64,000 nt of DNA from Neolewinella persica DSM 23188 (lineage in GTDB: Bacteria > Bacteroidota > Bacteroidia > Chitinophagales > Saprospiraceae), in assembly GCF_000373105.1 (NCBI RefSeq), contig NZ_KB890426.1:1-64000 (forward strand). The letters are read 5' to 3'. Shown piece by piece: positions 1-64,000 of this stretch. The number at the start of each line of letters is the position of its first letter. Position 1 is the first letter of the stretch. A program made the position numbers and the translations under genes. The notes beneath the pieces are model-generated. The model saw only the letters and a program-made list of their open reading frames with translations. It made no database searches and was not told the origin of the DNA.

Positions 1-177
1 AAACATAAGAATGATGACGAATAGGTTGAAAAAAGTCCCCACCAGTCGCTTATCAATAGCAGCATCCAAATCTACCCTTATCTGACGGGTGTAACGATCT
101 ACTTGACGAAGGAGAAATGGACCTGCTTTTCGCTTTATTGGAGTAGTTGCTTTATCTTGCAGTAACTTTAAAAACAT
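1..177 (-). CDS. Partial ORF, possible N-terminus of an IS4-like transposase
   Basis: An open frame runs from an ATG at 177 off the left edge of the window (59 codons seen). It starts MFLKLLQDKATTPIKRKAG, followed by FLLRQVDRYTRQIRVDLDAA and IDKRLVGTFFNLFVIIL. From memory, a basic N-terminus followed by 'RQVDRxTRxxRVDLD...RLVGTFF' resembles a group of Bacteroidota/Cyanobacteria DDE transposases of IS4 type, but the catalytic part lies outside the window. A short inverted repeat lies just upstream (178-234), which would fit an element end. The identification is tentative. It could equally be an unrelated small membrane protein, because the last visible residues are hydrophobic. Confidence 0.4.
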   Translation of the reverse strand, partial: MFLKLLQDKATTPIKRKAGPFLLRQVDRYTRQIRVDLDAAIDKRLVGTFFNLFVIILMF

Positions 178-234
178 AGGCCTTTTGAGTTTTTCTTGAA
201 GTGTGAGAACTCCTCGAAAATACACAAAAGGCCT
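178..234. repeat. 10-bp inverted repeat next to the partial ORF
   Basis: The arms AGGCCTTTTG (178-187) and CAAAAGGCCT (225-234) are perfect complements separated by 37 bases, and a T-rich run follows on the right. It could be the end of an insertion element, a leader hairpin of the leftward ORF that starts at 177, or a weak rightward terminator. The rest of the 178-320 gap shows nothing. Confidence 0.5.
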
Positions 235-320
235 AATTTTTTGTCATCGCCAAAATTCGGGATGACTCATGTTTGTGAAAACGGTTGGATAGCTCCCTGG
301 CGGGCTGTTATTACACTATA

Positions 321-3011
321 CTAGCGAACCACAAAACGCTGAGAATCCAGTGCCTTGCCAACCTCGTCGCGTAGCACGACGATCATAACGCCGGTAGGTA
401 GGGAGGTGGGGGAGAGGCGATACTCCCTTGCGCCTTTCGGAAGCTGGGTTTGGAAGACTATACGACCGCTGAGGTCCATGATACCGAGGCTGGCGGGGAC
501 GTGCTCCCCGAAGTGAACGGTGACGGGCTCGTTGTGATCAGCGGGGTTGGGGTACACGCTGGTGGTTAGCGGCGAGGTGGTGTACCCGGAGTGGTCTTGT
601 GGGGCGGCGCGCTTACTAATGTCATCACCTTTGAAGCAGTTGGGCTCGAATTCCATTTCCACTTCGCAGCGGTAAGGGGAATAGAAGCTGACGGTAACGG
701 GTACGACCTCGCCCGGTTCACTAAAGAGCAGGTAGGGGTTGTCATCGTAGGAACCACCATCCGAGTACCAGTCAAATCCGGCGAATACAACGGGGTTGCC
801 GGCCTGGTCCACGATGGTGACCTCGCCGTAGAAATAGTCTTCTTCGCAGGACTTGTCGTCGTATTCGAAGGAGAGAATCGGGCAATCTCCGGCACAGTTC
901 ACGGCAATGGTTCGTTCCAGGGTACACTTCTCGCCGTTGGCCAGCTCAGTGGTGGCGATGACGGTTACGGTAGTCGGTCCTTCGTAGTGGCGGGAAATGT
1001 AGCTGCGTTGCACACCGGTGATGGCGGGCTCGCCGCCAATGAACCATTCAATTTCCCAAACGTCGACGTCCAGCCGGTCACCATTGCTGTCGTATGCAGT
1101 GGCGACAAATACGTCCTCGCCACAGCCACATATGGTACAGCGACTCCTTAGCGTGAGGTCGCAGGTAAGGTCGGGCGTTTCGTCGCATTTTTCGTTTACC
1201 GTGATGGTGACGAGGTCTTCTTTTTCGCAGTTCGGGTCGCCGGGGAAGGCGTAGCGGAAGGTGTACGACTGGCCGGCTATCAGGCCGGTGACTACGGGAT
1301 TACGGATGGTAGCGTCGGAAATCGTGACACCGGGGTACTCCTCGACGGGCTCCCAGAGGATGTTGATGTCGACGGGAAAACCGGCGGCATTGCGGGGCGT
1401 GGAGCCATTCAGCTGGATGTTGTCGTCGCAGATGATGGCGTCGGAGCCGGCGTCGATGTTGGGGATGTCGTCTACTACTATGGTGAAGGTGTCTGAGGGG
1501 TTGCAGGTAACAAACTCATTAATTACGTCATCAAAACCTCTGGTTCGATACTCAAATACTATCTCATAAGTTCCAATCTGGCTTAGCTGCAAAATTCCCT
1601 CCTGATCGCCAGTATCTCCGATTGTAACTCCAGTGTATCCTACAGGGTGACTTAAAATTTGAAACCCTCTTTGTCTATTTGGCGGTAAGTTCCTTGAAAG
1701 GGGATAAACACTGCCCACTCCACAGTTAATATTCACCCTGTCGTCAATTGTTCCAATAGGGAAGGGAACTCGTATTCCTACAAACTGCACGGCGGGCGGA
1801 CAATCAGGCCTAAGTTCATCGTAGATCAGTACTCTGTAGGTAATGCCTGTGTTTTCAGGGTCCGGAGTACCAATAGTTGTTAGGTTTACCGTGGCCTGAG
1901 CGCCGTCAAAAGTTAATTCCTGATGCAGCCACTCGGGTACCCTAAAAATGCTCCATTCATATCTTGCATCCGTGTATTCCCTTGCTGTTAACTGCACGGT
2001 GGACAGATCGGTAAGGCTACCACAAAATCTCCGCACAATTGTTTGACTACTGGAAGGTATTCTTGAGCAAGAATCTATATCCGGGCAAGTGACATCAATT
2101 GAGGACGAAACGGTGCCACAAATATTTGTAAAAGAAAGCTCAAACGTATAGTCTCCGGCAGGGGCGGAAAAATTATAAACAAACTGATCTAGATTTATCT
2201 GAGAATAAACTACATCACCAGCAGTGACACCTACCGGAGTTGAAGTCGCGGTGATAGAATATTCAGAGCATCCCGTATTAGCGTCAAGCAACCAAAGTCT
2301 TCCGGATATCGTATTCGTTTCACAACTAACATTTAGCGCTCGTGCGTTAGGAGGGCTGACGGGGCCAACTACTTCAAGCCTTCCCGATTGAAAAGCCCGA
2401 CAAGAACTTCCTCCGAAAATTGTATATTCAAAGTTTAGTGCGCACCCTGAACCAGGGTTTCGGGTAATTAAAAAACCGCCAGGTACCTCCTCTATAGAAG
2501 AAACACTAGATGGGGGAGAAAATACCAGTAGGTCCGTCACCCCCTCCGGCAACTCCCCACTCCGCGCTAAAAACACGGTGTTGCTGCATTCCGGCGTTTC
2601 CGGTATGATCAGTTTGATGTCAGGTAGTTCGACGACAGTGACGGAGGTTTCGCTGCAGGAAGTCGACCCATCAGTACAGGAAACGGTGAGGGAGAAAGTG
2701 TACGTGCCGGGTGGGTAGGTGCCATTGGCGGCGGAGACGGCGGTGACCAGGGAGTTTGGGTCGTTGATGGTGAGGCCAACGGGATTACCGGGTGCGGCTT
2801 CCCAAACGGCGTTGAGGGATTGGGCGAAATCTTCGCTGTTTTCGCCGCGCAGCACCAGTGCGCCATCGGAGCAGATGACCTGGTCCTGGCCAGCGTTGAC
2901 GATGCAACCGCCTTCGGTGCAGTTCGCACGCGTCGGGAGGTCTCTAGTGCCGTCCCTTTGGGCGGTGAGGGAGATCGAAAAAAGAAAAAATAGTAGGGTA
3001 AATAAGCGCAT
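321..3011 (-). CDS. Secreted adhesin-like protein with T9SS C-terminal sorting domain
   Basis: An exported protein of about 896 residues. I prefer the ATG at 3011 because it starts directly with a signal peptide (MRLFTLLFFLFSISLTAQ); an upstream ATG at 3035 would add eight residues. The body is a series of cysteine-containing beta-sandwich, PKD/SprB-like segments with recurring phrases such as 'VNAGQDQVICSDGALVL' and 'IDAGSDAIICDDNIQLNG', typical of Bacteroidota surface adhesins. The end carries a type A T9SS sorting domain: SVYPNPADHNEPV, then GIMDLSGRIVF, ending in RFVVR. It is therefore probably exported by the type IX system and anchored or released at the surface. The ligand cannot be told from sequence. 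The gene stands alone, with a weak partial gene on one side and the BNR gene upstream. Confidence 0.85.
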   Translation of the reverse strand: MRLFTLLFFLFSISLTAQRDGTRDLPTRANCTEGGCIVNAGQDQVICSDGALVLRGENSEDFAQSLNAVWEAAPGNPVGLTINDPNSLVTAVSAANGTYPPGTYTFSLTVSCTDGSTSCSETSVTVVELPDIKLIIPETPECSNTVFLARSGELPEGVTDLLVFSPPSSVSSIEEVPGGFLITRNPGSGCALNFEYTIFGGSSCRAFQSGRLEVVGPVSPPNARALNVSCETNTISGRLWLLDANTGCSEYSITATSTPVGVTAGDVVYSQINLDQFVYNFSAPAGDYTFELSFTNICGTVSSSIDVTCPDIDSCSRIPSSSQTIVRRFCGSLTDLSTVQLTAREYTDARYEWSIFRVPEWLHQELTFDGAQATVNLTTIGTPDPENTGITYRVLIYDELRPDCPPAVQFVGIRVPFPIGTIDDRVNINCGVGSVYPLSRNLPPNRQRGFQILSHPVGYTGVTIGDTGDQEGILQLSQIGTYEIVFEYRTRGFDDVINEFVTCNPSDTFTIVVDDIPNIDAGSDAIICDDNIQLNGSTPRNAAGFPVDINILWEPVEEYPGVTISDATIRNPVVTGLIAGQSYTFRYAFPGDPNCEKEDLVTITVNEKCDETPDLTCDLTLRSRCTICGCGEDVFVATAYDSNGDRLDVDVWEIEWFIGGEPAITGVQRSYISRHYEGPTTVTVIATTELANGEKCTLERTIAVNCAGDCPILSFEYDDKSCEEDYFYGEVTIVDQAGNPVVFAGFDWYSDGGSYDDNPYLLFSEPGEVVPVTVSFYSPYRCEVEMEFEPNCFKGDDISKRAAPQDHSGYTTSPLTTSVYPNPADHNEPVTVHFGEHVPASLGIMDLSGRIVFQTQLPKGAREYRLSPTSLPTGVMIVVLRDEVGKALDSQRFVVR

Positions 3012-3336
3012 ATCAATAGGGTTTGTCACCGTCATTCATTTAACGGGTTCTAATGATATAAGTAACGGGATGCGCAAGCGTGACCAGGGCAGGATGACTT
3101 TCTTCGCGTGGGTATAGGACGCTTTGACGCGTCAGGCTTCCGGCGCGTCCAACGCTCCTGAGTCGTTAAGCTATGGCACATTGACACGTTGGCTGCCGAT
3201 TAACCCCTAATTGGCAAGAAGCCATCCTGCTGGGCAAAGCGTAGCGGATGCATCCCCGATCTGTAGGGGACAAATACGGATGCACGTCCGTCAGGAACCC
3301 AAAATTGCTGGCCCATACTTTGCCCCAAAAACTTCC

Positions 3337-3387
3337 TTTGCACCTGCGGCCGCGCCCAAAACATTAGGGCGCGGCCGCAGGTGCAAA
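3337..3387. terminator. Perfect inverted pair of the 21-bp dispersed motif, hairpin after a stop codon
   Basis: Copy one (3337-3357, core GCACCTGCGGCCGCGCC) and its exact reverse complement (3367-3387) are separated by nine bases, so transcripts from either strand can form a 21-bp stem. The structure begins 25 bases beyond the stop of the leftward gene ending at 3412, a position expected of a terminator or 3'-end stabiliser. It has flanking A/T runs (an A run at 3385-3390) but no long U tract on the leftward transcript. The remainder of the 3012-3411 gap shows no further gene. Confidence 0.7.
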
Positions 3388-3411
3388 AAATCGGAAATGA
3401 GAGAAGGAACC

Positions 3412-6400
3412 CTACTCCCCGGTCCCAATCCCCCGACCAGGCGTCCAGGGCGCCCGAGCCCCATCCAATACCTTATCAATGGCCGGAATATCCTCCGAAA
3501 TGATCCCCCGCAGGGCAGCCATCACCGGACCAAGCTCCTCCTCCGCAACAGCCTTAACCATGACCGAAGTTTTCGTCGGGTCAGAGAGGGAAGACATGCC
3601 CGTATAAATGGCCGTGTTGATGCGGTTGGAGAGGGAAGGCGCCTGGTCCATCTCCAGTTGGCGCTTGATGGGGTCACCGTAGAGTTGGATCCGGATGGCC
3701 TTGAGCTTATCCTCCAGCGCATCGACTTGTTTGTTTAGGGTGGGGCGATCTACCAAACGCAGGGCGGCGCGGTAGTAGGTTAGTCGCTCGTCCAGTTCGT
3801 TGTAGGTGCTGCGTATGGCATTGGACTTTTTGGACAGGTCGGTCAGCTCGCGGTGGTAGGCCAGCATGGCAGCCGGGTCGGTAGCCGGCAGGGTCCGTCG
3901 CTTCAGGTCTTTGACTTTAAAGGAGACGGGGCCAGCTAATTTGGTGATCGCGCCATCAATGCTTTTAGCCAGTTCCACGGTGTAGTCGCCGGGGAGGACC
4001 ATGATGCCGGAAGAGAGGTTACTCGTCGGATCGTCTTTGCCTTTATTGACGTTGTCGATGTCCGGGTACTTCAGGTCCCAGTTAACGCGGTTGATGCCTT
4101 TTTTAGGACTGGACCGGACTTCATCAACGATCTCCCCGTTCGCATCTCGAACGGTGAAAACCATGAAGGCGGCCGCCTGCTCCGCTTCGGCAGACAGCTG
4201 ATCATAAGTGGGATAAAAAACGTCTTCGCCCTCTTTACGCCGCTCTTTTTCGGCTTCTTCCCGGGTTTCCTCCTGAGATTTGTAGCCCTCCTTAAGGAAA
4301 TAGGTGAAGGCCGCGCCGAACTCGGGGTTGTCCCCCAGATAGTAGGTTTCCCCCTGGAAGCCCTTGGGCCCAAGCCAGGAGATCGTATTACTCGCCGCAA
4401 TCGGGCTGTAGGGCAGGTACTGGAAAGCATCCCGGACGCTGAACAGGTGCGCTTCTTCTTCAAGTACTTCCGGCGTCAGCTCGCGCAGGGCGGAATAATC
4501 GTCCATGATGTAAAACCCACGGCCAAAGGTGGCCAGCACCAGGTCGTTCTCCCTTTCCTGGATGTTGATGTCCCGAACCGCTACGGTTGGTAATCCACTA
4601 CTGAGTTTACGCCAGTATTTGCCGCCATCGACGGTGGCGAAGCAGCTGAATTCTGTGCCCACGAACAGCAGATCGGCCACTTTCGGGTCCTCGGCAATGG
4701 CGTAGACGGAGCCAAGCTCGGGTAAGTTAGCGGCAATAGACTTCCACTTGTTACCCTGGTTCGTACTCTTGAGCAGATAGGGTTTAAAATCGCCGTTTTT
4801 ATGGTTGTTAAAGGCGACGTAAACGACGTCCTCGTCGTGGGCGGAAGCGATAATTTCGTTCACGTAGGTCGTATCCGGCACACCCGGAAACTTGTCGTAC
4901 CGGGTCCAGTTCTGGCCACCGTCGGTGGAGACGTGGACGAGCCCGTCGTCCGTGCCGGCATACAGGAGGTTTTCGTTGAGCGGAGATTCTGCCAGGGCCA
5001 CGATGTTGCCATAGGGTGTGGTTGACGCGTTCTTGGCTACCGCATCCATCGGCCAGACCTTACCCATTACCTTGAGTTTATTGCGGTCAATGCCACGGGT
5101 CAGGTCACCACTGGCCTCGCGCCAGCTTTGGCCACGATCGTCCGAGCGGTGCACGCGGTCAGAGGCGTAGTAGACGCGCTTGGGGTCGTGTTGACTCACC
5201 AGTAGGGGAGAGTCCCAGTTCCAGTTGTAGGAGTAGTCTCCCTTGGGGGGCTGGGGGACAATGTTGGTCGTTTCCCCCGTAGCACGGTCGAATCGGCTCA
5301 GGTTACCGTACTGCGATTGGCTGTAGACGATGTTCGGATTAGTAGGGTCTACGTGCGGCTCAAACCCATCGCCCAGGGTCGTAACGAACCAATTGCGGTT
5401 GGTGATGCCAGTCGGCTCGGTGGTTCTGCTCGGACCGCCGAAGCTGAAGTTGTCTTGGGTGCCACCGTAGACGTTGTAGAATGGGTAGTCGTTATCGACG
5501 GCTACCTTATAGAACTGTGCCACCGGCAGGTTCGGGAAGAAGCGCCAGGTTTGACCCCGGTCCCAGGACTCGTAAACGCCACCATCGTTACCATTCAGTA
5601 AGTAATCAGGGTTCTTTGGGTTGATCCACAGCGCGTGGTTATCGATGTGCTTATTTTTCTCACCAACGTTATCGAAGTTCTTTCCGCCGTCGGAACTGAC
5701 GGCCGCGAAGGTGTTCATGATGTAAACGCGATCTACTTCCACCGGATCAGCGATCACCTCCTGGTAGTAGTTTCCGCTGGAGCTGTATTTGCTCCTTTTC
5801 TCCCAGCTTTCACCCCGGTCAGTAGAACGGTAAAATCCCCCCTTATCCTCCTGGGCTTCGACGACGGCGTACACTACGTCCGGGTTGACCGGCGAAACGT
5901 CCAGACCAATCCGCCCAATGTCGCCCCCGGGCATGCCCTTCATGACCTTGCGGAAGTTTTCTCCTCCGTCGGTAGATTTATAGACGGCCGATTCCGGACC
6001 GCCGCTGATGTAGGTAAATACGTGCCGACGGCGTTGGTGGGCCACGGCGTAGACCAAGTCCGGATCACGCGGGTCAAGATGTACCTCGTGGATGCCGGTA
6101 TGGATGCTGATGTCCAGGATCTTCTCCCAGTTTTCACCGCCATCGGTAGTTTTATAGAGGCCACGATCTCCGCCGGCACTCCACAGGGGACCGGTGGCGG
6201 CAACATACACCACATCGCTGTTGCGGGGGTCCACGGCGATCATCCCGATGTGTTCGGAATTTTTCAGGCCCATGTGCTTCCAGCTTTTACCGCCGTCGAC
6301 ACTTTTGTAGACGCCGTCGCCATAAGCCACGCTGCGCTGATTGTTGTTCTCTCCCGTACCCACCCAAACGACGTTGTGGTTATTCGGGTCCATCTCCACC

Positions 6401-6756
6401 ACACCGATGGAGTAAGATCCCTGGCTGTCGAAAACGGGCTTGAATTCGAGCCCCTTATTCGTGGTTTTCCAGACACCGCCGGCTGCCGTGGCGACGTAGA
6501 ATTCGCTCGGGTTATCCGGGTTAACGGCAAAGTCGGCAATCCTCCCCGACGTAAAGGCCGGGCCGATGGACCGGAAGGAAAGGCTGTTCCAGGACGCTTC
6601 GTAGCGGGCATCCTTGTCTTCGTCCTTTTTGTCCTCCTGGGCCGACAGGCTAACGGAGAGTATGAGTAGCAGAAAAATGGTGGTGGTACGTAGCACTTGA
6701 GTGGTTTTTTGGTTTGGATCGAAATATACAGGGAAATAGGCAAACCTCACCTCCAT
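3412..6756 (-). CDS. BNR/sortilin-like beta-propeller protein (VPS10-type exported hydrolase family)
   Basis: A large exported protein of 1114 residues. Asp-box/BNR units (S-x-DGG-x-xW) recur, for example 'KSVDGGKSWKHMG', 'KTTDGGENWEKIL', 'RSTDRGESWEKRS' and 'VSTDGGQNWTRYD', which build a ten-bladed sortilin-type or exo-glucanase-like propeller over about residues 50-720. The C-terminal third contains beta-sandwich sequence ('MVLPGDYTVELAKSIDGAIT') and a helical tail. Related proteins in Bacteroidota are annotated as glycosyl hydrolase or VPS10-domain protein, usually without tested activity. The ATG at 6756 gives a 20-residue extension before the hydrophobic signal (TTTIFLLLILSVSLSAQ). A GTG at 6696 immediately before the signal peptide is an attractive alternative start. 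No T9SS sorting domain is seen. Confidence 0.85.
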   Translation of the reverse strand: MEVRFAYFPVYFDPNQKTTQVLRTTTIFLLLILSVSLSAQEDKKDEDKDARYEASWNSLSFRSIGPAFTSGRIADFAVNPDNPSEFYVATAAGGVWKTTNKGLEFKPVFDSQGSYSIGVVEMDPNNHNVVWVGTGENNNQRSVAYGDGVYKSVDGGKSWKHMGLKNSEHIGMIAVDPRNSDVVYVAATGPLWSAGGDRGLYKTTDGGENWEKILDISIHTGIHEVHLDPRDPDLVYAVAHQRRRHVFTYISGGPESAVYKSTDGGENFRKVMKGMPGGDIGRIGLDVSPVNPDVVYAVVEAQEDKGGFYRSTDRGESWEKRSKYSSSGNYYQEVIADPVEVDRVYIMNTFAAVSSDGGKNFDNVGEKNKHIDNHALWINPKNPDYLLNGNDGGVYESWDRGQTWRFFPNLPVAQFYKVAVDNDYPFYNVYGGTQDNFSFGGPSRTTEPTGITNRNWFVTTLGDGFEPHVDPTNPNIVYSQSQYGNLSRFDRATGETTNIVPQPPKGDYSYNWNWDSPLLVSQHDPKRVYYASDRVHRSDDRGQSWREASGDLTRGIDRNKLKVMGKVWPMDAVAKNASTTPYGNIVALAESPLNENLLYAGTDDGLVHVSTDGGQNWTRYDKFPGVPDTTYVNEIIASAHDEDVVYVAFNNHKNGDFKPYLLKSTNQGNKWKSIAANLPELGSVYAIAEDPKVADLLFVGTEFSCFATVDGGKYWRKLSSGLPTVAVRDINIQERENDLVLATFGRGFYIMDDYSALRELTPEVLEEEAHLFSVRDAFQYLPYSPIAASNTISWLGPKGFQGETYYLGDNPEFGAAFTYFLKEGYKSQEETREEAEKERRKEGEDVFYPTYDQLSAEAEQAAAFMVFTVRDANGEIVDEVRSSPKKGINRVNWDLKYPDIDNVNKGKDDPTSNLSSGIMVLPGDYTVELAKSIDGAITKLAGPVSFKVKDLKRRTLPATDPAAMLAYHRELTDLSKKSNAIRSTYNELDERLTYYRAALRLVDRPTLNKQVDALEDKLKAIRIQLYGDPIKRQLEMDQAPSLSNRINTAIYTGMSSLSDPTKTSVMVKAVAEEELGPVMAALRGIISEDIPAIDKVLDGARAPWTPGRGIGTGE

Positions 6757-6885
6757 TGCTCCTCATCGTTTGGATAACAAATTGCAGGATTTGAACCATT
6801 TCCACCCGGACGCCCGCGGGACCCTTAGCCCTTTTAACTGCTGCGCAGTTTCCGGACTGAGGACGCCATGGGGGGCACGACTCGC

Positions 6886-7043
6886 CTAGTGTTGCGTCAA
6901 GTTTGATTTTGTGCACAAGGTGCTGGTAGATTTTTTCAGTTGGTAAGGCGCTCAAACCGGAGCTAAGTGAGGATTTGAGCAACGCAGCCAGTTGGGAGAA
7001 GATGCCGCAGATTGTGCCAATTTTAAACTTGACGCAGCACTAG
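6886..7043. repeat. 158-bp element bounded by 19-bp inverted repeats (MITE-like)
   Basis: CTAGTGTTGCGTCAAGTTT at 6886-6904 and AAACTTGACGCAGCACTAG at 7025-7043 are inverted copies with one mismatch. The 120 bases between them carry no convincing gene, although an open frame runs leftward across the element. Terminal inverted repeats around a short non-coding core suggest a miniature, non-autonomous transposable element or an IS remnant. No transposase is present in the element. The rest of the 6757-7463 gap shows nothing I can assign. Confidence 0.5.
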
Positions 7044-7463
7044 GACCCCGTAGCGTCAGCCAAGCCCTTAAGCAAAGCGAAAGGGTTTGGTTGACCAGCG
7101 GGCATCCGTACGTATGAGGCAATAATGTGCGACTGTCGATGGACCACTTCTGCCTGAGCAGAAAGTACAGATGAAACTGAACTGCTGGTATTGGCGTAAG
7201 TCGATAATAGATTAGCCCGCAAGCGCAGCTGCACGCCGGAAACAGCTGGCTCTGCACCAGGTAGCTAAAGACCTGCCCTAACTACCCGTAAATCAAGGTA
7301 TTTAAGCCTTAAAGTGTGCCTGCATCAACTCTGATTAGCGAAAAGTGATTTTGAATTTTTCAAGGTTTTGGTAAAAACCTATCCTCCTTTGCTCTCCGGT
7401 TAAACTCTGGAGGAAAAATTGCCGTAACCTAAACTCAACGCTAGCCTTTTGAAACCCCCTCTC

Positions 7464-8897
7464 CTAAAACTTACTATCCACCGGTGGCGGCCCCGCCGGC
7501 ACCATTGGCTTATATTCATAGTCGCCAATGTCTTCCTTGAATTCAGCCTTGATGCTTTCCCGCAGCTTGGCGTCGGTAAACAAGTCGATCATCGTCATTG
7601 CCATTGCCTCGGCGCTGTAGCGCATGCCCTTGTGGCCGATGCTCATACCGCCGCAGGCGACGACAGCCCAGCTATGCCAGGGCGTACCGCTCGGAGCGGT
7701 GGTGGCGCGCAGGCGGATGACGGGCACGACGTAGCTCACGTCACCCACGTCCGTGGAACCACCGGCGGCGACGGAGAGGGTTTCCTCCAGCGGTTCAATC
7801 TTACTTTCAATACCGATCTCTGGCTTGTTGACCGCTGCTTGAATCTGGCGGGCGAAGGCCTGCTCTTCTTCCGTGTAGCTGATCGGGCCCATCGCTTCGA
7901 GGTTGCGTTGCAGTACCTCGGCACCGGTCCGGTTGACGAGCACTTCGTGTATACCGGAAATCAGCGTCAGTTCATAGTCCACATTGGCCATCATGGCCGC
8001 ACCCTCGGCAATGCGTTGAATTTGTTTATACACCACCTGCACGCCTTCGTTGTTGCCGTCGCGTACGCGGGTCCAGATGCGTGAGTAATCGGGTACAACG
8101 TTGACGACTTCACCGGCCTGCTGGATGTCGTAATGGATGCGGACGCTGGGCTTGACGTGCTCGCGGTAGTAGTTGATGCCAGCGGCGTAGAGCTCCAGCG
8201 CGTCGGAGGCATCGCGGCCGTTCCAGGGGTCGGAGGCGGCGTGGGCCGCCTGACCACGGAACTCGACAACAAAGTCGACCAGCGCGAGGCCCGTTTGTAC
8301 GCCCACTTTGGTTTGGGCGGAGGGGTGCCAGTCCATCACCACGTCTACGTCGTCGAAAGCGCCAGCACGGACCATCCATAGCTTCCCGAAGTACTTCTCT
8401 TCGGCGGGCGTGCCGTAGAAACGGATGGTACCTTTTAGTTTCCCCGCTTCGATCATCTCTTTAATTGCAGTGGCAGCTCCTAAACTAGCGGTGCCGAACA
8501 GGTTGTGGCCGCAGCCATGTCCGGCTCCGCCTTCGTTGCGCGGCTGCTTACGGGGAACGGTTTCCTGGCTAAGCCCGGGGAGCGCATCGAACTCCCCGAG
8601 GATGCCGATCACAGGTTTTCCGGAGCCGAATTCGGCGGTAAACGCCGTGGGGATCTCGCCGATGTTTTCCTCAATCCGGAAGCCGTTGGCGCGGGCATAA
8701 GCTTTTAGCGCCTCGGCAGATTGCGCCTCCTGAAAGGCGATTTCTTCGTAAGACCAGATGCGGTCGCTCAGGTCGGTCAACTGCTCGTACTGGGCGGCAA
8801 CGCCGGCGCGTACCTCAGCTTTGAGCTTGCTTTGGGCGCGCACGCAGGTGCAGAGAAAAGTTAATAGTAGCAGGGTAGGAAGGAGGCGGGTAATCAT
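7464..8897 (-). CDS. M20 family amidohydrolase (AbgB-like), exported
   Basis: A metallo-amidohydrolase/peptidase of 477 residues, starting with a signal peptide (MITRLLPTLLLLTFLCTCVRAQ), so it probably acts in the periplasm. Family signatures include 'GILGEFDALPGLSQ' and the metal-site region 'GHGCGHNLFGTASLGAA', followed by 'FYGTPAEEKYFGK' and 'DWHPSAQ'; the dimerisation domain lies in the middle of the protein. These features are typical of the group that includes p-aminobenzoyl-glutamate hydrolase subunit B and other N-acyl amino-acid hydrolases. The natural substrate is unknown. A paralogue of identical length (477 aa) is encoded at 25807-27240, with the same motif order. The gene stands alone. 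Confidence 0.9.
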   Translation of the reverse strand: MITRLLPTLLLLTFLCTCVRAQSKLKAEVRAGVAAQYEQLTDLSDRIWSYEEIAFQEAQSAEALKAYARANGFRIEENIGEIPTAFTAEFGSGKPVIGILGEFDALPGLSQETVPRKQPRNEGGAGHGCGHNLFGTASLGAATAIKEMIEAGKLKGTIRFYGTPAEEKYFGKLWMVRAGAFDDVDVVMDWHPSAQTKVGVQTGLALVDFVVEFRGQAAHAASDPWNGRDASDALELYAAGINYYREHVKPSVRIHYDIQQAGEVVNVVPDYSRIWTRVRDGNNEGVQVVYKQIQRIAEGAAMMANVDYELTLISGIHEVLVNRTGAEVLQRNLEAMGPISYTEEEQAFARQIQAAVNKPEIGIESKIEPLEETLSVAAGGSTDVGDVSYVVPVIRLRATTAPSGTPWHSWAVVACGGMSIGHKGMRYSAEAMAMTMIDLFTDAKLRESIKAEFKEDIGDYEYKPMVPAGPPPVDSKF

Positions 8898-9380
8898 GAA
8901 GCGTTGGTTTGGAGGGAGTAATTTAGGAATTTATCTTCGTAGCGCCAATGAGATTTTAGGGCAAAACGATAACCGGACGAGGCTTGTCGCCCTCAGGGAG
9001 TAGCGGTGGTTGCAGCCGCTGCCCGGGTCTTCAGCAGGCGGCAAAAGCTACCGCTACTGGTCCCCCTTCTTTGCTCCTGCGCCCGCGCCCAGGAAAGCTT
9101 CCCGGTGGATACTATTGACCCCATATTTCCGAAAGGATTGCGGGTGGACAGCGATAATGTTACCGTTCCGGTTTAGGTAGAGCGCATCTTATCAGGTGGA
9201 CGAAGGCACGCAGCCCGTAGCGGTTGGTAACGTAGCCCTTCCGCCTAAGCCACGAAGCAATCGGCTCCGCTTACCCACTGAATAAACCCCGTGCGTAATG
9301 GGAGCGTGGGCAATTACCCTGGCTTTCTGAAAACAAATCAGGCCCTGGCCCGTCTCGTTTTTACAACCATATAAAATAGT
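8898..9380. other. Intergenic region with one degenerate motif copy
   Basis: The gap separates two divergently transcribed genes and so should hold both promoters, but I cannot point to a convincing Bacteroidota promoter (TTTG / TAnnTTTG). The only recognisable sequence is a degenerate copy of the 21-bp dispersed motif at 9070-9090. Confidence 0.5.
9070..9090 (+). repeat. Dispersed 21-bp motif, degenerate copy
   Basis: The core reads GCTCCTGCGCCCGCGCC, differing from the consensus core at two positions. It is intergenic and the same variant occurs inside the kinase gene at 27706-27726. Confidence 0.6.
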
Positions 9381-10106
9381 ATGCCCACTCGCCTTTTGAT
9401 TCTTCTATTTTTTTTACCGGTCTTCACCGGCTGCGGCGCCCAACAAAATAACTCCGTGCAGGCGGAAGGTGACCCTTATACTTATCAATCACCTTCCCGT
9501 AACGGTACTGGCAAGTATTATCTGGGCCGGGAAATCAGTTACGTAATGGGCCACCTGGCGGCCAGTTGGTTGGAGCGTCCGGAGCGCGAACGCGAGGAAA
9601 ACGTCAGTCAGGCCATTGAAAACATGGGGATTCAACCCGACGAGCACATAGCAGATATCGGGGCCGGCTCCGGATACTATACGTTCAGGATGGCGCAGCA
9701 AGCACCCAAAGGCAAAGTCTATGCCGTGGACCTGCAGCCGGAAATGTTGTCCATCATGCGCAGCAAGATTTCGGAAGAGGGCATCGAGAATGTAGAACTC
9801 GTTCAGGGCAGCGAAACCAGTCCCCAGTTGGCCGAGAACTCGGTCGACCTGGTCATCATGGTAGATGTTTACCACGAATTATCCCATCCTCGGGAGATAA
9901 TGCAGGAGATTGTCAGGGCACTAAAACCGGATGGTCGCTTCGTCTTGCTGGAGTACCGGATGGAAGACCCCCAGGTACCGATAAAGCTGTTGCACAAAAT
10001 GTCGGAAAAACAGGCCGTGCTGGAGATGAAATCGGTTGGGTTGCGGTTGCGGGAAAACATCGCTAATCTACCCTGGCAGCATTGTATGGTTTTTGTGAAG
10101 CCGTGA
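9381..10106 (+). CDS. SAM-dependent class I methyltransferase with lipoprotein signal
   Basis: A 241-residue protein with a clear Rossmann methyltransferase fold: motif I 'IADIGAGSGYYTFRMA' (about residues 90-105), the acidic residue after strand 2 ('VYAVDLQPEM') and 'VDLVIMVDVYHELSHP'. The N-terminus MPTRLLILLFFLPVFTGCGA ends in a lipobox with Cys18, so the mature enzyme would be membrane-anchored outside the cytoplasm. That is odd for an enzyme needing S-adenosylmethionine, which is made in the cytosol. The substrate is unknown. A start further inside, removing the signal, would need a non-ATG codon or an internal Met and would leave a short but possibly functional enzyme (Met56 onwards). 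The gene stands alone. Confidence 0.85.
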   Translation: MPTRLLILLFFLPVFTGCGAQQNNSVQAEGDPYTYQSPSRNGTGKYYLGREISYVMGHLAASWLERPEREREENVSQAIENMGIQPDEHIADIGAGSGYYTFRMAQQAPKGKVYAVDLQPEMLSIMRSKISEEGIENVELVQGSETSPQLAENSVDLVIMVDVYHELSHPREIMQEIVRALKPDGRFVLLEYRMEDPQVPIKLLHKMSEKQAVLEMKSVGLRLRENIANLPWQHCMVFVKP

Positions 10107-10373
10107 AGGTCGAAAGTGGGTTCCATGGATACTGACATTAGTCCCGCAGAGCTACTCTCCGGGCAATTATCAGTTTCCGATGAATGGGAGCAAAGGTAGT
10201 TCGGGAAAAGCAGTACTGATGGTTGAAGGTTTTCAGTACTGGTCCTCCACGAAGGTCGGAAACAAATGTTTTCCTTACATCCGATGAACTTTCTGCGGCT
10301 GCGCCAGCAGAAAGATGCATTGGATGAAAAAATGCTACGGACGCTTTGATTTGATAATCAATTAGCCTGATTG

Positions 10374-10820
10374 TCACTCCACAGGAATGGCCTTACTGGC
10401 CTTTTCCTGCTCCTCGGGAATGTCCGTAATTTTCAACCGGAGTAAGCCGTTTTCATACTTCGCCCGAATTTCTTCCTTGCCCAGCCCGGGGGGGAGGGAC
10501 AACTGGCGCTCCAGGGACTCCGTATGTAATTCCCGCACCAGGTACTCTCCTTCCTGACTGCTTTCTTCCTTTTTGCTGGCGCGGATGGTTAGGATATCGT
10601 CCGCAACGCTCACTTCGATTTGGTCGCGGCTAAAGCCGGGAAGTCCAATCTCCAGGGTAAACCCCTTCTCCGTCTTTTTTACGTTCATTGGAGCTGTTTC
10701 CTCTTCGTGGACCAAATCGAAGAAGGACCTACCCATAAAAAAGTTACGGCGGGCGGGAGAAGAAAGCATACCACGGCGCCGATCTTCGCGGTAAGTCTGT
10801 ATATCGGGATGAAACCTCAT
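10374..10820 (-). CDS. Hsp20/alpha-crystallin small heat shock protein
   Basis: A 148-residue ATP-independent holdase chaperone that binds unfolding proteins in the cytoplasm. The alpha-crystallin domain covers about residues 43-133, with 'GFTLEIGLPGFSRDQIEVSV' and the conserved 'YENGLLRLKI' near its end. A C-terminal IPV tail resembles the I-x-I motif that links subunits into oligomers. The length is normal for the family. The gene stands alone and faces leftward. I saw no CIRCE element in the 205-base upstream gap. The 10107-10373 gap beyond its 3' end contains nothing assignable. Confidence 0.93.
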   Translation of the reverse strand: MRFHPDIQTYREDRRRGMLSSPARRNFFMGRSFFDLVHEEETAPMNVKKTEKGFTLEIGLPGFSRDQIEVSVADDILTIRASKKEESSQEGEYLVRELHTESLERQLSLPPGLGKEEIRAKYENGLLRLKITDIPEEQEKASKAIPVE

Positions 10821-10975
10821 GATTAGAATGGATTTAGTTAGACCACTAAATTATGCCTCGCTATCTGCGGGTTGGATGATACCGATCAAAGGATTGGATG
10901 ATTTTACGCATTTACCCGAAACACGAAAGGTAGCCGGGCGTACTGTCTGCTGCAGCTTCGCTTCGCTACCCTAAG

Positions 10976-10996
10976 TTTGCACCTGTTTCCGCCTCC
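10976..10996 (+). repeat. Dispersed 21-bp motif, weak copy
   Basis: TTTGCACCTG is conserved, but the second half is degenerate (TTTCCGCCTCC). It lies 30 bases beyond the stop codon of the leftward gene ending at 11026. Confidence 0.35.
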
Positions 10997-11025
10997 ACGG
11001 GATATTTCCGTAGAACTACCACGTC

Positions 11026-12039
11026 CTATTCTTCTACCTCCACCACCACCTTCCCCACCGTCTTCCCTCCCTGAAAAGTCCGCACTGCTGCGGGCAATTC
11101 TGCAAAAGGAAAGCGATGGCCAATATGCGGTCGCCCAACGTCAAGCGCCGTAAGTTCCTGCAGGATATTGTGCATCAGCTCCGCACGTTCGTACAGCCAG
11201 ATGAGGTTGAAGCCCATTAAGGATTTATTGATCTCCGGTAGGTTCTGTGGGTCAATCTTAGGTCTGGTCAGGTACTGCCACAGCAGCCGTGGATAGTTGG
11301 GGCGGTTACCCACGGAGCCATAGCGCGCTGCGCCGTAAACGATGCTCCGCCCCATCGGCGCCAGGGCTTCGAAACCGACGGAGAAAATCTTCCCACCGAT
11401 GCACTCCATGATCATGTGGAGCTCCCGCTCCCCGAGCGCGCGCTGTAAGTCCGTCTTGAAGGTACGCTTGTTGCGAACGATCCAGTTGTCGTAGCCTTCT
11501 CGTTGCAGGTAGGGCACCTTATCGGCATGGCCAACGGTGCCAATGGTGTAGGCGCCCAATTGGCGGGCGATCCGGCCCGCAAAAGTGCCCACTCCGCCCG
11601 CAGCGGAGTGGATCAGCACCGTCTGCCCGGCCTGCAACTGCCCCAGGTTCACCAGGCCGTAGTAAGCCGTCAGTACCTGCACGAGGTAGGCTGCGCCTTC
11701 GGCCATGGACCAACCTTCCGGTAGGGGCAGCACGTAGCGCCGGTCGATGTTCAGGGCGGTGGTGTAGGCGCCGAAGCGGGTGACGCCCATCACGGCATCG
11801 CCTACCGCGATGTCCTCCACGTCCTCCCCAATTGCCGTCACGTAGCCGGCATACTCCAGCCCCGGGGTGAAGGTTCCTTCCGGCGTCGCGCTGTACAAGC
11901 CCCAGATGGCAAAGACGTCGGCAAAGTTGAGGCCGATGGCTTTTACTGCGATGGATACTTCGCCCGGAGCGGGCGGCGGTAATGGTCGGTCTACAAGTTT
12001 GAAGTTGGCTAGGGAGCCGGCGGTGAGTTCGTAGGTCAT
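11026..12039 (-). CDS. Zinc-type alcohol dehydrogenase-like / NADPH:quinone oxidoreductase (VAT-1-like)
   Basis: A 337-residue medium-chain dehydrogenase/reductase. The N-terminal GroES-like domain contains 'GLNFADVFAIWGLY' and 'PGLEYAGYVTAIGEDV'. The nucleotide-binding domain has 'TVLIHSAAGGVGTFAGRIAR' (GGVG Rossmann loop). The catalytic-zinc cysteine/histidine ligands of true alcohol dehydrogenases are not evident, which places it with zinc-independent quinone oxidoreductases and VAT-1-type proteins that reduce quinones or enones with NADPH in the cytosol. A family-specific tail such as 'PRLLWQYLTRPKIDPQNLPE' also fits the VAT-1 group. The physiological substrate is unknown. The gene stands alone. 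Confidence 0.88.
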   Translation of the reverse strand: MTYELTAGSLANFKLVDRPLPPPAPGEVSIAVKAIGLNFADVFAIWGLYSATPEGTFTPGLEYAGYVTAIGEDVEDIAVGDAVMGVTRFGAYTTALNIDRRYVLPLPEGWSMAEGAAYLVQVLTAYYGLVNLGQLQAGQTVLIHSAAGGVGTFAGRIARQLGAYTIGTVGHADKVPYLQREGYDNWIVRNKRTFKTDLQRALGERELHMIMECIGGKIFSVGFEALAPMGRSIVYGAARYGSVGNRPNYPRLLWQYLTRPKIDPQNLPEINKSLMGFNLIWLYERAELMHNILQELTALDVGRPHIGHRFPFAELPAAVRTFQGGKTVGKVVVEVEE

Positions 12040-12482
12040 GAGGGGGAAGGTACGGGATCTATATCGGGCGTTAGCTGGTCGTCGGTTGGGCCTATTGGGC
12101 CTACTTGCAAGGCTGACCTTACACTGCCAACCTACCTTCCCACTGCACCTGCGTCCGCGCCTAATGATGAGCGTCTGCTTTTGCTACTTCCAACCACCGC
12201 GCGATTGGTAATCTCTCCCTACACACCGTCCTTAAAACTAAACCAGGTATACTTCCCTCTATAACTAAAGTTACTATTGTGTTCAAATATATTCCCCGAA
12301 ATTGCATGAAAAGATCGGCGCCTTAAACATTGGTGCCGCCTAATTCACAACACACAACACTGGCCTTCTCCTAAGGGCCACGACAAGGTAACTACGGCCT
12401 GATTTATTATTTCTTCGAGATACATCGAACGTGCTTTTCCGCAAGGATACAAAGCCGTCCAGTATCCTTATTAATCACTGCT
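12040..12482. other. Intergenic region upstream of the peptidase/EAD11 cluster
   Basis: The gap lies between divergent genes and should contain the promoter of the 12.5-20.2 kb cluster. One motif copy lies at 12143-12162. From about 12200 to 12480 the sequence becomes visibly richer in A/T, which suits a regulatory region, but I cannot assign promoter boxes with confidence. Confidence 0.5.
12143..12162 (+). repeat. Dispersed 21-bp motif copy
   Basis: The core reads GCACCTGCGTCCGCGCC, one mismatch from consensus. The same T variant recurs at 21626, 39646, 47954 and 55868. Confidence 0.65.
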
Positions 12483-13712
12483 ATGCGAATACCCAAAATG
12501 TTGCTCTTCGGGTTTTATTTCTTTTGTACGGGTGCCTCTGTGGTCGCCCAATCGCTGGATATTGACCTGTTCCATCACTGCCTGTACTCCGTGGAAAATT
12601 TCAACGACCGCTTGTATTCCTTTGGCGAAGAACCAAGGGTGAAAGCGATGGTGGCTGAAATCTGCGCCGTCACCGGCGTGGAACAAGATTTCGAGGTGGT
12701 GAGTGCCACCGTGCCGACGGTTGGTGCTGTGCGAGACAGCACCAAAAATTATCTGCTCTATAGTCCGCTTTATGCGCAAAGGTTGCTGGACGAGAACCCG
12801 CGTCTGCTTTACGTGGCCCTGGCCCATGAAGTGGGGCATTTTGCCCGGAATCATCGTCTGGACGGGAAATTCCGGTTGAAAGAAGAAACCGCCGCCGACG
12901 AGTTCATGGGGCGTGCCTTGTTCCACTTGCCTGCCTTTACGAGCCTCCCCTTCAGCCTGGAGCTGATGGGACTGGAAAGCTTTGCATATGACAGCCTGTA
13001 TGCGCCGAGGAAGCGAGCAGAATTTGTTTCGGCTGGTTGGCTGGCGGAGGAAGGTTTGGTAAGGTCCAACGCCAACCTTGGTTACCTGGACAGTAAGGAG
13101 AACCAGGATGCCCTGCCCATCCCCGCCTTTAAATTACACGGTTGTCCCCGGCCGTTTCATTTTCCGCAGGAAGTAATTGCCAGTTGTGAGACCCTGGCGG
13201 ATGTAGATGAGTTGTTGCAGGTCGCCCTACAACAACTGGGCTATGACCGACATGGCTATTTCCACGTGCCAAACGGCTTCGCCATCCTGACGCCGATTGA
13301 ACAAATCAATGCGGATGGGCAGGCCCTGAAAGGGGAGGACCGCTGGGAGGATTACCCCGCCGGCACCGACTATCAAGGAATCCTTGATTACCTATCGAAA
13401 TTGCTTCGGCCCCGCGAGGGGTATTTCCGACTGTTTGTTTTCGTGGTGTCGGACCAAAACGTCCCCAGGGAATCGGAGAAAATGGATTCGGGCAAGGCTA
13501 AGGACTGGCTTCGCTCCGGAGGGGACAGGCTACCGGTGCAAATTGGCAAAGACACCGTTTCTTCTCAGCATAAGGCATCGGTCTTCATCTATGAGTTTAC
13601 GGCTTCGAAGGCGGTTCAGCGCATCCGGGAATACTGTGAAAACAGGCTTCCGGTCATAGATCATCTTACGAAATCAGGCTTGGAGCAGGCCCTGAGTCGG
13701 CGAAAACGTTAA
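12483..13712 (+). CDS. Exported M48-like metallopeptidase with conserved C-terminal half (cluster gene 1)
   Basis: A 409-residue protein. The signal peptide (MRIPKMLLFGFYFFCTGASV, then VAQ) places it outside the inner membrane. The zinc-peptidase signature HEVGH lies at residues 115-119, followed by E135-x-x-A-D139-E-F, the gluzincin arrangement of M48-type proteases in which the second motif supplies the third zinc ligand. After the peptidase domain comes a second domain of about 200 residues, with 'GYDRHGYFHVPNGFAILTPI' and 'YFRLFVFVVSDQNV', that I do not recognise. It is probably the specificity or partner-binding half. The downstream gene starts after five bases, so the two are almost certainly cotranscribed. 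Residues 134-141 match the equivalent block of the second peptidase at 14564. The substrate is unknown. Confidence 0.8.
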   Translation: MRIPKMLLFGFYFFCTGASVVAQSLDIDLFHHCLYSVENFNDRLYSFGEEPRVKAMVAEICAVTGVEQDFEVVSATVPTVGAVRDSTKNYLLYSPLYAQRLLDENPRLLYVALAHEVGHFARNHRLDGKFRLKEETAADEFMGRALFHLPAFTSLPFSLELMGLESFAYDSLYAPRKRAEFVSAGWLAEEGLVRSNANLGYLDSKENQDALPIPAFKLHGCPRPFHFPQEVIASCETLADVDELLQVALQQLGYDRHGYFHVPNGFAILTPIEQINADGQALKGEDRWEDYPAGTDYQGILDYLSKLLRPREGYFRLFVFVVSDQNVPRESEKMDSGKAKDWLRSGGDRLPVQIGKDTVSSQHKASVFIYEFTASKAVQRIREYCENRLPVIDHLTKSGLEQALSRRKR

Positions 13713-13717
13713 GTGGG

Positions 13718-14449
13718 ATGTGGACCTTAATCAGCATAACCAAACGCCGGTGTTTACGGATATGGCTCGGTTTCTTCGCCGTTTTGTTTGCCGTAACGCT
13801 GGTCCAAACCATAACGGGAGCCGTGGAGGGCATGACGGCGCTTGCCTGGTCATGGTTGCTCCTCTCCACGCTGCCCGGCCTGGTTATTTTGGTGGTGGCT
13901 ACTATGCGGGACCGGCAGTCTGCCCGGATCATCCCACGGTTCAATCATCGAACGTTGGTATGGTCCACCGCCGCCTATTTATTCCTGGTGTTGCTTACTC
14001 TTCTTGCCGAGGGCTGGGCGACCCGGGAGGCACGCAGCATGGTCGCGTATCGCTACCAATCCTTTTTGTGGCTGCTGCCTCTGGAAGGGCTTCTGCTAGC
14101 CGGATATGCCCTATCCCTGTGGAGCAAAAATGCCAACTTTCTTTCCCGGCAGCACGAGATCGGAGAAGTTGCCGGAAAGGAAGCAGAACGGTGGGCGGAA
14201 CGGCATAATCCCTTCCGGGAAAAAGCTTTTGAGCGAATTGAAAAAGGGGATGTTGGAACGGCCATCGACCTCACCGTCGAGCACATCAAAGAAAGTGACG
14301 TTGGTGATCTGAACGAAGCCATTCTCCTTCAATCCCGCTACCAGGAGCACCAAAAGAGCATACGTATGAACATCATTTCCCACGAGGAGGCAGGTATCGA
14401 AAGAAATAAAATAACCCTGGCTTTGATGGAACTGATCAGACGGGCTTAA
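13718..14449 (+). CDS. Four-TM protein with C-terminal EAD11-like adaptor domain (cluster gene 2)
   Basis: A 243-residue membrane protein. Hydrophobic segments lie at about residues 14-33, 42-63, 78-97 and 114-135. A charged linker is followed by a helical C-terminal domain (about 166-242) with 'RIEKGDVGTAIDLTVEH', 'NEAILLQSRYQEHQKS' and 'ISHEEAGIERNKITLALMEL'. This layout (short helix, 'LLxxRYxxxxxxxxxGxIsxEExxxExNKIxxALxxLI') resembles effector-associated domain 11, a homotypic adaptor domain of bacterial conflict and signalling systems, usually fused to proteases, caspases, TIR or NTPases. Here it would face the cytoplasm as a membrane-tethered dock. It starts five bases after the first peptidase gene. 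The EAD11 call is from memory of the family and needs a profile search. Confidence 0.7.
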   Translation: MWTLISITKRRCLRIWLGFFAVLFAVTLVQTITGAVEGMTALAWSWLLLSTLPGLVILVVATMRDRQSARIIPRFNHRTLVWSTAAYLFLVLLTLLAEGWATREARSMVAYRYQSFLWLLPLEGLLLAGYALSLWSKNANFLSRQHEIGEVAGKEAERWAERHNPFREKAFERIEKGDVGTAIDLTVEHIKESDVGDLNEAILLQSRYQEHQKSIRMNIISHEEAGIERNKITLALMELIRRA

Positions 14450-14563
14450 GCCCGAATTGAAAAAGAAGAAGATTAATAATCTCCTTCCTGGAAGAACACG
14501 GAGTACTCAGGGCAGACCTGACTGAATACGATACCCATTATCTATAAATAAAATACAGAAATA

Positions 14564-15874
14564 ATGTTTTTTAAATCAAGCATTCTAACCATAATTATTG
14601 CAGTTCTTTCTTCGTCTCTGACGGGCCAAATTCGGTTAGACCTAAAAGAAGGTTGTAACTACACACATGGCGTTAATAACATGTCTGATTTTTATGGGTA
14701 TGCTCCCTCTGAAGATGCACAGCAAATTGTAAAAAAAATACTGGATATAGTTAACATTTCTCATAAGAGATTTCAGGTAATTGCCGGTAATGTAAATAGT
14801 GCAATGGCGACAAAGGAAGGAGAAGTTAATTATATCATTTATAATGAACTTTTTATCAACAAATTCCGGCAGGATGTTAATCAGGAATATGCCATTTATA
14901 GCATCCTCGCTCATGAACTTGGCCACCTTATTCAAGGACACGACTTAGGAGAAAAAGATCCTGATAGAAGAGCGAGATACGAACTTGAAGCGGATGAGTT
15001 TTCTGGCACAATACTCCGTAGCTTATGTTCTACACAAGAGCAGGCATTATTTGCCATCAGAAATCTGAATTCAACAATTAAGGATCCGCTTTATCCCCCG
15101 CTTTCTGCCCGGGAGCAAATGATCGCTACTAGTTGGCGTCAACGGAATCAGGACATTCTTAAGGGGAAATTGGTAGATCCCTGCGGTGAAACCATTGTTC
15201 TCAAGTTTGGGGACAAACTGAAAAGCAGTGGTAATCTTATCAATAATGCCAGAGGACGTATCATGGGAGACGTTATGGTAATTACCTATGATATGGATAA
15301 TTTACCTGGTGAAAACAGGTACAAGACCATGATGGCTACCCCTCGTTTGGACGACTTGTCTCCCCGAAGCATCGAGTGGCAATCAGATCCGAACCAACCG
15401 GGAAAAGAGAAAAGGGCTATTTGGCACTTTGCGAGGGACGGTTATTCCAAAGCACAAGCTAATCAATCCGCCAGGCTCGGGCTTGCTTCCTTCAAGGAAA
15501 ACCGGGTGCCAAAGGCCCGTGCGGTTTGGGAGTATACGCCTGGTGCTGCCCTCCTTGCCCTCGGAGGCTTATCCTTCAGTCGCGCAGGTAAACTAAAAAG
15601 AGAATCTGTAGAACTGTACGATAACACCTATGCCGAATTTCGGAACGAAACTGCCGACATTTACCAGGGCAGTAACCCTAGCCGGGATGAAGTATACGCT
15701 GCTGCGAATGACATACATCGTCAGGCGCAGACCGCCCGGTTCTTCGGTGCCTTAGGCACGGCAGTAGGCGCCGCCTATCTATTTGACCGATACCTCAAAG
15801 ACAAACGTGGTCGCATTGCCAACCTCCATTTCGGAGAAAACGGAATAGGTGGCCGGTTGACCATCGGTAATTAG
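14564..15874 (+). CDS. Second exported M48-like metallopeptidase with C-terminal membrane segments (cluster gene 3)
   Basis: A 436-residue protein with an N-terminal signal peptide (IIIAVLSSSLTGQ). The zinc motif HELGH is at residues 117-121, with a second motif E140-x-x-A-D144-E-F, the same pattern as in the peptidase at 12483. The region after it has 'PLYPPLSAREQMIATSWRQR', as in periplasmic M48-type proteins. The C-terminal third holds two hydrophobic segments (about 324-339 and 395-411) around a charged helical stretch ('AAANDIHRQAQTARFFG'), reminiscent of the membrane domain of DUF5683-like Bacteroidota proteins. The first half of the gene is more A/T-rich than its neighbours, suggesting a different history. 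A gap of 114 bases separates it from the EAD11 gene and 31 bases from the next. Substrate unknown. Confidence 0.78.
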   Translation: MFFKSSILTIIIAVLSSSLTGQIRLDLKEGCNYTHGVNNMSDFYGYAPSEDAQQIVKKILDIVNISHKRFQVIAGNVNSAMATKEGEVNYIIYNELFINKFRQDVNQEYAIYSILAHELGHLIQGHDLGEKDPDRRARYELEADEFSGTILRSLCSTQEQALFAIRNLNSTIKDPLYPPLSAREQMIATSWRQRNQDILKGKLVDPCGETIVLKFGDKLKSSGNLINNARGRIMGDVMVITYDMDNLPGENRYKTMMATPRLDDLSPRSIEWQSDPNQPGKEKRAIWHFARDGYSKAQANQSARLGLASFKENRVPKARAVWEYTPGAALLALGGLSFSRAGKLKRESVELYDNTYAEFRNETADIYQGSNPSRDEVYAAANDIHRQAQTARFFGALGTAVGAAYLFDRYLKDKRGRIANLHFGENGIGGRLTIGN

Positions 15875-15905
15875 AATCAATCGCTCAGATAACAATCCAA
15901 CAACC

Positions 15906-17579
15906 ATGAAACATCATTTATATACCGTTCTGGTGGGGCTGTCGCTATTGATCAGTGGAGCTTTTGCCTGTTCTGACCTGGAGGTGCTGGCACCTTGTAG
16001 CCAGGTGACTGCGATAATCTTTGACGACTGCAATTTACCCTGTGAACGGACCTTTAGGTTGGCAAATGTAGAAAACCTGGATAATGCCCGCTTTAGCTGG
16101 ACGTTGTCTGGTGAGTCTATTGTAACTGAAAATTTTAATACCTCAGAATTCACTTACGCCTTCGATTCAGGCGGCGATTATGACGTTGTGGTCAACGTCA
16201 GCTTTGATTTTTCCGGTTGTGATCAAACCCTGGATGAATCCTTTAACATAAACGGTGAGCTGCCTGACGCAAGCATCGGTGCCAGCCGTATGGAATGCAT
16301 CGTGGGGGATTGCACGATCAAATTGTGGCAGGAAAACCTAAGTCGAACTGCTACAAGTTGGACTTGGTCCATTCCAAACGACTCCAATGAATACGCCGAC
16401 GAGGATACGGTGATGGTTGCCTTAAATGATGCTCCCAACGAATACCTGATCGGTCTGACTGCCACAAATATCAATGGGACCGTCACCACCGAAAAAACGA
16501 TCACGGTAAAGCCTCATACGTTTGTTCTGCTTGGAGACCAGGAGGGGATGGAGGATTTAGACAACATTTTATGCCTGAGAGAAAACTCTGATGGTAGCTT
16601 CAGTGCAATCGGTAATAATGAGGCGAGTACCCATTCTTTTAAGGTGAGCCGGGCTGGTATCTATGATGTTAACTCCTTTGATGCACACAATGTGCCCAGG
16701 GGCTATGATCAACCCATTGGGCGAAACTGTAAAATCATTAATGGCAGTCCAATCGTAATTGGGGATGTTTCCTTTAGTAGCACTAACTCCGACTTTTACC
16801 TGGCTTCCTTTGGACAGGACTTTAGCCTGGGCCTGGATAAAACCTTTCGCGTAGGAACCAACGGTACCGAATTTGGTTCTGGCATTACAGCCGGCTTAGA
16901 CGGAGGCTTTATTGTATGCGGCAGTACCCGTAGGGAAAGCGGGAGTAATTCAGGTGTTCAGGGGATGGCCTTTGTGAGACTGAGCGAGAGTTTCATTCTG
17001 CAAGGTGAGGACTATCACTTCACCGGGAACCCTGATAACGTTGCCTTGGACATCATTACTCTCAGCGATGAATACTTAGTTACAGGTATCGTAGAGGGGC
17101 GCAGTTGCTATTTTAGGCTAAACGCAAGTTTAGACTTAGTTGCCGGTAGTTTAACTTTCCTAGGCGAAGATTTCAAATCACCATTTCTGGTGAAAACTGA
17201 TAGCGAGAACTTCCTGCTAATCGGGAGAGCGGGCAGTAACACAATTATCCATGCGGTTGAAAACCTCACCCAGCAACTTCCCGAACAAACGATAAATCTT
17301 ACTAATATTAAGGGTGCCAAATTTGTGAATGGGCAACTGGCTCTGGTCGGATATAGGGGGACCTTCAGCTCCCGACAGCCTGTACTGCTTGTCTTTAATG
17401 GGATAGACTTTTCCAATATCCCCTCAATTGAGGAGACATTTTTAACCACGGAGGAGGCGGGCGAATTCTTCAACGTGGCTTTAACCGACGACGGTGGCTT
17501 CCTCCTTGGGGGGTCAATCGGCAGGGGAAGTAATATCCGTACCCTAATGGTACGCACCAATTCAACCGGAAAATTATAA
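15906..17579 (+). CDS. Exported PKD-domain protein (cluster gene 4)
   Basis: A 557-residue secreted or periplasmic protein with a signal peptide (HHLYTVLVGLSLLISGAFAC). Two PKD-like immunoglobulin folds occupy roughly residues 30-210 ('RFSWTLSGESIV', 'FDSGGDYDVVVNVSF', 'SWTWSIPNDSNEY', 'NEYLIGLTATNINGTVTTEK'). The remainder reads as repeating beta units with 'DGGFIVCGSTRRE' and 'DDGGFLLGGSIGRGS', as in delta-60/propeller-type repeats. No T9SS sorting domain or lipobox is seen, although the processed N-terminus contains cysteines. It lies six bases ahead of the VWA gene. The function is unknown; an extracellular binding or structural role for the cluster is inferred. Confidence 0.7.
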   Translation: MKHHLYTVLVGLSLLISGAFACSDLEVLAPCSQVTAIIFDDCNLPCERTFRLANVENLDNARFSWTLSGESIVTENFNTSEFTYAFDSGGDYDVVVNVSFDFSGCDQTLDESFNINGELPDASIGASRMECIVGDCTIKLWQENLSRTATSWTWSIPNDSNEYADEDTVMVALNDAPNEYLIGLTATNINGTVTTEKTITVKPHTFVLLGDQEGMEDLDNILCLRENSDGSFSAIGNNEASTHSFKVSRAGIYDVNSFDAHNVPRGYDQPIGRNCKIINGSPIVIGDVSFSSTNSDFYLASFGQDFSLGLDKTFRVGTNGTEFGSGITAGLDGGFIVCGSTRRESGSNSGVQGMAFVRLSESFILQGEDYHFTGNPDNVALDIITLSDEYLVTGIVEGRSCYFRLNASLDLVAGSLTFLGEDFKSPFLVKTDSENFLLIGRAGSNTIIHAVENLTQQLPEQTINLTNIKGAKFVNGQLALVGYRGTFSSRQPVLLVFNGIDFSNIPSIEETFLTTEEAGEFFNVALTDDGGFLLGGSIGRGSNIRTLMVRTNSTGKL

Positions 17580-17585
17580 TTCAAC

Positions 17586-20153
17586 ATGAGCTACTCACAA
17601 CAAGGTCACTTTGTTTACTATATCGTATGCCTTACAGTACTATTTAACAACGTAATAGCTGCTCCTTTACGAGCCCAGGATTACATAGCTCCAATTTCCC
17701 ACATCTTACCCGATGCGGCTAGCAGTAACGACTATCCGACAGTCACCTTCTCCTTGGAACTTGAAAACAGCAGCACGCTTGCGATCTCTTATGATTATCT
17801 TATCATGAAAGGTACGAATACTGTAACACCAGAGGATTTCGAGATCAACACTGGCCTTTCTGTAGACGGCGATACATTATCGGGTACGGTAAATAGCATC
17901 GCTCAGTTAAGTAACAATTCTGGGGTTTATCAAATAACAGTCTCAGCAACCCTTAGCGGTTCAAACACAATAGTAGCCTCTCGAGAATATTTTCTAAATA
18001 TTAGAGACCGTGCCGGGACATGTAATACCGACAATTATAAAGTATCCCTGATTCTTGACGCTTCTGGTAGTATGAATACGAACGCCAGCCCCGGAAAATC
18101 TCGATGGATAGAATTACAAGAAACTGCGATGAGCTACGCCCCATCATTAGCGGTATGGATGAAACCCACAGATTCTTTGAAGGTCGTACATTTTCAAGGA
18201 TCGCAGACAAGAAGCGTTACCACTGACATATTTGATAATATTGATTGGACCGATAGTCTCGAGATCCGTAGCACCTTGTTCGGTGATCCCGTTACTACCC
18301 CAGGTGGAGGTACACCACTTGGCAGAGGCATACAAGTTTCAGAACCATACTCAACGGTTTCAACGGACCGAAACGCAGCCATCGTTTTTACGGATGGCTA
18401 CGAGAACGGTTGTCCTCTCGCCCTTCCTCATTCTTCTATTAACTGCCCAACAATTACCATGCCGAGTACCAGGTTTTACGCCATTGGCTTTGCGGGCCAC
18501 AATCAGGCACTGCTCGACGGGCTGGCGAGCAGTGGTAAAGGCGGTGGCAGTAGTGCTCACACCGTTCAGTCAACTGAGCTGGACTTATTGTTTCAATCCA
18601 CTATTCCCGAACTATTCCGAGGCTGCACCCCAAGAATAGTCACTTTCAAACGCGGCCGGGTTCCGGCTGGCACCCCTACGCAACTAAGCGAAACTTTTCG
18701 GGTAGACAGCCTGGTCCGTAAGCTGACCGCCCGCCTGAAATGCCGGTCGGGAAACTGCGGTTTCAGCGACGAAGCCAGCCTGAGTTTGAACGGTAACTTC
18801 ATGGCCAACGCTAACTTCTGGTCTTCAAACGAAGTACGCTTTACCATCGACCTTCCGCTCATCGATAGAGAAAGTTTTAGCTCCATCGACGGTGGTGGCA
18901 GCTGGACCCTGGACTGCGCGGCCAATCGCGGCAGCGAATACGAACTCATGGTTATGGTGGACGATAAGGTCATTGCCGTTGAAACGACCGTGAACAACAA
19001 CCAAGCGGTCTACGCCGGGGATCAGATTAACGTCCGCACGGAGGCTACTTATGTTGGTGCTGCCTTCAACGGATTGGAAGCTGAAGCCTTTTTGCTTAGT
19101 CCCGGCGAAGACATTGGTAACTTATTGTCCGAAATGGACAGCGAAGCGACCGAAACGTTAGAGCCCAACCCGGCACCCGGGTTTTCGCGGAGTAGTTTGC
19201 TCGCTGAAGCGAAAATCGCCGACCTTTTGGCCCGGTCGAACGTACTGGAACGGTTGCGATACCGGAGTAACCGGATACCACTTGTCCGCACTGCCGATGG
19301 GCGTTTCACCGGTTCCTTCTCCATCAGTGAAAGTGAAGTAAGCTCGCATTACCGCATCCTGGTGAAATATAAAGGCTACCAACCAGGCCTCGATAGCATC
19401 CAGGGCATGACCATCGATCATTTCCTGGTCCAATTTGGGCGGCCCCAGGAAATCGACCTCAACGAATCAGTATCTACCCAGAAAGGAGAACAAGGCACCC
19501 GTTTTACCTATAAATTTAAGCCAACAAATAAATTCAAAAACGCCATCGGACCGGGCCAGGCCCAGAACATACTATTAACTCAGGGCGGAGATCGGGTTAT
19601 GCTGGAGGATCTCTTTGACGGCACCTACACCGCCAGCTTCAGCGCACCCTACGGTCATCGACCGAAGGTGGAAGTTTACGTGAACAACTTCAAGCAAAGG
19701 GTAAAGAAAAGTCGGGTAGGCCCTGCATTCGGGATAAGTGTCCACGGCGGTGTATTGCGTATGTTGGAGGCACCGGTACCTTTCGATGGCGTGAGTGACG
19801 GCACTTACTACGAGGCCGACATTACCGCTCGCCTCACCAGTAGTTTTGATTTGGAGGCGATTGTCGGCCGGAATGATTTCGGAGGTGACTTAATTATCCT
19901 GGAAGGAGGCCTGTACGCCGGCCTGACCATTAACCAACCCTTATTCGCGGGTTTCAAGCCAAGAATTCAGCTTGGTGTAAGCTATTACGAACCGGATATG
20001 CTGGACGGGCAGCTGGGGGCCGGTGCGCGCCTCGGCCTGGGGAGGTTCTTCAGTTCAAATCTGCAATTAGGCTTTGAGGGTGGAGGGTCTTACCTCCTGG
20101 ATTCGGAAATTCTGTTCGTCAAAGGAGGCGCTTTCTTGAAGTATTTCTTTTAG
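17586..20153 (+). CDS. VWA-domain protein with C-terminal outer-membrane-barrel-like region (cluster gene 5)
   Basis: An 855-residue exported protein. After a signal peptide and a beta-sandwich domain, a von Willebrand factor A domain begins near residue 152 with an intact MIDAS motif DASGSMN (158-164), a later 'TPGGGTPLGRGIQ' threonine loop and 'AAIVFTDGYENG', so metal-dependent ligand binding is expected. Middle segments are beta-rich ('LTARLKCRSGNCGFSDEASL'). The last 140 or so residues alternate hydrophobic and polar residues with many glycines and end in an aromatic residue ('GGAFLKYFF'), as in small outer-membrane beta-barrels. This suggests a surface or outer-membrane VWA receptor. It is the last gene of the cluster. 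The first kilobase is more A/T-rich than the rest. Confidence 0.72.
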   Translation: MSYSQQGHFVYYIVCLTVLFNNVIAAPLRAQDYIAPISHILPDAASSNDYPTVTFSLELENSSTLAISYDYLIMKGTNTVTPEDFEINTGLSVDGDTLSGTVNSIAQLSNNSGVYQITVSATLSGSNTIVASREYFLNIRDRAGTCNTDNYKVSLILDASGSMNTNASPGKSRWIELQETAMSYAPSLAVWMKPTDSLKVVHFQGSQTRSVTTDIFDNIDWTDSLEIRSTLFGDPVTTPGGGTPLGRGIQVSEPYSTVSTDRNAAIVFTDGYENGCPLALPHSSINCPTITMPSTRFYAIGFAGHNQALLDGLASSGKGGGSSAHTVQSTELDLLFQSTIPELFRGCTPRIVTFKRGRVPAGTPTQLSETFRVDSLVRKLTARLKCRSGNCGFSDEASLSLNGNFMANANFWSSNEVRFTIDLPLIDRESFSSIDGGGSWTLDCAANRGSEYELMVMVDDKVIAVETTVNNNQAVYAGDQINVRTEATYVGAAFNGLEAEAFLLSPGEDIGNLLSEMDSEATETLEPNPAPGFSRSSLLAEAKIADLLARSNVLERLRYRSNRIPLVRTADGRFTGSFSISESEVSSHYRILVKYKGYQPGLDSIQGMTIDHFLVQFGRPQEIDLNESVSTQKGEQGTRFTYKFKPTNKFKNAIGPGQAQNILLTQGGDRVMLEDLFDGTYTASFSAPYGHRPKVEVYVNNFKQRVKKSRVGPAFGISVHGGVLRMLEAPVPFDGVSDGTYYEADITARLTSSFDLEAIVGRNDFGGDLIILEGGLYAGLTINQPLFAGFKPRIQLGVSYYEPDMLDGQLGAGARLGLGRFFSSNLQLGFEGGGSYLLDSEILFVKGGAFLKYFF

Positions 20154-20445
20154 TACGTCGGCCATTTCATGTACCGCTATGCTGAGATGTTGTTTTTTGT
20201 TAAATACGTAGCCTTCCTTTTTCTTAGGCAGATCAACATTAGCCTGAATTTTAAAGAATTATCCTTGGACTTTGGGCCTTTGACCGATGCAGGCCAAGCT
20301 CCACGAATGAATTGGCTATTTGTTGGAGTGAATTTAATCAGTTTGTACTAGTACTTAAGGCGAGGCAGGAAATGAGCCCTGGAGCGGGGTAGGGCGCGGC
20401 TGCCTGAGGCCCACCAAGTCAATCCCCTCTCCTTCCAAGCCTACT

Positions 20446-21414
20446 CTAGGACCGAATATCAAACTCACACCACAAAGGATAATGGTCCGAAAGCATCCAG
20501 GAGAACTGGAGTTTTGAATACTTCTCCTCATCCCATAGCACGGGCACGAAATCATAATTGCCGCCAGTGCTGAATTTGAGGGAGAGCTTCGGTTTGTCGT
20601 CTTTGCCGTTGAACCAGGCAATCTGATCGTAATATTTGGTTTTGTCGAAGATCGAACGGGTAACTTCCGGGTCCTGCAGCGCTTCAGGTACGCAAAGGCC
20701 TTCGGAGAGAAAGGTCTTGTCCAGGAGATCCCCTCTTTCATCGATGTTGAAGTCGCCCAGCGCGATCAGGTTATGATCGTAAGCGTTGATGTTCTTTGCC
20801 CAACTACTGAGCCACCGCGCGATGCCCCGAAGTTCGGCAACGCGCTCCTTTGAGGATTTGCCGTACTTGATGTGCAGGGTGACAAGAATGAAGGTATTTC
20901 CTTCGGAGTTAAAACTGACGGCGTATGGGGAACGTACAAATTGCTCGGTCAGCGCGTCTTCGCCGGTTTCTGAAAGCCATTCCTTGGGGACGACAATTTC
21001 CCCGGCAAGGCCGGAAAGGTTTACCCGTCTGGTATCAAAAAGGTAAACCATCCGCTCGTCGTTGCCGGCGGCGCCGGCGGTCACGTCCGTGAGGAGGAAC
21101 GACCAGTTCTTGCCCAATACTTTCAGGGTGTCTCGAAAAGCACGAAGATTACCCCTCACTTCCTGAATCGCAATTACGTCGAAGCGGGACATGATCTCGG
21201 CGATGTACCGAACGGAGGCCAAGTCCCGGCGGGGCGTGTCGTCTGGTCCGGATTGCCATACGCGCGACAAGTCCCCAAATGCCCGGATGTTCCACGAAGC
21301 AATCAGTAGGTTACGCTCAATCTGCTTGGGGGGAATCCGGCGATCAAGGTCCGCTTTCAGTGCCTGAAAGCGAGGGAGTAATTCTGGAGGCAATGGGTCG
21401 AGGATGGAAGGCAT
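20446..21414 (-). CDS. Endonuclease/exonuclease/phosphatase (DNase I-like) family protein
   Basis: A 322-residue cytoplasmic protein (no signal peptide). Characteristic EEP blocks occur in order: 'ASWNIRAFG' (Asn), 'FDVIAIQEVRG' (catalytic metal-binding Glu), 'LVTLHIKYG', 'LIALGDFNIDERGDL' (Asp-x-Asn) and the closing 'LSDHYPLWCEFDI' (Asp-His). All metal and catalytic residues are therefore present. The family cleaves phosphodiester or phosphomonoester bonds in nucleic acids or inositol lipids, and the sequence does not reveal the substrate. The gene stands alone, tail-to-tail with the VWA gene. The 20154-20445 gap shows nothing. Confidence 0.88.
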   Translation of the reverse strand: MPSILDPLPPELLPRFQALKADLDRRIPPKQIERNLLIASWNIRAFGDLSRVWQSGPDDTPRRDLASVRYIAEIMSRFDVIAIQEVRGNLRAFRDTLKVLGKNWSFLLTDVTAGAAGNDERMVYLFDTRRVNLSGLAGEIVVPKEWLSETGEDALTEQFVRSPYAVSFNSEGNTFILVTLHIKYGKSSKERVAELRGIARWLSSWAKNINAYDHNLIALGDFNIDERGDLLDKTFLSEGLCVPEALQDPEVTRSIFDKTKYYDQIAWFNGKDDKPKLSLKFSTGGNYDFVPVLWDEEKYSKLQFSWMLSDHYPLWCEFDIRS

Positions 21415-21733
21415 ATTTTGAGGTTGATCGGGTGTAATATGGGAGAAAGGGCGAAGTCAGTATAGTTGGGAGCTTGCTCAGAACCATAAGAACGATTTGG
21501 ACCGATCACTAATTTTAAAGGTGTTTATTAAATACAATTGCAGCTGCTAATTTTCTTCTTCAGCGGGGCGTTGTTGCAACAGACCAGGAGTAGGCTTTTT
21601 AAGCAAAAGCTCACCTTGGCCCAACCCTGCACCCGCGTCCGCGCCTCCTTGTACTACTTCGAGTACCCGTAAACAAATACCAGCAAGAGTTGGTGACCCC
21701 ATATTTTAGCTTAATTCTTACACCCGCCCATAC
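21415..21733. other. Intergenic region with one motif copy
   Basis: This is the spacer between divergent genes. A copy of the 21-bp motif lies at 21626-21646 (core GCACCCGCGTCCGCGCC). No promoter or other gene was recognised. Confidence 0.5.
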
Positions 21734-23029
21734 ATGGAATCAACGATACATCCAGCCCCGTGGAGCCCTCTGAAGAGGTTCTCCTTCCGCTACATTTTTG
21801 TCTTTTTCACACTCATCATCCTACCATTTCCATTATCGGTGATTCCGTGGATTGGAGAATGGACCGAGTTTTACTCGGATCTGTACCCACCGCTGGTCGA
21901 TTGGGTTGGAACCTACCTGCTGGGCATAGCGGACCCCATTGTGCACGAGGTAACGGGGAGCGGAGACACGCTCTATGATTGGGTTTGGTACCTGGTGTTG
22001 ATTCTGCTGACGGTGTTGATAGGAACCATCTTCACCGTAGCTGACCGCCACAGAAAAAACTATGAACGGCTATACGGCTGGTTCCTGCTGATCCTGAGTT
22101 ATTACCTAGCCTACACGCTACTTTCCTACGGCATCATTAAGCTGTTTCACCTGCAATTTTCACCTCCCGGGCTCTCGCGTTTATTCAATACCTACGGCCA
22201 GTCTTCACCGATGCGGCTGGTCTGGACCTTCATGGGGTCCTCCGCCACTTACACCATTTTTGCGGGGGCCAGCGAGACCCTTGCCGGGATACTTCTGTTG
22301 TTTCGGCGTACCCGGACGGTTGGCGCACTGTTGGCCTTTGGGGTTATGTTCAACGTCTTCATGCTTAACATGAGCTACGACATCCCCGTTAAGCTGTTTT
22401 CCCTCCAACTCGTTGTCATTAGCGTCTATATTGCAGCACGCCATTGGCGGCGGCTCTATACTTTCTTTCTCACGGAGCAGGCCGTTCCTGCGCCGTCTAC
22501 CCGGTCGCTGGTCAGCTCCAACCGGGCTTGGTGGGTGCTGGTGGCGGTCCAGGTTTTATTTGGCGGTTTTGTCATCATCAGCCAGTTTAAGGGGGCTAAG
22601 GAGGGGCGAGACCAGTATGGTGTGGGCAGTCCAAGGTCAGCATTGTACGGCGTGTATAACGTCGATCATTTTGTGATGAACGGAGATACAATTCCTGATC
22701 GCTTGTCGGATACGGTCCGGTGGAAGCGGATCATTTTCGATTATCCGAAATTTACGCCGATCACCATGATGAACGACCATGATAAATACTTTGGCACGGA
22801 GATCGATACGACTGCCCGGACCATTATGTTTACGCAAAGGGGCGAAAATCAGGAAGCAGATGCCTTTACTTACGAACGGTCTGACGGAGAATTGCTGCTC
22901 AAAGGGATGATGAATTCGGATACGCTGGAAGTACACCTTAAACCCTATGACCTGAGTCGGTTTGGCTTGCTGAACCGTGGTTTCCATTGGGTCAATGAAG
23001 TGCCGTATAACCGGTACAATTACGATTAG
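21734..23029 (+). CDS. DoxX-like polytopic membrane protein
   Basis: A 431-residue membrane protein. Hydrophobic segments at about residues 18-42, 84-106, 115-136, 180-197, 203-218 and 222-238, plus one near 265-280, form a DoxX-type membrane core ('YGIIKLFHLQFSPPG', 'GASETLAGILLLFRRTRTVG', 'LAFGVMFNVFMLNMSYDIPV'). The last 150 residues are soluble and beta-rich ('YGVYNVDHFVMNGDTIPD', 'IMFTQRGENQEADAFTYERS'), a long tail similar to that of other Bacteroidota DoxX-family proteins. The role is unknown; family members have been linked to redox or quinone-associated membrane complexes. The gene is alone on its strand. Confidence 0.75.
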   Translation: MESTIHPAPWSPLKRFSFRYIFVFFTLIILPFPLSVIPWIGEWTEFYSDLYPPLVDWVGTYLLGIADPIVHEVTGSGDTLYDWVWYLVLILLTVLIGTIFTVADRHRKNYERLYGWFLLILSYYLAYTLLSYGIIKLFHLQFSPPGLSRLFNTYGQSSPMRLVWTFMGSSATYTIFAGASETLAGILLLFRRTRTVGALLAFGVMFNVFMLNMSYDIPVKLFSLQLVVISVYIAARHWRRLYTFFLTEQAVPAPSTRSLVSSNRAWWVLVAVQVLFGGFVIISQFKGAKEGRDQYGVGSPRSALYGVYNVDHFVMNGDTIPDRLSDTVRWKRIIFDYPKFTPITMMNDHDKYFGTEIDTTARTIMFTQRGENQEADAFTYERSDGELLLKGMMNSDTLEVHLKPYDLSRFGLLNRGFHWVNEVPYNRYNYD

Positions 23030-23037
23030 GTGCATTA

Positions 23038-23135
23038 GGGCGGGGCCGCTGGTGCAGGGGGAGATTTTGATAAGCAGGGGGGGGGAGCCCCGTTCCTTGC
23101 GCTTGACAAACTTCTTTGCACCTGCGGCTCCGCCT
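23038..23135. repeat. Inverted pair of degenerate 21-bp motifs between convergent genes
   Basis: A reverse copy at 23038-23056 and a forward copy at 23115-23135 (core GCACCTGCGGCTCCGCC) lie in the 117-base gap between the converging stops at 23029 and 23147. The pair could fold into a long-looped hairpin and act as a bidirectional terminator. Confidence 0.55.
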
Positions 23136-23146
23136 GAAATTCCTGC

Positions 23147-24001
23147 CTACTTAACAATCTCGTCCCAGTCCACCTGATCATTGTGGCTATGCGTGAAGCC
23201 CATGGCCCGCTCCTGGGCGATGGTCTCACTGGCCCGGTAAGCCGCGACGTAAGTTTTACGCCATTTGGGGCTGGTGTTGCCACCGGAACCATGTACTATC
23301 CGCTCATCGTGGATCGTCATGCTACCGCGCTTAACGGGGAGGTAGACCACCTCGTCGGTAGGCTTACGGTCAATGACCAGGGTGTGGGAATCGTCGCGAC
23401 TGACGGCGGCATCGTCCTCCTTTGCGCCCTTGGGCCGGTGGCTCCGCAATTCGGCTTCGAGGTTAGTTCCCGGAACCACCTGAAGACAACCGTTTTCGAT
23501 GTCGGAATCACTAAGCGCCAGACTGAAAGTAGCCGTCCAGGTATTTGCTGTTTTGGGCCAATAGCCCAGGTCCTGGTGCATAGAAAACTCAGCATTTGCC
23601 TTATTAGGCCGCTTGGCCAGGAACTGCTCGTAGTCCATCGCAGGCTCTCCTGCTGTATAAAGTTGATTAGCAATGTTCTGGCTGACCCGATGATAAATAT
23701 TGTTGACCAGTTCGCTCCGGTACTTACTGGGAAGCATAGCGTTGACGAGTTGAAAATCTTCCAGTGGAGTGCCGTAAGGCTGACTCATGTCACAGAAGTC
23801 GCGCCCCATGTTATCTGCCTCCTTGCCAGCAACGAAATGGTCGAACCAGGGGTCAATGGTCTTCATCTCCGTTTCGGTTAGCACGTCATGGATCACGATA
23901 TAGCCGTCGCGCTTATAGGCAGTAATTTCTTCGGGCGTAATAAGGTAGTTCTCACCGCTGCGACGATGATGACCTGAGTCGGGATTGGTTACTCTTTTCA
24001 T
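23147..24001 (-). CDS. Phytanoyl-CoA dioxygenase family protein
   Basis: A 284-residue Fe(II)/2-oxoglutarate-dependent oxygenase. Features include 'YKRDGYIVIHDVLTETEM' near the N-terminus, the metal-binding H-x-D in 'FSMHQDLGYWPK', 'CLQVVPGTNLEAE' and the distal histidine region 'GSMTIHDERIVHGSGGN', followed by 'KWRKTYVAAYR', where an Arg should bind 2-oxoglutarate. All catalytic elements are present, so it should be an active hydroxylase, but substrates in this family vary (lipids, hydroxy acids, ectoine-type metabolites). I chose the ATG at 24001; a TTG two codons upstream is less likely. The gene stands alone. Confidence 0.88.
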   Translation of the reverse strand: MKRVTNPDSGHHRRSGENYLITPEEITAYKRDGYIVIHDVLTETEMKTIDPWFDHFVAGKEADNMGRDFCDMSQPYGTPLEDFQLVNAMLPSKYRSELVNNIYHRVSQNIANQLYTAGEPAMDYEQFLAKRPNKANAEFSMHQDLGYWPKTANTWTATFSLALSDSDIENGCLQVVPGTNLEAELRSHRPKGAKEDDAAVSRDDSHTLVIDRKPTDEVVYLPVKRGSMTIHDERIVHGSGGNTSPKWRKTYVAAYRASETIAQERAMGFTHSHNDQVDWDEIVK

Positions 24002-24370
24002 GTGCAATGATCTTTTTAGAATGCCGGAGAGGAACTACTCCGCAAAATAAGGAGTCAAAGGTTGGTCAACCCCAATTAGGCTACTAGTACACTGTAATCT
24101 AAGGTTCAATCTATAGTTTGCCCTGATTTCGCCTAGCGAATACACATTAGTTACCTCGGACAAAGTCCGGGGTGACGAACGAAGGACTAACCTTGCGACG
24201 CGCAGCGTCGTCAAACCTTAACGGCCCCTTTCGTTACCTGGTACTACGTCGTTCCTCCTTGTCCCAGACAACTCAAGTGCAGTCGCTACGCGACAACTAA
24301 AAGCAACGAAAACTTAGTTTACAAAATACCAGGTTTCGGATTTCCGATAATGATACAACTTTACCTGAAA
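24002..24370. other. Intergenic region, several short hairpins only
   Basis: There is no gene. Several short palindromes occur, such as CGGACAAAGTCCGG (around 24159) and GACGCGCAGCGTC (around 24197), of the GCG-rich type common in the gaps of this window. No promoter was assigned. Confidence 0.45.
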
Positions 24371-24856
24371 TTAATCTCCCCGAGAGACTACGAGGTTAAT
24401 TCGTCGCGTCACTATCCGACCCTTATCAGTAGTGCCACTGATGTCCAGCCACTTAAGTCCGCCGACGTCCTGGGTTCGTAGGCTCATGGACCTGGGCTCT
24501 TCTGGTAGGGTAACCCGATCAATAGTCCCTTCTTCGCTCGGCACTTCGTACTCATTTGGGCCAGGAAAGGCGAGGCTGGTTTGTTTCAGAATGCGCTCGT
24601 CGGCACTTCGGAAAGTGAACAGCAGTTGCCCGTCTGCCAACTCCTCCGTAAACGTGGTCGGAAAATCGGTCCTAAGCCGCCCTTCGCCCCGGATCACGCG
24701 AAATAAATGAATACTATCTGAGGGTGGGCGGATTTCAAAAATGACCGTCACGATTGTTCCCCGGGGCTGCGCGGTAACCATAGGCGGAGTGGGGGAGACC
24801 GGCCGCATACAGGCGGCAAGGGCAAGGGTAAACATTATAACGATGAGGGCGCGCAT
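24371..24856 (-). CDS. Small lipoprotein of unknown function
   Basis: A 161-residue protein. The N-terminus MRALIVIMFTLALAACMRP is a lipoprotein signal with lipobox Cys16, so the mature protein should be tethered to a membrane. The rest is predicted beta-rich ('GTIVTVIFEIRPPSD', 'GQLLFTFRSADERILKQT', 'RIVTRRINLVVSRGD') and may form a single sandwich domain. I recognise no family. The gene stands alone, upstream of a 120-bp tandem duplication. Confidence 0.7.
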   Translation of the reverse strand: MRALIVIMFTLALAACMRPVSPTPPMVTAQPRGTIVTVIFEIRPPSDSIHLFRVIRGEGRLRTDFPTTFTEELADGQLLFTFRSADERILKQTSLAFPGPNEYEVPSEEGTIDRVTLPEEPRSMSLRTQDVGGLKWLDISGTTDKGRIVTRRINLVVSRGD

Positions 24857-24930
24857 GGTCTGGTGGATTGTAAAAAGGTTATAAGGTAGTTGAACGGCAA
24901 TTGTTTAATTGGAAATTGCCTGCTTATTTC

Positions 24931-25163
24931 CGGACGAGCGGAACGAGCATCCCCACGCGGCAGCGACTGCCAACCATGAGCTGTTGAACTATAAACCACC
25001 TTAGTGTAGCCCTTAATGTCCTTAGTGTTCTTAATGGTTACCTACCTAGACGGACGAGCGGAGCGAGCATCCCCACGCGGCAGCGACTGCCAACTATGAG
25101 CTGTTGAACTATAAACCACCTTAGTGTAGCCCTTAATGTCCTTAGTGTTCTTAATGGTTACCT
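24931..25163. repeat. 120-bp tandem duplication
   Basis: Two direct units (24931-25050 and 25051-25163) have a period of exactly 120 bases and only two substitutions seen over about 113 aligned bases. This indicates a recent duplication. Each unit starts CGGACGAGCGG and contains CGAGCATCC, which recurs near 53625-53642. The second unit reaches into the 5' region of the acetyltransferase gene and supplies an upstream in-frame ATG at 25136. The surrounding 24857-25183 gap holds nothing else. Confidence 0.85.
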
Positions 25164-25183
25164 TAAGCGAAAAGTCTGCACGA

Positions 25184-25669
25184 ATGCTCGAACTGCACCC
25201 CTTCCTTCCCGCCGATTGGGTTTACCCCGCAAGTTGGGTCGCGAATCAGGACGAACTTACCCAGTTCGCCGGCACCGAATTTCAATACCCCCTGGATGCC
25301 CGGCAGATCGCAGATTTCCTGGAATGGCCCAGCCATGAAGTTTTTAAAGCGACCTGCGAAGGCGAGGTCGTTGGCATGGCTGAAGTCATCTTTGTAGGCG
25401 ACAAAGCCGCCCGCATCGGGCGGGTCATCATTGGAGAAAATGCACTGCGCGGTAAGGGCCTCGGCGGAGAATTGATGACCAAACTGGTTGCGCATATTCA
25501 GAACATCTTACATCGACCCACCGTCCGTCTCTACGTTTTTCGTTGGAACAAAGGAGCTGTTCGTTGCTACGAAAAGGTAGGTTTTGTCTTTACGGGGCAG
25601 AACACCATCGAGGTAAAGCAAGGAGATGAAGATTGGTGTGCGTTGGAGATGGAATGGAGGAACAGCTAA
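25184..25669 (+). CDS. GNAT family N-acetyltransferase
   Basis: A 161-residue protein from the ATG at 25184 (MLELHPFLPADW). An upstream ATG at 25136 lies inside the tandem duplication and would add 16 residues of repeat-encoded sequence, so I reject it. The GNAT core is clear: 'FKATCEGEVVGMAEVIFVGD', then 'ARIGRVIIGENALRGKGLGG' with the acetyl-CoA pyrophosphate loop R-G-K-G-L-G, and 'RLYVFRWNKGAVRCYEKVGF', the typical motif B. It transfers acetyl from acetyl-CoA to an unknown amine, possibly a protein or small molecule. Confidence 0.9.
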   Translation: MLELHPFLPADWVYPASWVANQDELTQFAGTEFQYPLDARQIADFLEWPSHEVFKATCEGEVVGMAEVIFVGDKAARIGRVIIGENALRGKGLGGELMTKLVAHIQNILHRPTVRLYVFRWNKGAVRCYEKVGFVFTGQNTIEVKQGDEDWCALEMEWRNS

Positions 25670-25806
25670 GGTTGAGGGTTTGTAGACCGATCGCGAACGG
25701 GGCCGTCAGGCTCCCGGAGCAGCTAACAGTGGCAGCTTTTTTGCGAAAGCGGGCAAAATCGCTGCGCTCCCTTGCCCGCTCTCGGGCCGGAAGCCCTCGA
25801 CCATCC

Positions 25807-27240
25807 TTAATCCCGATAATCCAAAGGAGGCTTCCGGTCCCCCAGCAGCGCCTCATATTTAAAGTCCGCACCCCGACGCCGGTCCAACTCAGCTTTAGCT
25901 TTAGCGAGTAATTCAGGGTTTTGGAAGAACTCGATTCCCGTCAGCGTCATGGTTTTCGCAGCCACCATCATGCCTTTGGTGCCAATGCTTGTGCCGCCAG
26001 CCGCCACGGCCTGCCAGGAGTGTGGGGAAGTGCCCGGCACCCAGGTGGCGGTCCGTAGGGCCGTGGTTGGTACCGCCCAGCTAACGTCCCCCACGTCGGT
26101 GGAGGCACTGTAAGGTTTTTCCGGTGCCGAGAATGGCTGGACCTCTTGGGCAGCCGAAAGGTCCGTTTGCTTCGCTTCAGGAAGGGTAGCGGAAATCTTT
26201 TTGGCAAAGGCTTCCTCTTCGGCTGTATACGTTACCCCGCCGACAGTCTCCAGGTGTTTGTGGACAACCCTGGTCAATGTTTCGTTAGGCAGCAGGTTGA
26301 AAGAGCCATGAATGACTTCGAAGTCCATGGTCGTACCGGTGCCCAGGGCCGCGCCTTCGGCTGCCTTTACCACTCGGTTGAAGATGTTTTTAACCTCCCG
26401 CATCTGCGGATGGCGGACGTAGTAGAATACTTCGGCAAAGGCCGGGACTACGTTCGGGGCTTCGCCACCACTGGTGATGACGTAGTGGATGCGGGTAGTT
26501 TCAGGTACGTGCTCCCGCATCATGTTGACCATGTGGTTCATCGCCTCGACGCCGTCGAGGGCGGAGCGACCGAACTGCGGCGCAGCCGCAGCGTGAGAAG
26601 CTATGCCATAGAAGCGGAACTTGGCCGACTTGTTGGCAAGGGTAGAGCTGGCGTCTGCTCCGTTTTTATCCGATGGGTGCCAATTGAGGACGGCATCCAC
26701 GTCGTCGAACAGACCGGCGCGCACCATGTACACTTTGCCCGCGCCGCCCTCTTCAGCTGGCGTGCCGTAAAGCCGGACGGTGCCGGAGCGGCCAGATGAC
26801 ATCAGCCATTCCTTCAGGGCGATGGCCGAAGCCGCAGATGCGGTGCCAAAAAGGTGGTGCCCGCAGGCGTGTCCTGCCTGGCTGCCTTCCCGGTTTTTTT
26901 TCTCTGGTACGGCTGCTTGGGAGACACCCGGCAGGGCGTCGTATTCCGCCAGCAGACCAATGACCGGTTTGCCACTTCCGTAGCTGGCGACGAAGGCCGT
27001 GGGAATATCCGCTACGCCTGCCTCAATGGTGAATCCAGCCTGCTTTAGCTCTGCCTGTAATAAGAGCGATGATTGTTCTTCCTTATACCCGAGTTCCGCC
27101 AACTCCCAGATTTGGTGAGCGATGTCTCCGTAGTGGTCAGTTTGGGCATCGAGTTGCTTTAGTACGGTGGCCGAATTGTCGGATTGAGCGAAGGTCAAAA
27201 AAGCAGAAAGGAGTAGCGGTAGCAAAAGGAGGTATCTCAT
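25807..27240 (-). CDS. M20 family amidohydrolase (AbgB-like), second paralogue
   Basis: A 477-residue exported metallo-amidohydrolase from the ATG at 27240, directly at the signal peptide (MRYLLLLPLLLSAFLTFAQ). A far upstream start would only add non-family sequence. Signatures match the gene at 7464: 'GLLAEYDALPGVSQ', 'AGHACGHHLFGTASAAS', 'LYGTPAEEGGAGKVYMVRAG', 'LNWHPSDKNG' and a C-terminal 'SWQAVAAGGTSIGTKGM'. Metal ligands are preserved. Both paralogues are exactly 477 residues, suggesting duplication followed by divergence in substrate. It lies tail-to-tail with the acetyltransferase gene. The substrate (N-acyl amino acids or folate-type amides) is inferred. Confidence 0.9.
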   Translation of the reverse strand: MRYLLLLPLLLSAFLTFAQSDNSATVLKQLDAQTDHYGDIAHQIWELAELGYKEEQSSLLLQAELKQAGFTIEAGVADIPTAFVASYGSGKPVIGLLAEYDALPGVSQAAVPEKKNREGSQAGHACGHHLFGTASAASAIALKEWLMSSGRSGTVRLYGTPAEEGGAGKVYMVRAGLFDDVDAVLNWHPSDKNGADASSTLANKSAKFRFYGIASHAAAAPQFGRSALDGVEAMNHMVNMMREHVPETTRIHYVITSGGEAPNVVPAFAEVFYYVRHPQMREVKNIFNRVVKAAEGAALGTGTTMDFEVIHGSFNLLPNETLTRVVHKHLETVGGVTYTAEEEAFAKKISATLPEAKQTDLSAAQEVQPFSAPEKPYSASTDVGDVSWAVPTTALRTATWVPGTSPHSWQAVAAGGTSIGTKGMMVAAKTMTLTGIEFFQNPELLAKAKAELDRRRGADFKYEALLGDRKPPLDYRD

Positions 27241-27447
27241 GGGATGTTGGTTTGGTCTCAAGGTGTAAGTTAAGTTTGGCATCTTTATTAGTCGAAATAA
27301 AGGTTGAGCACTGGCCGACGCTGCCGCTCGGTCGCAGACCGCCGTCCGCCCGGGAATTAATCCCAATATTTATCATAGCTTGCACCTGGAGGTAAATGAG
27401 GGTTTTATAATCACCAATTACCATCCGTCAATTAAGAATTATTACTG

Positions 27448-28476
27448 ATGCCCGACCACAACCCCATACGCCCCGGCGAAGAACTGGATTGGCCCCGCCT
27501 GGAAACCTACCTGCGCGAAGAATTGCCGAAATTGGAGGGGGAGATGACCGTTTCACAGTTCCACGGTGGCCACGCCAACCTTACTTACCTGATTAAATTC
27601 GGTGAAGAGGAACTGGTCTTGCGCCGTCCGCCTTTCGGCAAAATTGCCCCCGGCGCCCACGATATGCGGCGGGAATACCGGGTCCTGCACGGCCTTTCAC
27701 CCTCCTTTGCTCCTGCGCCCGCGCCTCATTTGCTTTGTACGGACGACACCATCATCGGAAGTGATTTCATCGTCATGCAACGCCGGGAAGGCATCGTGAT
27801 CCGCAATAAAATGCCGGATTGTTTTGCCGACATACCGGATGCGGCTACCCGCCTCTCCGCTGCGCTGATGAAGGTTTGCGCCGATCTTCACCTGGTCGAT
27901 GTCGACGCCGCCGGCCTGCAGGAACTCGGCAAACCCGCCGGCTTCGCCGAACGCCAGCTGCGCGGCTGGACTAAGCGCTGGAACCTGGCCAAACTGGAAG
28001 AAAATGCCGACATGGACGCCCTGATGGATGCCTTGAATGTAGATGTGCCAGTTCCGCAGCGCGTCAGTATCGTCCACGGCGACCTCAAATTTGACAACTG
28101 CCAGTTTCAGCCCGATAACCCGGACCTGGTTACCTCGGTCTTCGACTGGGACATGGCTACGCTGGGCGATCCACTCTTCGACCTGGCGGGGCTACTGACC
28201 TACTGGCCGGAAAAAAATCCGGCAGATGTCCCCTTCCCTTTCCTGATCGGGGACTGGCCAGACAAAGCCTGGCTGAAAGAGCAATACGCTACCTACTCCG
28301 GCCTTGATTTAAGCAGAATGGATTGGTACGAAGCCTTTGCCTGCTACAAATCCGCCGTCATCGTTCAACAACTCTACGCCCGCTACGTAGCCGGTGCCAC
28401 CAAAGATAAACGGATGGCAAAATTCGGTGAAGTTGCTAAAGCCTTTGCCCGCCTGGGCCTTAAAAAACTCCGCTAA
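27448..28476 (+). CDS. Phosphotransferase (APH-like, ACAD10/11-associated kinase)
   Basis: A 342-residue aminoglycoside-phosphotransferase-fold kinase. It has 'QFHGGHANLTYLIKFGEEE' (nucleotide loop), 'LVLRRPPFG' (catalytic Lys region replaced by Arg-type motif), 'VSIVHGDLKFDNCQF' (H-G-D-x-K-x-x-N catalytic loop) and 'VFDWDMATLGDPLFDLAGLL' (metal-binding D-W-D). Three bases separate it from an acyl-CoA dehydrogenase gene, exactly the pair that is fused in vertebrate ACAD10/11. There, the kinase phosphorylates 4-hydroxyacyl-CoA so that the dehydrogenase partner can process it. The same role is inferred here. A copy of the 21-bp motif is read in frame at residues 87-93 as FAPAPAP without disturbing the family pattern. 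Confidence 0.88.
   Translation: MPDHNPIRPGEELDWPRLETYLREELPKLEGEMTVSQFHGGHANLTYLIKFGEEELVLRRPPFGKIAPGAHDMRREYRVLHGLSPSFAPAPAPHLLCTDDTIIGSDFIVMQRREGIVIRNKMPDCFADIPDAATRLSAALMKVCADLHLVDVDAAGLQELGKPAGFAERQLRGWTKRWNLAKLEENADMDALMDALNVDVPVPQRVSIVHGDLKFDNCQFQPDNPDLVTSVFDWDMATLGDPLFDLAGLLTYWPEKNPADVPFPFLIGDWPDKAWLKEQYATYSGLDLSRMDWYEAFACYKSAVIVQQLYARYVAGATKDKRMAKFGEVAKAFARLGLKKLR
27706..27726 (+). repeat. Dispersed 21-bp motif inside the APH-like kinase gene
   Basis: The copy (core GCTCCTGCGCCCGCGCC) is translated as F-A-P-A-P-A-P. The peptide stands where APH-type kinases usually have a 'vPvPkp'-like turn before the cysteine/aspartate block, so the copy replaces rather than interrupts coding sequence. 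Confidence 0.7.
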
Positions 28477-28479
28477 GCC

Positions 28480-29679
28480 ATGGACTTTAAATACAACGAT
28501 AAGACCAACGACCTGCTGGCCCGCCTGACGGCCTTCATGGACGAGCACATTCATCCCATCGAGGACGATTACCGGATCTGGACGCACACCAACCTTTGGC
28601 AGGTTTACCCAGGGATGGAGGACCTCAAAACCAAGGCAAAAGCCGCCGGCCTCTGGAACCTTTTCCTGCCGGAAGACTACGGTGACTTTAGCCCCGGTCT
28701 CACCAATCTGGAATACGCGCCGCTGGCCGAACGCATGGGCCGGGTGCTGTGGGCCAGCGAAGTATTCAACTGCAACGCTCCGGATACCGGCAATATGGAG
28801 GTGCTGGCTAAGTATGGCTCTCCGGAAAACCAGGAAAAATGGTTGCGGCCCTTGCTTGCCGGGCAAATCCGCTCCGCTTTTCTGATGACGGAACCTGATG
28901 TGGCCAGTTCTGATGCCACCAACATTGAAACCAGCATTGTACGTGATGGCGACGAGTACGTCATCAACGGCCGTAAATGGTGGAGTACCGGGGCGATGAA
29001 TCCGGAATGCAAGGTCTACGTCGTGATGGGGAAAACCAACCCTTCGGCCGACCGGCACCACCAACAGAGCATGATCCTCGTTCCGTCCGACACGCCCGGG
29101 GTGGAGATCGTCCGGCCGCTGGATGCTTTTCATACGCTGGACAGTCCCTTCGGGCACGCCGAGATTAAGCTGACCAACGTCCGGGTACCGGTGGGGAACC
29201 TGTTGCTGGGGGAAGGACGAGGTTTCGAAATCGCCCAGGGCCGGCTCGGTCCCGGCCGGATCCACCACTGTATGCGCTTGATCGGTGCAGCGCAGCGCAG
29301 CCTCGAACTGATGTGCGAACGGGTGAAGAGCCGGACGGCTTTCGGCCGGCCACTGAGCAAATTCTCCAGCATCCGGCAAGACATTGCCCGCTCCGCCTGC
29401 GAGATTGAGCAGGCGCGTTTGCTTACGCTTTCCGCCGCTGATCGGATTGACCAGGACGGCATTAAACACGCCAAGGAATTGGTGGCCATGATAAAGATCG
29501 TAGCACCGACGATGGCAGCAACGGTAGTTGATCGGGCCATCCAGGCGCATGGCGGTATGGGCGTCTCTTCGGCCGACACGCCGCTGGCGGACTTCTGGAT
29601 TTATGCCCGCACCGTTCGCTTGGCCGATGGGCCCGATGAGGTGCATATGTTCCAGTTGGGGCGGTTGGTGATGGGGTAG
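28480..29679 (+). CDS. Acyl-CoA dehydrogenase (ACAD11-like)
   Basis: A 399-residue flavoenzyme that oxidises acyl-CoA to enoyl-CoA. Helical N-terminal domain, then '[20 protein letters not shown]' and '[20 protein letters not shown]' (FAD-binding middle domain), followed by '[20 protein letters not shown]' and '[20 protein letters not shown]' at the C-terminus. '[12 protein letters not shown]' and the ending '[17 protein letters not shown]' are typical of ACAD10/11-type enzymes. It is translated just after the APH-like kinase gene (three-base gap) and is probably part of the same hydroxy-fatty acid breakdown step. It is cytosolic. The operon ends at the palindromic element starting at 29683. 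Confidence 0.93.
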
Positions 29680-29682
29680 AAA

Positions 29683-29881
29683 CCCCCTCCCAACCCTCCC
29701 CACGGGGGAGGACTCACTAAAACGCTGCGCGTTTTTAATCGTGGCGCCAGATTTACAATTACATTATTACACGAGGCCAAACCTGTTTTAATTAGCTAAC
29801 CAATGCTTGAGCATTAATTACCACATAAACGCGTAGCGTTTTCAAAAACTCCCTCCCCCGTGGGGAGGGTTGGGGAGGGGG
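29683..29881. repeat. 199-bp palindromic element with about 50-bp inverted arms (MITE-like)
   Basis: The left arm (29683-29735) and right arm (29828-29881) are close inverted copies, with outer ends CCCCCTCCCAACCCTCCCC and its reverse complement, then inner AACGCTGCGCGTTTT / ACGCGTAGCGTTTT segments. The core of about 90 bases is A/T-rich and has no ORF. It fills the gap between the acyl-CoA dehydrogenase and the symporter gene and could act as a terminator for the former. It is most likely a non-autonomous mobile palindrome. Confidence 0.8.
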
Positions 29882-29928
29882 AGCTACCAACAGATTATCA
29901 GGCATCAAATACAAATTAAGCGCATACC

Positions 29929-31209
29929 ATGTCCGCCACTACCTCCCGAATCCCCCTCCATTTCCAAATCCTGATCGGCATCATTGTCGGTGTAGCGCTG
30001 GGGCTTGCGGCTGGCACCTTTGCCGGCGGCCAGGAGTTGATTACCAACTGGGTAAAGCCCGTTGGCGATATCTTTATCCGCCTGCTGAAGCTGATCGCCG
30101 TACCGCTCATCTTCGTTTCACTCACTAAGGGAATCAGTGACCTTAAGGACCTGTCAACGTTGTCTCGCATGGGCGTGCGCACCATCGCCTGGTACCTGGC
30201 AACGACGGTGTTTGCGGTGCTGCTGGGTTTGTTGCTGGTCAATTTTTTTGAACCAGGGGCCTTCGTCTCAGCGGAGACGATTGCCGGGTTGCAGGCCAAT
30301 ATGCCTGCGGGAATTGAGGGGAAAGTTGCGGTAGGTACGAGCAATGCTGCCGGAGGGCCACTTGACTTCTTTGTTCGAATGGTCCCGCAGAACCTGTTTG
30401 CTGCCCTAAGCGAGAACGGTAGCCTTTTACAGGTCATCTTCTTTACTATTTTCTTCAGCATTTGTCTGCTGTTGGTCCCGGCGGCACAGCAGGAGCCGAT
30501 CAAAAAGCTCATTGATGCCCTGAATACGGTACTGCTGAAAATGGTCGATGTGATCATCCTGATCTCGCCCTACGCCGTGGTGGCCCTTATGGCCGCGCTC
30601 TTCGCGGAGACTTCGGACGCAGGGATTATTAAGGCACTGATCAGTTATGCGCTGGTTCTGTTGCTTGGGATGGCGATCATGCTGGCGATTTACCCTTTGT
30701 TGGTACGGTTTTATGCAGGGATGCCGATGATGACTTTCATTCGTGGTATTCTGCCGGCGCAGCTGGTGGCGCTATCGACCAGTTCGAGCATGGCAACTTT
30801 GCCCGTTACGATGGATTGCCTGGAAGAAAACCTGGGTATTGAAAACGAAGTGGTGAGCTTCGTCTGCCCGGTAGGCGCGACCATTAATATGGATGCGACC
30901 AGCCTCATGCAGGCCATTGCCACCGTCTTTGTTTGTCAGGTGCTGGGGCACGATTTGTCCTGGAGTGATCAGCTCATCATCGTTCTGACGGCCACACTTG
31001 CCAGCATTGGTGCGGCGGGTGCGCCAAGTGCAGGTATCGTCATGCTGGTCATTGTGCTGGAGTCCGTTGGCTTCCCGTCAGAAAACCTGCCGCTTGGCCT
31101 GGCGATGATCCTGGCGGTAGACCGGCCGTTGGATATGTGCCGGACGGTGGTCAATATTTCGGGAGACAGTTGTGTCGCGGTTTTAGTGAATAATAGCATG
31201 AGGGAATGA
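29929..31209 (+). CDS. Dicarboxylate/amino acid:cation symporter (DAACS family)
   Basis: A 426-residue inner-membrane transporter with eight helices and two re-entrant hairpins in the glutamate-transporter fold. Hallmarks are the serine-rich hairpin 'ALSTSSSMATLPVTMDCLEE', the unwound helix motif N-M-D-A-T in 'GATINMDATSLMQAIA' (N-M-D-G-T in most relatives), 'IGAAGAPSAGIVMLVIVLES' and the substrate-binding end 'AVDRPLDMCRTVVNISGDSC'. The Asp and Arg near the C-terminus fit acidic amino acid or dicarboxylate binding. It imports its substrate with Na+ or H+. The preceding gap is filled by a palindromic element, so it has its own promoter, not identified. Confidence 0.93.
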   Translation: MSATTSRIPLHFQILIGIIVGVALGLAAGTFAGGQELITNWVKPVGDIFIRLLKLIAVPLIFVSLTKGISDLKDLSTLSRMGVRTIAWYLATTVFAVLLGLLLVNFFEPGAFVSAETIAGLQANMPAGIEGKVAVGTSNAAGGPLDFFVRMVPQNLFAALSENGSLLQVIFFTIFFSICLLLVPAAQQEPIKKLIDALNTVLLKMVDVIILISPYAVVALMAALFAETSDAGIIKALISYALVLLLGMAIMLAIYPLLVRFYAGMPMMTFIRGILPAQLVALSTSSSMATLPVTMDCLEENLGIENEVVSFVCPVGATINMDATSLMQAIATVFVCQVLGHDLSWSDQLIIVLTATLASIGAAGAPSAGIVMLVIVLESVGFPSENLPLGLAMILAVDRPLDMCRTVVNISGDSCVAVLVNNSMRE

Positions 31210-31623
31210 TAGAATGGCTGCGGAGATATTTTAATATTCAATAGTGGCGGGGTCGCAGGTACAGGGTAAGTTGGAAGAGCAGTGGACGACCTGGACGAAG
31301 CTACCTCCGGTAACGCCGGCCTCTTGCCGCGTGGCGTTATACTGTGGGCCGTTGAGCGGGCGGTACTCGCCATCAAGCCGTTCGGTACCTTAACGCCGCG
31401 CTGCCGGAGGCAACCGCTTCCGCTCGGGCGCGGAGCGCCTTTCGTCCGGCCCCGGCATTGCTTCTAGTCCGTACCTTGCACCTGCGACCGCGCCAAATAT
31501 GCCACTCAGTGAGTCACTCAACGATTCTCCAACTCAACAACTCACTTCTGGTGAGCAAGCACAGCACCACGATCGGCTAATGCGGTAGCCCCTTCACCCC
31601 TTCATTCATTCACACACTCACTA
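31210..31623. other. Intergenic region with an inverted pair of motif copies
   Basis: A reverse copy (31246-31263) and a forward copy (31475-31494, core GCACCTGCGACCGCGCC) of the dispersed motif face each other around about 210 G/C-rich bases. The inner part contains partial self-complementarity but no supported gene. The last 100 bases are a low-complexity CTCACTCA-rich leader before the acetyltransferase gene. Confidence 0.55.
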
Positions 31624-32244
31624 ATGTCTGCTCCAAACCCCACCACGAAATTTCCCCTCGCCAATTATGATCGCCTCTGTTTCCTCAAGAACATCATTAC
31701 CAATCCAAACATCGAGGTAGGAGATTACACTTATTACGATGACTTCGAGACCGTAGAGAATTTCGAAAAAAACGTCAGGTACCACTTCGACTTCGTTGGT
31801 GATAAGTTGATCATCGGTAAGTTCTGCATGATTGCCTCCGACGTGAAATTCATCATGAACGGAGCCAATCATCTGACGGATGCCTTCTCAACTTTTCCTT
31901 TTGCCATATTTGGTGAGGATTGGGCGGGGGCCATGGAAGGGCGTGCCTACCCGCGTAAGGGGAACCTGATCGTCGGAAATGATGTATGGATCGGATATAA
32001 TGCCACGATCATGGCCGGCATAACGGTAGGGGATGGTGCCATCATTGCAACAAATGCCACGGTTGTGAAGGATGTTGCTCCCTATACCATCGTTGGCGGA
32101 AATCCCGCCCGGGAGATCAGAAAACGCTTTTCAGACGACACCATCGAAAAACTGCTGGCCCTGAAGTGGTGGGACCGTGACATCGACTGGATTACGTCTA
32201 ATGTACAGGCGCTTACCGGGAGAAACTTCGATGATTTGACGTGA
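31624..32244 (+). CDS. Vat/CatB-like xenobiotic O-acetyltransferase (hexapeptide repeat)
   Basis: A 206-residue left-handed beta-helix acetyltransferase. The typical start 'YTYYDDFETVENFEKNVRYH' and hexapeptide repeats ('GKFCMIASDVKFIMNGANH', 'GNDVWIGYNATIMAGITVG', 'IATNATVVKDVAPYTIVGGN') match the Vat/CatB group, including the catalytic His in the N-H motif of 'NGANHLTD' and the acetyl-CoA-binding coil. Members acetylate streptogramins, chloramphenicol or unknown alcohols. This chromosomal copy may act on any small hydroxyl compound, and resistance should not be assumed. Length is normal for the family. The gene stands alone. Confidence 0.9.
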   Translation: MSAPNPTTKFPLANYDRLCFLKNIITNPNIEVGDYTYYDDFETVENFEKNVRYHFDFVGDKLIIGKFCMIASDVKFIMNGANHLTDAFSTFPFAIFGEDWAGAMEGRAYPRKGNLIVGNDVWIGYNATIMAGITVGDGAIIATNATVVKDVAPYTIVGGNPAREIRKRFSDDTIEKLLALKWWDRDIDWITSNVQALTGRNFDDLT

Positions 32245-32598
32245 AATGCCATGGCCTGACCTGAGGTGAAAGATGGCACTTGAGCCCATGCATAAATGGT
32301 TCTGGAGGGGTAGGGATCGTAATTTGTAGACAAAACAATTAGTGGAAAAATCAATTATTGCCGGGTTTCATTTGGCTGATTGTGGAGCAATATCTATTTT
32401 GTCTCGTAATAAGCACATAGGATTTTGTCTTTTTTGAGTGAAGACTATGATTATGAGCTGCTTATCTACTGCCTGATTTCACACCGGAATACATTGACCG
32501 GCCCCATTTGATGCTAACGCGACACTGAAACTTACTCTACTGCTTCCGATTTTTTCGGAACAGTTGCCATATTTTAAACTTAGTCAACATTCACGATC
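32245..32598. other. Intergenic leader before the SusC gene
   Basis: This 354-base A/T-rich spacer contains a small hairpin with arms TTCCG / CGGAA around six T residues at 32544-32560, about 40 bases ahead of the susC-like start. It would fit a weak leader terminator or attenuator. No other feature is seen. Confidence 0.4.
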
Positions 32599-35500
32599 AT
32601 GAAGCAAAAATTTAATTTATTACGCATTGCAATGGCAGCTTTCTTGCTACTGATGCTTTGCGCCACGGCTGCGGCCCAACAAACCATATCCGGCACCCTG
32701 ACGGATGAACAATCGGGGGACCCATTAATTGGGGCAAGTGTCCTTATTAAAGGAACTACCTCTGGTACGGTAACAGATTTTGACGGAAACTACTCTCTTC
32801 AGGCCAATGATGGGGACGTCTTGATTATTTCCTACACGGGTTACAAAACCCAGGAGATCACCGTTGGACCTGGCGTTAACTACAGCCCTGGCTTATCTAG
32901 TGGCGAGTTGCTTGACGAAGTGGTTGTTGTAGCCTACGGTAAGCAAAAGAAAGCTACCGTAACCGGAGCCGTTGTTGGCGTCCAGGGTGGTGCGCTTCAA
33001 CAGTCGCCTTCCGTTAACCTCGGGGCCTCCCTGGCCGGGCGCCTGCCCGGCGTGGTGGTCATTCAGCCCAGCGGCGAGCCGGGTAACGATAACGCGGTCA
33101 TCAACATTCGGGGTACGAACACACTGGGGAACAGCAGCCCACTGGTTGTCATTGACGGGGTACCTGACCGGGCCGGTGGCCTGGCGCGGCTCAGTCCGCA
33201 AGATATTGAATCCATTTCTGTTCTGAAGGACGCCTCTGCAGCCATCTATGGTGCACGAGCGGCCAACGGTGCCATTCTGGTAACCACCAAGCGCGGTACT
33301 TCCGGAAAACCGACCATCAGTTATGACTTCAACCAGGGTTTTTCTCAGCCAACAGTGCTGCCTGAAATGTCCAGTGCTGTAGAGTACGCCAACATCATGA
33401 ATGAGCTACCGATTTACCAAACGGTACCGGTAAATGAGTGGTCGGCAGCTTCACAAGCTATCCGCACGTCGGGAACATATGATTCGCCTACTGCCGGTGT
33501 TGGTACGGTAAACGCCAACTTCAGCCCGGATGCCGTTCGGCAACATGGTGAGGGCAACGACCCCTGGGGATTTCCAGATACAGATTGGTTCGGCGACGCT
33601 TTCCGCACCTGGGCGCCACAGAGTCAGCATAACCTTTCCATACGCGGTGGAACCAAAGCAGTTCGCTACTTCTCTTCTGTTGGCTACACCAATCAGGAAG
33701 CATTTTATAAAAACACGGCAACTAAGTACAAGCAGTACAACTTCCGGATTAACCTGGATGCGGACGTCAGCCAGTACATCAAAACCCAGATTGGTTTCAC
33801 CGCCCGCCGCGAGGCGCGTCGGTACCCAACCCAGAACGCCAACGCCATCTTCCGGATGCTGATGCGCGGCCGGCCAACGGAACCGGCAGTATGGCCCAAT
33901 GGCTTGCCGGGACCTGACATCGAGAATGGTCAGAACCCAATTGTAATTACAACAAATGCAACCGGCTACGAGGACAGCCCGACGGATTACCTGCAGGCTA
34001 ATGGCTCGGTAACCATCACTAACCCCTGGATTGAGGGATTGGGCATCACCTTCTCCGGTGCCGCTGACAACAGTAACACCCGTACCAAGCGTTGGGAAAC
34101 ACCCTGGCAACTGTACTTCTGGGATCGGGTAAGCTTCGAAGCAGATGGCGTAACGCCAATGCTGGAAGGCTCGGTCCGTTCGACTTTTACGGACCCGCGC
34201 CTGACCCAGGGTAACTCGTCAACCCTGAATACGAACCTCTCTACCCGGATTAACTACGATACCAGAATTGGTGACCATACCATCGGGTTGATGGCCGGTG
34301 TAACCCGGGAGACTTTCTCCGGGGAGAACTTCTTCGCCTTCCGTCGTAACTACATCTCCTCCGCAGTAGATCAGTTGTTTGCCGGTGGTTCCCTCGATCA
34401 ATCAACCGGTGGTTCCGGTTACAACCGGGCCCGGCTTGGTTACTACGGTCGTGCACAGTACGACTATAAAGAGAAGTACCTCCTTGAATTTATTTTCCGC
34501 AACGATGGTTCCTACATCTTCCCGCAGCAGGACCGCTTCGGCTTCTTCCCCGGTGTTCTAGCCGGCTGGAACGTTACGAATGAAGACTTCTTCAACGTGC
34601 CCGGAGTTGACTTCCTGAAGCTGCGTGCCAGCTACGGACAGATGGGTAACGACCAGGTGTTTTTCAATGGTCAACTGCAAGAATTCGCCTACCTGTCTAC
34701 CTACGGCTTTGGAGAATTTCCCATCAACAGTATTGTGGAAACTACCCTCCGCGAAGAGTTGCTGGCTAACCCCAGTTTCACCTGGGAACGGGCTAATAAC
34801 CTGAACTTCGGTATTGATGCCATCCTGTTCAACAACCGGATCGACGTTAACCTGGAATACTTCATCAACAAACGGGACCAGATCCTGATCCAGAAGACCG
34901 GTTCTACGCCTGCTTCGTCCGGTATCAACAGCCTGCTGCCTCCGGTCAACGCTGGTGAAGTAGAGAACAAAGGCTTTGAATTCAACATTGGCTATAACGG
35001 TAAAGCAAGCAGTGCTTTCCAGTGGCGCTTCGGCATCAACGGTGGTTACGCGAAGAACAAGGTGATCTTCATGGACGAAATCCCGGGGGCACCAGAGTAC
35101 CAGCTGATGGAAGGCAAGCCGATCGGTGCTTACCTGGTTTACCAGTCTGATGGTGTTTTCCGTGACCAAGCGGAAATCGATGCGGAGAACCTGGATTACA
35201 GTGCCGTAACGGCGCGCTTACTCCCCGGTGATATGAAGTTTGAGGACGTAAACGGTGACGGCCGCATCGACGGTGATGACCGGGTACGAATTGACGATAA
35301 CGGCATCCCGACCTTCAACTTCGGTGCCAACCTTTCGGCGAGCTACAAAGGCTTTGACCTGACCGCTTTGATCCAGGGTGCTACGGGCTCTTCTCTCCGC
35401 GTCCAAACTGAATCTGGTGATATCGGTAACTTCCTCAAGTGGAGCCACGACAACCGCTGGAGTATCGATAACCCAAGTTCCGAACACCCACGGCTTGCCA

Positions 35501-35781
35501 GCCGGGGAGACACTTACTACACCGGTGGAAGCTTTGGTAACAACACCTACAATCTCTTCAGCAAGAACTACGTCCGCCTGAAGAACCTGGAGATCGGCTA
35601 TACACTGCCAAGTTCGCTGACCGACCGATTCTCCATCGGTGGGCTCCGGGCGTACGTAAATGGCCTTAACCTGATCACTTTTGACAGCCTGGACTTTTTT
35701 GACCCGGAATCAACCGCAGGCAGTGGTGTTTACTACCCACAAACCCGTATCATAAATATGGGCATAAATCTCACATTCTAA
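32599..35781 (+). CDS. SusC/RagA family TonB-linked outer membrane protein
   Basis: A 1060-residue TonB-dependent transporter. Signal peptide (about 1-26), carboxypeptidase-regulatory-like domain ('TISGTLTDEQSGDPLIGASV', 'TDFDGNYSLQANDGD'), a short TonB-box-like stretch ('LLDEVVVVAYGKQKK'), plug ('VVIQPSGEPGNDNAVINIRG', 'IESISVLKDASAAIYGARAA') and a 22-strand barrel with outer-membrane ending 'MGINLTF'. With SusD (downstream) it forms a pedal-bin-type importer for oligosaccharides or peptides. The actual nutrient is unknown because no glycoside hydrolase or peptidase gene specific to one substrate lies next to it. The intergenic hairpin after it may reduce transcription into susD. Confidence 0.95.
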   Translation: MKQKFNLLRIAMAAFLLLMLCATAAAQQTISGTLTDEQSGDPLIGASVLIKGTTSGTVTDFDGNYSLQANDGDVLIISYTGYKTQEITVGPGVNYSPGLSSGELLDEVVVVAYGKQKKATVTGAVVGVQGGALQQSPSVNLGASLAGRLPGVVVIQPSGEPGNDNAVINIRGTNTLGNSSPLVVIDGVPDRAGGLARLSPQDIESISVLKDASAAIYGARAANGAILVTTKRGTSGKPTISYDFNQGFSQPTVLPEMSSAVEYANIMNELPIYQTVPVNEWSAASQAIRTSGTYDSPTAGVGTVNANFSPDAVRQHGEGNDPWGFPDTDWFGDAFRTWAPQSQHNLSIRGGTKAVRYFSSVGYTNQEAFYKNTATKYKQYNFRINLDADVSQYIKTQIGFTARREARRYPTQNANAIFRMLMRGRPTEPAVWPNGLPGPDIENGQNPIVITTNATGYEDSPTDYLQANGSVTITNPWIEGLGITFSGAADNSNTRTKRWETPWQLYFWDRVSFEADGVTPMLEGSVRSTFTDPRLTQGNSSTLNTNLSTRINYDTRIGDHTIGLMAGVTRETFSGENFFAFRRNYISSAVDQLFAGGSLDQSTGGSGYNRARLGYYGRAQYDYKEKYLLEFIFRNDGSYIFPQQDRFGFFPGVLAGWNVTNEDFFNVPGVDFLKLRASYGQMGNDQVFFNGQLQEFAYLSTYGFGEFPINSIVETTLREELLANPSFTWERANNLNFGIDAILFNNRIDVNLEYFINKRDQILIQKTGSTPASSGINSLLPPVNAGEVENKGFEFNIGYNGKASSAFQWRFGINGGYAKNKVIFMDEIPGAPEYQLMEGKPIGAYLVYQSDGVFRDQAEIDAENLDYSAVTARLLPGDMKFEDVNGDGRIDGDDRVRIDDNGIPTFNFGANLSASYKGFDLTALIQGATGSSLRVQTESGDIGNFLKWSHDNRWSIDNPSSEHPRLASRGDTYYTGGSFGNNTYNLFSKNYVRLKNLEIGYTLPSSLTDRFSIGGLRAYVNGLNLITFDSLDFFDPESTAGSGVYYPQTRIINMGINLTF

Positions 35782-35789
35782 ACTAATTA

Positions 35790-35854
35790 AGCGGTTGTCC
35801 GTTACATCAATCAAGCAGGTTTTCATACCTTTATTGGTGTAACGGACTACCGCT
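35790..35854. promoter_or_regulatory. Hairpin between susC and susD (arms of 17 bp)
   Basis: The arms AGCGGTTGTCCGTTACA (35790-35806) and TGTAACGGACTACCGCT (35838-35854) pair with one mismatch around a 31-base loop, in the 101-base gap between the two genes. There is no T run, so it is more likely an RNA stability or partial-attenuation structure than a full terminator. Confidence 0.65.
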
Positions 35855-35882
35855 GAATTATAAACTATCATTACACACGATT

Positions 35883-37760
35883 ATGCAAGTACTAAAAAAA
35901 TCCATCTGGAAGGTTATGGGGGCTACGGGAGTTTTCCTCCTGTTGTTGACCTCCTGTAACGACGACTTCCTGAATACGGAGCCGCTTGATAGTATTTCAA
36001 GTGAAGCAACCTGGGCCGACGGACCGCTGTCACAGGCCTTTATCTACAATGTGTACTCCTTCCTGGGGTACGGTGGTTTCGAAGAGCAGGGCCTTTCTTC
36101 CATCACGGATGAAGCCATGTTCACCCACGCGGGCCGGAATATTCGTCCCTTCAACGAAGGAACGGAAGATCCGACCAATACGGCCTGGATGAGTGCCACC
36201 TATGAATGGGGGCAGATGTACCTCGCTATCCGTCAGGCAAATGTTGCTATCGATAGGTTGCCCACCGCTACTTTCGAGGATACCGAATTGCGCGACCGTC
36301 TGCTCGGCGAAGCCCACTTCCTCCGGGCATACTACTACCACCAGCTGGCACGGTTTTATGGCGGCGTCCCATTGATTGATCGCCCTTATGGCCTTGACGA
36401 GGACTACTCCGTCGCCCGTAGTTCCTGGGCAGAAACGGTTGCCTTCATCGTAGCTGACCTCGATATGGCCGCTACTTTACTGAATGGTAAGCCGGAAACG
36501 CCCGGTCGTGCAAGCATGCTGTCTGCACAGGCCCTCAAGTCGCGTATCCTTCTGTATGATGCTTCAGACCTCCACCAATCGGACATGGTTTCCGGCATCT
36601 TCTCTGGTTTCTCTAACCTCGATCTGGTGGCTTCTTCCGGAGATCGCACGGCCAAATGGCGAGCTGCCCGCGACGCTGCTAAAGTAGTCGTTGATGCAGG
36701 TGTTGGTTACAAGTATGGCCTTAGTGCTCCGGTAGGGCCTGAAGAAGGCAAGGAAAACTTCATTGCCATTTCCATGGGCGGTGGTAGTGCGGTCGCTGAT
36801 GCTTCGGCTGCCGTAGAATTGATTTTCCAACGTACGGCTACACCATTATATACTGTGGAAGACAACTGGCCACTGGGCGGCCTTAACCACGGCATTAATA
36901 ACGGTCCGAACGGCTACAACAACTGGGCGGGTAACACCCCCATCCAGCAGATGGTAGACGACTACGAGATGATGGATGGTTCTACTTTTGATTGGGACAA
37001 CCCCGATCATGCTTCTGCACCTTACGTTGATCGTGACCCACGTTTCTATGCCTCCGTCATGTACGACGGCGCTGGCTGGAAGCCACGGCCTTCCGCAGCA
37101 GCTGGCCTTGATCCGATGGACCAGATCCAAACTGGTTTCTACGATGATGGCAACGGCGGCACTGTAAATGGAGTCGATACGCGTTCTTCGTCCATCGAAA
37201 ACTGGAACGGTACCCGTACGGCGTACTACCACCGTAAGTTCATTGATCCGAACCCTGCTTTGCCAGACAATCAGTCCAGTGCCCAGGTCGTCCCCTGGCC
37301 ATTTATCCGTTACACGGAGGCGGTGCTGAACTTCGTTGAGGCCAGCATTGAGCTTGGCGAGGAGGACGCTGCCCGGCAATGGTTAAATCAAATTCGTTTC
37401 CGCGCAGGCATGCCCGCCATCTCCGATACGGGCGATGCCCTCCGGGAGCGATACCGCAACGAGCGCCGGGTAGAACTGGCCTACGAAGAGCACCGTTACC
37501 ACGATGCCCGCCGTTGGTTGATTGCACCGGAAACTCTTGGTCGGATCATCCAGACGATGGACATCCGTGCTACGCTGCGGCCGGGCCAGACAGCACACGT
37601 GCCGTACCGGTATGACCCCGCAGTTTATGATTACTCCTACACCGTAGTTGAAAATACGGAGAATGAGACCCGTTCCTGGGACAACAAGATGTACTTCCGC
37701 CCCATCACGCGTGATGAGATTAACCGGAACAGCCTGTTGGTTCAGAACCCGCTTTACTAG
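35883..37760 (+). CDS. SusD/RagB family outer-membrane lipoprotein
   Basis: A 625-residue surface lipoprotein and substrate lid of the SusC-like transporter. Lipobox region 'GVFLLLLTSCNDDFLNTEPL' places the lipid-modified Cys at about residue 25. The N-terminal SusD-like TPR domain ('EWGQMYLAIRQANVAIDRLP', 'GEAHFLRAYYYHQLARFYGG') and C-terminal RagB domain ('FIRYTEAVLNFVEASIELGE', 'RNERRVELAYEEHRYHDARR') are clear. At 625 residues it is longer than many SusD proteins, mainly in the middle. It ends before a heptad repeat block and a strong terminator. It acts on the outer membrane surface. Confidence 0.95.
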   Translation: MQVLKKSIWKVMGATGVFLLLLTSCNDDFLNTEPLDSISSEATWADGPLSQAFIYNVYSFLGYGGFEEQGLSSITDEAMFTHAGRNIRPFNEGTEDPTNTAWMSATYEWGQMYLAIRQANVAIDRLPTATFEDTELRDRLLGEAHFLRAYYYHQLARFYGGVPLIDRPYGLDEDYSVARSSWAETVAFIVADLDMAATLLNGKPETPGRASMLSAQALKSRILLYDASDLHQSDMVSGIFSGFSNLDLVASSGDRTAKWRAARDAAKVVVDAGVGYKYGLSAPVGPEEGKENFIAISMGGGSAVADASAAVELIFQRTATPLYTVEDNWPLGGLNHGINNGPNGYNNWAGNTPIQQMVDDYEMMDGSTFDWDNPDHASAPYVDRDPRFYASVMYDGAGWKPRPSAAAGLDPMDQIQTGFYDDGNGGTVNGVDTRSSSIENWNGTRTAYYHRKFIDPNPALPDNQSSAQVVPWPFIRYTEAVLNFVEASIELGEEDAARQWLNQIRFRAGMPAISDTGDALRERYRNERRVELAYEEHRYHDARRWLIAPETLGRIIQTMDIRATLRPGQTAHVPYRYDPAVYDYSYTVVENTENETRSWDNKMYFRPITRDEINRNSLLVQNPLY

Positions 37761-37781
37761 GCGGCGTGTTGCGCCGTCAAT

Positions 37782-37844
37782 AGTTGCAGGTTACAAGTTG
37801 CAGGTTGCAGGTTACAAGTTACAAGTTGTAAGTTGCAAGTTGTA
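37782..37844. repeat. Nine tandem 7-bp units (heptad repeat block)
   Basis: Variants of AGTTGCA, GGTTACA and AGTTGTA repeat nine times with period seven, between the SusD stop and a terminator. A similar period-seven block lies at 52656-52750. Confidence 0.8.
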
Positions 37845-37853
37845 AAACCAATA

Positions 37854-37890
37854 AACCCGCTTACTTCTTAATGGAGTAAGCGGGTTTTCT
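37854..37890 (+). terminator. Rho-independent terminator after susD
   Basis: The arms AACCCGCTTACT (37854-37865) and AGTAAGCGGGTT (37875-37886) are perfectly complementary around a nine-base loop, followed by TTCTTATTTT. It separates the susCD transcript from the ASPIC/UnbV gene starting 45 bases downstream. Confidence 0.85.
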
Positions 37891-37934
37891 TATTTTACCG
37901 GCGCCGTGAATTTTAACGGCGCCTATCCATCGAC

Positions 37935-40900
37935 ATGCCAGCAATTATCCGAAATTTTATCCTGGTCCTTGGCTTGCTTTGCCTGCTCCAATGTTCCGAC
38001 ACTGCACCTGCGGCCGCGCCCGAAAATGCGGACGAAACGCTGTTTACTTTACTGTCTGCCACGGCAACGGGCATCAATTTTGAGAATCGGCTCACGGAGG
38101 GACCGAATACGAATATTCTGGTCTACGAATATTTCTATAATGGAGGAGGCGTTGCTGCCGGCGATTTGAATGGGGATGGGAAAACGGACCTGTATTTTAC
38201 CGCGAATATGGCCGAGAATAAGCTGTACCTCAACGATGGAGCCCTGAAATTTAGCGATGCAACAGCGGCTAGTAACGCTGGTGGCAGGCCTGGGCCATGG
38301 AAAACGGGCGTAACGGTGGCCGACGTCAACGCCGACGGGAAACTGGATATTTATCTGTGTTATTCTGGCGCACTGCCCGCCGAGAAAAGGGCCAACCAAT
38401 TACTGATCAATCAGGGAAATGATGCCAATGGTGTCCCTCTGTTCAAAGACGAAGCATCCGCTTACGGACTAGCCAGTACTGCTTTCAGTAACCAAATGTA
38501 CTTCTTTGACTACGACCAGGACGGAGATCTGGACGGGCTATTGCTTAACCACAATCCGAAATCGTTGCCGGTACTGAACGTGGCCAAAACGAAGGAGATG
38601 TTGCAACAAGCTGACCCGCAACGCGGGCTGACGCTGTATAGAAACGACGGTGGAAAATTCAAGGATGTGACGACGGCGGCAGGCATCAGCGGATCGGCAC
38701 TGAGCTATGGCCTGGGCTTGGCCATTTCCGATCTGGACCGGGATGGAGATCCTGATTTTTACGTCTCCAACGACTACGAAGTACCCGATTTTCTGTACTA
38801 TAATAACGGTGACGGAACCTTCACGGACCGACTAGGGAACCAGATGGGGCATACCAGTCATTTCTCGATGGGCAACGACATTGGAGACATCAATAACGAT
38901 GGCCATCCGGATATTTTTACGCTCGATATGCTCCCGGCGGATAACCGTCGGCAGAAACTACTGATGCCCGACGATAATCGTTCCAAACTGGACCTTAATC
39001 TGGAGAGTGGCTTCCATCACCAGACGATGCGGAACATGCTTCAGCTTAACCAGGGCAACGGCTCCTTTGCGGAGATTGGCCGGCTGGCGGGCGTTGCGAT
39101 GACGGACTGGAGTTGGTCGGCTTTATTTGCCGATTTTGATAACGATGGCTGGCAGGACCTGCACGTGACGAACGGCTACCTGAAGGACTATACCAATATG
39201 GACTTTATCAGTTTCATGGAGGATTACGTGGCGAAAAAAGGGCGGTTGCAACGGGCTGATTTACGGGGTATTTTGGAAGAAATGCCCGCTTCCGACGTCA
39301 ATAACTATGCTTTCGGAAACCAGGGAGATAAGACTTTTGCGGACCAGACTAAGGCCTGGGGCTTAGCCCGGCCGTCGAACAGCAACGGGGCGGTGTACGC
39401 TGACCTGGATGATGATGGCGACCTTGATTTGGTGGTGAATAATGTGGATCAGCAGGCTTTTGTGTATCGAAATAATAGCCAGGATCAGCATTATTTATCG
39501 GTAGTACTGGAAGGAGGGAAAGGGAATACTTTTGGGGTAGGAACCAGGGTCGAGGTAACGGCAGAGAACGTGACCCAATCCCGGGAGATGTACTCAAACC
39601 GTGGCTATCTGTCCAGTGTCGATCCCGTGCTGCATTTCGGTTTGGGCGCGCGGACGCAGGTGCAAAGGGTGGTGGTCACCTGGCCGGATGGCAGCGTACA
39701 AACCCTGGAGGATATTGCGGTGGATCAAAGGCTGGTCTTCCGCCAGGATGCAGCAAGCAAAGGGGGAATGGATAAAGAAATAAAGGAAGGGACAGCCTTT
39801 GTTGAAGTCACCTCACCGTTGCCTTACGTCGATCAACTTTCTGGAAAACGGGACTTTGATGCGGAACCGCTTTTACTGCGGGAATATTCCCACTTCGGCC
39901 CGGCGATCACCGATGAAGGCCAGTTGGTTGCGCGGAATAACAAGGTACTCGCTTATACTTCTGGTGAGCCCATTGTTTCGTTTCTTGGCAATAGTTACGT
40001 TGAAGGTAAATATCCGCAAGCAGACGATGTGACCATTAGGATAGACGGAGGAACACCCTTAAAACTTCCAAATAATTTGGAAAACGTCAGTAAAATCAAC
40101 GCTGCTATATGGTCTGACTTGAATAGGGATGGTAACAAAGAACTGATTATTGCCGGAGAATGGACCCCGCTGCTGGTTTATTCTTTGGATGGTGAATCCC
40201 TGGTAGATGTGACCAAAACATACTTCTCCACGGACCATCACGGCTGGTGGACTGCTCTCCACCTTTCCGACCTCAACGGAGACGGCCAACCAGATATCGT
40301 CGCCGGCAACCAGGGCCTCAATAACCTTTTCACCGCCAGCAAAGAACGACCGGTAGAACTCCACGCCGCTGATCTGGACGACAACGGCAGCATCGATCCC
40401 GTCCTAAGCTACTACGCCCCCGACGGGAAGCGATACCCCGACGCCACTAAGGACGAACTCCTCAAGCAGCTGGCCGGACTCAAACGACGCTACGTCTCTT
40501 ATGCCAGCTATGCTGACCAGACCCTGGAGGAGGTATTTCCCGAATGGCCACAGGAAACCATTCACCTTACTGCTGATCGTCTGGAAACAACCCTCTACCT
40601 CAGCCAGCCGGACGGAACCTACCTCGCCTCACCTTTGCCGCTGGAAGCACAGTACGCGCCGGTCCATACCATCACGGAACTGGATTATAACTCGGATGGC
40701 CACGCCGACCTGCTGCTCTGTGGAAATGACAATATGGAGAAACAACGCTGGGGAAAGTCTGATGCGAATTCCGGCGTTCTGTTGCAAGGAGATGGAAAAG
40801 GCGGATTTGTCTACGTGCCACAGACTAAATCTGGTTTCAATTTGCGGGGAGACGTAAGAAATGTGGTGATGGTGGAGGATCTTCTTTTATTTGGGATCCG

Positions 40901-40949
40901 GGGTGGCAAGGCCGTGACGTATAAACAACAACGGACAAATTTGAAATGA
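37935..40949 (+). CDS. ASPIC/UnbV (CRTAC1-like) FG-GAP repeat lipoprotein
   Basis: A 1004-residue lipoprotein (IRNFILVLGLLCLLQCS, Cys about residue 20). It contains many VCBS/FG-GAP calcium-binding blades: 'GVAAGDLNGDGKTDLYFTAN', 'VADVNADGKLDIYLCYSG', 'AISDLDRDGDPDFYVSNDYE' and similar. An ASPIC/UnbV domain follows near residue 560 ('FGLGARTQVQRVVVTWPDG'), and further blades continue to the C-terminus. The usual role of such proteins is extracellular ligand or glycan binding, and they commonly accompany SusCD loci, as here. The transcript is separated from susD by a strong terminator, so it has its own promoter. Two copies of the 21-bp motif are embedded in frame. Confidence 0.9.
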   Translation: MPAIIRNFILVLGLLCLLQCSDTAPAAAPENADETLFTLLSATATGINFENRLTEGPNTNILVYEYFYNGGGVAAGDLNGDGKTDLYFTANMAENKLYLNDGALKFSDATAASNAGGRPGPWKTGVTVADVNADGKLDIYLCYSGALPAEKRANQLLINQGNDANGVPLFKDEASAYGLASTAFSNQMYFFDYDQDGDLDGLLLNHNPKSLPVLNVAKTKEMLQQADPQRGLTLYRNDGGKFKDVTTAAGISGSALSYGLGLAISDLDRDGDPDFYVSNDYEVPDFLYYNNGDGTFTDRLGNQMGHTSHFSMGNDIGDINNDGHPDIFTLDMLPADNRRQKLLMPDDNRSKLDLNLESGFHHQTMRNMLQLNQGNGSFAEIGRLAGVAMTDWSWSALFADFDNDGWQDLHVTNGYLKDYTNMDFISFMEDYVAKKGRLQRADLRGILEEMPASDVNNYAFGNQGDKTFADQTKAWGLARPSNSNGAVYADLDDDGDLDLVVNNVDQQAFVYRNNSQDQHYLSVVLEGGKGNTFGVGTRVEVTAENVTQSREMYSNRGYLSSVDPVLHFGLGARTQVQRVVVTWPDGSVQTLEDIAVDQRLVFRQDAASKGGMDKEIKEGTAFVEVTSPLPYVDQLSGKRDFDAEPLLLREYSHFGPAITDEGQLVARNNKVLAYTSGEPIVSFLGNSYVEGKYPQADDVTIRIDGGTPLKLPNNLENVSKINAAIWSDLNRDGNKELIIAGEWTPLLVYSLDGESLVDVTKTYFSTDHHGWWTALHLSDLNGDGQPDIVAGNQGLNNLFTASKERPVELHAADLDDNGSIDPVLSYYAPDGKRYPDATKDELLKQLAGLKRRYVSYASYADQTLEEVFPEWPQETIHLTADRLETTLYLSQPDGTYLASPLPLEAQYAPVHTITELDYNSDGHADLLLCGNDNMEKQRWGKSDANSGVLLQGDGKGGFVYVPQTKSGFNLRGDVRNVVMVEDLLLFGIRGGKAVTYKQQRTNLK
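38002..38021 (+). repeat. Dispersed 21-bp motif inside the ASPIC lipoprotein gene (5' part)
   Basis: A perfect consensus core. It is read as A-P-A-A-A-P in the linker just behind the lipobox cysteine, a tolerant, disordered site. Confidence 0.8.
39646..39666 (-). repeat. Dispersed 21-bp motif inside the ASPIC domain
   Basis: The reverse-oriented copy (core variant with CGTCCG) is read as A-R-T-Q-V-Q within FGLGARTQVQRVVV. The equivalent loop of the paralogue at 46356 (FGLGEETVADSVLV) has the same length, so the motif arose by substitution, not insertion. Confidence 0.7.
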
Positions 40950-41001
40950 GTAGTATGGTGATTAAAGCAGATCAGAACTTTAAGGCAGGTGTTTCATCTT
41001 T

Positions 41002-41088
41002 TCGCGCGGAGCAGCGGAGTGGCGGAACAGCGCGGAATAGTTGTTGCAATACCTCCGCGCTGCTCCGCTGCTCCGCCGCTTCGCGCGA
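41002..41088. repeat. Long imperfect hairpin upstream of the haloperoxidase-like gene
   Basis: The left arm begins TCGCGCGGAGCAGCGGAG (41002) and the right arm ends in CTTCGCGCGA (41088). About 35 bases per arm pair imperfectly around a loop near 41037-41050. It lies between the ASPIC gene and its downstream neighbour, in a frame that is open but clearly not translated as domain sequence. Similar GCGGAGCAGCGGAG modules look like a dispersed palindrome type. Confidence 0.65.
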
Positions 41089-41137
41089 GAATTCTTCGAA
41101 AGCAAATAGAGGTGGATTAGCTGCCTATTGGGTAAGG

Positions 41138-42460
41138 ATGGTTCGTGGGACTACGATGCTATTCCTTTTATTGGGTATGTTTAGCTGTGGCCCCAGTAGC
41201 ACTTATACTGACGCCGAAATCGCTACCGCCTGGGCTGATCTGACCTTAGATCTCACGAAAGGGACCCCTGGCAACAGCCCCACCTACGCCTCCCGCTGCC
41301 TGGGCTACATTGGTTTGACAATGTACGAGTCGGTTGCCCCCGCGTATCCGGAGAAGCGCAGCCTGGCGGGCCAACTCAGCATGTTGGCCCGGCTTCCGGA
41401 ACCTGATGAAGGGAAAGAATATAACTACCCGCTGGCCATGAGTACGGGCCAGGCGGAGATACTCCGAAGTTTGTACAACCATACTTCCGACGCCAACAAA
41501 ACCAGGATCGATTCCCTGGAAAAAGCGATGGATAACTATCTGCGGGAGACTATGGCTACTGATGTCGCTGATCGGTCCGTTTCCTTCGGCAAGCGGATGG
41601 CCAGGGCCATTTTTGAGTGGTCCAAAAGCGATGGCGGGCATCGGGCTTACCTGCGTAATTTCGAGAAAGGAATTGTCCATCCCGACGTACCGGGCAGCTG
41701 GAAGCCACCCTTGTTTGCGCAGTCGTTCAGTCACCATCCGTTGCATCCGTACTGGGGGCAGAACCGGCCGTTTCTGCCGGCGAATTATAGGATGGAAGCA
41801 CCTGAATACATTACCTACGATACGCTGCCAGGGTCGCCGTACTACGAGCAATTTCTGAAAGTGTACGAGGCAGATCTGGCGCTGACGCAGGAGCAAAAAG
41901 AGATTGCCCTATGGTGGGGAGATGACCCGGACGACACCTTCACTCCGCCGGGACATTCCTACTACATCGCCACCCAGGTTTTAACCGCAAGGGACGCCGA
42001 CCTGATCACCCGCGCGGAGACCTACGCCCGCGTTGGAATTGCCGTGGCGGACGCCTTCATCAATTGCTGGAAGTGGAAGTACCAGTTCTTTAGTGAGCGG
42101 CCTAATACCTACATCCCCGCCGTTATCGATGAGGAATGGGAATCTTTTTGGCCGGATCCGCCGTTTCCGGCCTTTCCGTCGGGGCACGCCATCCAGGCGG
42201 CTGCCGCCGCCACAGTACTGGAAGGCCTCCACGGCCCCGACTTCGTGTTTACCGACCGCAGCCACCTCGGCCGCCCCTACGACGAAGAACGGGAAACGGG
42301 CTGGCAAGAACGCCCATTCACCAAGTTCTGGGATGTTGCGCTGGAGACGGCCGATTCCCGCTTCTATGGCGGCATTCATACGCCGCAGGACAATGATCGG
42401 GGACTGGAGAAAGGAAAGGAAGTGGGGGAGAATGTTAATGGGTTGAGTTGGGATAAGTAA
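41138..42460 (+). CDS. Vanadium-haloperoxidase/PAP2-like lipoprotein
   Basis: A 440-residue protein with a lipobox (MVRGTTMLFLLLGMFSC), starting at the ATG at 41138. An upstream open frame to 40946 passes through a hairpin and is rejected. It has the phosphatase/haloperoxidase core: 'RPNTYIPAVIDEEWESFW' (motif Arg), 'FPAFPSGHAIQAAAAATVL' (S-G-H motif) and 'ADSRFYGGIHTPQDNDRGLE' (R-x-x-x-G-x-H), so the vanadate/phosphate pocket residues are present. Whether it is a haloperoxidase or a phosphatase cannot be told by eye. It follows an ASPIC/UnbV gene, a common pairing in Bacteroidota. It should be attached to the periplasmic or outer face. Confidence 0.85.
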   Translation: MVRGTTMLFLLLGMFSCGPSSTYTDAEIATAWADLTLDLTKGTPGNSPTYASRCLGYIGLTMYESVAPAYPEKRSLAGQLSMLARLPEPDEGKEYNYPLAMSTGQAEILRSLYNHTSDANKTRIDSLEKAMDNYLRETMATDVADRSVSFGKRMARAIFEWSKSDGGHRAYLRNFEKGIVHPDVPGSWKPPLFAQSFSHHPLHPYWGQNRPFLPANYRMEAPEYITYDTLPGSPYYEQFLKVYEADLALTQEQKEIALWWGDDPDDTFTPPGHSYYIATQVLTARDADLITRAETYARVGIAVADAFINCWKWKYQFFSERPNTYIPAVIDEEWESFWPDPPFPAFPSGHAIQAAAAATVLEGLHGPDFVFTDRSHLGRPYDEERETGWQERPFTKFWDVALETADSRFYGGIHTPQDNDRGLEKGKEVGENVNGLSWDK

Positions 42461-42487
42461 GGGGCGGGTGCCTCCAGATGCTGGGCT

Positions 42488-42658
42488 GAAGGGTCCCGGA
42501 GGGATCAACCTTTAATTGCCCGGTGAGGTGGAACACCGAGTCCCGGGGTTGGAAATGAGGTGGCAACTTGGCGGCGCGGAGCGCCGCATCGATAAGGGAT
42601 ATCACTTCAGGCCCCGGGTAAAAGCCCGCTACGCGACCTTTCATCTTAAAGGTCGCCC
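42488..42658. mobile_element. Palindromic repeat element A (first of two related copies)
   Basis: A 171-bp G/C-rich unit starting GGGTCCCGGAGGGATC, then TTTAATTGCCCGGTGAGG, an inner hairpin GGCGGCGCGGAGCGCCG and a closing CCCCGGG. The 54334-54488 element has the same order of modules (TTTAATTGCCCCGGGTGAGG, GGCGCGCAGCGCCG, CCCCGGGCAATTAA). Similar hairpin-chained elements in other phyla accompany IS200/REP-associated transposases. No transposase is present here. Confidence 0.6.
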
Positions 42659-42677
42659 CCTACGGGGTCATGATTCC

Positions 42678-42698
42678 CTTGCACCTGCGGCCGCGCCC
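42678..42698 (+). repeat. Dispersed 21-bp motif, full-core copy
   Basis: It is perfect over the core, with one mismatch at the 5' end (CTTG). It lies eight bases beyond the stop of the leftward C25-like gene ending at 42706, i.e. again at a 3' gene end. Confidence 0.8.
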
Positions 42699-42705
42699 TA
42701 AAGGC

Positions 42706-44631
42706 CTACTCAACCACCACCAACTTCCGATAAACAACCCCATCCCGAAACGCTACCCGTAGCAAATAAGCTCCCGCTGGTACCCCTACCAATGAAAGCT
42801 GTACCTCCCGGCGGTCACCTGGTGGATGTAGCCGAGCGATCGTTTGCCCGGCAGTACTTAGTAACGCTACGCTTAAGACATCTTTGGCGGTCCTGATCGC
42901 TACCTCCCCCGAAGCCGGGTTAGGAAACACCCCTATCTCCCCCAAATCGAAGCCCGGCAAACTTGTCAAAGTAGTAATCGTAGCGGCAGCGCCGGAACTA
43001 AGGTTAGTAAAAGAGCCGGAAGGCGTAGTGGTCAGTTTTCCTGCCCGGACAAGGTATTGATGAGCTACCTCAGCACCCTGGCTGGAAGCCTGAAAGTCAG
43101 TACTTGTCGTTGAATCAATCAGTGCATAAACTTCCTCTGAGGCCATCCGTAAATAGATGTAATATTGATCTATTTCTTCACCAGATGGAGACCAAGTTAG
43201 ATGGATGACATCGCCTTGTTCGGCCAGCGCTAAGTCCGTCGGCGGAGCCACGATATAACTCTTCAACGTAGGGTCGCCAAGCAGATTGACGTGGACCCCC
43301 CTGGGAAAAAAATCCGCCGTATAAATCGTATCGTTGTTTTGGGTCGTCGTCGTTGCGTGCGCCAGAGGATATCCGATCCCCATACTGTGAAAATGCCAGT
43401 GCGGCGCACCGGCCCAAACGGCCGATAGGGTAGTGCCGGAGCCGATTACAGCCCGCATGTAGTTGTCCTCAAAATCGTAGTCGCCAAAATAAGAGCCGAA
43501 CCAACCGGTGAAGACCGCCTTGAAGTCGCTGCGAGCATAAACGAAGCTACTGCCGAGGTTGCCGGCCGCCGTTTGGGAGCCGCCACCGGCGCCATAAAAC
43601 CAGAGATAGGTATCGTTGAAAACGTCTTCCCATTCGTCGTAAGTAATGTTCTCGGGACCTACCAACGGACTGAAGTTCCGGATGCCATTCTGACCAAGTG
43701 CACCTCGCCAGGGGTTCGTATTTCGCATGGCCGCGCGTTGGTTGATGGTGATCCGTTTGGTCCGGTAAGCGATGTCCTTTTGCAGGTATTCCCGGAGCAG
43801 TTGGTATTCATCCTGGTTGAAAACCGGCATATTGGAGAAATCCACCCGGCCGACGGCAACTTCCACATCGCTGGGAAGGAAGGATTGGTCCCATTTACCA
43901 TCGCCTGGTACGTTGTGGTTGATGGTGTTTTCCGCCTGGGTTATGGTTACCTCGGTATCCGTCCAGGTACCGTCGAGATCACCGTAGTAAATGTCGGCCG
44001 ACCAGGCACCCCGGTGGGTCGGGTGGGCGTCAGGCTTGATGTCTCCGGAATGAGGAACGGGAACATCCCCAAGTAATAATACGGCCGAAAAGGGGCTGGA
44101 ACTATGAGCGGCAATGATGGCTGCTTTGACGTCGCTGACGTTGGCATTATCGTCGATGATCAGCGTACGTGCCTGCCAGCCGTCGGTCTCCACTAAGGCA
44201 AGGTATTCGTTGACATCAGGTTCGATCTGGCTTTGCGTCCCCGAGGTCAGCACGAGGAGGAGCTCCCCGGAGTGATGAACCGCTGGCCGTTCGATACTGG
44301 AAAGAACGTAGCCGTAGCCTTCGACACCCTCCACGTATTTGACCACCTTGTATTCGTACAGCGCGTGTGGCCGGACGTCAGTATCTACGTACTGCGTAGT
44401 ACCAGCCGGGTAGCTGGAGATCTTCTCTCCCCAAGTACTGTCCTGGTATTCCCGCCGATAAAGGTCATAGCTGAGGGTGCGTGGGTCTTGTATCCAGTTA
44501 ACCGTTATTGTCGGAGGGGCAGTGCTGACTTCGGCGGTTAGTTTTACGGATTGGTCTACGTCGAAGAAGACCTGGGCAACGAGGAAGCCGGGAAGCAGAA
44601 GAAACAGTATTTGACAGGTGGTTTTTCTCAA
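42706..44631 (-). CDS. Secreted C25 (gingipain)-like protein with T9SS sorting domain, probably inactive
   Basis: A 641-residue secreted protein with a TTG start at 44631 (no ATG is available in front of the signal peptide). Order: signal peptide, fibronectin-III-like domain ('VNWIQDPRTLSYDLYRREYQ'), a gingipain/C25-like region ('LLLGDVPVPHSGD', 'VEVAVGRVDFSNMPVFNQDE'), a second FN3-like domain ('VIHLTWSPSGEEIDQYYIYL') and a type A T9SS sorting domain ('GEIGVFPNPASGEVAI', ending VYRKLVVVE). In the peptidase-like part the expected catalytic His ('GHG') and Cys blocks are replaced ('WFYGAGGGSQ', 'FTGWFGSYFGD'), so proteolysis is doubtful. It is exported to the surface. Confidence 0.75.
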   Translation of the reverse strand: MRKTTCQILFLLLPGFLVAQVFFDVDQSVKLTAEVSTAPPTITVNWIQDPRTLSYDLYRREYQDSTWGEKISSYPAGTTQYVDTDVRPHALYEYKVVKYVEGVEGYGYVLSSIERPAVHHSGELLLVLTSGTQSQIEPDVNEYLALVETDGWQARTLIIDDNANVSDVKAAIIAAHSSSPFSAVLLLGDVPVPHSGDIKPDAHPTHRGAWSADIYYGDLDGTWTDTEVTITQAENTINHNVPGDGKWDQSFLPSDVEVAVGRVDFSNMPVFNQDEYQLLREYLQKDIAYRTKRITINQRAAMRNTNPWRGALGQNGIRNFSPLVGPENITYDEWEDVFNDTYLWFYGAGGGSQTAAGNLGSSFVYARSDFKAVFTGWFGSYFGDYDFEDNYMRAVIGSGTTLSAVWAGAPHWHFHSMGIGYPLAHATTTTQNNDTIYTADFFPRGVHVNLLGDPTLKSYIVAPPTDLALAEQGDVIHLTWSPSGEEIDQYYIYLRMASEEVYALIDSTTSTDFQASSQGAEVAHQYLVRAGKLTTTPSGSFTNLSSGAAATITTLTSLPGFDLGEIGVFPNPASGEVAIRTAKDVLSVALLSTAGQTIARLHPPGDRREVQLSLVGVPAGAYLLRVAFRDGVVYRKLVVVE

Positions 44632-45059
44632 GGTGCCAGGGGTAATTATCTGCTCGTTAAAACAGGTGGTTATGCGACTACATCAGTTGGTGGATTTCTA
44701 TATGTTTGAACCGTTGGTTCAATGTCTGTGCAAGGCTAAGTTAAGAAATCAACAATCATTGCCAGGGAACTTGTGCCGAATACTGTACCCGCCCCCGGAT
44801 GGAAGGGCGGGCTTGCCGAATCAGATGCACCTTTTGCCTATCCCAATCTATAGCTTACCTCGCTGGATAGGTTGAGGAACCTTGATAATATCGATAAGCT
44901 GTAACGGCAGCAAAAGGTGTGCTTTGGCCAGAATTCATTTGGTTGACGGTTACGGGTGATTAAATGATCATGGGTTTGGTCAAGCAGATATTTGACCACA
45001 TCATTTAGCAGGAGTTTCAGAAAAAGGGAAAAGTAAAGGCAAAAAGGGGTAGTGCAGAA
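44632..45059. other. Intergenic region without recognised features
   Basis: The spacer contains only a distant 10-bp inverted pair (CACCTTTTGC near 44829 and GCAAAAGGTG near 44910). No gene, promoter or terminator is supported. Confidence 0.4.
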
Positions 45060-46037
45060 CTACTTAAAGCCAAACACCTCCCTCACTTCCAACAGTTTCT
45101 GATTAGCTAGTTGCGATGCCTGACGTTCAGAATGTTGCAGGACTTTCTCCAACTCTGCCGGGTCGTTCAGGTACCGGTTGTATTCTGATCGTGTCTCACC
45201 GTATCGGCTCATAATCAGTTCGAACAGCTCTTTTTTTGCCGCCCCGTAGCCGAATCCACCGGCCAGGTAGTTGGCCCTTAAGGCTGAAGTTTGCTCTGGT
45301 GCCGCCATCAATTTATAGATGTTGAATACGTTACAGGTGTCCGGATCTTTAGGCTCTTCTACTGGCGTAGAAGAAGTGACGATGCTGTTAATCTTCTTCT
45401 TTAGCTTCTTTTCCGGCAGGAAAATGTCGATGAAGTTATTGTAAGATTTACTCATTTTCCTGCCGTCAATACCGGGGACGATCATCACCTCTTCACTTGT
45501 CCGACTTTCAGGAACGACAAAGATATCTTTACCGTAGTGGCTGTTTATCCTTCGGGCTACGTCTCTGGCAAACTCAACGTGTTGCAATTGGTCTTTACCG
45601 ACGGGCACATATGCCGCATCGTAGAGGAGAATGTCGGCACACATCAATACCGGATAGGTAAAAAGTCCAGCGTTTACATCCTCCAGGTTGTCGGCTTTAT
45701 CCTTAAAGGAGTGGGCAAGCGATAAGCGGGAAAAAGGCATGAAGCAGCCCAGGTACCAGGACAGTTCAGTTACCTGAGGAACTTTGGACTGTCGATAAAG
45801 GAGATGCTTTTCGACGTTCAAGCCTAAGGCGAGCCAGGTGGCCGCAACGGAGTGAGTATTATCAATCCTGGTTTGTGCTTCCTTGATGGAGGTCAGGGAG
45901 TGCATGTCCGCAATAAAGAAAAAGCTCTTTTCGGTGGCTCGTTCAGACATTTCAATGGCTGGTTCGATCGCGCCGAGAATGTTCCCCAGGTGAGGAATTC
46001 CAGAACTTTGGATGCCGGTTAATATTCTTTTACTCAT
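45060..46037 (-). CDS. trpS: Tryptophanyl-tRNA synthetase
   Basis: A 325-residue class I aminoacyl-tRNA synthetase, cytosolic. The HIGH-type motif is P-H-L-G-N (about residues 15-19 in 'SSGIPHLGNILGAIEP') and the KMSKS loop is complete in 'GIDGRKMSKSYNNFIDIF'. 'YPVLMCADILLYDAAYVPVG' and 'DQLQHVEFARDVARRINSHY' are typical tryptophan-binding and dimer segments. The length matches the short bacterial TrpRS form. The gene stands alone in front of the palindromic repeats at 46146-46274. Confidence 0.97.
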   Translation of the reverse strand: MSKRILTGIQSSGIPHLGNILGAIEPAIEMSERATEKSFFFIADMHSLTSIKEAQTRIDNTHSVAATWLALGLNVEKHLLYRQSKVPQVTELSWYLGCFMPFSRLSLAHSFKDKADNLEDVNAGLFTYPVLMCADILLYDAAYVPVGKDQLQHVEFARDVARRINSHYGKDIFVVPESRTSEEVMIVPGIDGRKMSKSYNNFIDIFLPEKKLKKKINSIVTSSTPVEEPKDPDTCNVFNIYKLMAAPEQTSALRANYLAGGFGYGAAKKELFELIMSRYGETRSEYNRYLNDPAELEKVLQHSERQASQLANQKLLEVREVFGFK

Positions 46038-46145
46038 GATGTTTCCTTTTGGCTGGCGGCGAAGTTAAAACAGTTTCAGTCGAGAAGGCTATCTTGCCCG
46101 TTAAGGTGTGGATAACAAATTGCATCTAGATGCTAGCTTAGCAGC

Positions 46146-46198
46146 CGTCGGATGGAATTTTTGCCCACTGCGTCAGGCAAAAACGATCCGTCAGACGG
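46146..46198. repeat. Palindromic repeat B, copy 1
   Basis: The hairpin has outer CGTCGGATGG / CGTCAGACG-type arms and inner TTTTTGCCCACTGCGTCAGGCAA. It aligns with copies 2 and 3 (46219-46274, 48102-48159). Confidence 0.6.
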
Positions 46199-46218
46199 CG
46201 AACAATAGCCTGGAGCGA

Positions 46219-46274
46219 TCGTCCGACCAATTCTTTTAGCCTGGTGCAGCCGGATAAAAGTTGGTCTGACGACT
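46219..46274. repeat. Palindromic repeat B, copy 2
   Basis: The sequence GTCCGACCAATTCTTTTAGC and, beyond a short loop, AAAAGTTGGTCTGACGAC forms an imperfect hairpin. It is 22 bases downstream of copy 1 and upstream of the ASPIC/UnbV gene at 46356. The rest of the 46038-46355 gap is empty. Confidence 0.65.
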
Positions 46275-46355
46275 TAGGCCTGCGCAATTTGTTCTATAAA
46301 CCCCGTTAAGTCGTTGTCCAGCGTCACTTTTTTTGAAACATTGTAATTAAGCTAA

Positions 46356-48056
46356 ATGGTTGCGTACGCTCCTCCTTATTGTTTTTTAGTAATGATGGCT
46401 TGGTTGGGATTTTCCAGTATTGCCCCAGCCCAAACCCAATTCACCGACGTCACCGACTCCGCTGGCATCAACCACGAGTTCGTCGTGCTGGAAGGTATGT
46501 TTGGCGGCGGTGCCTGTGTGATTGATTTCAATCAGGATGGCTTTGAGGATATCTATGTTACTGGCGGGACGGTCGATGACCAGTTGCTGCGCAACAATGG
46601 GGACGGTACGATGACCAATGTTTATGAAGGTTCGGGAATGGAGTTTACCCGCCACTTCGTTACCCAGGGTGTAGCGGGTGCAGACGTGAATCGGGACGGT
46701 TACGTAGACCTCTTCGTTACCACCATCACTTCCCGGGACAGCGCCCGAACGATCCCCCGTGCCCGTAATCTGCTGTTTCTCGGGCAGGCTGGTGGCACTT
46801 TCCGGGAAGTAACGGATACATTTGGCCTTACCCCCCTGTATTCTTTCAGCACCGGCGGAAGCTTCGGTGATTTCAACGGCGATGGCTGGCCGGACCTGTT
46901 CGTCGGCAACTACTTCATTGAATATGAGGGCAAGCTCAATGTCATCAGCGATGCCACCATCGTTGGGGCCAACCAGACGGCCAGAGATTATCTGTTGTTG
47001 AACGACGGTGGAAAAGGCTTCGTCAACGTCTACGACGAATATGGCATGGACCACCGGGGCTTTGGCTTTGGTGGCGTGTTTACCGATTTTGACAATGACG
47101 GGGACCAGGACCTTATCGTGAACAACGACTTTGGTTATAAGGCCGTCCCCAGTTTAGTGTATGAAAATCAGTACCCCAAGAAGAGATTTGTTGACGTTAG
47201 TGAAGACCTGGAGCTTGATTTACGGATCAATGCTATGGGGTCTGCCGGAGGAGATTACAACCAGGATGGGATGCTGGATTACTACATGACCAACATTCGT
47301 TTTAATCGGTTCATGGTCAGCCAGGGAGTGGGCAAACCGTTTAAGAATAGGACCAAAGAGGTAGGGATGAATTTTGTCGCCATCAGTTGGGGGGCGAATT
47401 GGGCGGATTACGATCACGACGGCGACCTCGACCTGTTTGTCAGTAACGGCGACCTGAATCCGAACTGCGTACCGATGGCCAATTACTACTACGATAACGT
47501 TGGCGATGGCTTCAACGAGATTGGAAAGCAAAATGGCACGGGAGATTACGGTATTGGCCGGGGATCGGTGCTTTTTGACCTGGAAAACGACGGTGACCTG
47601 GATATATTTATAGTCTGCCAGCGGCCGGTTTTGCCCAACTTTCCGGTCTCTTCGAAGACCAAGTTATTGCGCAACGATGCTGCCCCCGGCAACTGGCTGA
47701 AGGTGGCGTTGAAGGGTAAGGAGGCAGAAAGTCAGGGGCTGGGTAGCCGGGTGACGGTGTTCAGCAAGGGGCGGCAAATGATCCGGGAAATTGATGGCGG
47801 CGGTAGTAGCCACCTATCGCAAAACTCCGTCATCGCGCACTTTGGCCTCGGCGAGGAAACCGTTGCGGATTCGGTGCTTGTTTCCTGGACGGGTGGCGAA
47901 CAGCAGTTGCTGACGGGCGTGGCGGCAAATCAACTCCTGGTGGTGGAAGAGGCGGCGCGGACGCAGGGTGCAGGGTTGGTTAAGTGGGGGCTGGGGGTAG
48001 TAAGCTTACTTGCGGTCTGCGGCGTGATTTTTGCCCTGCTGCGGAAGAAAAATTAA
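46356..48056 (+). CDS. ASPIC/UnbV (CRTAC1-like) protein with C-terminal membrane anchor
   Basis: A 566-residue exported protein with a signal peptide (about 1-25). FG-GAP/VCBS blades recur ('VIDFNQDGFEDIYVTGG', 'GVAGADVNRDGYVDLFVTTI', 'GSFGDFNGDGWPDLFVGNYF', 'ANWADYDHDGDLDLFVSNGD'), each with D-x-D-x-D-G calcium loops. An ASPIC/UnbV domain follows ('HFGLGEETVADSVLVSWTG', about residues 490-530), and a C-terminal hydrophobic helix ('LGVVSLLAVCGVIFALLRKKN') suggests membrane anchoring, unlike the lipoprotein paralogue at 37935. The ligand is unknown. The gene is flanked by three palindromic repeats and carries one 21-bp motif copy in its 3' part. Confidence 0.88.
   Translation: MVAYAPPYCFLVMMAWLGFSSIAPAQTQFTDVTDSAGINHEFVVLEGMFGGGACVIDFNQDGFEDIYVTGGTVDDQLLRNNGDGTMTNVYEGSGMEFTRHFVTQGVAGADVNRDGYVDLFVTTITSRDSARTIPRARNLLFLGQAGGTFREVTDTFGLTPLYSFSTGGSFGDFNGDGWPDLFVGNYFIEYEGKLNVISDATIVGANQTARDYLLLNDGGKGFVNVYDEYGMDHRGFGFGGVFTDFDNDGDQDLIVNNDFGYKAVPSLVYENQYPKKRFVDVSEDLELDLRINAMGSAGGDYNQDGMLDYYMTNIRFNRFMVSQGVGKPFKNRTKEVGMNFVAISWGANWADYDHDGDLDLFVSNGDLNPNCVPMANYYYDNVGDGFNEIGKQNGTGDYGIGRGSVLFDLENDGDLDIFIVCQRPVLPNFPVSSKTKLLRNDAAPGNWLKVALKGKEAESQGLGSRVTVFSKGRQMIREIDGGGSSHLSQNSVIAHFGLGEETVADSVLVSWTGGEQQLLTGVAANQLLVVEEAARTQGAGLVKWGLGVVSLLAVCGVIFALLRKKN
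47954..47973 (-). repeat. Dispersed 21-bp motif in the 3' part of the ASPIC gene
   Basis: A degenerate reverse copy (GCGGACGCAGGGTGCA) is read as A-R-T-Q-G-A between the ASPIC domain and the C-terminal membrane helix. Confidence 0.5.
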
Positions 48057-48101
48057 AGAGCAGGGTAAGAATACGTCGCTGGTACCAATAATGAGGCACA
48101 G

Positions 48102-48159
48102 GTCGGCCGACAAATCCTTTTGGCCTGACGCAGTCAGGCCAAAAGTTTGTCTGACGACT
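48102..48159. repeat. Palindromic repeat B, copy 3
   Basis: The most regular copy. TTTTGGCCTGAC and GTCAGGCCAAAA are perfect inner arms around GCA, with outer GTCGGCCGACAAA / TTTGTCTGACGAC. It sits between the ASPIC gene and the SRPBCC gene and may act as a terminator. Confidence 0.75.
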
Positions 48160-48174
48160 TTCAATTAATTCCTT

Positions 48175-48708
48175 ATGCACCAACTAACCACCAGTATCAT
48201 CATCAACGCCACCCCCGACGAAGTCTGGCTGGCCCTGGTTGACTTCCCCGGATGGGCTTCCTGGAATCCTTTCTTACGAGATATGGAGGGAGTGGCACTG
48301 AAAGGAGAACGTGTACGTGTTACCGTCAATCCGGACTACGAAACCCTCTTCGAAAGGATGCGAGACATTGACCCGGACAACATGATGGGAGATGGAGTCG
48401 TATTGAATAAATCCAGCAGCTTCAAGCCCCTGATTACCGCCTACGAGCCCGCAACACTGCTTCGGTGGAAGCAACGGCACTGGCTGACGGGACTATACCA
48501 GCAGAGCTTCCGGCTGGAAGCGGCGGGAGAGAGTGGGACCTTATTCACCAACGTGGTAGAAATGAGTGGTTTTCTCGTAAATATGGGATGGGAGGCCGCT
48601 ATTCGGCCGATGTATTCAGGTGGGATGCAACTGATGAATGAAGGTTTGAAGCGCAGGGTAGAGGAGCCGGAGGCCTTTAACGAACAGCTATTTGAACTTA
48701 GGCGTTAG
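48175..48708 (+). CDS. SRPBCC (START-like) domain protein
   Basis: A 177-residue cytosolic protein of the polyketide cyclase/SRPBCC fold. It begins with the family-typical 'SIIINATPDEVWLALVDFPG' and 'WASWNPFLRDMEG', followed by 'GTLFTNVVEMSGFLVNMGWE' in the C-terminal half. Such proteins enclose a hydrophobic pocket for lipids or aromatic compounds. The ligand is unknown. It lies 15 bases after palindromic repeat B copy 3, and a 21-bp motif copy follows its stop at 48752. Confidence 0.85.
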   Translation: MHQLTTSIIINATPDEVWLALVDFPGWASWNPFLRDMEGVALKGERVRVTVNPDYETLFERMRDIDPDNMMGDGVVLNKSSSFKPLITAYEPATLLRWKQRHWLTGLYQQSFRLEAAGESGTLFTNVVEMSGFLVNMGWEAAIRPMYSGGMQLMNEGLKRRVEEPEAFNEQLFELRR

Positions 48709-48751
48709 GGTGATCATCAAGGTCGCCGTCCCCTGCTACTTTCTACCTTAC

Positions 48752-48772
48752 CTTGCACCTGCGGTCCCGCCT
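48752..48772 (+). repeat. Dispersed 21-bp motif copy
   Basis: A degenerate copy (core GCACCTGCGGTCCCGCC) between the SRPBCC and DUF3124 genes. It creates an artefactual upstream in-frame start for the latter. Confidence 0.6.
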
Positions 48773-48791
48773 GATCTTAAAAAGCCTGAAA

Positions 48792-49298
48792 ATGAAACAC
48801 CTTATTCTGATTCCACTTGTCATTCTGTTACTAACCGGATGTAATGAAGAAGTTCCGCTAAGTTCCACTTCTCCAGAGGATTGGAGCAAGCGACGTGCGA
48901 AAACCCTCCCTGAAGGCGGCAGGGAAGGGGAGACCTACCTTTCCGTATACTCCGAAATTTACAGCTACACCGCCCATCGGAAATTCAACCTGACGGCGAC
49001 CGTCAGTATGCGTAATATGAACACCTCGGATACGATCTACGTGCGTAGTGCATCGTACTTTGACACCGGCGGAGAAGCCGTAAGGGCTTACTTCGATCAC
49101 CCTATTTTTATCCGGCCAATGGAGACCGTAGAAATAGTGATCGATGATACCGATCTGGCTGGCGGTACTGGCGGGAATTTCATTTTTGAATGGAGGAGCG
49201 ACTCCACGGTCAATGCCCCGCTTTTTGAAGCTGTGATGATCTCTACGAGCGGACAACAGGGGCTTTCTTTTGTTACCCAGGGAGTTGCTTTGAAATAA
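48792..49298 (+). CDS. DUF3124 lipoprotein
   Basis: A 168-residue lipoprotein starting at the ATG at 48792 (MKHLILIPLVILLLTGCNEE, lipobox Cys17). The DUF3124 pattern is clear: 'VYSEIYSYTAHRKFNLTATV', 'MRNMNTSDTIYVRSASYFDT', 'FDHPIFIRPMETVEIVIDDT' and 'GGNFIFEWRSD'. Upstream in-frame codons to 48753 run through the dispersed motif and are rejected. The function of the family is not known. It sits on the outer or inner membrane face. Confidence 0.85.
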   Translation: MKHLILIPLVILLLTGCNEEVPLSSTSPEDWSKRRAKTLPEGGREGETYLSVYSEIYSYTAHRKFNLTATVSMRNMNTSDTIYVRSASYFDTGGEAVRAYFDHPIFIRPMETVEIVIDDTDLAGGTGGNFIFEWRSDSTVNAPLFEAVMISTSGQQGLSFVTQGVALK

Positions 49299-49615
49299 TA
49301 TATCCCCATCTCGAAGTGGTTCGGTAAATTACGTGGCCCCGAGCACCCTTAAATGCTACCGATCACTAGACGAAAAAAAATACTCCCCTTAACTCACATT
49401 GGTCAGTTACGCCAGCATCATAGGGGTGTAAACTATCGAAGGGAGGTCGCTGTATTCAGCTCATACTTACTACTGTATAACGTTTTATTATTTATGCTTT
49501 TCGCAGCGTCTTCCCCCTTTTACGCTTTACTTTTAAACAATCTTTAGACCCTTTCCTTTCGCATAAGTACCCAAGGCCGTTCCTGGTGCTTGTAAACCGA
49601 AGTTCGCTGCACTGA
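49299..49615. other. Intergenic leader of the sigma-factor gene
   Basis: This A/T-rich spacer contains the sigma operon promoter by position, but no convincing boxes. A small open frame (49353-49547) lacks support as a gene. Confidence 0.45.
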
Positions 49616-50194
49616 ATGTCAATGAGCCTACCCATAAGTTTGGAATCCAAACCTGCCACGGTGCAGGCGACTCCGGCTGAGGAGCTGCTAAGGCGGTGCG
49701 TGGAACAGGATCCTCGCGCGCAGCGCGAGTTTTTCAACCACCACTACCGCATGGTTTTAGGCATCGCAAGCCGTTACGCCCTGGACCAGCAGCAAGCCCG
49801 TGATTTCCTCAACCGAAGCTTCCTGAAAGCTTTCAGTTCCTTAACCCAATTCCGGGGTGACGGGGAAATTGGTGGCTGGTTACGGATGATTACCGTAAAC
49901 GTCTGCCTGGCGCAGATTCGCACCAAACGAAACCAGTCTTATGCAGAGTTGCCAGAAACAGAAACCGAATTCCAGTCTCCTCAGGCCCTTCAGCAGTTGG
50001 CGCTTGAAGATCTGGTAGGGCTCATTCAACAACTGCCTCCGGTTCCCCGGGCAGTTTTTAACCTCACGGCAGTGGAGGGGATGAGCCACCGGGATGTTTC
50101 GCTGAGGCTGGGGATTAAAGAAACCACCAGTAGGTACCATCTGCGACAGGCACGGCTGCGGCTGCAAGCCGCCATTAACCATCTAAACCGATAA
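49616..50194 (+). CDS. ECF-type RNA polymerase sigma factor
   Basis: A 192-residue sigma-70-family protein. Region 2 covers about residues 28-100 ('EFFNHHYRMVLGIASRYALD', 'ARDFLNRSFLKAFSSLTQF', 'GGWLRMITVNVCLAQIRTKR'). Region 4 covers about 130-190 ('LPPVPRAVFNLTAVEGMSHR' and the helix-turn-helix 'VSLRLGIKETTSRYHLRQA'). There is no region 1 or 3. It directs RNA polymerase to an unknown regulon. Two bases separate it from the downstream gene, whose short cytosolic N-terminus and TM segment suggest a regulatory partner. A second possible ATG lies at 49622. Confidence 0.92.
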   Translation: MSMSLPISLESKPATVQATPAEELLRRCVEQDPRAQREFFNHHYRMVLGIASRYALDQQQARDFLNRSFLKAFSSLTQFRGDGEIGGWLRMITVNVCLAQIRTKRNQSYAELPETETEFQSPQALQQLALEDLVGLIQQLPPVPRAVFNLTAVEGMSHRDVSLRLGIKETTSRYHLRQARLRLQAAINHLNR

Positions 50195-50196
50195 AC

Positions 50197-51489
50197 ATGG
50201 ACCAGCACGAAAAAGACTGGCTCGATCTCGGCCGGCAATTAAAAGACTATTCTCCGGAAGGGAGTCCTGAGGAGGATTTTCAGGCATTTCAGGAACTGCA
50301 AAAGCAGCGATCAGATCAAAAGAAAGGAGGACCGGTGTTTTGGATTTCTGAAAACCTTCCCCTTTTAGTACTCCTCCCTTTGTTGGGCTTAATCGCCTTC
50401 AGCGTCGGAAAAGGCGAATGGGATCGATACCAGCGCAAAGCAGCCGCGCAACAAATGATTGTTGTTGAAGGTAAGGCCACGGATATTCGGCTACCTACAA
50501 AGGTTTATGGAGAGGTGCAAACAGCTGCCCATGATGAAACCGAAGCAATTCGAACCCAGGTGGGTACCATTGTTACTCCCGCTGAACTGAAACCTAGACC
50601 ACCATTGGCGGCTAAGGCAGCCGATGGAATATCTCATCAAACGGAGTTAACTCCCGAAAAAGAGGTGGCAGTTGCCACGGCTGATGAAAAGCTAAGCCTT
50701 CCGGCTAATCCCGAAGCAATCGCTCCTTTAGTCGCCGTACTCCCCATCCAACCACTTAACCGGACTGATCTTGTGGTTGAGACGCTACCATTTGAGATAC
50801 TGCTGGTTTCCGGCCCGGTTGCCGTTTCGTCCGTTCCCGCTCCCGTAGTTTCAAAGCACCCCACTAACCTACAGATTACGCTGGGCACGGGGCTTTCCAA
50901 CCACTGGCGTGGCGCAAATTTCATGCAGGAGGTGGACCGGGGGATTTACGCCTACGTTGGTCTTAACCGCCGCCTGGGGCAACGCCTGGGGCTGGAGGGA
51001 AGGATCGGCTACCGGTCTCACGGTATGCGGCTACCGGTATTCAGTGACGTAGATGCGCCCTGGTCTTACCATAAGGAGGAAATTCATAATACCGGTCATA
51101 TGGGAGAAGACCGGGCATACATCTATGAAGGTGTTGTGCAGGGGTATCAGGCCATGGAGTTTAGCCTCCTGGCCCATTATCAGTTGTTTCCTCGTCTGAG
51201 TATGAGTGGAGGTGTACGGTATTCACTGCCGGACCTTGCCTTTGAACGAACGGTAGTGGGCCCAGACGAGGAGAATCCTTTTTTCGAATTCATCGAAGGC
51301 CGGTCATTGGTTAAATACCAGGATTACGGTGCGCTGCTTGGTGCAGAATATCTCCTTAGCCGTCACCTGGCGATCGAAGTGGGACTCCACCTCGGCATGG
51401 TGGATCTGATTGATGACGCGGCGGCTGGCAGGACGCGGTTTAATCACTCTAGTTCTTTGAGTTTTGGGGTTAAGTACAAGTTGGAGTAG
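50197..51489 (+). CDS. Membrane-anchored barrel-like protein linked to the ECF sigma factor
   Basis: A 430-residue protein starting two bases after the sigma gene. The short charged N-terminus ('EDFQAFQELQKQRSDQKKGG') is followed by a single hydrophobic segment at about 54-70, a long linker rich in Pro/Glu/Thr, and a C-terminal portion (about 225-430) with alternating beta pattern and many aromatics ('DRGIYAYVGLNRRLGQRLG', 'SLSFGVKYKLE'), typical of small outer-membrane beta-barrels. The arrangement implies an unusual topology, possibly an anti-sigma-like cytoplasmic end coupled to a periplasmic or outer-membrane sensor. The function is unknown. Confidence 0.75.
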   Translation: MDQHEKDWLDLGRQLKDYSPEGSPEEDFQAFQELQKQRSDQKKGGPVFWISENLPLLVLLPLLGLIAFSVGKGEWDRYQRKAAAQQMIVVEGKATDIRLPTKVYGEVQTAAHDETEAIRTQVGTIVTPAELKPRPPLAAKAADGISHQTELTPEKEVAVATADEKLSLPANPEAIAPLVAVLPIQPLNRTDLVVETLPFEILLVSGPVAVSSVPAPVVSKHPTNLQITLGTGLSNHWRGANFMQEVDRGIYAYVGLNRRLGQRLGLEGRIGYRSHGMRLPVFSDVDAPWSYHKEEIHNTGHMGEDRAYIYEGVVQGYQAMEFSLLAHYQLFPRLSMSGGVRYSLPDLAFERTVVGPDEENPFFEFIEGRSLVKYQDYGALLGAEYLLSRHLAIEVGLHLGMVDLIDDAAAGRTRFNHSSSLSFGVKYKLE

Positions 51490-51493
51490 CTCC

Positions 51494-52654
51494 TTATATT
51501 CTACACGTCCCAGCACCAATCTCCACCCCATAAAACTCCGGCTCCTTACCGTAAGCTTCAGCGTAGGCGCCGGTCAGGAATTCCTGCAGGGCCGGGATGT
51601 CCGTTGTCCGGACTAAATTGATCGTACAACCGCCGAAACCACCACCCATAATGCGGGCCCCGGCAACGTCTCCACCAAAGGCACCAGTAGCCTGTTTCTG
51701 AAGGAAATCTACTTCGGGGCAGCTGACGGCGTAGTCGTCCCGCAGGCCGGCGTGCGTCGCATTCAGGAGGTCTCCGGCAGCCTTCACGTCTCCTGCTTTC
51801 AGGGCCTTAGCCATCTCCCGTACCCGGGCATTTTCTTCCACTACGTAGCGGCCGCGGTTGCGGACGACTTCGGGTAATTGCTCCGCAACGGCAGCAAACT
51901 GCTCAGGAGACGTTGAACTCAGGTTGGGGACGTCCGGGAAGGCGGTTTTAACCGCAGCGTAAGCTTCCGCACATTCGCGTACTCTTACCGGGTATTCGCT
52001 GCTGCCCAGTTCATGAGTAACCATGGAGTTGACCAACAGCCAGTCATAGCCAGGCAGCTTTGCACTGACGGGGGAGAATTCCAGGCTTTCACAGTTTAGC
52101 ATAATTGGTCCTTCGGCGGAGCCGTTGAGGCTGGCGAACTGGTCCATGATCCCCGTAGGAACACCGATGAAGTTGTTGCTGCTGCGTTGGCAGAGCAGGG
52201 CCAGCTGCGGGCGAGAAATACCGGCTCCCAGTACCTGGTTCAACAGAAAGGCCATGCCGCCCTCCAGGGCGGCTGAGCTGCTCATGCCCGAACCCCGGGG
52301 AACGTTGCCACCAAATACGATTTCCATTCCGGGAACTTCGTGGCCCAGTAGTTGAAACTCGGCACAAATACCGGCCAGGTAGTCTACCCAAAGTTCGCCC
52401 GTTTTACCGGTTACCGGCAGGGGGAGGGTATAGCGCTGGTCGAGGTCAACTGCGTGCAACCTGAGTTCCGCAGCGTCGATCCGGCGGGCATAAAACTCAA
52501 TGCCTTTATCAATGGCCGCCGGCATTACCCAGCCTCCGGTGTAATCGGTGTGCTCGCCGATGAGGTTGATTCGGCCGGGAGAATGGAGCCCTAAGGAGAA
52601 TGACTCACGGGAGAGACCACGTCCGGCTAAGTAAGATTGTATATTGGGAAGCAT
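51494..52654 (-). CDS. galK: Galactokinase
   Basis: A 386-residue GHMP kinase that phosphorylates alpha-D-galactose at C1 with ATP (Leloir pathway). Galactokinase signature 'GRINLIGEHTDYTGGWVMPA', the GHMP ATP-binding motif 'GNVPRGSGMSSSAALEGG' and C-terminal 'ARIMGGGFGGCTINLV' are complete, and the catalytic Asp region 'FIGVPTGIMDQFASLNG' is present. The length is normal. It is cytosolic. No galT, galE or galM gene lies next to it, so the pathway must be encoded elsewhere. It lies tail-to-tail with the sigma operon. Confidence 0.96.
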   Translation of the reverse strand: MLPNIQSYLAGRGLSRESFSLGLHSPGRINLIGEHTDYTGGWVMPAAIDKGIEFYARRIDAAELRLHAVDLDQRYTLPLPVTGKTGELWVDYLAGICAEFQLLGHEVPGMEIVFGGNVPRGSGMSSSAALEGGMAFLLNQVLGAGISRPQLALLCQRSSNNFIGVPTGIMDQFASLNGSAEGPIMLNCESLEFSPVSAKLPGYDWLLVNSMVTHELGSSEYPVRVRECAEAYAAVKTAFPDVPNLSSTSPEQFAAVAEQLPEVVRNRGRYVVEENARVREMAKALKAGDVKAAGDLLNATHAGLRDDYAVSCPEVDFLQKQATGAFGGDVAGARIMGGGFGGCTINLVRTTDIPALQEFLTGAYAEAYGKEPEFYGVEIGAGTCRI

Positions 52655-52655
52655 A

Positions 52656-52750
52656 AGTTAGAAGCTAGAAACTAGAAGTTAGGAACCAGAGGTCTAGCTC
52701 CTAGTTTTCAGTTCCCCGGTTCCTAGTTTCTAGGTGCTGATTCCTAGATT
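52656..52750. repeat. Period-seven repeat block with inverted halves between galK and the YebC gene
   Basis: The first half has AGTTAGA/AGCTAGA/AACTAGA-like heptads and the second half the complementary TCCTAG/TTTCTAG-like heptads, so the block can fold back on itself. It occupies the whole gap between the two same-strand genes and ends at the YebC stop. Confidence 0.7.
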
Positions 52751-53476
52751 CTATTCACTTTCGTCCATGGTGTGGAATACGTTACTGACGTCGTCGTCTT
52801 CTTCCAGCTTATCGATGAGGATAAGTACTTCTTCTACCTCCTCATCCGATAGCTTTTTGGTGTGCGTCGGAAGGCGTACAAGTTCGGCTTTGCTAACGTT
52901 GATGCCCAGCTTTTCCATTTCCGGACCGAAACCCGCAAAATCTTCGAAGCTGGTATAGAAAGAAACTTCGTCGTCCTCTGTCTCGATGCTGTCAAGGCCG
53001 GCGTCGATCAATTCCAGTTCCAGTTCTTCGAGGTCCTTACCTTTCAGGTCTTCAGTTTTAACGATGAACTGCCCCTTGCGGTTAAACATATAATCAACGG
53101 CACCATTTACGCCGAGACTGCCGCCGTACTTGCTGAACGCGTGGCGAATACTGGCCACCGTACGGTTGTTATTGTCGGTAGTAGCCTCAACGAATACGGC
53201 GATGCCATGAGGGCCGTAGCCTTCGAAGGTTACTTCCTCGTAGTTGGAGGTGTCTTTGTCCGTTGCCCGCTTAATGGCCGCATCTACGTTGGCCTTGGGC
53301 ATGTTGACGGCCTTGGCGTTGTTGATCGCCAGGCGCAGTCGGGGGTTATAATCCGGGTCAGCACCACCTTCACGAATTGCGATGTTGATTTCACGACCTA
53401 CTTTGGTAAATGCTTTGGCCATGCCGGCCCAGCGTTTCATTTTCGCGGCTTTGCGATATTCGAATGCACGTCCCAT
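52751..53476 (-). CDS. YebC/PmpR family regulator or translation factor
   Basis: A 241-residue cytosolic protein, the usual length of the TACO1/YebC family. It begins MGRAFEYRKAAKMKRWAGM and has 'TKVGREINIAIREGGADPDY', 'RLAINNAKAVNMPKANVDAA' and 'EEVTFEGYGPHGIAVFVEAT', all diagnostic. Members bind DNA or help ribosomes through proline stretches; the present one cannot be assigned to one role. An acidic tail ('DEEVEEVLILIDKLEEDDDV') follows. It is separated from galK by the heptad block. Confidence 0.95.
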   Translation of the reverse strand: MGRAFEYRKAAKMKRWAGMAKAFTKVGREINIAIREGGADPDYNPRLRLAINNAKAVNMPKANVDAAIKRATDKDTSNYEEVTFEGYGPHGIAVFVEATTDNNNRTVASIRHAFSKYGGSLGVNGAVDYMFNRKGQFIVKTEDLKGKDLEELELELIDAGLDSIETEDDEVSFYTSFEDFAGFGPEMEKLGINVSKAELVRLPTHTKKLSDEEVEEVLILIDKLEEDDDVSNVFHTMDESE

Positions 53477-53524
53477 AGGGTAATATTTTTATCGGAGGGC
53501 AAAGATAGTCCAGTTGTCTGGTAG

Positions 53525-53671
53525 TCTGGTAGAGCTACCGCGATTTCCGTTCGCAGCGCTGCGCTTGCTCACCTCGGGAGGCTGTGGAACATTCACCCAT
53601 TCTCTAATTCTTCCCTTCTCTTTTCGAGCGGAGCGAGCATCCACGCTATAACGTTCGGCAGCTCTACCAGA
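53525..53671. repeat. 147-bp unit with 16-bp inverted ends (53477-53791 gap)
   Basis: TCTGGTAGAGCTACCG (53525-53540) and CGGCAGCTCTACCAGA (53656-53671) are inverted with one mismatch. The inside contains CGAGCGGAGCGAGCATCC, shared with the tandem duplication at 24931-25163. Apart from a motif copy at 53702 nothing else is visible in the gap. Confidence 0.55.
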
Positions 53672-53701
53672 CGACTAGACTATCTGCTACTAGATTAATA
53701 A

Positions 53702-53722
53702 GGGCGCGGCCGCAGGTGCAAA
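53702..53722 (-). repeat. Dispersed 21-bp motif, perfect copy
   Basis: A perfect reverse copy beyond the stop of the leftward gene ending at 53792. Confidence 0.8.
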
Positions 53723-53791
53723 GAAAAGAACGAAGGAGCAAGGGGCCAAAGCCACCAGCAGTCTATGGCCGCAGGCCGCCAAACTAACTTC

Positions 53792-54298
53792 CTACTGTGA
53801 CTTTGCTGCCGGAACCCGGTAGTTGGCATTAGCGAAATGGGGTATGACGTCCCAAAGGGTATGTTCCACGATGCCCCGGAATCCCTCCGGATGGCCATAA
53901 TTATAAGTTCCCAGTAGAGGACCTTCCTCGAGGTAGGTGCCGTCTGGTTGGAGAATTGCTTCCATCGAGCCTCCGTCCTCTGTTTTGCTCAGTAACTTCA
54001 GGTTAGGGTTGTCTGGTTCGTAGGTGAAATTCAAGGTGTCGAGGGCCGTGCCGTAAGGTTTGGCTGGTGCAGGAATTGGATTGGCCGGTTGATGAAAAGC
54101 GTTCATGTGATGCGGGAGGCGAATCCATTCCCTGCCTTTGGTGTCCTGGTAAAGCGAGTCTTTCACTACGACAAGCGTACCCGTTGGTTTTTCGTTGTAA
54201 TCGTTTCTGTTCAGATGCCAGCGGGATTGGCCCATGGTCCAGATTATCGCGAGCAAGAAAACCAGTAGGCTGAAGAAAGTGGTCAGGCGACGCTTCAT
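53792..54298 (-). CDS. Small membrane-anchored or exported protein of unknown function
   Basis: A 168-residue protein from the ATG at 54298 (MKRRLTTFFSLLVFLLAII). A further upstream start would add 14 unlikely residues. The hydrophobic N-terminus could be a signal peptide or a single anchor ('SLLVFLLAIIWTMGQSRWH'). The remaining sequence ('GTLVVVKDSLYQDTKGREWI', 'LKLLSKTEDGGSMEAILQPD', 'EGPLLGTYNYGHPEGFRG') matches no family I know. The 155-bp element at 54334-54488 lies upstream. Confidence 0.65.
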   Translation of the reverse strand: MKRRLTTFFSLLVFLLAIIWTMGQSRWHLNRNDYNEKPTGTLVVVKDSLYQDTKGREWIRLPHHMNAFHQPANPIPAPAKPYGTALDTLNFTYEPDNPNLKLLSKTEDGGSMEAILQPDGTYLEEGPLLGTYNYGHPEGFRGIVEHTLWDVIPHFANANYRVPAAKSQ

Positions 54299-54333
54299 GG
54301 AAGGGGATTTGCCTAAAGCTACCAAAAATAGTG

Positions 54334-54488
54334 AGCCCAAAGGGCTCGAATTTTAATTGCCCCGGGTGAGGCAGTATGCCGGAACCTGGGGTGATGGGTA
54401 AGTCAGGTAACGTATCGGCGCGCAGCGCCGCAACGGGTAGATTACGCCCTCACCCCGGGCAATTAAAGTTCGACCACTTCGTGGTCAC
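54334..54488. mobile_element. Palindromic repeat element A (second copy)
   Basis: The left end TTTAATTGCCCCGGGTGAGG and right end CCTCACCCCGGGCAATTAA are near-inverted copies; a central hairpin GGCGCGCAGCGCCG and a flanking CCACTTCGTGG hairpin follow the same order as the copy at 42488-42658. The element lies between two leftward genes. Confidence 0.65.
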
Positions 54489-54515
54489 TAATTCAGGAAG
54501 TACTACAGATGACCC

Positions 54516-56108
54516 TCACGACCGTACCACCACCATCCCCTGTTCCAGCGGATCCAGCGCCTCAATCAGCGCGGGGAACATAGCTTCCCCTTCTTCCAGG
54601 TAAACGTTCAGAAAGTTGTCCTTCCGCTCCTGAAGGCTATTACCGGGAAAGAGTTTGGCGCGTAGTGCCCGGATGGTGTCCATTGCTTCCTGATACTTCT
54701 TCTTTTCGATCCGCCGGAGGCGGGACTCGAACTGGGCAATGATTTTCGTTTGGCGGGTGCCTTCAGCCAGGGCTGCTTTTTCCAGGGTAGGGTCGATGGC
54801 CTTGGCCTTGGCGGCCAGGGAGGCGAAGAGGCCGTTGAGTTGTTCCCATTCGGCTTCCAGGGAGAGGTCGTTGGGGCTTTCTCGCGCTACGTAGTCGCGG
54901 ATGATCAGATCGTCATGGCGGAAGAGCTGACGAAAATCCAGCTGTATTTTATCCAGCTGATGTTGGCTTTTTTGATCTACCCAAACGACGGAGTTCCGCC
55001 GGATGAGCATGGGGAAGTTCAAGCCAAAGGCCGCAAACTGTTCCTTCCGCTCCAGCCAGTAAGCCAGTTCTCCGCCACCGCCGATGTAGGCGAGGTTGGG
55101 AAAGATCAATTCCTGGAACAGCGGCCGCATCACCACATTGGGGCTGAAGCGTTCGGGGTGTTCCTGAAGTTCCAGTCGGAATTCGGCTTCGGTCCAGAGG
55201 TTCGTAGTGTCGAGGGCGCCGTAGTTGCCGTCCTCAAAGACGATCCGGTCCCGGCGCCCGGGGCTTAGGTAGAACAGGTTGATGTCGCGGGCATGTGCCT
55301 GGCCGGAGTACCCGGCTGCGGTCAGTTCCGCCTGTGCTTTTTCGATCAGGGGCTGGCTGACCTGTTCAAAGATTTCCCGCTCCATCATTGGCCGGAAAGC
55401 GGCCTTGAAGGCCGGTCGGCTGGGGTTGGAAATCACCAACTCAGTGTCCTTGAAGAGGTCGTGGACAAAGTGTAGCGTGGCTTCACCATAAGTACGATCG
55501 CCGGAGTATGCTTTCTCAATCCGGTCGTAAATGCCGAAAGGGGTGAATTCGCCTCCGAGCAGTCCTTTCAGCGCGGTAAGCGCAGGTTTCAGGTCGTCGA
55601 TGGACATGGCTCCGACGGAGCCCCCGGGATGTTGCTTGTTCCACTCCACCTTTTTTCCCTTTATCCGGGCGTGGTTGATCTCCTCAAAGTCATGGTCCTC
55701 TCCACCGATGATGAAAACCGGGACAACGTGCTGATCGGGATACTGCTCATTGAGTTTCCTGGCCAGGTTGATCGTGGAACAGATCTTGTAAATGAAGTAT
55801 AACGGACCAGTAAAAAGCGAGGGCTGGTGGGCGGTGATGACCGTCCAGGTATTGCCGTTCAACAAACTTTGCACCTGCGTCCGCGCCGTATCTGCCTGAT
55901 CCAGCCCTGTGTATTGTGCCAGTAATTCGTCCACCAGAAGTTGCCGGTTTGTCTTATCGTTGGCCTTGTCCTTCATGACCTCGGCAAACGCCTGGAGCGT
56001 AACCGGATACTTGAAAAAAGGCTTTAGGTCGGCAGCACCGGTGGCGTAGGCCACGTCGCGCTGCGAAAACTGAGGAACTTCGGGAAAAGGGATCCGATCG
56101 ATTTGCAT
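54516..56108 (-). CDS. bshC: Bacillithiol biosynthesis cysteine-adding enzyme
   Basis: A 530-residue enzyme that adds cysteine to glucosaminyl malate, the last step of bacillithiol synthesis. Bacillithiol replaces glutathione as the main low-molecular thiol in many Bacteroidota. BshC-specific blocks include 'VITAHQPSLFTGPLYFIYKI', 'QHVVPVFIIGGEDHDFEEIN' and 'GGGGELAYWLERKEQFAAFG', with a C-terminal helical part. The start is the ATG at 56108. bshA and bshB are not in the window. A 21-bp motif copy is read in frame (TARTQVQ) at residues 74-80 in a helical linker. It is cytosolic. Confidence 0.93.
   Translation of the reverse strand: MQIDRIPFPEVPQFSQRDVAYATGAADLKPFFKYPVTLQAFAEVMKDKANDKTNRQLLVDELLAQYTGLDQADTARTQVQSLLNGNTWTVITAHQPSLFTGPLYFIYKICSTINLARKLNEQYPDQHVVPVFIIGGEDHDFEEINHARIKGKKVEWNKQHPGGSVGAMSIDDLKPALTALKGLLGGEFTPFGIYDRIEKAYSGDRTYGEATLHFVHDLFKDTELVISNPSRPAFKAAFRPMMEREIFEQVSQPLIEKAQAELTAAGYSGQAHARDINLFYLSPGRRDRIVFEDGNYGALDTTNLWTEAEFRLELQEHPERFSPNVVMRPLFQELIFPNLAYIGGGGELAYWLERKEQFAAFGLNFPMLIRRNSVVWVDQKSQHQLDKIQLDFRQLFRHDDLIIRDYVARESPNDLSLEAEWEQLNGLFASLAAKAKAIDPTLEKAALAEGTRQTKIIAQFESRLRRIEKKKYQEAMDTIRALRAKLFPGNSLQERKDNFLNVYLEEGEAMFPALIEALDPLEQGMVVVRS
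55868..55887 (+). repeat. Dispersed 21-bp motif inside bshC
   Basis: The core carries the GCGTCCGC variant. In the leftward reading of bshC it encodes A-R-T-Q-V-Q, as in the ASPIC gene at 39646. The segment precedes the conserved 'TVITAHQP' block. Confidence 0.75.
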
Positions 56109-56184
56109 GAACTGGTTTGCTGGGTGGTCAGGCGGGATAACCCCGGGAGGGGGGCGTTAGTTTAACGAAAGGTGGGGGTAGTAG

Positions 56185-56238
56185 GCAAAAATGCCGCTCC
56201 AACCAAAATGACAAAAAGCCATACAGGTTGGAGCGGCA
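56185..56238 (-). terminator. Rho-independent terminator of the small lipoprotein gene
   Basis: In leftward reading the arms TGCCGCTCCAACC (56238-56226) and GGTTGGAGCGGCA (56204-56192) pair perfectly over 13 bases around a 21-base loop and are followed by TTTTTGCC. It lies 32 bases beyond the stop at 56270 and upstream of bshC. Confidence 0.85.
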
Positions 56239-56269
56239 AATCAATAAATACCAAAAAATGGCGTCTGTC

Positions 56270-56671
56270 TTAGTTCCTAGTCGCTATAATTACGCAGGTA
56301 GTACTGGTATTCGTAGAGTCGACAGTAGTAACTTCCCGGACGGATAATTCACGACCAGTCAGGGAACCATTTAGTACGATTGAAAGACCGCTTCCGGTCG
56401 CGTTGGCGGTCAGGTCACAGCCATCGAAGGGCAGAGCCCCGAATTCCGTCTGGACGGTTGCGGTCTGATAAGATACCAGGATATTGGCGGCGCCACTGGC
56501 CGCAATGGTTACCGTTACATCTTCGACGGCGCCATCACAATCGACGGTTCCGGAATAGGTGCCGACCCAGTCGGTTTGAGCGCAAACATCAGTTATGCCG
56601 TCATCATCATCTGCACAGGCAGCGATGGATAGGATGGCGAAGAAAAGGAAAGCAAATTTGAATTTTTTCAT
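56270..56671 (-). CDS. Small lipoprotein of unknown function
   Basis: A 133-residue lipoprotein: MKKFKFAFLFFAILSIAACA with lipobox Cys19 and an acidic stretch (DDDDG) after it, a common outer-membrane export signal in Bacteroidota. The rest is a small beta-rich domain with four further cysteines ('WVGTYSGTVDCDGAVEDVTV', 'FGALPFDGCDLTANATGSGL'). No family is recognised. A strong terminator follows, so it forms a single-gene unit. Confidence 0.75.
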   Translation of the reverse strand: MKKFKFAFLFFAILSIAACADDDDGITDVCAQTDWVGTYSGTVDCDGAVEDVTVTIAASGAANILVSYQTATVQTEFGALPFDGCDLTANATGSGLSIVLNGSLTGRELSVREVTTVDSTNTSTTCVIIATRN

Positions 56672-58589
<1,918 letters not shown>

Positions 58590-58670
58590 GGGCGCAGCAG
58601 TAAAATGAATACATATGGGTTCCGACTTCATAGCAATCATATGGTTTTAAATCTTAATCACAGGGCTTAG

Positions 58671-59876
58671 ATGAAGAAAATCACTATTGTAGGCGGAGGC
58701 CCTGCTGCACTAATGCTCGCTGCCCAGCTGGACACGAAGAAATACCAAGTGACACTGTGTGAAAAGAAAAAGACAGTGGGCCGGAAATTTTTAGTAGCGG
58801 GTGAGGGTGGATTGAACCTGACTTACCAATCAGACTTAGAAGAACTCATCTCTCAGTATTCCCCAAGTGAATTCATGGCTCCTGTTCTTCGACAGTTCAC
58901 TAATGAAGATCTGATGAGCTGGCTTGATTTTCATGGGGTATCTACCTTCGTTGGATCAAGTAGCCGGGTATTTCCTGCTTTGGAACTCAAGCCGATTGAG
59001 GTACTCAATAAGATCGTAGAATACCTGGTAACCAGGGGGGTGAAATTTCAGACAGACACAAAATGGGTGGGTTGGAACGCGGAAGGAAACCTGAGTTTCG
59101 AAGGTTTCAATGATGCTGCGTCTGACCTGGTAGTATTTGCTCTGGGAGGAGCGAGTTGGAAGGTGACTGGTTCTGACGGGGAATGGCGTACAGCCTTTGA
59201 AAAGCGTGGGGTGATTGTTCGACCATTTAGCGCAGCGAACTGTGCTTTTGGTGTAGATTGGGATAAGAACTTTGTAAAAACGCACCAAGGGAAGCCTCTA
59301 AAGAATATTGGGTTGAGGTATAAAGAACATTTCTCAAAAGGAGAGCTGGTTATTTCCGAATTTGGTCTTGAGGGTAATGCTATTTATGCCTTAAGCCAAA
59401 AGCTTCAGGAAGGACTCCTTAACGAAGAACGGGTAGTCGTTCATTTGGACTTAAAGCCAACCATGACGGTTGCTCAAATAAGGGCCAAATACAAGCGGTC
59501 TAAATTAACCAAAGTGACGGAGGTTTTAAAAAAGGACTTGAACCTTGACCGTACCTCCATCGGACTGATAAAACAGTTTACGGACAAAAGCACATTTTTA
59601 GATCCCGACCTACTTGCGAAATCCATCAAATCGATCCCCGTTATTATCCAATCTGCGGATGAATTGGATAAAGCTATTTCGACCTTAGGCGGTATTACTT
59701 TGGAGGAGATGGATGAAAATTTCCAGATTAAGAAAATACCTGATGCTTACGCTATTGGGGAGATGTTGGACTGGTATGCACCTACCGGCGGCTACTTATT
59801 GCAGGGGTGCTTTAGCATGGGGTTTGCCCTGGCCAAGCACTTAAACGAGTTGGAAGTAGTCAATGAATTGGCGTGA
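58671..59876 (+). CDS. HI0933-like NAD(P)/FAD-dependent oxidoreductase (flavoprotein)
   Basis: A 401-residue flavoprotein. The N-terminal FAD-binding loop is G-G-G-P-A-A ('KKITIVGGGPAALMLAAQLD'), followed by 'VGRKFLVAGEGGLNLTYQS', 'FVGSSSRVFPALELKPIEV', and C-terminal 'MLDWYAPTGGYLLQGCFSMG', typical of the BaiN/HI0933 family. This group contains flavin-dependent enzymes with few known substrates. The codon use is more A/T-rich than that of glpK, hinting at a different origin. It lies 81 bases after glpK on the same strand, probably with its own promoter. It is cytosolic. Confidence 0.9.
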   Translation: MKKITIVGGGPAALMLAAQLDTKKYQVTLCEKKKTVGRKFLVAGEGGLNLTYQSDLEELISQYSPSEFMAPVLRQFTNEDLMSWLDFHGVSTFVGSSSRVFPALELKPIEVLNKIVEYLVTRGVKFQTDTKWVGWNAEGNLSFEGFNDAASDLVVFALGGASWKVTGSDGEWRTAFEKRGVIVRPFSAANCAFGVDWDKNFVKTHQGKPLKNIGLRYKEHFSKGELVISEFGLEGNAIYALSQKLQEGLLNEERVVVHLDLKPTMTVAQIRAKYKRSKLTKVTEVLKKDLNLDRTSIGLIKQFTDKSTFLDPDLLAKSIKSIPVIIQSADELDKAISTLGGITLEEMDENFQIKKIPDAYAIGEMLDWYAPTGGYLLQGCFSMGFALAKHLNELEVVNELA

Positions 59877-60215
59877 TCGGCTTGTATATACCCAAACCGC
59901 CAAGGCCGTCCTCCAGAAGTCGAAACCGGGAGTTCCATCCAGCGCTACCAAAGACTAAGCCTATTGGATGAGCTAAAATATTGGGTTGTGTAATTGAAAA
60001 TCAAGGTGTTATATCTTTACACTGAATTTTATTTAGCCTACCAGACAGGTAGTTCTGCCTAAAACACAAATCGTTCCTTGCAACCACCAGCTACGGCCTT
60101 GGCCCCAGCCGGAAATGGTGGCCCTGGCGGCCGTTGAAAAATGCAAACTGTATGAGCCACTACTTGTATAGGATGCAAGTAGTTGTGAAAACACATTTTA
60201 GAGGCCAGGCGCTTC
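59877..60215. other. Intergenic region without recognised features
   Basis: The gap lies between two converging genes. Only a short hairpin CTACCAGACAGGTAG (about 60038) was noticed. No gene or terminator is supported. Confidence 0.4.
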
Positions 60216-61181
60216 TTACTTCAACTCCAAACTAACGTGAAATACTGCGTCTCCCCGATTAACAATCGGTGCGATGTTCACGCAAAAAACGTAGCAATCG
60301 AAGGGCGCGTAAACTTTGCGTTCGAAGGAACCGAAAGGATCAGTAATGACGCCCATGACCGTCTTTTTCGTTACCCAGGTTCCATTCTCAATGTGCACGT
60401 GGAACATGCCGGAGTGAGAGGCCCGGAGCCATTTCGATTTGGCGATAATTATGGAGGGGTCCCGGGGCAAAGCCTTAAAGCTTTTCATCTTCAGGAAGCG
60501 AAGCACATTCCTGGCCCCTTGCACGCCGTATTGGATGGCCTTTTCGTCGTAGAGCATAGACTTTCCTCCTTCAAAGAGTAAGGCTGTTTTACCCAGTTCT
60601 TTGAAGGTCTCGCGCAAAGACTTTGAGATGGTTTTCGACTGTACAATGAAGGGAGCATTGAAGACTTTGGCCAGTTCCAAAGTCTTTTCGTCATCGAGCA
60701 TGCAGCGGGTTTGTGCCACGTTCACCCGGTGGCCTCCTCCGGAATGAAAGTCAAGCACGTAATCAACGTGCGGGGCAATGTCTTTTTTGAATTGAAAGGC
60801 AAATTGGCTGGCCAAAGAACCTTTTGCGGAACCAGGGAAAACGCGGTTCAAATCTCTCCCATCAGGAAACTTTCGGGAGAGATTTAAAAAGCCAAAAATA
60901 TTAAAGACAGGAATGCTGATGATGGTACCTCGGGTAGGTTTGTTGATTTTATTCCTGATGATCCTCCGAACGATTTCCACGCCGTTGATCTCATCGCCAT
61001 GTACGCCGCCAAGCAGCAAAACCACCGGACCGTCTTTTTTAGCTCGTTCAATAAATATTGGCACCTTTATACTGTTCCTGGTATGCAGCTTTGCCACGTC
61101 AAAATCGAGGACTTTGCTTTCCCCCCGTTGAATTTCGACCCCGAGGATAGAAATCTTGTCTTTATACGTTTCGCTCGACAT
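60216..61181 (-). CDS. Succinylglutamate desuccinylase/aspartoacylase (M14-like) family protein
   Basis: A 321-residue zinc amidohydrolase from the ATG at 61181. Zinc ligands are in '[20 protein letters not shown]' (H-x-x-E) and '[18 protein letters not shown]' (distal His), with '[13 protein letters not shown]' for substrate binding. The C-terminal beta domain is family-typical ('[20 protein letters not shown]'). The start overlaps the end of the RimK-like gene by 20 bases, indicating translational coupling. The M14/AspA fold hydrolyses N- or C-terminal acidic residues, so a role in trimming amino-acid tails added by the ligase next door is a reasonable inference. Confidence 0.9.
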
Positions 61182-62034
61182 AGCGGATGATTTTCCTGGC
61201 AATATCTTTCCCGGTAGCTTTTTCGATACCTTCCAATCCGGGAGAAGAATTTACCTCCAAAACTAAAGGTCCGCTCTTAGATTGAAGCATGTCTACGCCA
61301 GCTACACCCAGGCCCATCGCCTTGGCCGCAATCAGGGCAGTATTTTGCTCCTCTTCGGTTAGCTCGATGATGTTCGCACTACCACCCCGGTGCAGGTTGG
61401 AACGGAACTCTCCCTCCTTACCCTGGCGCTTCATTGCGCCCACAATTACACCGTCTACGATGAAGGCCCGGATGTCAGCGCCTCCAGCTTCTTTGATGAA
61501 TTGCTGCACGATAATTCTTGCTTCCAGGCCATTAAAGGCTTCCATGACCGAACCCGCCGCATTCTGGGACTCTGCCAAAATAACGCCTAACCCTTGCGTA
61601 CCTTCCAGCAACTTAAGAATTACGGGAGCTCCACCAACGGAGTCAACGATGTGCTCAACGTCTTTAGAGAAATTGGTGAATATAGTTTTGGGCAGACCGA
61701 CGCCGGCACGCGCCAATAGTTGCAAACTTCTGAGCTTATCCCTCGACCGGATCAAGGCCTGAGATTCTACCGCAGAAAATATTTTCATCATCTCGAACTG
61801 TCTCACTACCGCAGTGCCATAGAAGGTCACCGAGGCGCCAATCCGTGGGATGACGGCGTCCACATTCTCCAGGTAGCCTCCTTTATACCATACTTTAGGC
61901 TTCTTTTTTTCAATTTCTATGTTGCACTTCAAATGATCAACTATCAGCATTTCGTGCCCTAGTTTTTCACCTGCTTCCAGCAGCCTTTTAGTAGAGTACA
62001 AATTGGGCTGACGGGACAGGATGACTATTTTCAT
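61162..62034 (-). CDS. rimK: RimK-like ATP-grasp alpha-L-glutamate ligase
   Basis: A 290-residue ATP-grasp ligase. It begins [20 protein letters not shown] and has '[20 protein letters not shown]', the ATP-grasp block '[19 protein letters not shown]', '[20 protein letters not shown]' and the metal-binding C-terminus '[20 protein letters not shown]'. E. coli RimK adds glutamates to the C-terminus of ribosomal protein S6, and other members modify other substrates. Its ATG overlaps the stop of the upstream RimB-like gene by one base, and its own end overlaps the AspA-like gene, so all three form one translationally coupled operon. Confidence 0.92.
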
Positions 62035-62489
62035 TATTTTTTATTTGAATCTGATGATTTCAATTTATGCGAGAGATCTGTTTTGGCGGGGTCTACGATG
62101 AATCGCTTCATCAGGAACTTGCGTCCGATCAGAATAGGAAACTTCATCTCTCCCCGCTCACTGAGTGAAAGATCAATGGGGTACTCTACCCCGAAAAGCA
62201 CAATGTTAGTTTTGATCACAAAACGCTTCTCCGAACCGCCAAAAGAATTTTTCACGGACTTTTGCCTGAAATTCTCTGTTGATAATTCCCTGCTTTCGTA
62301 TTGCTTATACGAAGGATCGAGGAGGGTGAAGAATAAGACCTCTTTGCCATCTACCTCTTTTGTTCCTATCTCGTGACAGTGAATCGCTGAAGTGTAGGCA
62401 CCAGTGTCCATTTTTATATCGACGCTGTTTAATTCTAAGCCAGGAAAATCAGCTTTATCCTTCCTGCCTATCGTTTGTTTTTTGGTCAA
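62034..62489 (-). CDS. RimB-like retropepsin-fold ATP-dependent zinc protease family protein
   Basis: A 151-residue protein of the family linked to RimK in many bacteria. The aspartic-protease-like motif D-T-G-A ('[20 protein letters not shown]') is followed by '[19 protein letters not shown]' and '[20 protein letters not shown]', which close the retropepsin-like barrel. In Pseudomonas a family member (RimB) cleaves RimK-modified substrates. The start is a TTG at 62489; no ATG lies in a suitable position upstream. It is the first gene of the coupled operon and is presumably cytosolic. Confidence 0.85.
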
Positions 62490-62674
62490 TTGGTTTTTGT
62501 TATTTGGCTTGCATGAACTAATCGCTTGACTGCTAGATGTTTGAACGGTCGGTTAGTTCTTGATCTGAAAAGACTGGCTGCAAGCCGCCGAAGGTAGGTA
62601 TAAAGGCTGGAAAACCGTGCATTCATCGGGTATTCTCAGGGCTGCTGAAATTGTAAGCGTAAGGGATACCGCAG

Positions 62675-62702
62675 GACCAGTGAAAGCGGGCTTTCACTGG
62701 TC
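62675..62702. terminator. Hairpin between the RimB-like gene and truB
   Basis: GACCAGTGAAAG (62675-62686) and CTTTCACTGGTC (62691-62702) are perfect arms around a four-base CGGG loop, 46 bases beyond the truB stop. No U tract is obvious, so termination may be Rho-assisted or the hairpin may only protect the truB 3' end. Confidence 0.6.
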
Positions 62703-62747
62703 TGAACCAGAGGTAGTGGGAGACAGACTACTCATTGACTGATAAAA

Positions 62748-63482
62748 CTATTCCTCCGGCGCCAGCGGCGGGATAACCTCCAGCAAAGTCTCCAAGTCCC
62801 ACATATCCTTCTCCTCGAACGGCCCAACGGTCGTCCGTCGCAGCGCGGTGAGGTAGCCGCCCGAATCCAGCGCCTTGCCCATATCATAAGCCAGCGACCG
62901 GATGTAGGTGCCTTTAGAACAGGTTATTTCAAAGTCCACTTCCGGCAGTTCAATACGGGTGATCCTGAATTCGTGTACTGTGACGGGGCGGGGTTTTACT
63001 TCCACCTGGATGCCTTTTCGGGCTTTTTTGTACAAAGGCTGGCCGTCGATTTTGATGGCAGAGTAGATGGGAGGGAGCTGCTGTAGATCACCAGTGAGAG
63101 AGCGGGCAGCGGCGCGGACCATCTCATCGGTAATGTGCTCCGTGGGGAAGGTGGCGTTGATCGGCTCTTCGGCGTCATAGCTGGCGGTGGTGGCACCTAG
63201 GGTGATGGTGCCGGTGTAGGTTTTGTCCATACCCTGCAGCTCCTGCAGGCGTTTGGTCCACTTGCCGGTGCAGATGTTGAGCATGCCGGTGGCCATGGGG
63301 TCCAGTGTGCCAGCGTGGCCTACCTTGATTTTCTTTACCCCCAGGTGCTTGCGAATGGCCCAGCGGACCTTATTAACGACGTCGAAACTGGTCCAGCCCT
63401 TCGGTTTATCGACGAGTAGCAGGCAGCCTTCCTGGAAGGTAAAGGGTGGGGTAGTGGTAGGGGGAAGCGTTTTGATAAGCAA
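62748..63482 (-). CDS. truB: tRNA pseudouridine-55 synthase
   Basis: A cytosolic RNA-modifying enzyme that converts U55 in the T-loop of tRNAs to pseudouridine. 'LLVDKPKGWTSFDVVNKVRW' and the catalytic-Asp motif in 'KVGHAGTLDPMATGMLNICT' are complete, as is 'VDFEITCSKGTYIRSLAYDM'. I chose the TTG at 63482 because it gives about 244 residues, normal for the short Bacteroidota form. ATGs at 63578 and 63623 would add 32 and 47 residues of non-family sequence that includes the 21-bp motif (63508-63528) read in an otherwise unused frame (LHLRPRP). The start remains uncertain. Confidence 0.9.
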   Translation of the reverse strand: MLIKTLPPTTTPPFTFQEGCLLLVDKPKGWTSFDVVNKVRWAIRKHLGVKKIKVGHAGTLDPMATGMLNICTGKWTKRLQELQGMDKTYTGTITLGATTASYDAEEPINATFPTEHITDEMVRAAARSLTGDLQQLPPIYSAIKIDGQPLYKKARKGIQVEVKPRPVTVHEFRITRIELPEVDFEITCSKGTYIRSLAYDMGKALDSGGYLTALRRTTVGPFEEKDMWDLETLLEVIPPLAPEE

Positions 63483-63507
63483 TAAGGGATTTGTGATTAG
63501 CGATTTT

Positions 63508-63528
63508 GGGCGCGGCCGCAGGTGCAAA
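63508..63528 (-). repeat. Dispersed 21-bp motif upstream of truB
   Basis: A perfect reverse copy 26 bases upstream of the favoured truB start, in the 5' leader. If the upstream ATG were used it would be translated in frame as LHLRPRP, a reading not seen in any certain gene of the window. Confidence 0.8.
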
Positions 63529-63835
63529 GAACGGCAATTGGGCAAGGAAGGACCAAAGGTTTGGAATAACTTATTCATTTGGCACCAGCTACAGAGAACT
63601 GGTATGCCTTCTGATTGCGTCATCCTCTAAAAGCATACCTGCCAATATTCAGCATTAACGGTTGGGTAATGTTTGTACTTTGCTTTTTATGAAACCTTCC
63701 CCTGCATCCTGCGCGCCGCCGCCCAAATTATTAGTAGCTCCCATATAACTTGATCGTTGACAAATATCAGCTTTACAGCAAACCTTGATCACTAATGATT
63801 TCTCCGGACGGGACTATTTTTCGTGAAAAGCGACG

Positions 63836-64000
63836 ATGGAAACCAGCAAAAAATCAAGGAAACTACTGGATAAGGTGGTCTGGATAACCGGAGCTTCTTC
63901 AGGTATCGGCGAACAGCTCTGCTACCAATTTGCGAAACAAGGGGCTTCTTTAATTATTTCTGCACCCGGTGCGCCCAGGCTGGAGCGGGTAAAAGCCAAC
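63836..64000 (+). CDS. Short-chain dehydrogenase/reductase (SDR), partial
   Basis: Fifty-five codons from the ATG at 63836 to the window edge. The Rossmann dinucleotide-binding motif T-G-x-x-x-G-I-G is intact ('VWITGASSGIGEQLCYQFAK'), as in classical SDRs. The downstream 'LIISAPGAPRLERVKAN' replaces the common 'SARR' NADP-binding end, so cofactor preference is uncertain. The active-site Y-x-x-x-K lies beyond the window. The enzyme should be a cytosolic oxidoreductase of unknown substrate. The 63579-63835 gap shows nothing else. Confidence 0.85.
   Translation, partial: METSKKSRKLLDKVVWITGASSGIGEQLCYQFAKQGASLIISAPGAPRLERVKAN

Follow-up and report, generated by a model that had tools for sequence, protein, structure and literature searches.

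A dispersed, polar motif with strand-specific spacing in Neolewinella, a candidate self-DNA recognition signal

The 7.08-Mb genome of Neolewinella persica DSM 23188 (GTDB genus Neolewinella) contains at least a thousand copies of a long, polar motif which, judged from sequence, appears on balance to be a dispersed signal for self-DNA recognition, of the same type as uptake sequences. The element is composite: an upstream box, CMYTGCTYYTT, lies approximately 21 nt ahead of a core of 17 bp, GCACCTGCGNCCGCGCC, which is accompanied by a short A-rich tail. It recurs about every 4 kb, on both strands and in coding and non-coding DNA. There are 655 exact copies of the core (350 forward and 305 reverse) and no exact copy of the reversed pattern; exact copies of the C-type number 345. 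In 884 kb of sampled sequence, GCACCTGCGNCCNCGCC with at most one mismatch gave 214 matches, compared to 2 for the reversed pattern, and the two-mismatch class was at chance level (19 versus 20). The over-representation suspected in the preliminary description was thus borne out, the counts of exact and one-mismatch matches being well above the reversed-pattern control. The upstream TGC starts between -23 and -17 in 182 of 245 copies, and a TGC anywhere from -32 to -14 is found in 80% of 244 copies, compared to 23% in a control stretch. The 18-mer TGCACCTGCGGCCGCGCC also occurs in 16 stretches of a viral sequence collection; a link to phage is conceivable.

The window, ie the whole 64-kb stretch of DNA that was analysed, was scanned with the pattern GCACCTGCGGCCGCGCC, allowing up to three mismatches, with 100 dinucleotide shuffles as the control. 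Twenty matches were observed against a shuffle mean of 0.27 (largest shuffle 2). Nineteen positions had been listed previously, and 17 were recovered with an offset of 0-3 bases; the other two, 10976 (which reads GCACCTGTTTCCGCC..) and 47954, are weak. Two unlisted matches, at 8835 (two mismatches) and 41878 (three mismatches), each lie in a gene and are credible. Another at 57130, with three mismatches in the glpK frame, was left out of the copy count. Both orientations were found, as described, and the claim of copies inside five genes agrees with 6 of 19 window copies in five predicted genes. The copies are:

3340..3356, + strand, exact copy; inward-facing pair with the copy at 3368
3368..3384, - strand, exact copy
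8835..8851, - strand, copy with two mismatches, in a predicted amidohydrolase gene (7464-8897, - strand); outward pair with 9073
9073..9089, + strand, copy with two mismatches, intergenic
12145..12161, + strand, copy with T at the free position, intergenic
21629..21645, + strand, copy with two mismatches, intergenic
23039..23055, - strand, C-type copy with one more change; outward pair with 23118
23118..23134, + strand, copy with two mismatches; outward pair with 23039
27709..27725, + strand, copy with two mismatches, in gene 27448-28476 (+ strand)
31246..31262, - strand, C-type copy with three mismatches; outward pair with 31478
31478..31494, + strand, copy with A at the free position, intergenic
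38004..38020, + strand, exact copy, in gene 37935-40949 (+ strand)
39647..39663, - strand, copy with two mismatches, in gene 37935-40949 (+ strand)
41878..41894, - strand, copy with three mismatches, in predicted gene 41177-42460 (+ strand)
42681..42697, + strand, exact copy, intergenic
47954..47971, - strand, possible degenerate copy with one base inserted (GCACCCTGCGTCCGCGCC), in gene 46395-48056 (+ strand)
48755..48771, + strand, C-type-like copy with two mismatches; upstream CTGCTACTTT box clear
53703..53719, - strand, exact copy, intergenic
55871..55887, + strand, copy within bshC (54516-56108, - strand) that has T at the free position, antisense to codons ARTQVQ
63509..63525, - strand, exact copy

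Exact G-type copies are present in 19 of the 20 other members of the genus and in none of 79 genomes outside it. A generalized pattern, which takes in the G- and CT-types and leaves out the C-, A- and G010 types, gave 32 matches in 18 genomes among 147 family genomes of other genera, against 23 for its reverse; being close to the control level, it led us to reject the same motif in other genera for these types. A de novo word search of four other genera (50-100 kb each) found nothing comparable to the motifs of G010 or G014, at a sensitivity which could miss one as sparse as that of G001. The signal had been proposed for Saprospiria at large; the motif was found in one genus only. Within it the species have dialects, namely the G-type, the C-type (352 copies in G011), the A-type (545 copies in G013), a CCTGCGCTCCGSCGCC-like form in G001 and G006, and the motif of G010, TGCTACTTTGNNAGYC, which is largely different in sequence and present in 714 copies. 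The hexamer CCTGCG is a small core common to most of these dialects. In a BshC tree, built from a single gene in 19 genomes and weak at its deeper forks, the two members of each of the sister pairs G001/G006, G008/G011, G004/G017, G002/G009 and G014/G007 share a dialect; G012, G016 and G020 are mixed.

Copies in the same orientation avoid each other within approximately 3 kb, and those in opposite orientations mostly do not, so that the orientations alternate along the chromosome. Neighbours alternate in 133 of 191 cases in the source genome, in 93 of 116 in other species, and in 8/8, 15/17 and 23/29 in other dialects, the last being the G010 motif. Spacing on each strand is even, with variance-to-mean ratios of 0.33 and 0.45 compared to a null value of 1.0. 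Same-strand pairs closer than 2 kb numbered 11 where 46 were expected, and those closer than 3 kb 21 where 68.5 were expected from a control matched for coding and intergenic position; 16 other species together gave one pair closer than 2 kb against 22.5 expected. An 8-mer word control yielded only five words, all parts of the motif, and 719 seven-mers were used instead; on each of three measures, every one of them was less extreme than the motif. Opposite-strand pairs at 1-3 kb were at expectation, and +- pairs at 300-1000 bp numbered 4 against 9.8. Outward -+ pairs closer than 300 bp were over-represented, both in the source genome (19 versus 7.4, class-matched control) and in the 16 species (14 versus 2.4, uniform control). 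The strand-specific exclusion suggests that the element acts in a polar manner. The spacing has exceptions; on contig C1, for instance, a 1.4-kb stretch contains three plus copies.

A regulator-binding, promoter or terminator element might be expected from the location of the copies, 143 of 233 sampled being intergenic and 90 in genes, an enrichment between genes given that coding sequence makes up 82% of bases. Their orientation, however, takes no account of the genes: 43 gene-located copies are on the same strand and 47 on the opposite one, tandem gaps divide 36/35, and no excess was seen in convergent or divergent gaps in the sampled gene context. Copies also lie deep within genes, and an Rfam search of the window gave no match. 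A regulator or terminator role was rejected on the grounds of gene context and the Rfam search, and we regard this whole class of explanation as very improbable. Nor is there support for a terminator role of inverted pairs: of 26 pairs closer than 300 bp, 19 are outward-facing, with 60-260 bp between the copies, and the motif shows no preference for convergent gaps. More improbable still is an origin as a REP/BIME or MITE family mobilised by a transposase, whether RAYT or another, notwithstanding the dispersal and intergenic enrichment of the copies, the occurrence of Y1_Tnp genes in 20 of the 21 genomes, and a gap in the motif in 95 of 306 comparisons with orthologues lacking it. The other 211 were ungapped in the motif, and 151 of these had no gap within five residues either (60 had one there); these comparisons cover copies in genes. 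The orthologous codons of genus members thus often have or lack the motif with no gap in it, which argues for substitution rather than insertion as the origin of the coding copies. In the window, the bshC copy is found at the same position in nine other genus members, the 38004 copy is conserved in G018 and G007 although the flanks diverge, and the 39647 copy is partly retained in G007 in the DNA alignment; at 27709 a form is present in G018, and G003, G007 and G014 have other codons of equal length. Moreover, the consensus of the copies has no hairpin symmetry over the length of the core, strand-specific exclusion is not predicted by transposition, and G018 has 572 exact copies yet no Y1_Tnp match (in an assembly of 880 pieces). 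Palindromic, extragenic elements with insertion-like presence and absence, as in REP/BIME families, were not what was found. The mobile-element origin that the preliminary description had set against its own proposal was rejected for the coding copies, on the mostly ungapped orthologues and the Y1_Tnp counts.

A Chi-like site would account directly for spacing that is even on each strand and for two strands that are nearly independent. At such a site a helicase-nuclease, having entered DNA at a broken or foreign end, would recognise the motif in a single direction and change over from degrading the DNA to recombining it. Sites in the same direction would then be redundant within the range of the enzyme and the two directions independent. 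Known Chi sites (RecBCD/AddAB) are short (5-8 bp), widely shared and biased to the leading strand. The Neolewinella motif differs on each count, consisting of a 17-bp core with a box 21 nt away, varying among related species, and showing no replication-strand bias when the GC skew of the sampled stretches is used as a proxy (90 copies with the local skew and 89 against). A Chi-like function is accordingly rated unlikely. A site for chromosome organisation or segregation, to which a nucleoid or motor protein of the cell binds, would agree with regular spacing spread over the genome, but orientation is unrelated to skew, and the replacement of the motif by a largely different one in a single species is hard to square with at least 1000 architectural sites. 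We consider it less likely than a Chi-like site.

The uptake-like part of the preliminary description, in contrast to its comparison with HIP1, gives the best fit. As with DUS and USS, the motif is over-represented on both strands, has dialects common to close relatives, appears to have arisen by substitution in genes and is denser between them, and is fairly evenly spaced with no replication-strand bias. The HIP1 of cyanobacteria is likewise a very frequent, dispersed word that occurs also in coding DNA; it is a poor model because it is a short palindrome and the present motif is long, polar and composite, with an upstream box. Of the type IV pilus machinery that goes with DUS and USS, the ATPase was sought: no convincing type IV pilus or type II secretion ATPase was found in 21 genomes. 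No match to PF00437 extends over more than 84 of its 370 positions, and in 11 genomes the matches, in frames of about 940-1,070 amino acids, barely pass the 24.9-bit cut-off (maximum 25.5 bits). ComEC is present in 21/21 genomes and DprA in 20/21, which is weak support because both are common.

For a self-recognition signal, a cognate protein would read the element on DNA during import or recombination, motif-bearing alleles would thereby be favoured, and copies would accumulate by molecular drive. The apparent redundancy, within about 3 kb, of copies in the same orientation but not of those in opposite orientations makes a directional or strand-specific reading step probable, eg a motor or single-strand import step for which the motif, met from one side, is a starting point or a cue. 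It could take place during uptake at the outer membrane or during cytoplasmic processing of incoming DNA, both being compatible with the pattern. We tentatively propose, and from genome comparison only, that Neolewinella may possess a system, independent of type IV pili, which acquires or recombines self-DNA and reads its signal with strand polarity; that polarity would have written the alternating, even pattern on both strands, and the signal would have been recast as several dialects within the genus, in one case as a largely different sequence, with the rule of arrangement unchanged. If of the uptake type, the signal would be new for the phylum Bacteroidota and of independent origin, apparently without the usual pilus machinery. 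Through the strand-specific spacing, the polarity of DNA import or recombination and the length of its tracts could then be read off a genome map, and the dialects, one of them a largely different signal within the same genus, would offer a natural experiment by which to find the receptor. Searches of the open-licence literature found nothing on uptake sequences in Saprospir- or in Bacteroidota with transformation, no Lewinella or Neolewinella paper on such a motif by title or start of abstract, and no mention of Bacteroidetes, Saprospira or Haliscomenobacter in the main text of a prokaryote motif-discovery paper.

The flanks of the core are pyrimidine-rich with TGCT in Neolewinella, whereas those of the USS of Pasteurellaceae are AT-rich. 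The DUS of Neisseriaceae, present in thousands of copies, are 10-12 bp long and are bound by ComP, unlike the 17-bp core and distant box found here in genomes with no convincing pilus ATPase; Neolewinella further differs from DUS in its strand-specific exclusion and in the largely different sequence of one of its species. In the portions of the cited papers drawn on here, the uptake-type signals are those of Neisseriaceae and Pasteurellaceae, and DUS resembles the present motif in its abundant copies and its species dialects with a small common core (CTG in DUS, CCTGCG in most Neolewinella dialects), the DUS dialects following phylogeny (PMC3630211). The same portions describe USS as a core with less conserved flanks, fairly evenly distributed in and between genes (PMC1939737, PMC7811141), an even-ish distribution being the expected outcome of uptake-biased molecular drive (PMC7811141). 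They also report uptake in H. influenzae as independent of USS orientation (PMC1939737); orientation-blind uptake predicts depletion of close opposite-strand pairs as well, and the strand-specific spacing in Neolewinella departs from that. Spacing is approximately 1 kb for USS (PMC7811141) and 4 kb for Neolewinella, and one class of close USS pairs is described as overlapping within 14 bp, whereas those of Neolewinella mostly stand 60-260 bp apart and face outward.

At up to three mismatches, GCACCTGCGGCCGCGCC has 20 matches in the window against 0.27 expected; one of the 20, at 57130, sits in the glpK frame and was not accepted as a copy. Seventeen of the 19 positions listed in the preliminary description are among these matches, and the other two, 10976 and 47954, are weaker forms. 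That description had proposed a genome-wide signal, to be checked by counts in the genome and its relatives and by the presence of comEC. In the window's own genome (G000, 7.08 Mb in 84 contigs; all genome counts are from draft assemblies) exact GCACCTGCGNCCGCGCC was found 655 times, 350 forward and 305 reverse, and its reversed pattern not at all. The C-type spelling, GCACCTGCGNCCCCGCC, has 345 exact copies. A G000 sample of 884 kb, made up of the window, the surroundings of comEC and further stretches picked for their position, contains 126, 88 and 19 matches to GCACCTGCGNCCNCGCC at 0, 1 and 2 mismatches. Since the reversed pattern gives 0, 2 and 20 there, some 20 chance matches are possible among the 233 used. 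The 214 matches with at most one mismatch extrapolate to approximately 1,700 in this genome, ie one per 4 kb.

In G000 a pyrimidine tract stands before the core and an A-rich tail after it. Of 245 copies, 182 have a TGC whose first base lies at -23 to -17, in a context reading CMYTGCTYYTT; when any TGC at -32 to -14 is counted, the share is 80% among 244 copies and 23% for a control stretch. The same upstream box is present in three other Neolewinella genomes (G005, G014 and G002).

The signal also recurs in relatives, within the genus: of the 20 other members tested, 19 have exact G-type copies (2 to 956 each), and 79 genomes from other genera of the same family and order have none. When 150 family genomes were scanned with a generalized pattern that takes in the G- and CT-types, the three belonging to the genus yielded 741, 531 and 52 matches (reversed form 1, 0 and 4), and the 147 others 32 matches, spread over 18 genomes, against 23 for the reversed form. 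Other genera were covered by a light de novo motif search, and other species by samples of 100-220 kb, some of 8-20 kb. The C-type is dominant over the G-type in G011 (352 against 66), G017 (134 against 17) and G008 (133 against 56), the A-type in G013 (545 against 38), and CCTGCGCTCCGSCGCC-like copies appear in the samples of G001 and G006. G010 has two G-type copies and no C- or A-type; its motif is CMYTGCTACTTTGNYAGYCAAAA. The word TGCTACTTTGNNAGYC has 714 exact occurrences there, is absent from the other 20 genus members and is found at most once in each of the 79 other genomes. At G010 loci L206-L209 and L174 the motif, TGCTACTTTG, opens with CMYTGCT, so that its 5' half has the frame also found in the box that precedes the core in the window's species; because of that common module the two signals may be related. 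In a BshC tree sister pairs share a dialect; some deeper forks are weakly supported. Neolewinella aurantiaca, a relative whose BshC is 76% identical to the window's, has the same motif layout at locus L041 as G014, a genome of the window's genus; on this basis that genus was assigned to Neolewinella.

The copies on each strand are evenly spread. In the G000 sample, per-strand counts per 20 kb have variance/mean ratios of 0.33 and 0.45 (null 1.0) and are uncorrelated between strands (-0.01); same-strand pairs closer than 2 kb number 11 against 46 expected, and orientation alternates between neighbours in 133 of 191 cases. In a control that moved coding copies only within coding DNA and intergenic copies only within intergenic DNA, the scarcity of same-strand pairs under 3 kb persisted (21 against 68.5); at 1-3 kb the opposite-strand pairs were as numerous as expected (23 against 27.1 and 26 against 27.0), and +- pairs at 300-1000 bp were slightly scarce (4 against 9.8). 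Over a contiguous 160 kb the same-strand gaps have coefficients of variation of 0.65 and 0.45, with a few same-strand clusters. Among 150 copies sampled from 16 other genus members there is one same-strand pair under 2 kb against 22.5 expected, and neighbours alternate in 93 of 116 cases. Alternation extends to the other dialects (G001 8/8, G006 15/17, G010 23/29), and G010 has 5 same-strand pairs under 3 kb against 12.3 expected. On none of three measures (alternation, avoidance between same-strand copies, and evenness) was the motif equalled by any of 719 control 7-mers of similar abundance.

Outward pairs (-+, under 300 bp) are more frequent than expected: 19 against 7.4 in G000 (class-matched control) and 14 against 2.4 in the 16 other members (uniform control). 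Close pairs in G010 are of both kinds, three of each against 0.8 expected. The excess of outward pairs 60-260 bp apart in G-type species is seen in the window at 23039-23134, 31246-31494 and 8835-9089, and at sampled loci.

By gene calls from a simple purpose-written script, 90 of the 233 copies lie inside genes (43 on the gene strand, 47 opposite) and 143 are intergenic, coding sequence being 82% of bases. Tandem gaps hold 36 copies pointing with the genes and 35 against. Convergent gaps hold 16 and divergent gaps 48, numbers that match the lengths of these two kinds of gap; eight intergenic copies are at the ends of sampled stretches. Orientation showed no GC-skew bias in the sampled G000 stretches (90 with, 89 against). 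Of the three frames in which a copy can lie antisense in a gene, two are occupied (24 and 23 copies) and the third, which would read Arg-Gly-Arg-Arg-Cys, has 0.

Coding copies were compared between orthologues in 575 pairwise comparisons from 55 copies, which are non-independent, many sharing sites. The motif was kept at up to three mismatches in 269; of the 306 without it, 95 have the motif itself interrupted by a gap, 60 are gapped only nearby, no more than five residues away, and 151 have no gap in either place. These ungapped cases, together with site 27709 of the window, where three relatives have other codons at the same length, indicate that coding copies in many cases arise and vanish by substitution. 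In the 196 kept pairs with ungapped flanks, identity is 0.88 in the motif, a value inflated by selection of pairs for keeping it, and 0.56 in flank nucleotides; coding copies can thus persist while the surrounding protein diverges. In bshC, 10 of the 20 genus members, among them that of the window, carry the motif antisense to one shared set of codons (ARTQVQ and variants). A looser sense-strand form (QHLRSR-like) adjoins the site in several others and may be partly due to protein constraint.

Other repeats were seen. An element of about 200 bp at 29680-29885, with inverted G+C-rich ends (CCCTCCCC hairpins), is MITE- or BIME-like and separate from the motif; its ends match many sites in G003 and G014. 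A GTTACAAGTTGCAG-like short-period repeat at 37783-37842, in the gap upstream of gene 37935, is matched at many G003 sites and some in its own genome. The word CAACCCCTGCAACC occurs in 10 of 42 sampled G000 stretches, eg L026, L022 and L027, with 37 matches at up to one mismatch. Five viral contigs (L214, L215, L216, L218 and L219) each carry two copies of an 18-nt motif word, both facing the same way and separated by about 3,585 bases.

ComEC, whose gene the preliminary description had proposed to look for, was present in all 21 genus genomes and DprA in 20; both are common proteins. No convincing PilB/GspE-type ATPase was found in the 21: no match spans more than 84 of the 370 positions in the profile, although 11 genomes are narrowly above the cut-off. 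Riemerella, of the same phylum, shows natural competence that depends on genes annotated as ComEC, DprA, ComF and RecA and on four others without a known function, the abstract mentioning no pilus gene among those required (PMC8459023). An unusual T2SS is reported for Bacteroidetes such as Cytophaga (PMC6668835). From the genomic data, surface uptake and cytoplasmic processing (Chi-like reading) may be alike compatible with the motif.

According to Karlin, USS of each orientation are reportedly evenly spaced. DUS dialects are described as tracking phylogeny (PMC3630211), and uptake-biased molecular drive is expected to yield a relatively even distribution (PMC7811141). USS spacing is reported as significantly even and H. 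influenzae uptake as orientation-blind (PMC1939737). Orientation-blind uptake should make close copies redundant in either orientation, whereas in Neolewinella it is mainly those of the same orientation that would be redundant; because of this, the spacing suggests that the motif is read by a polar step.
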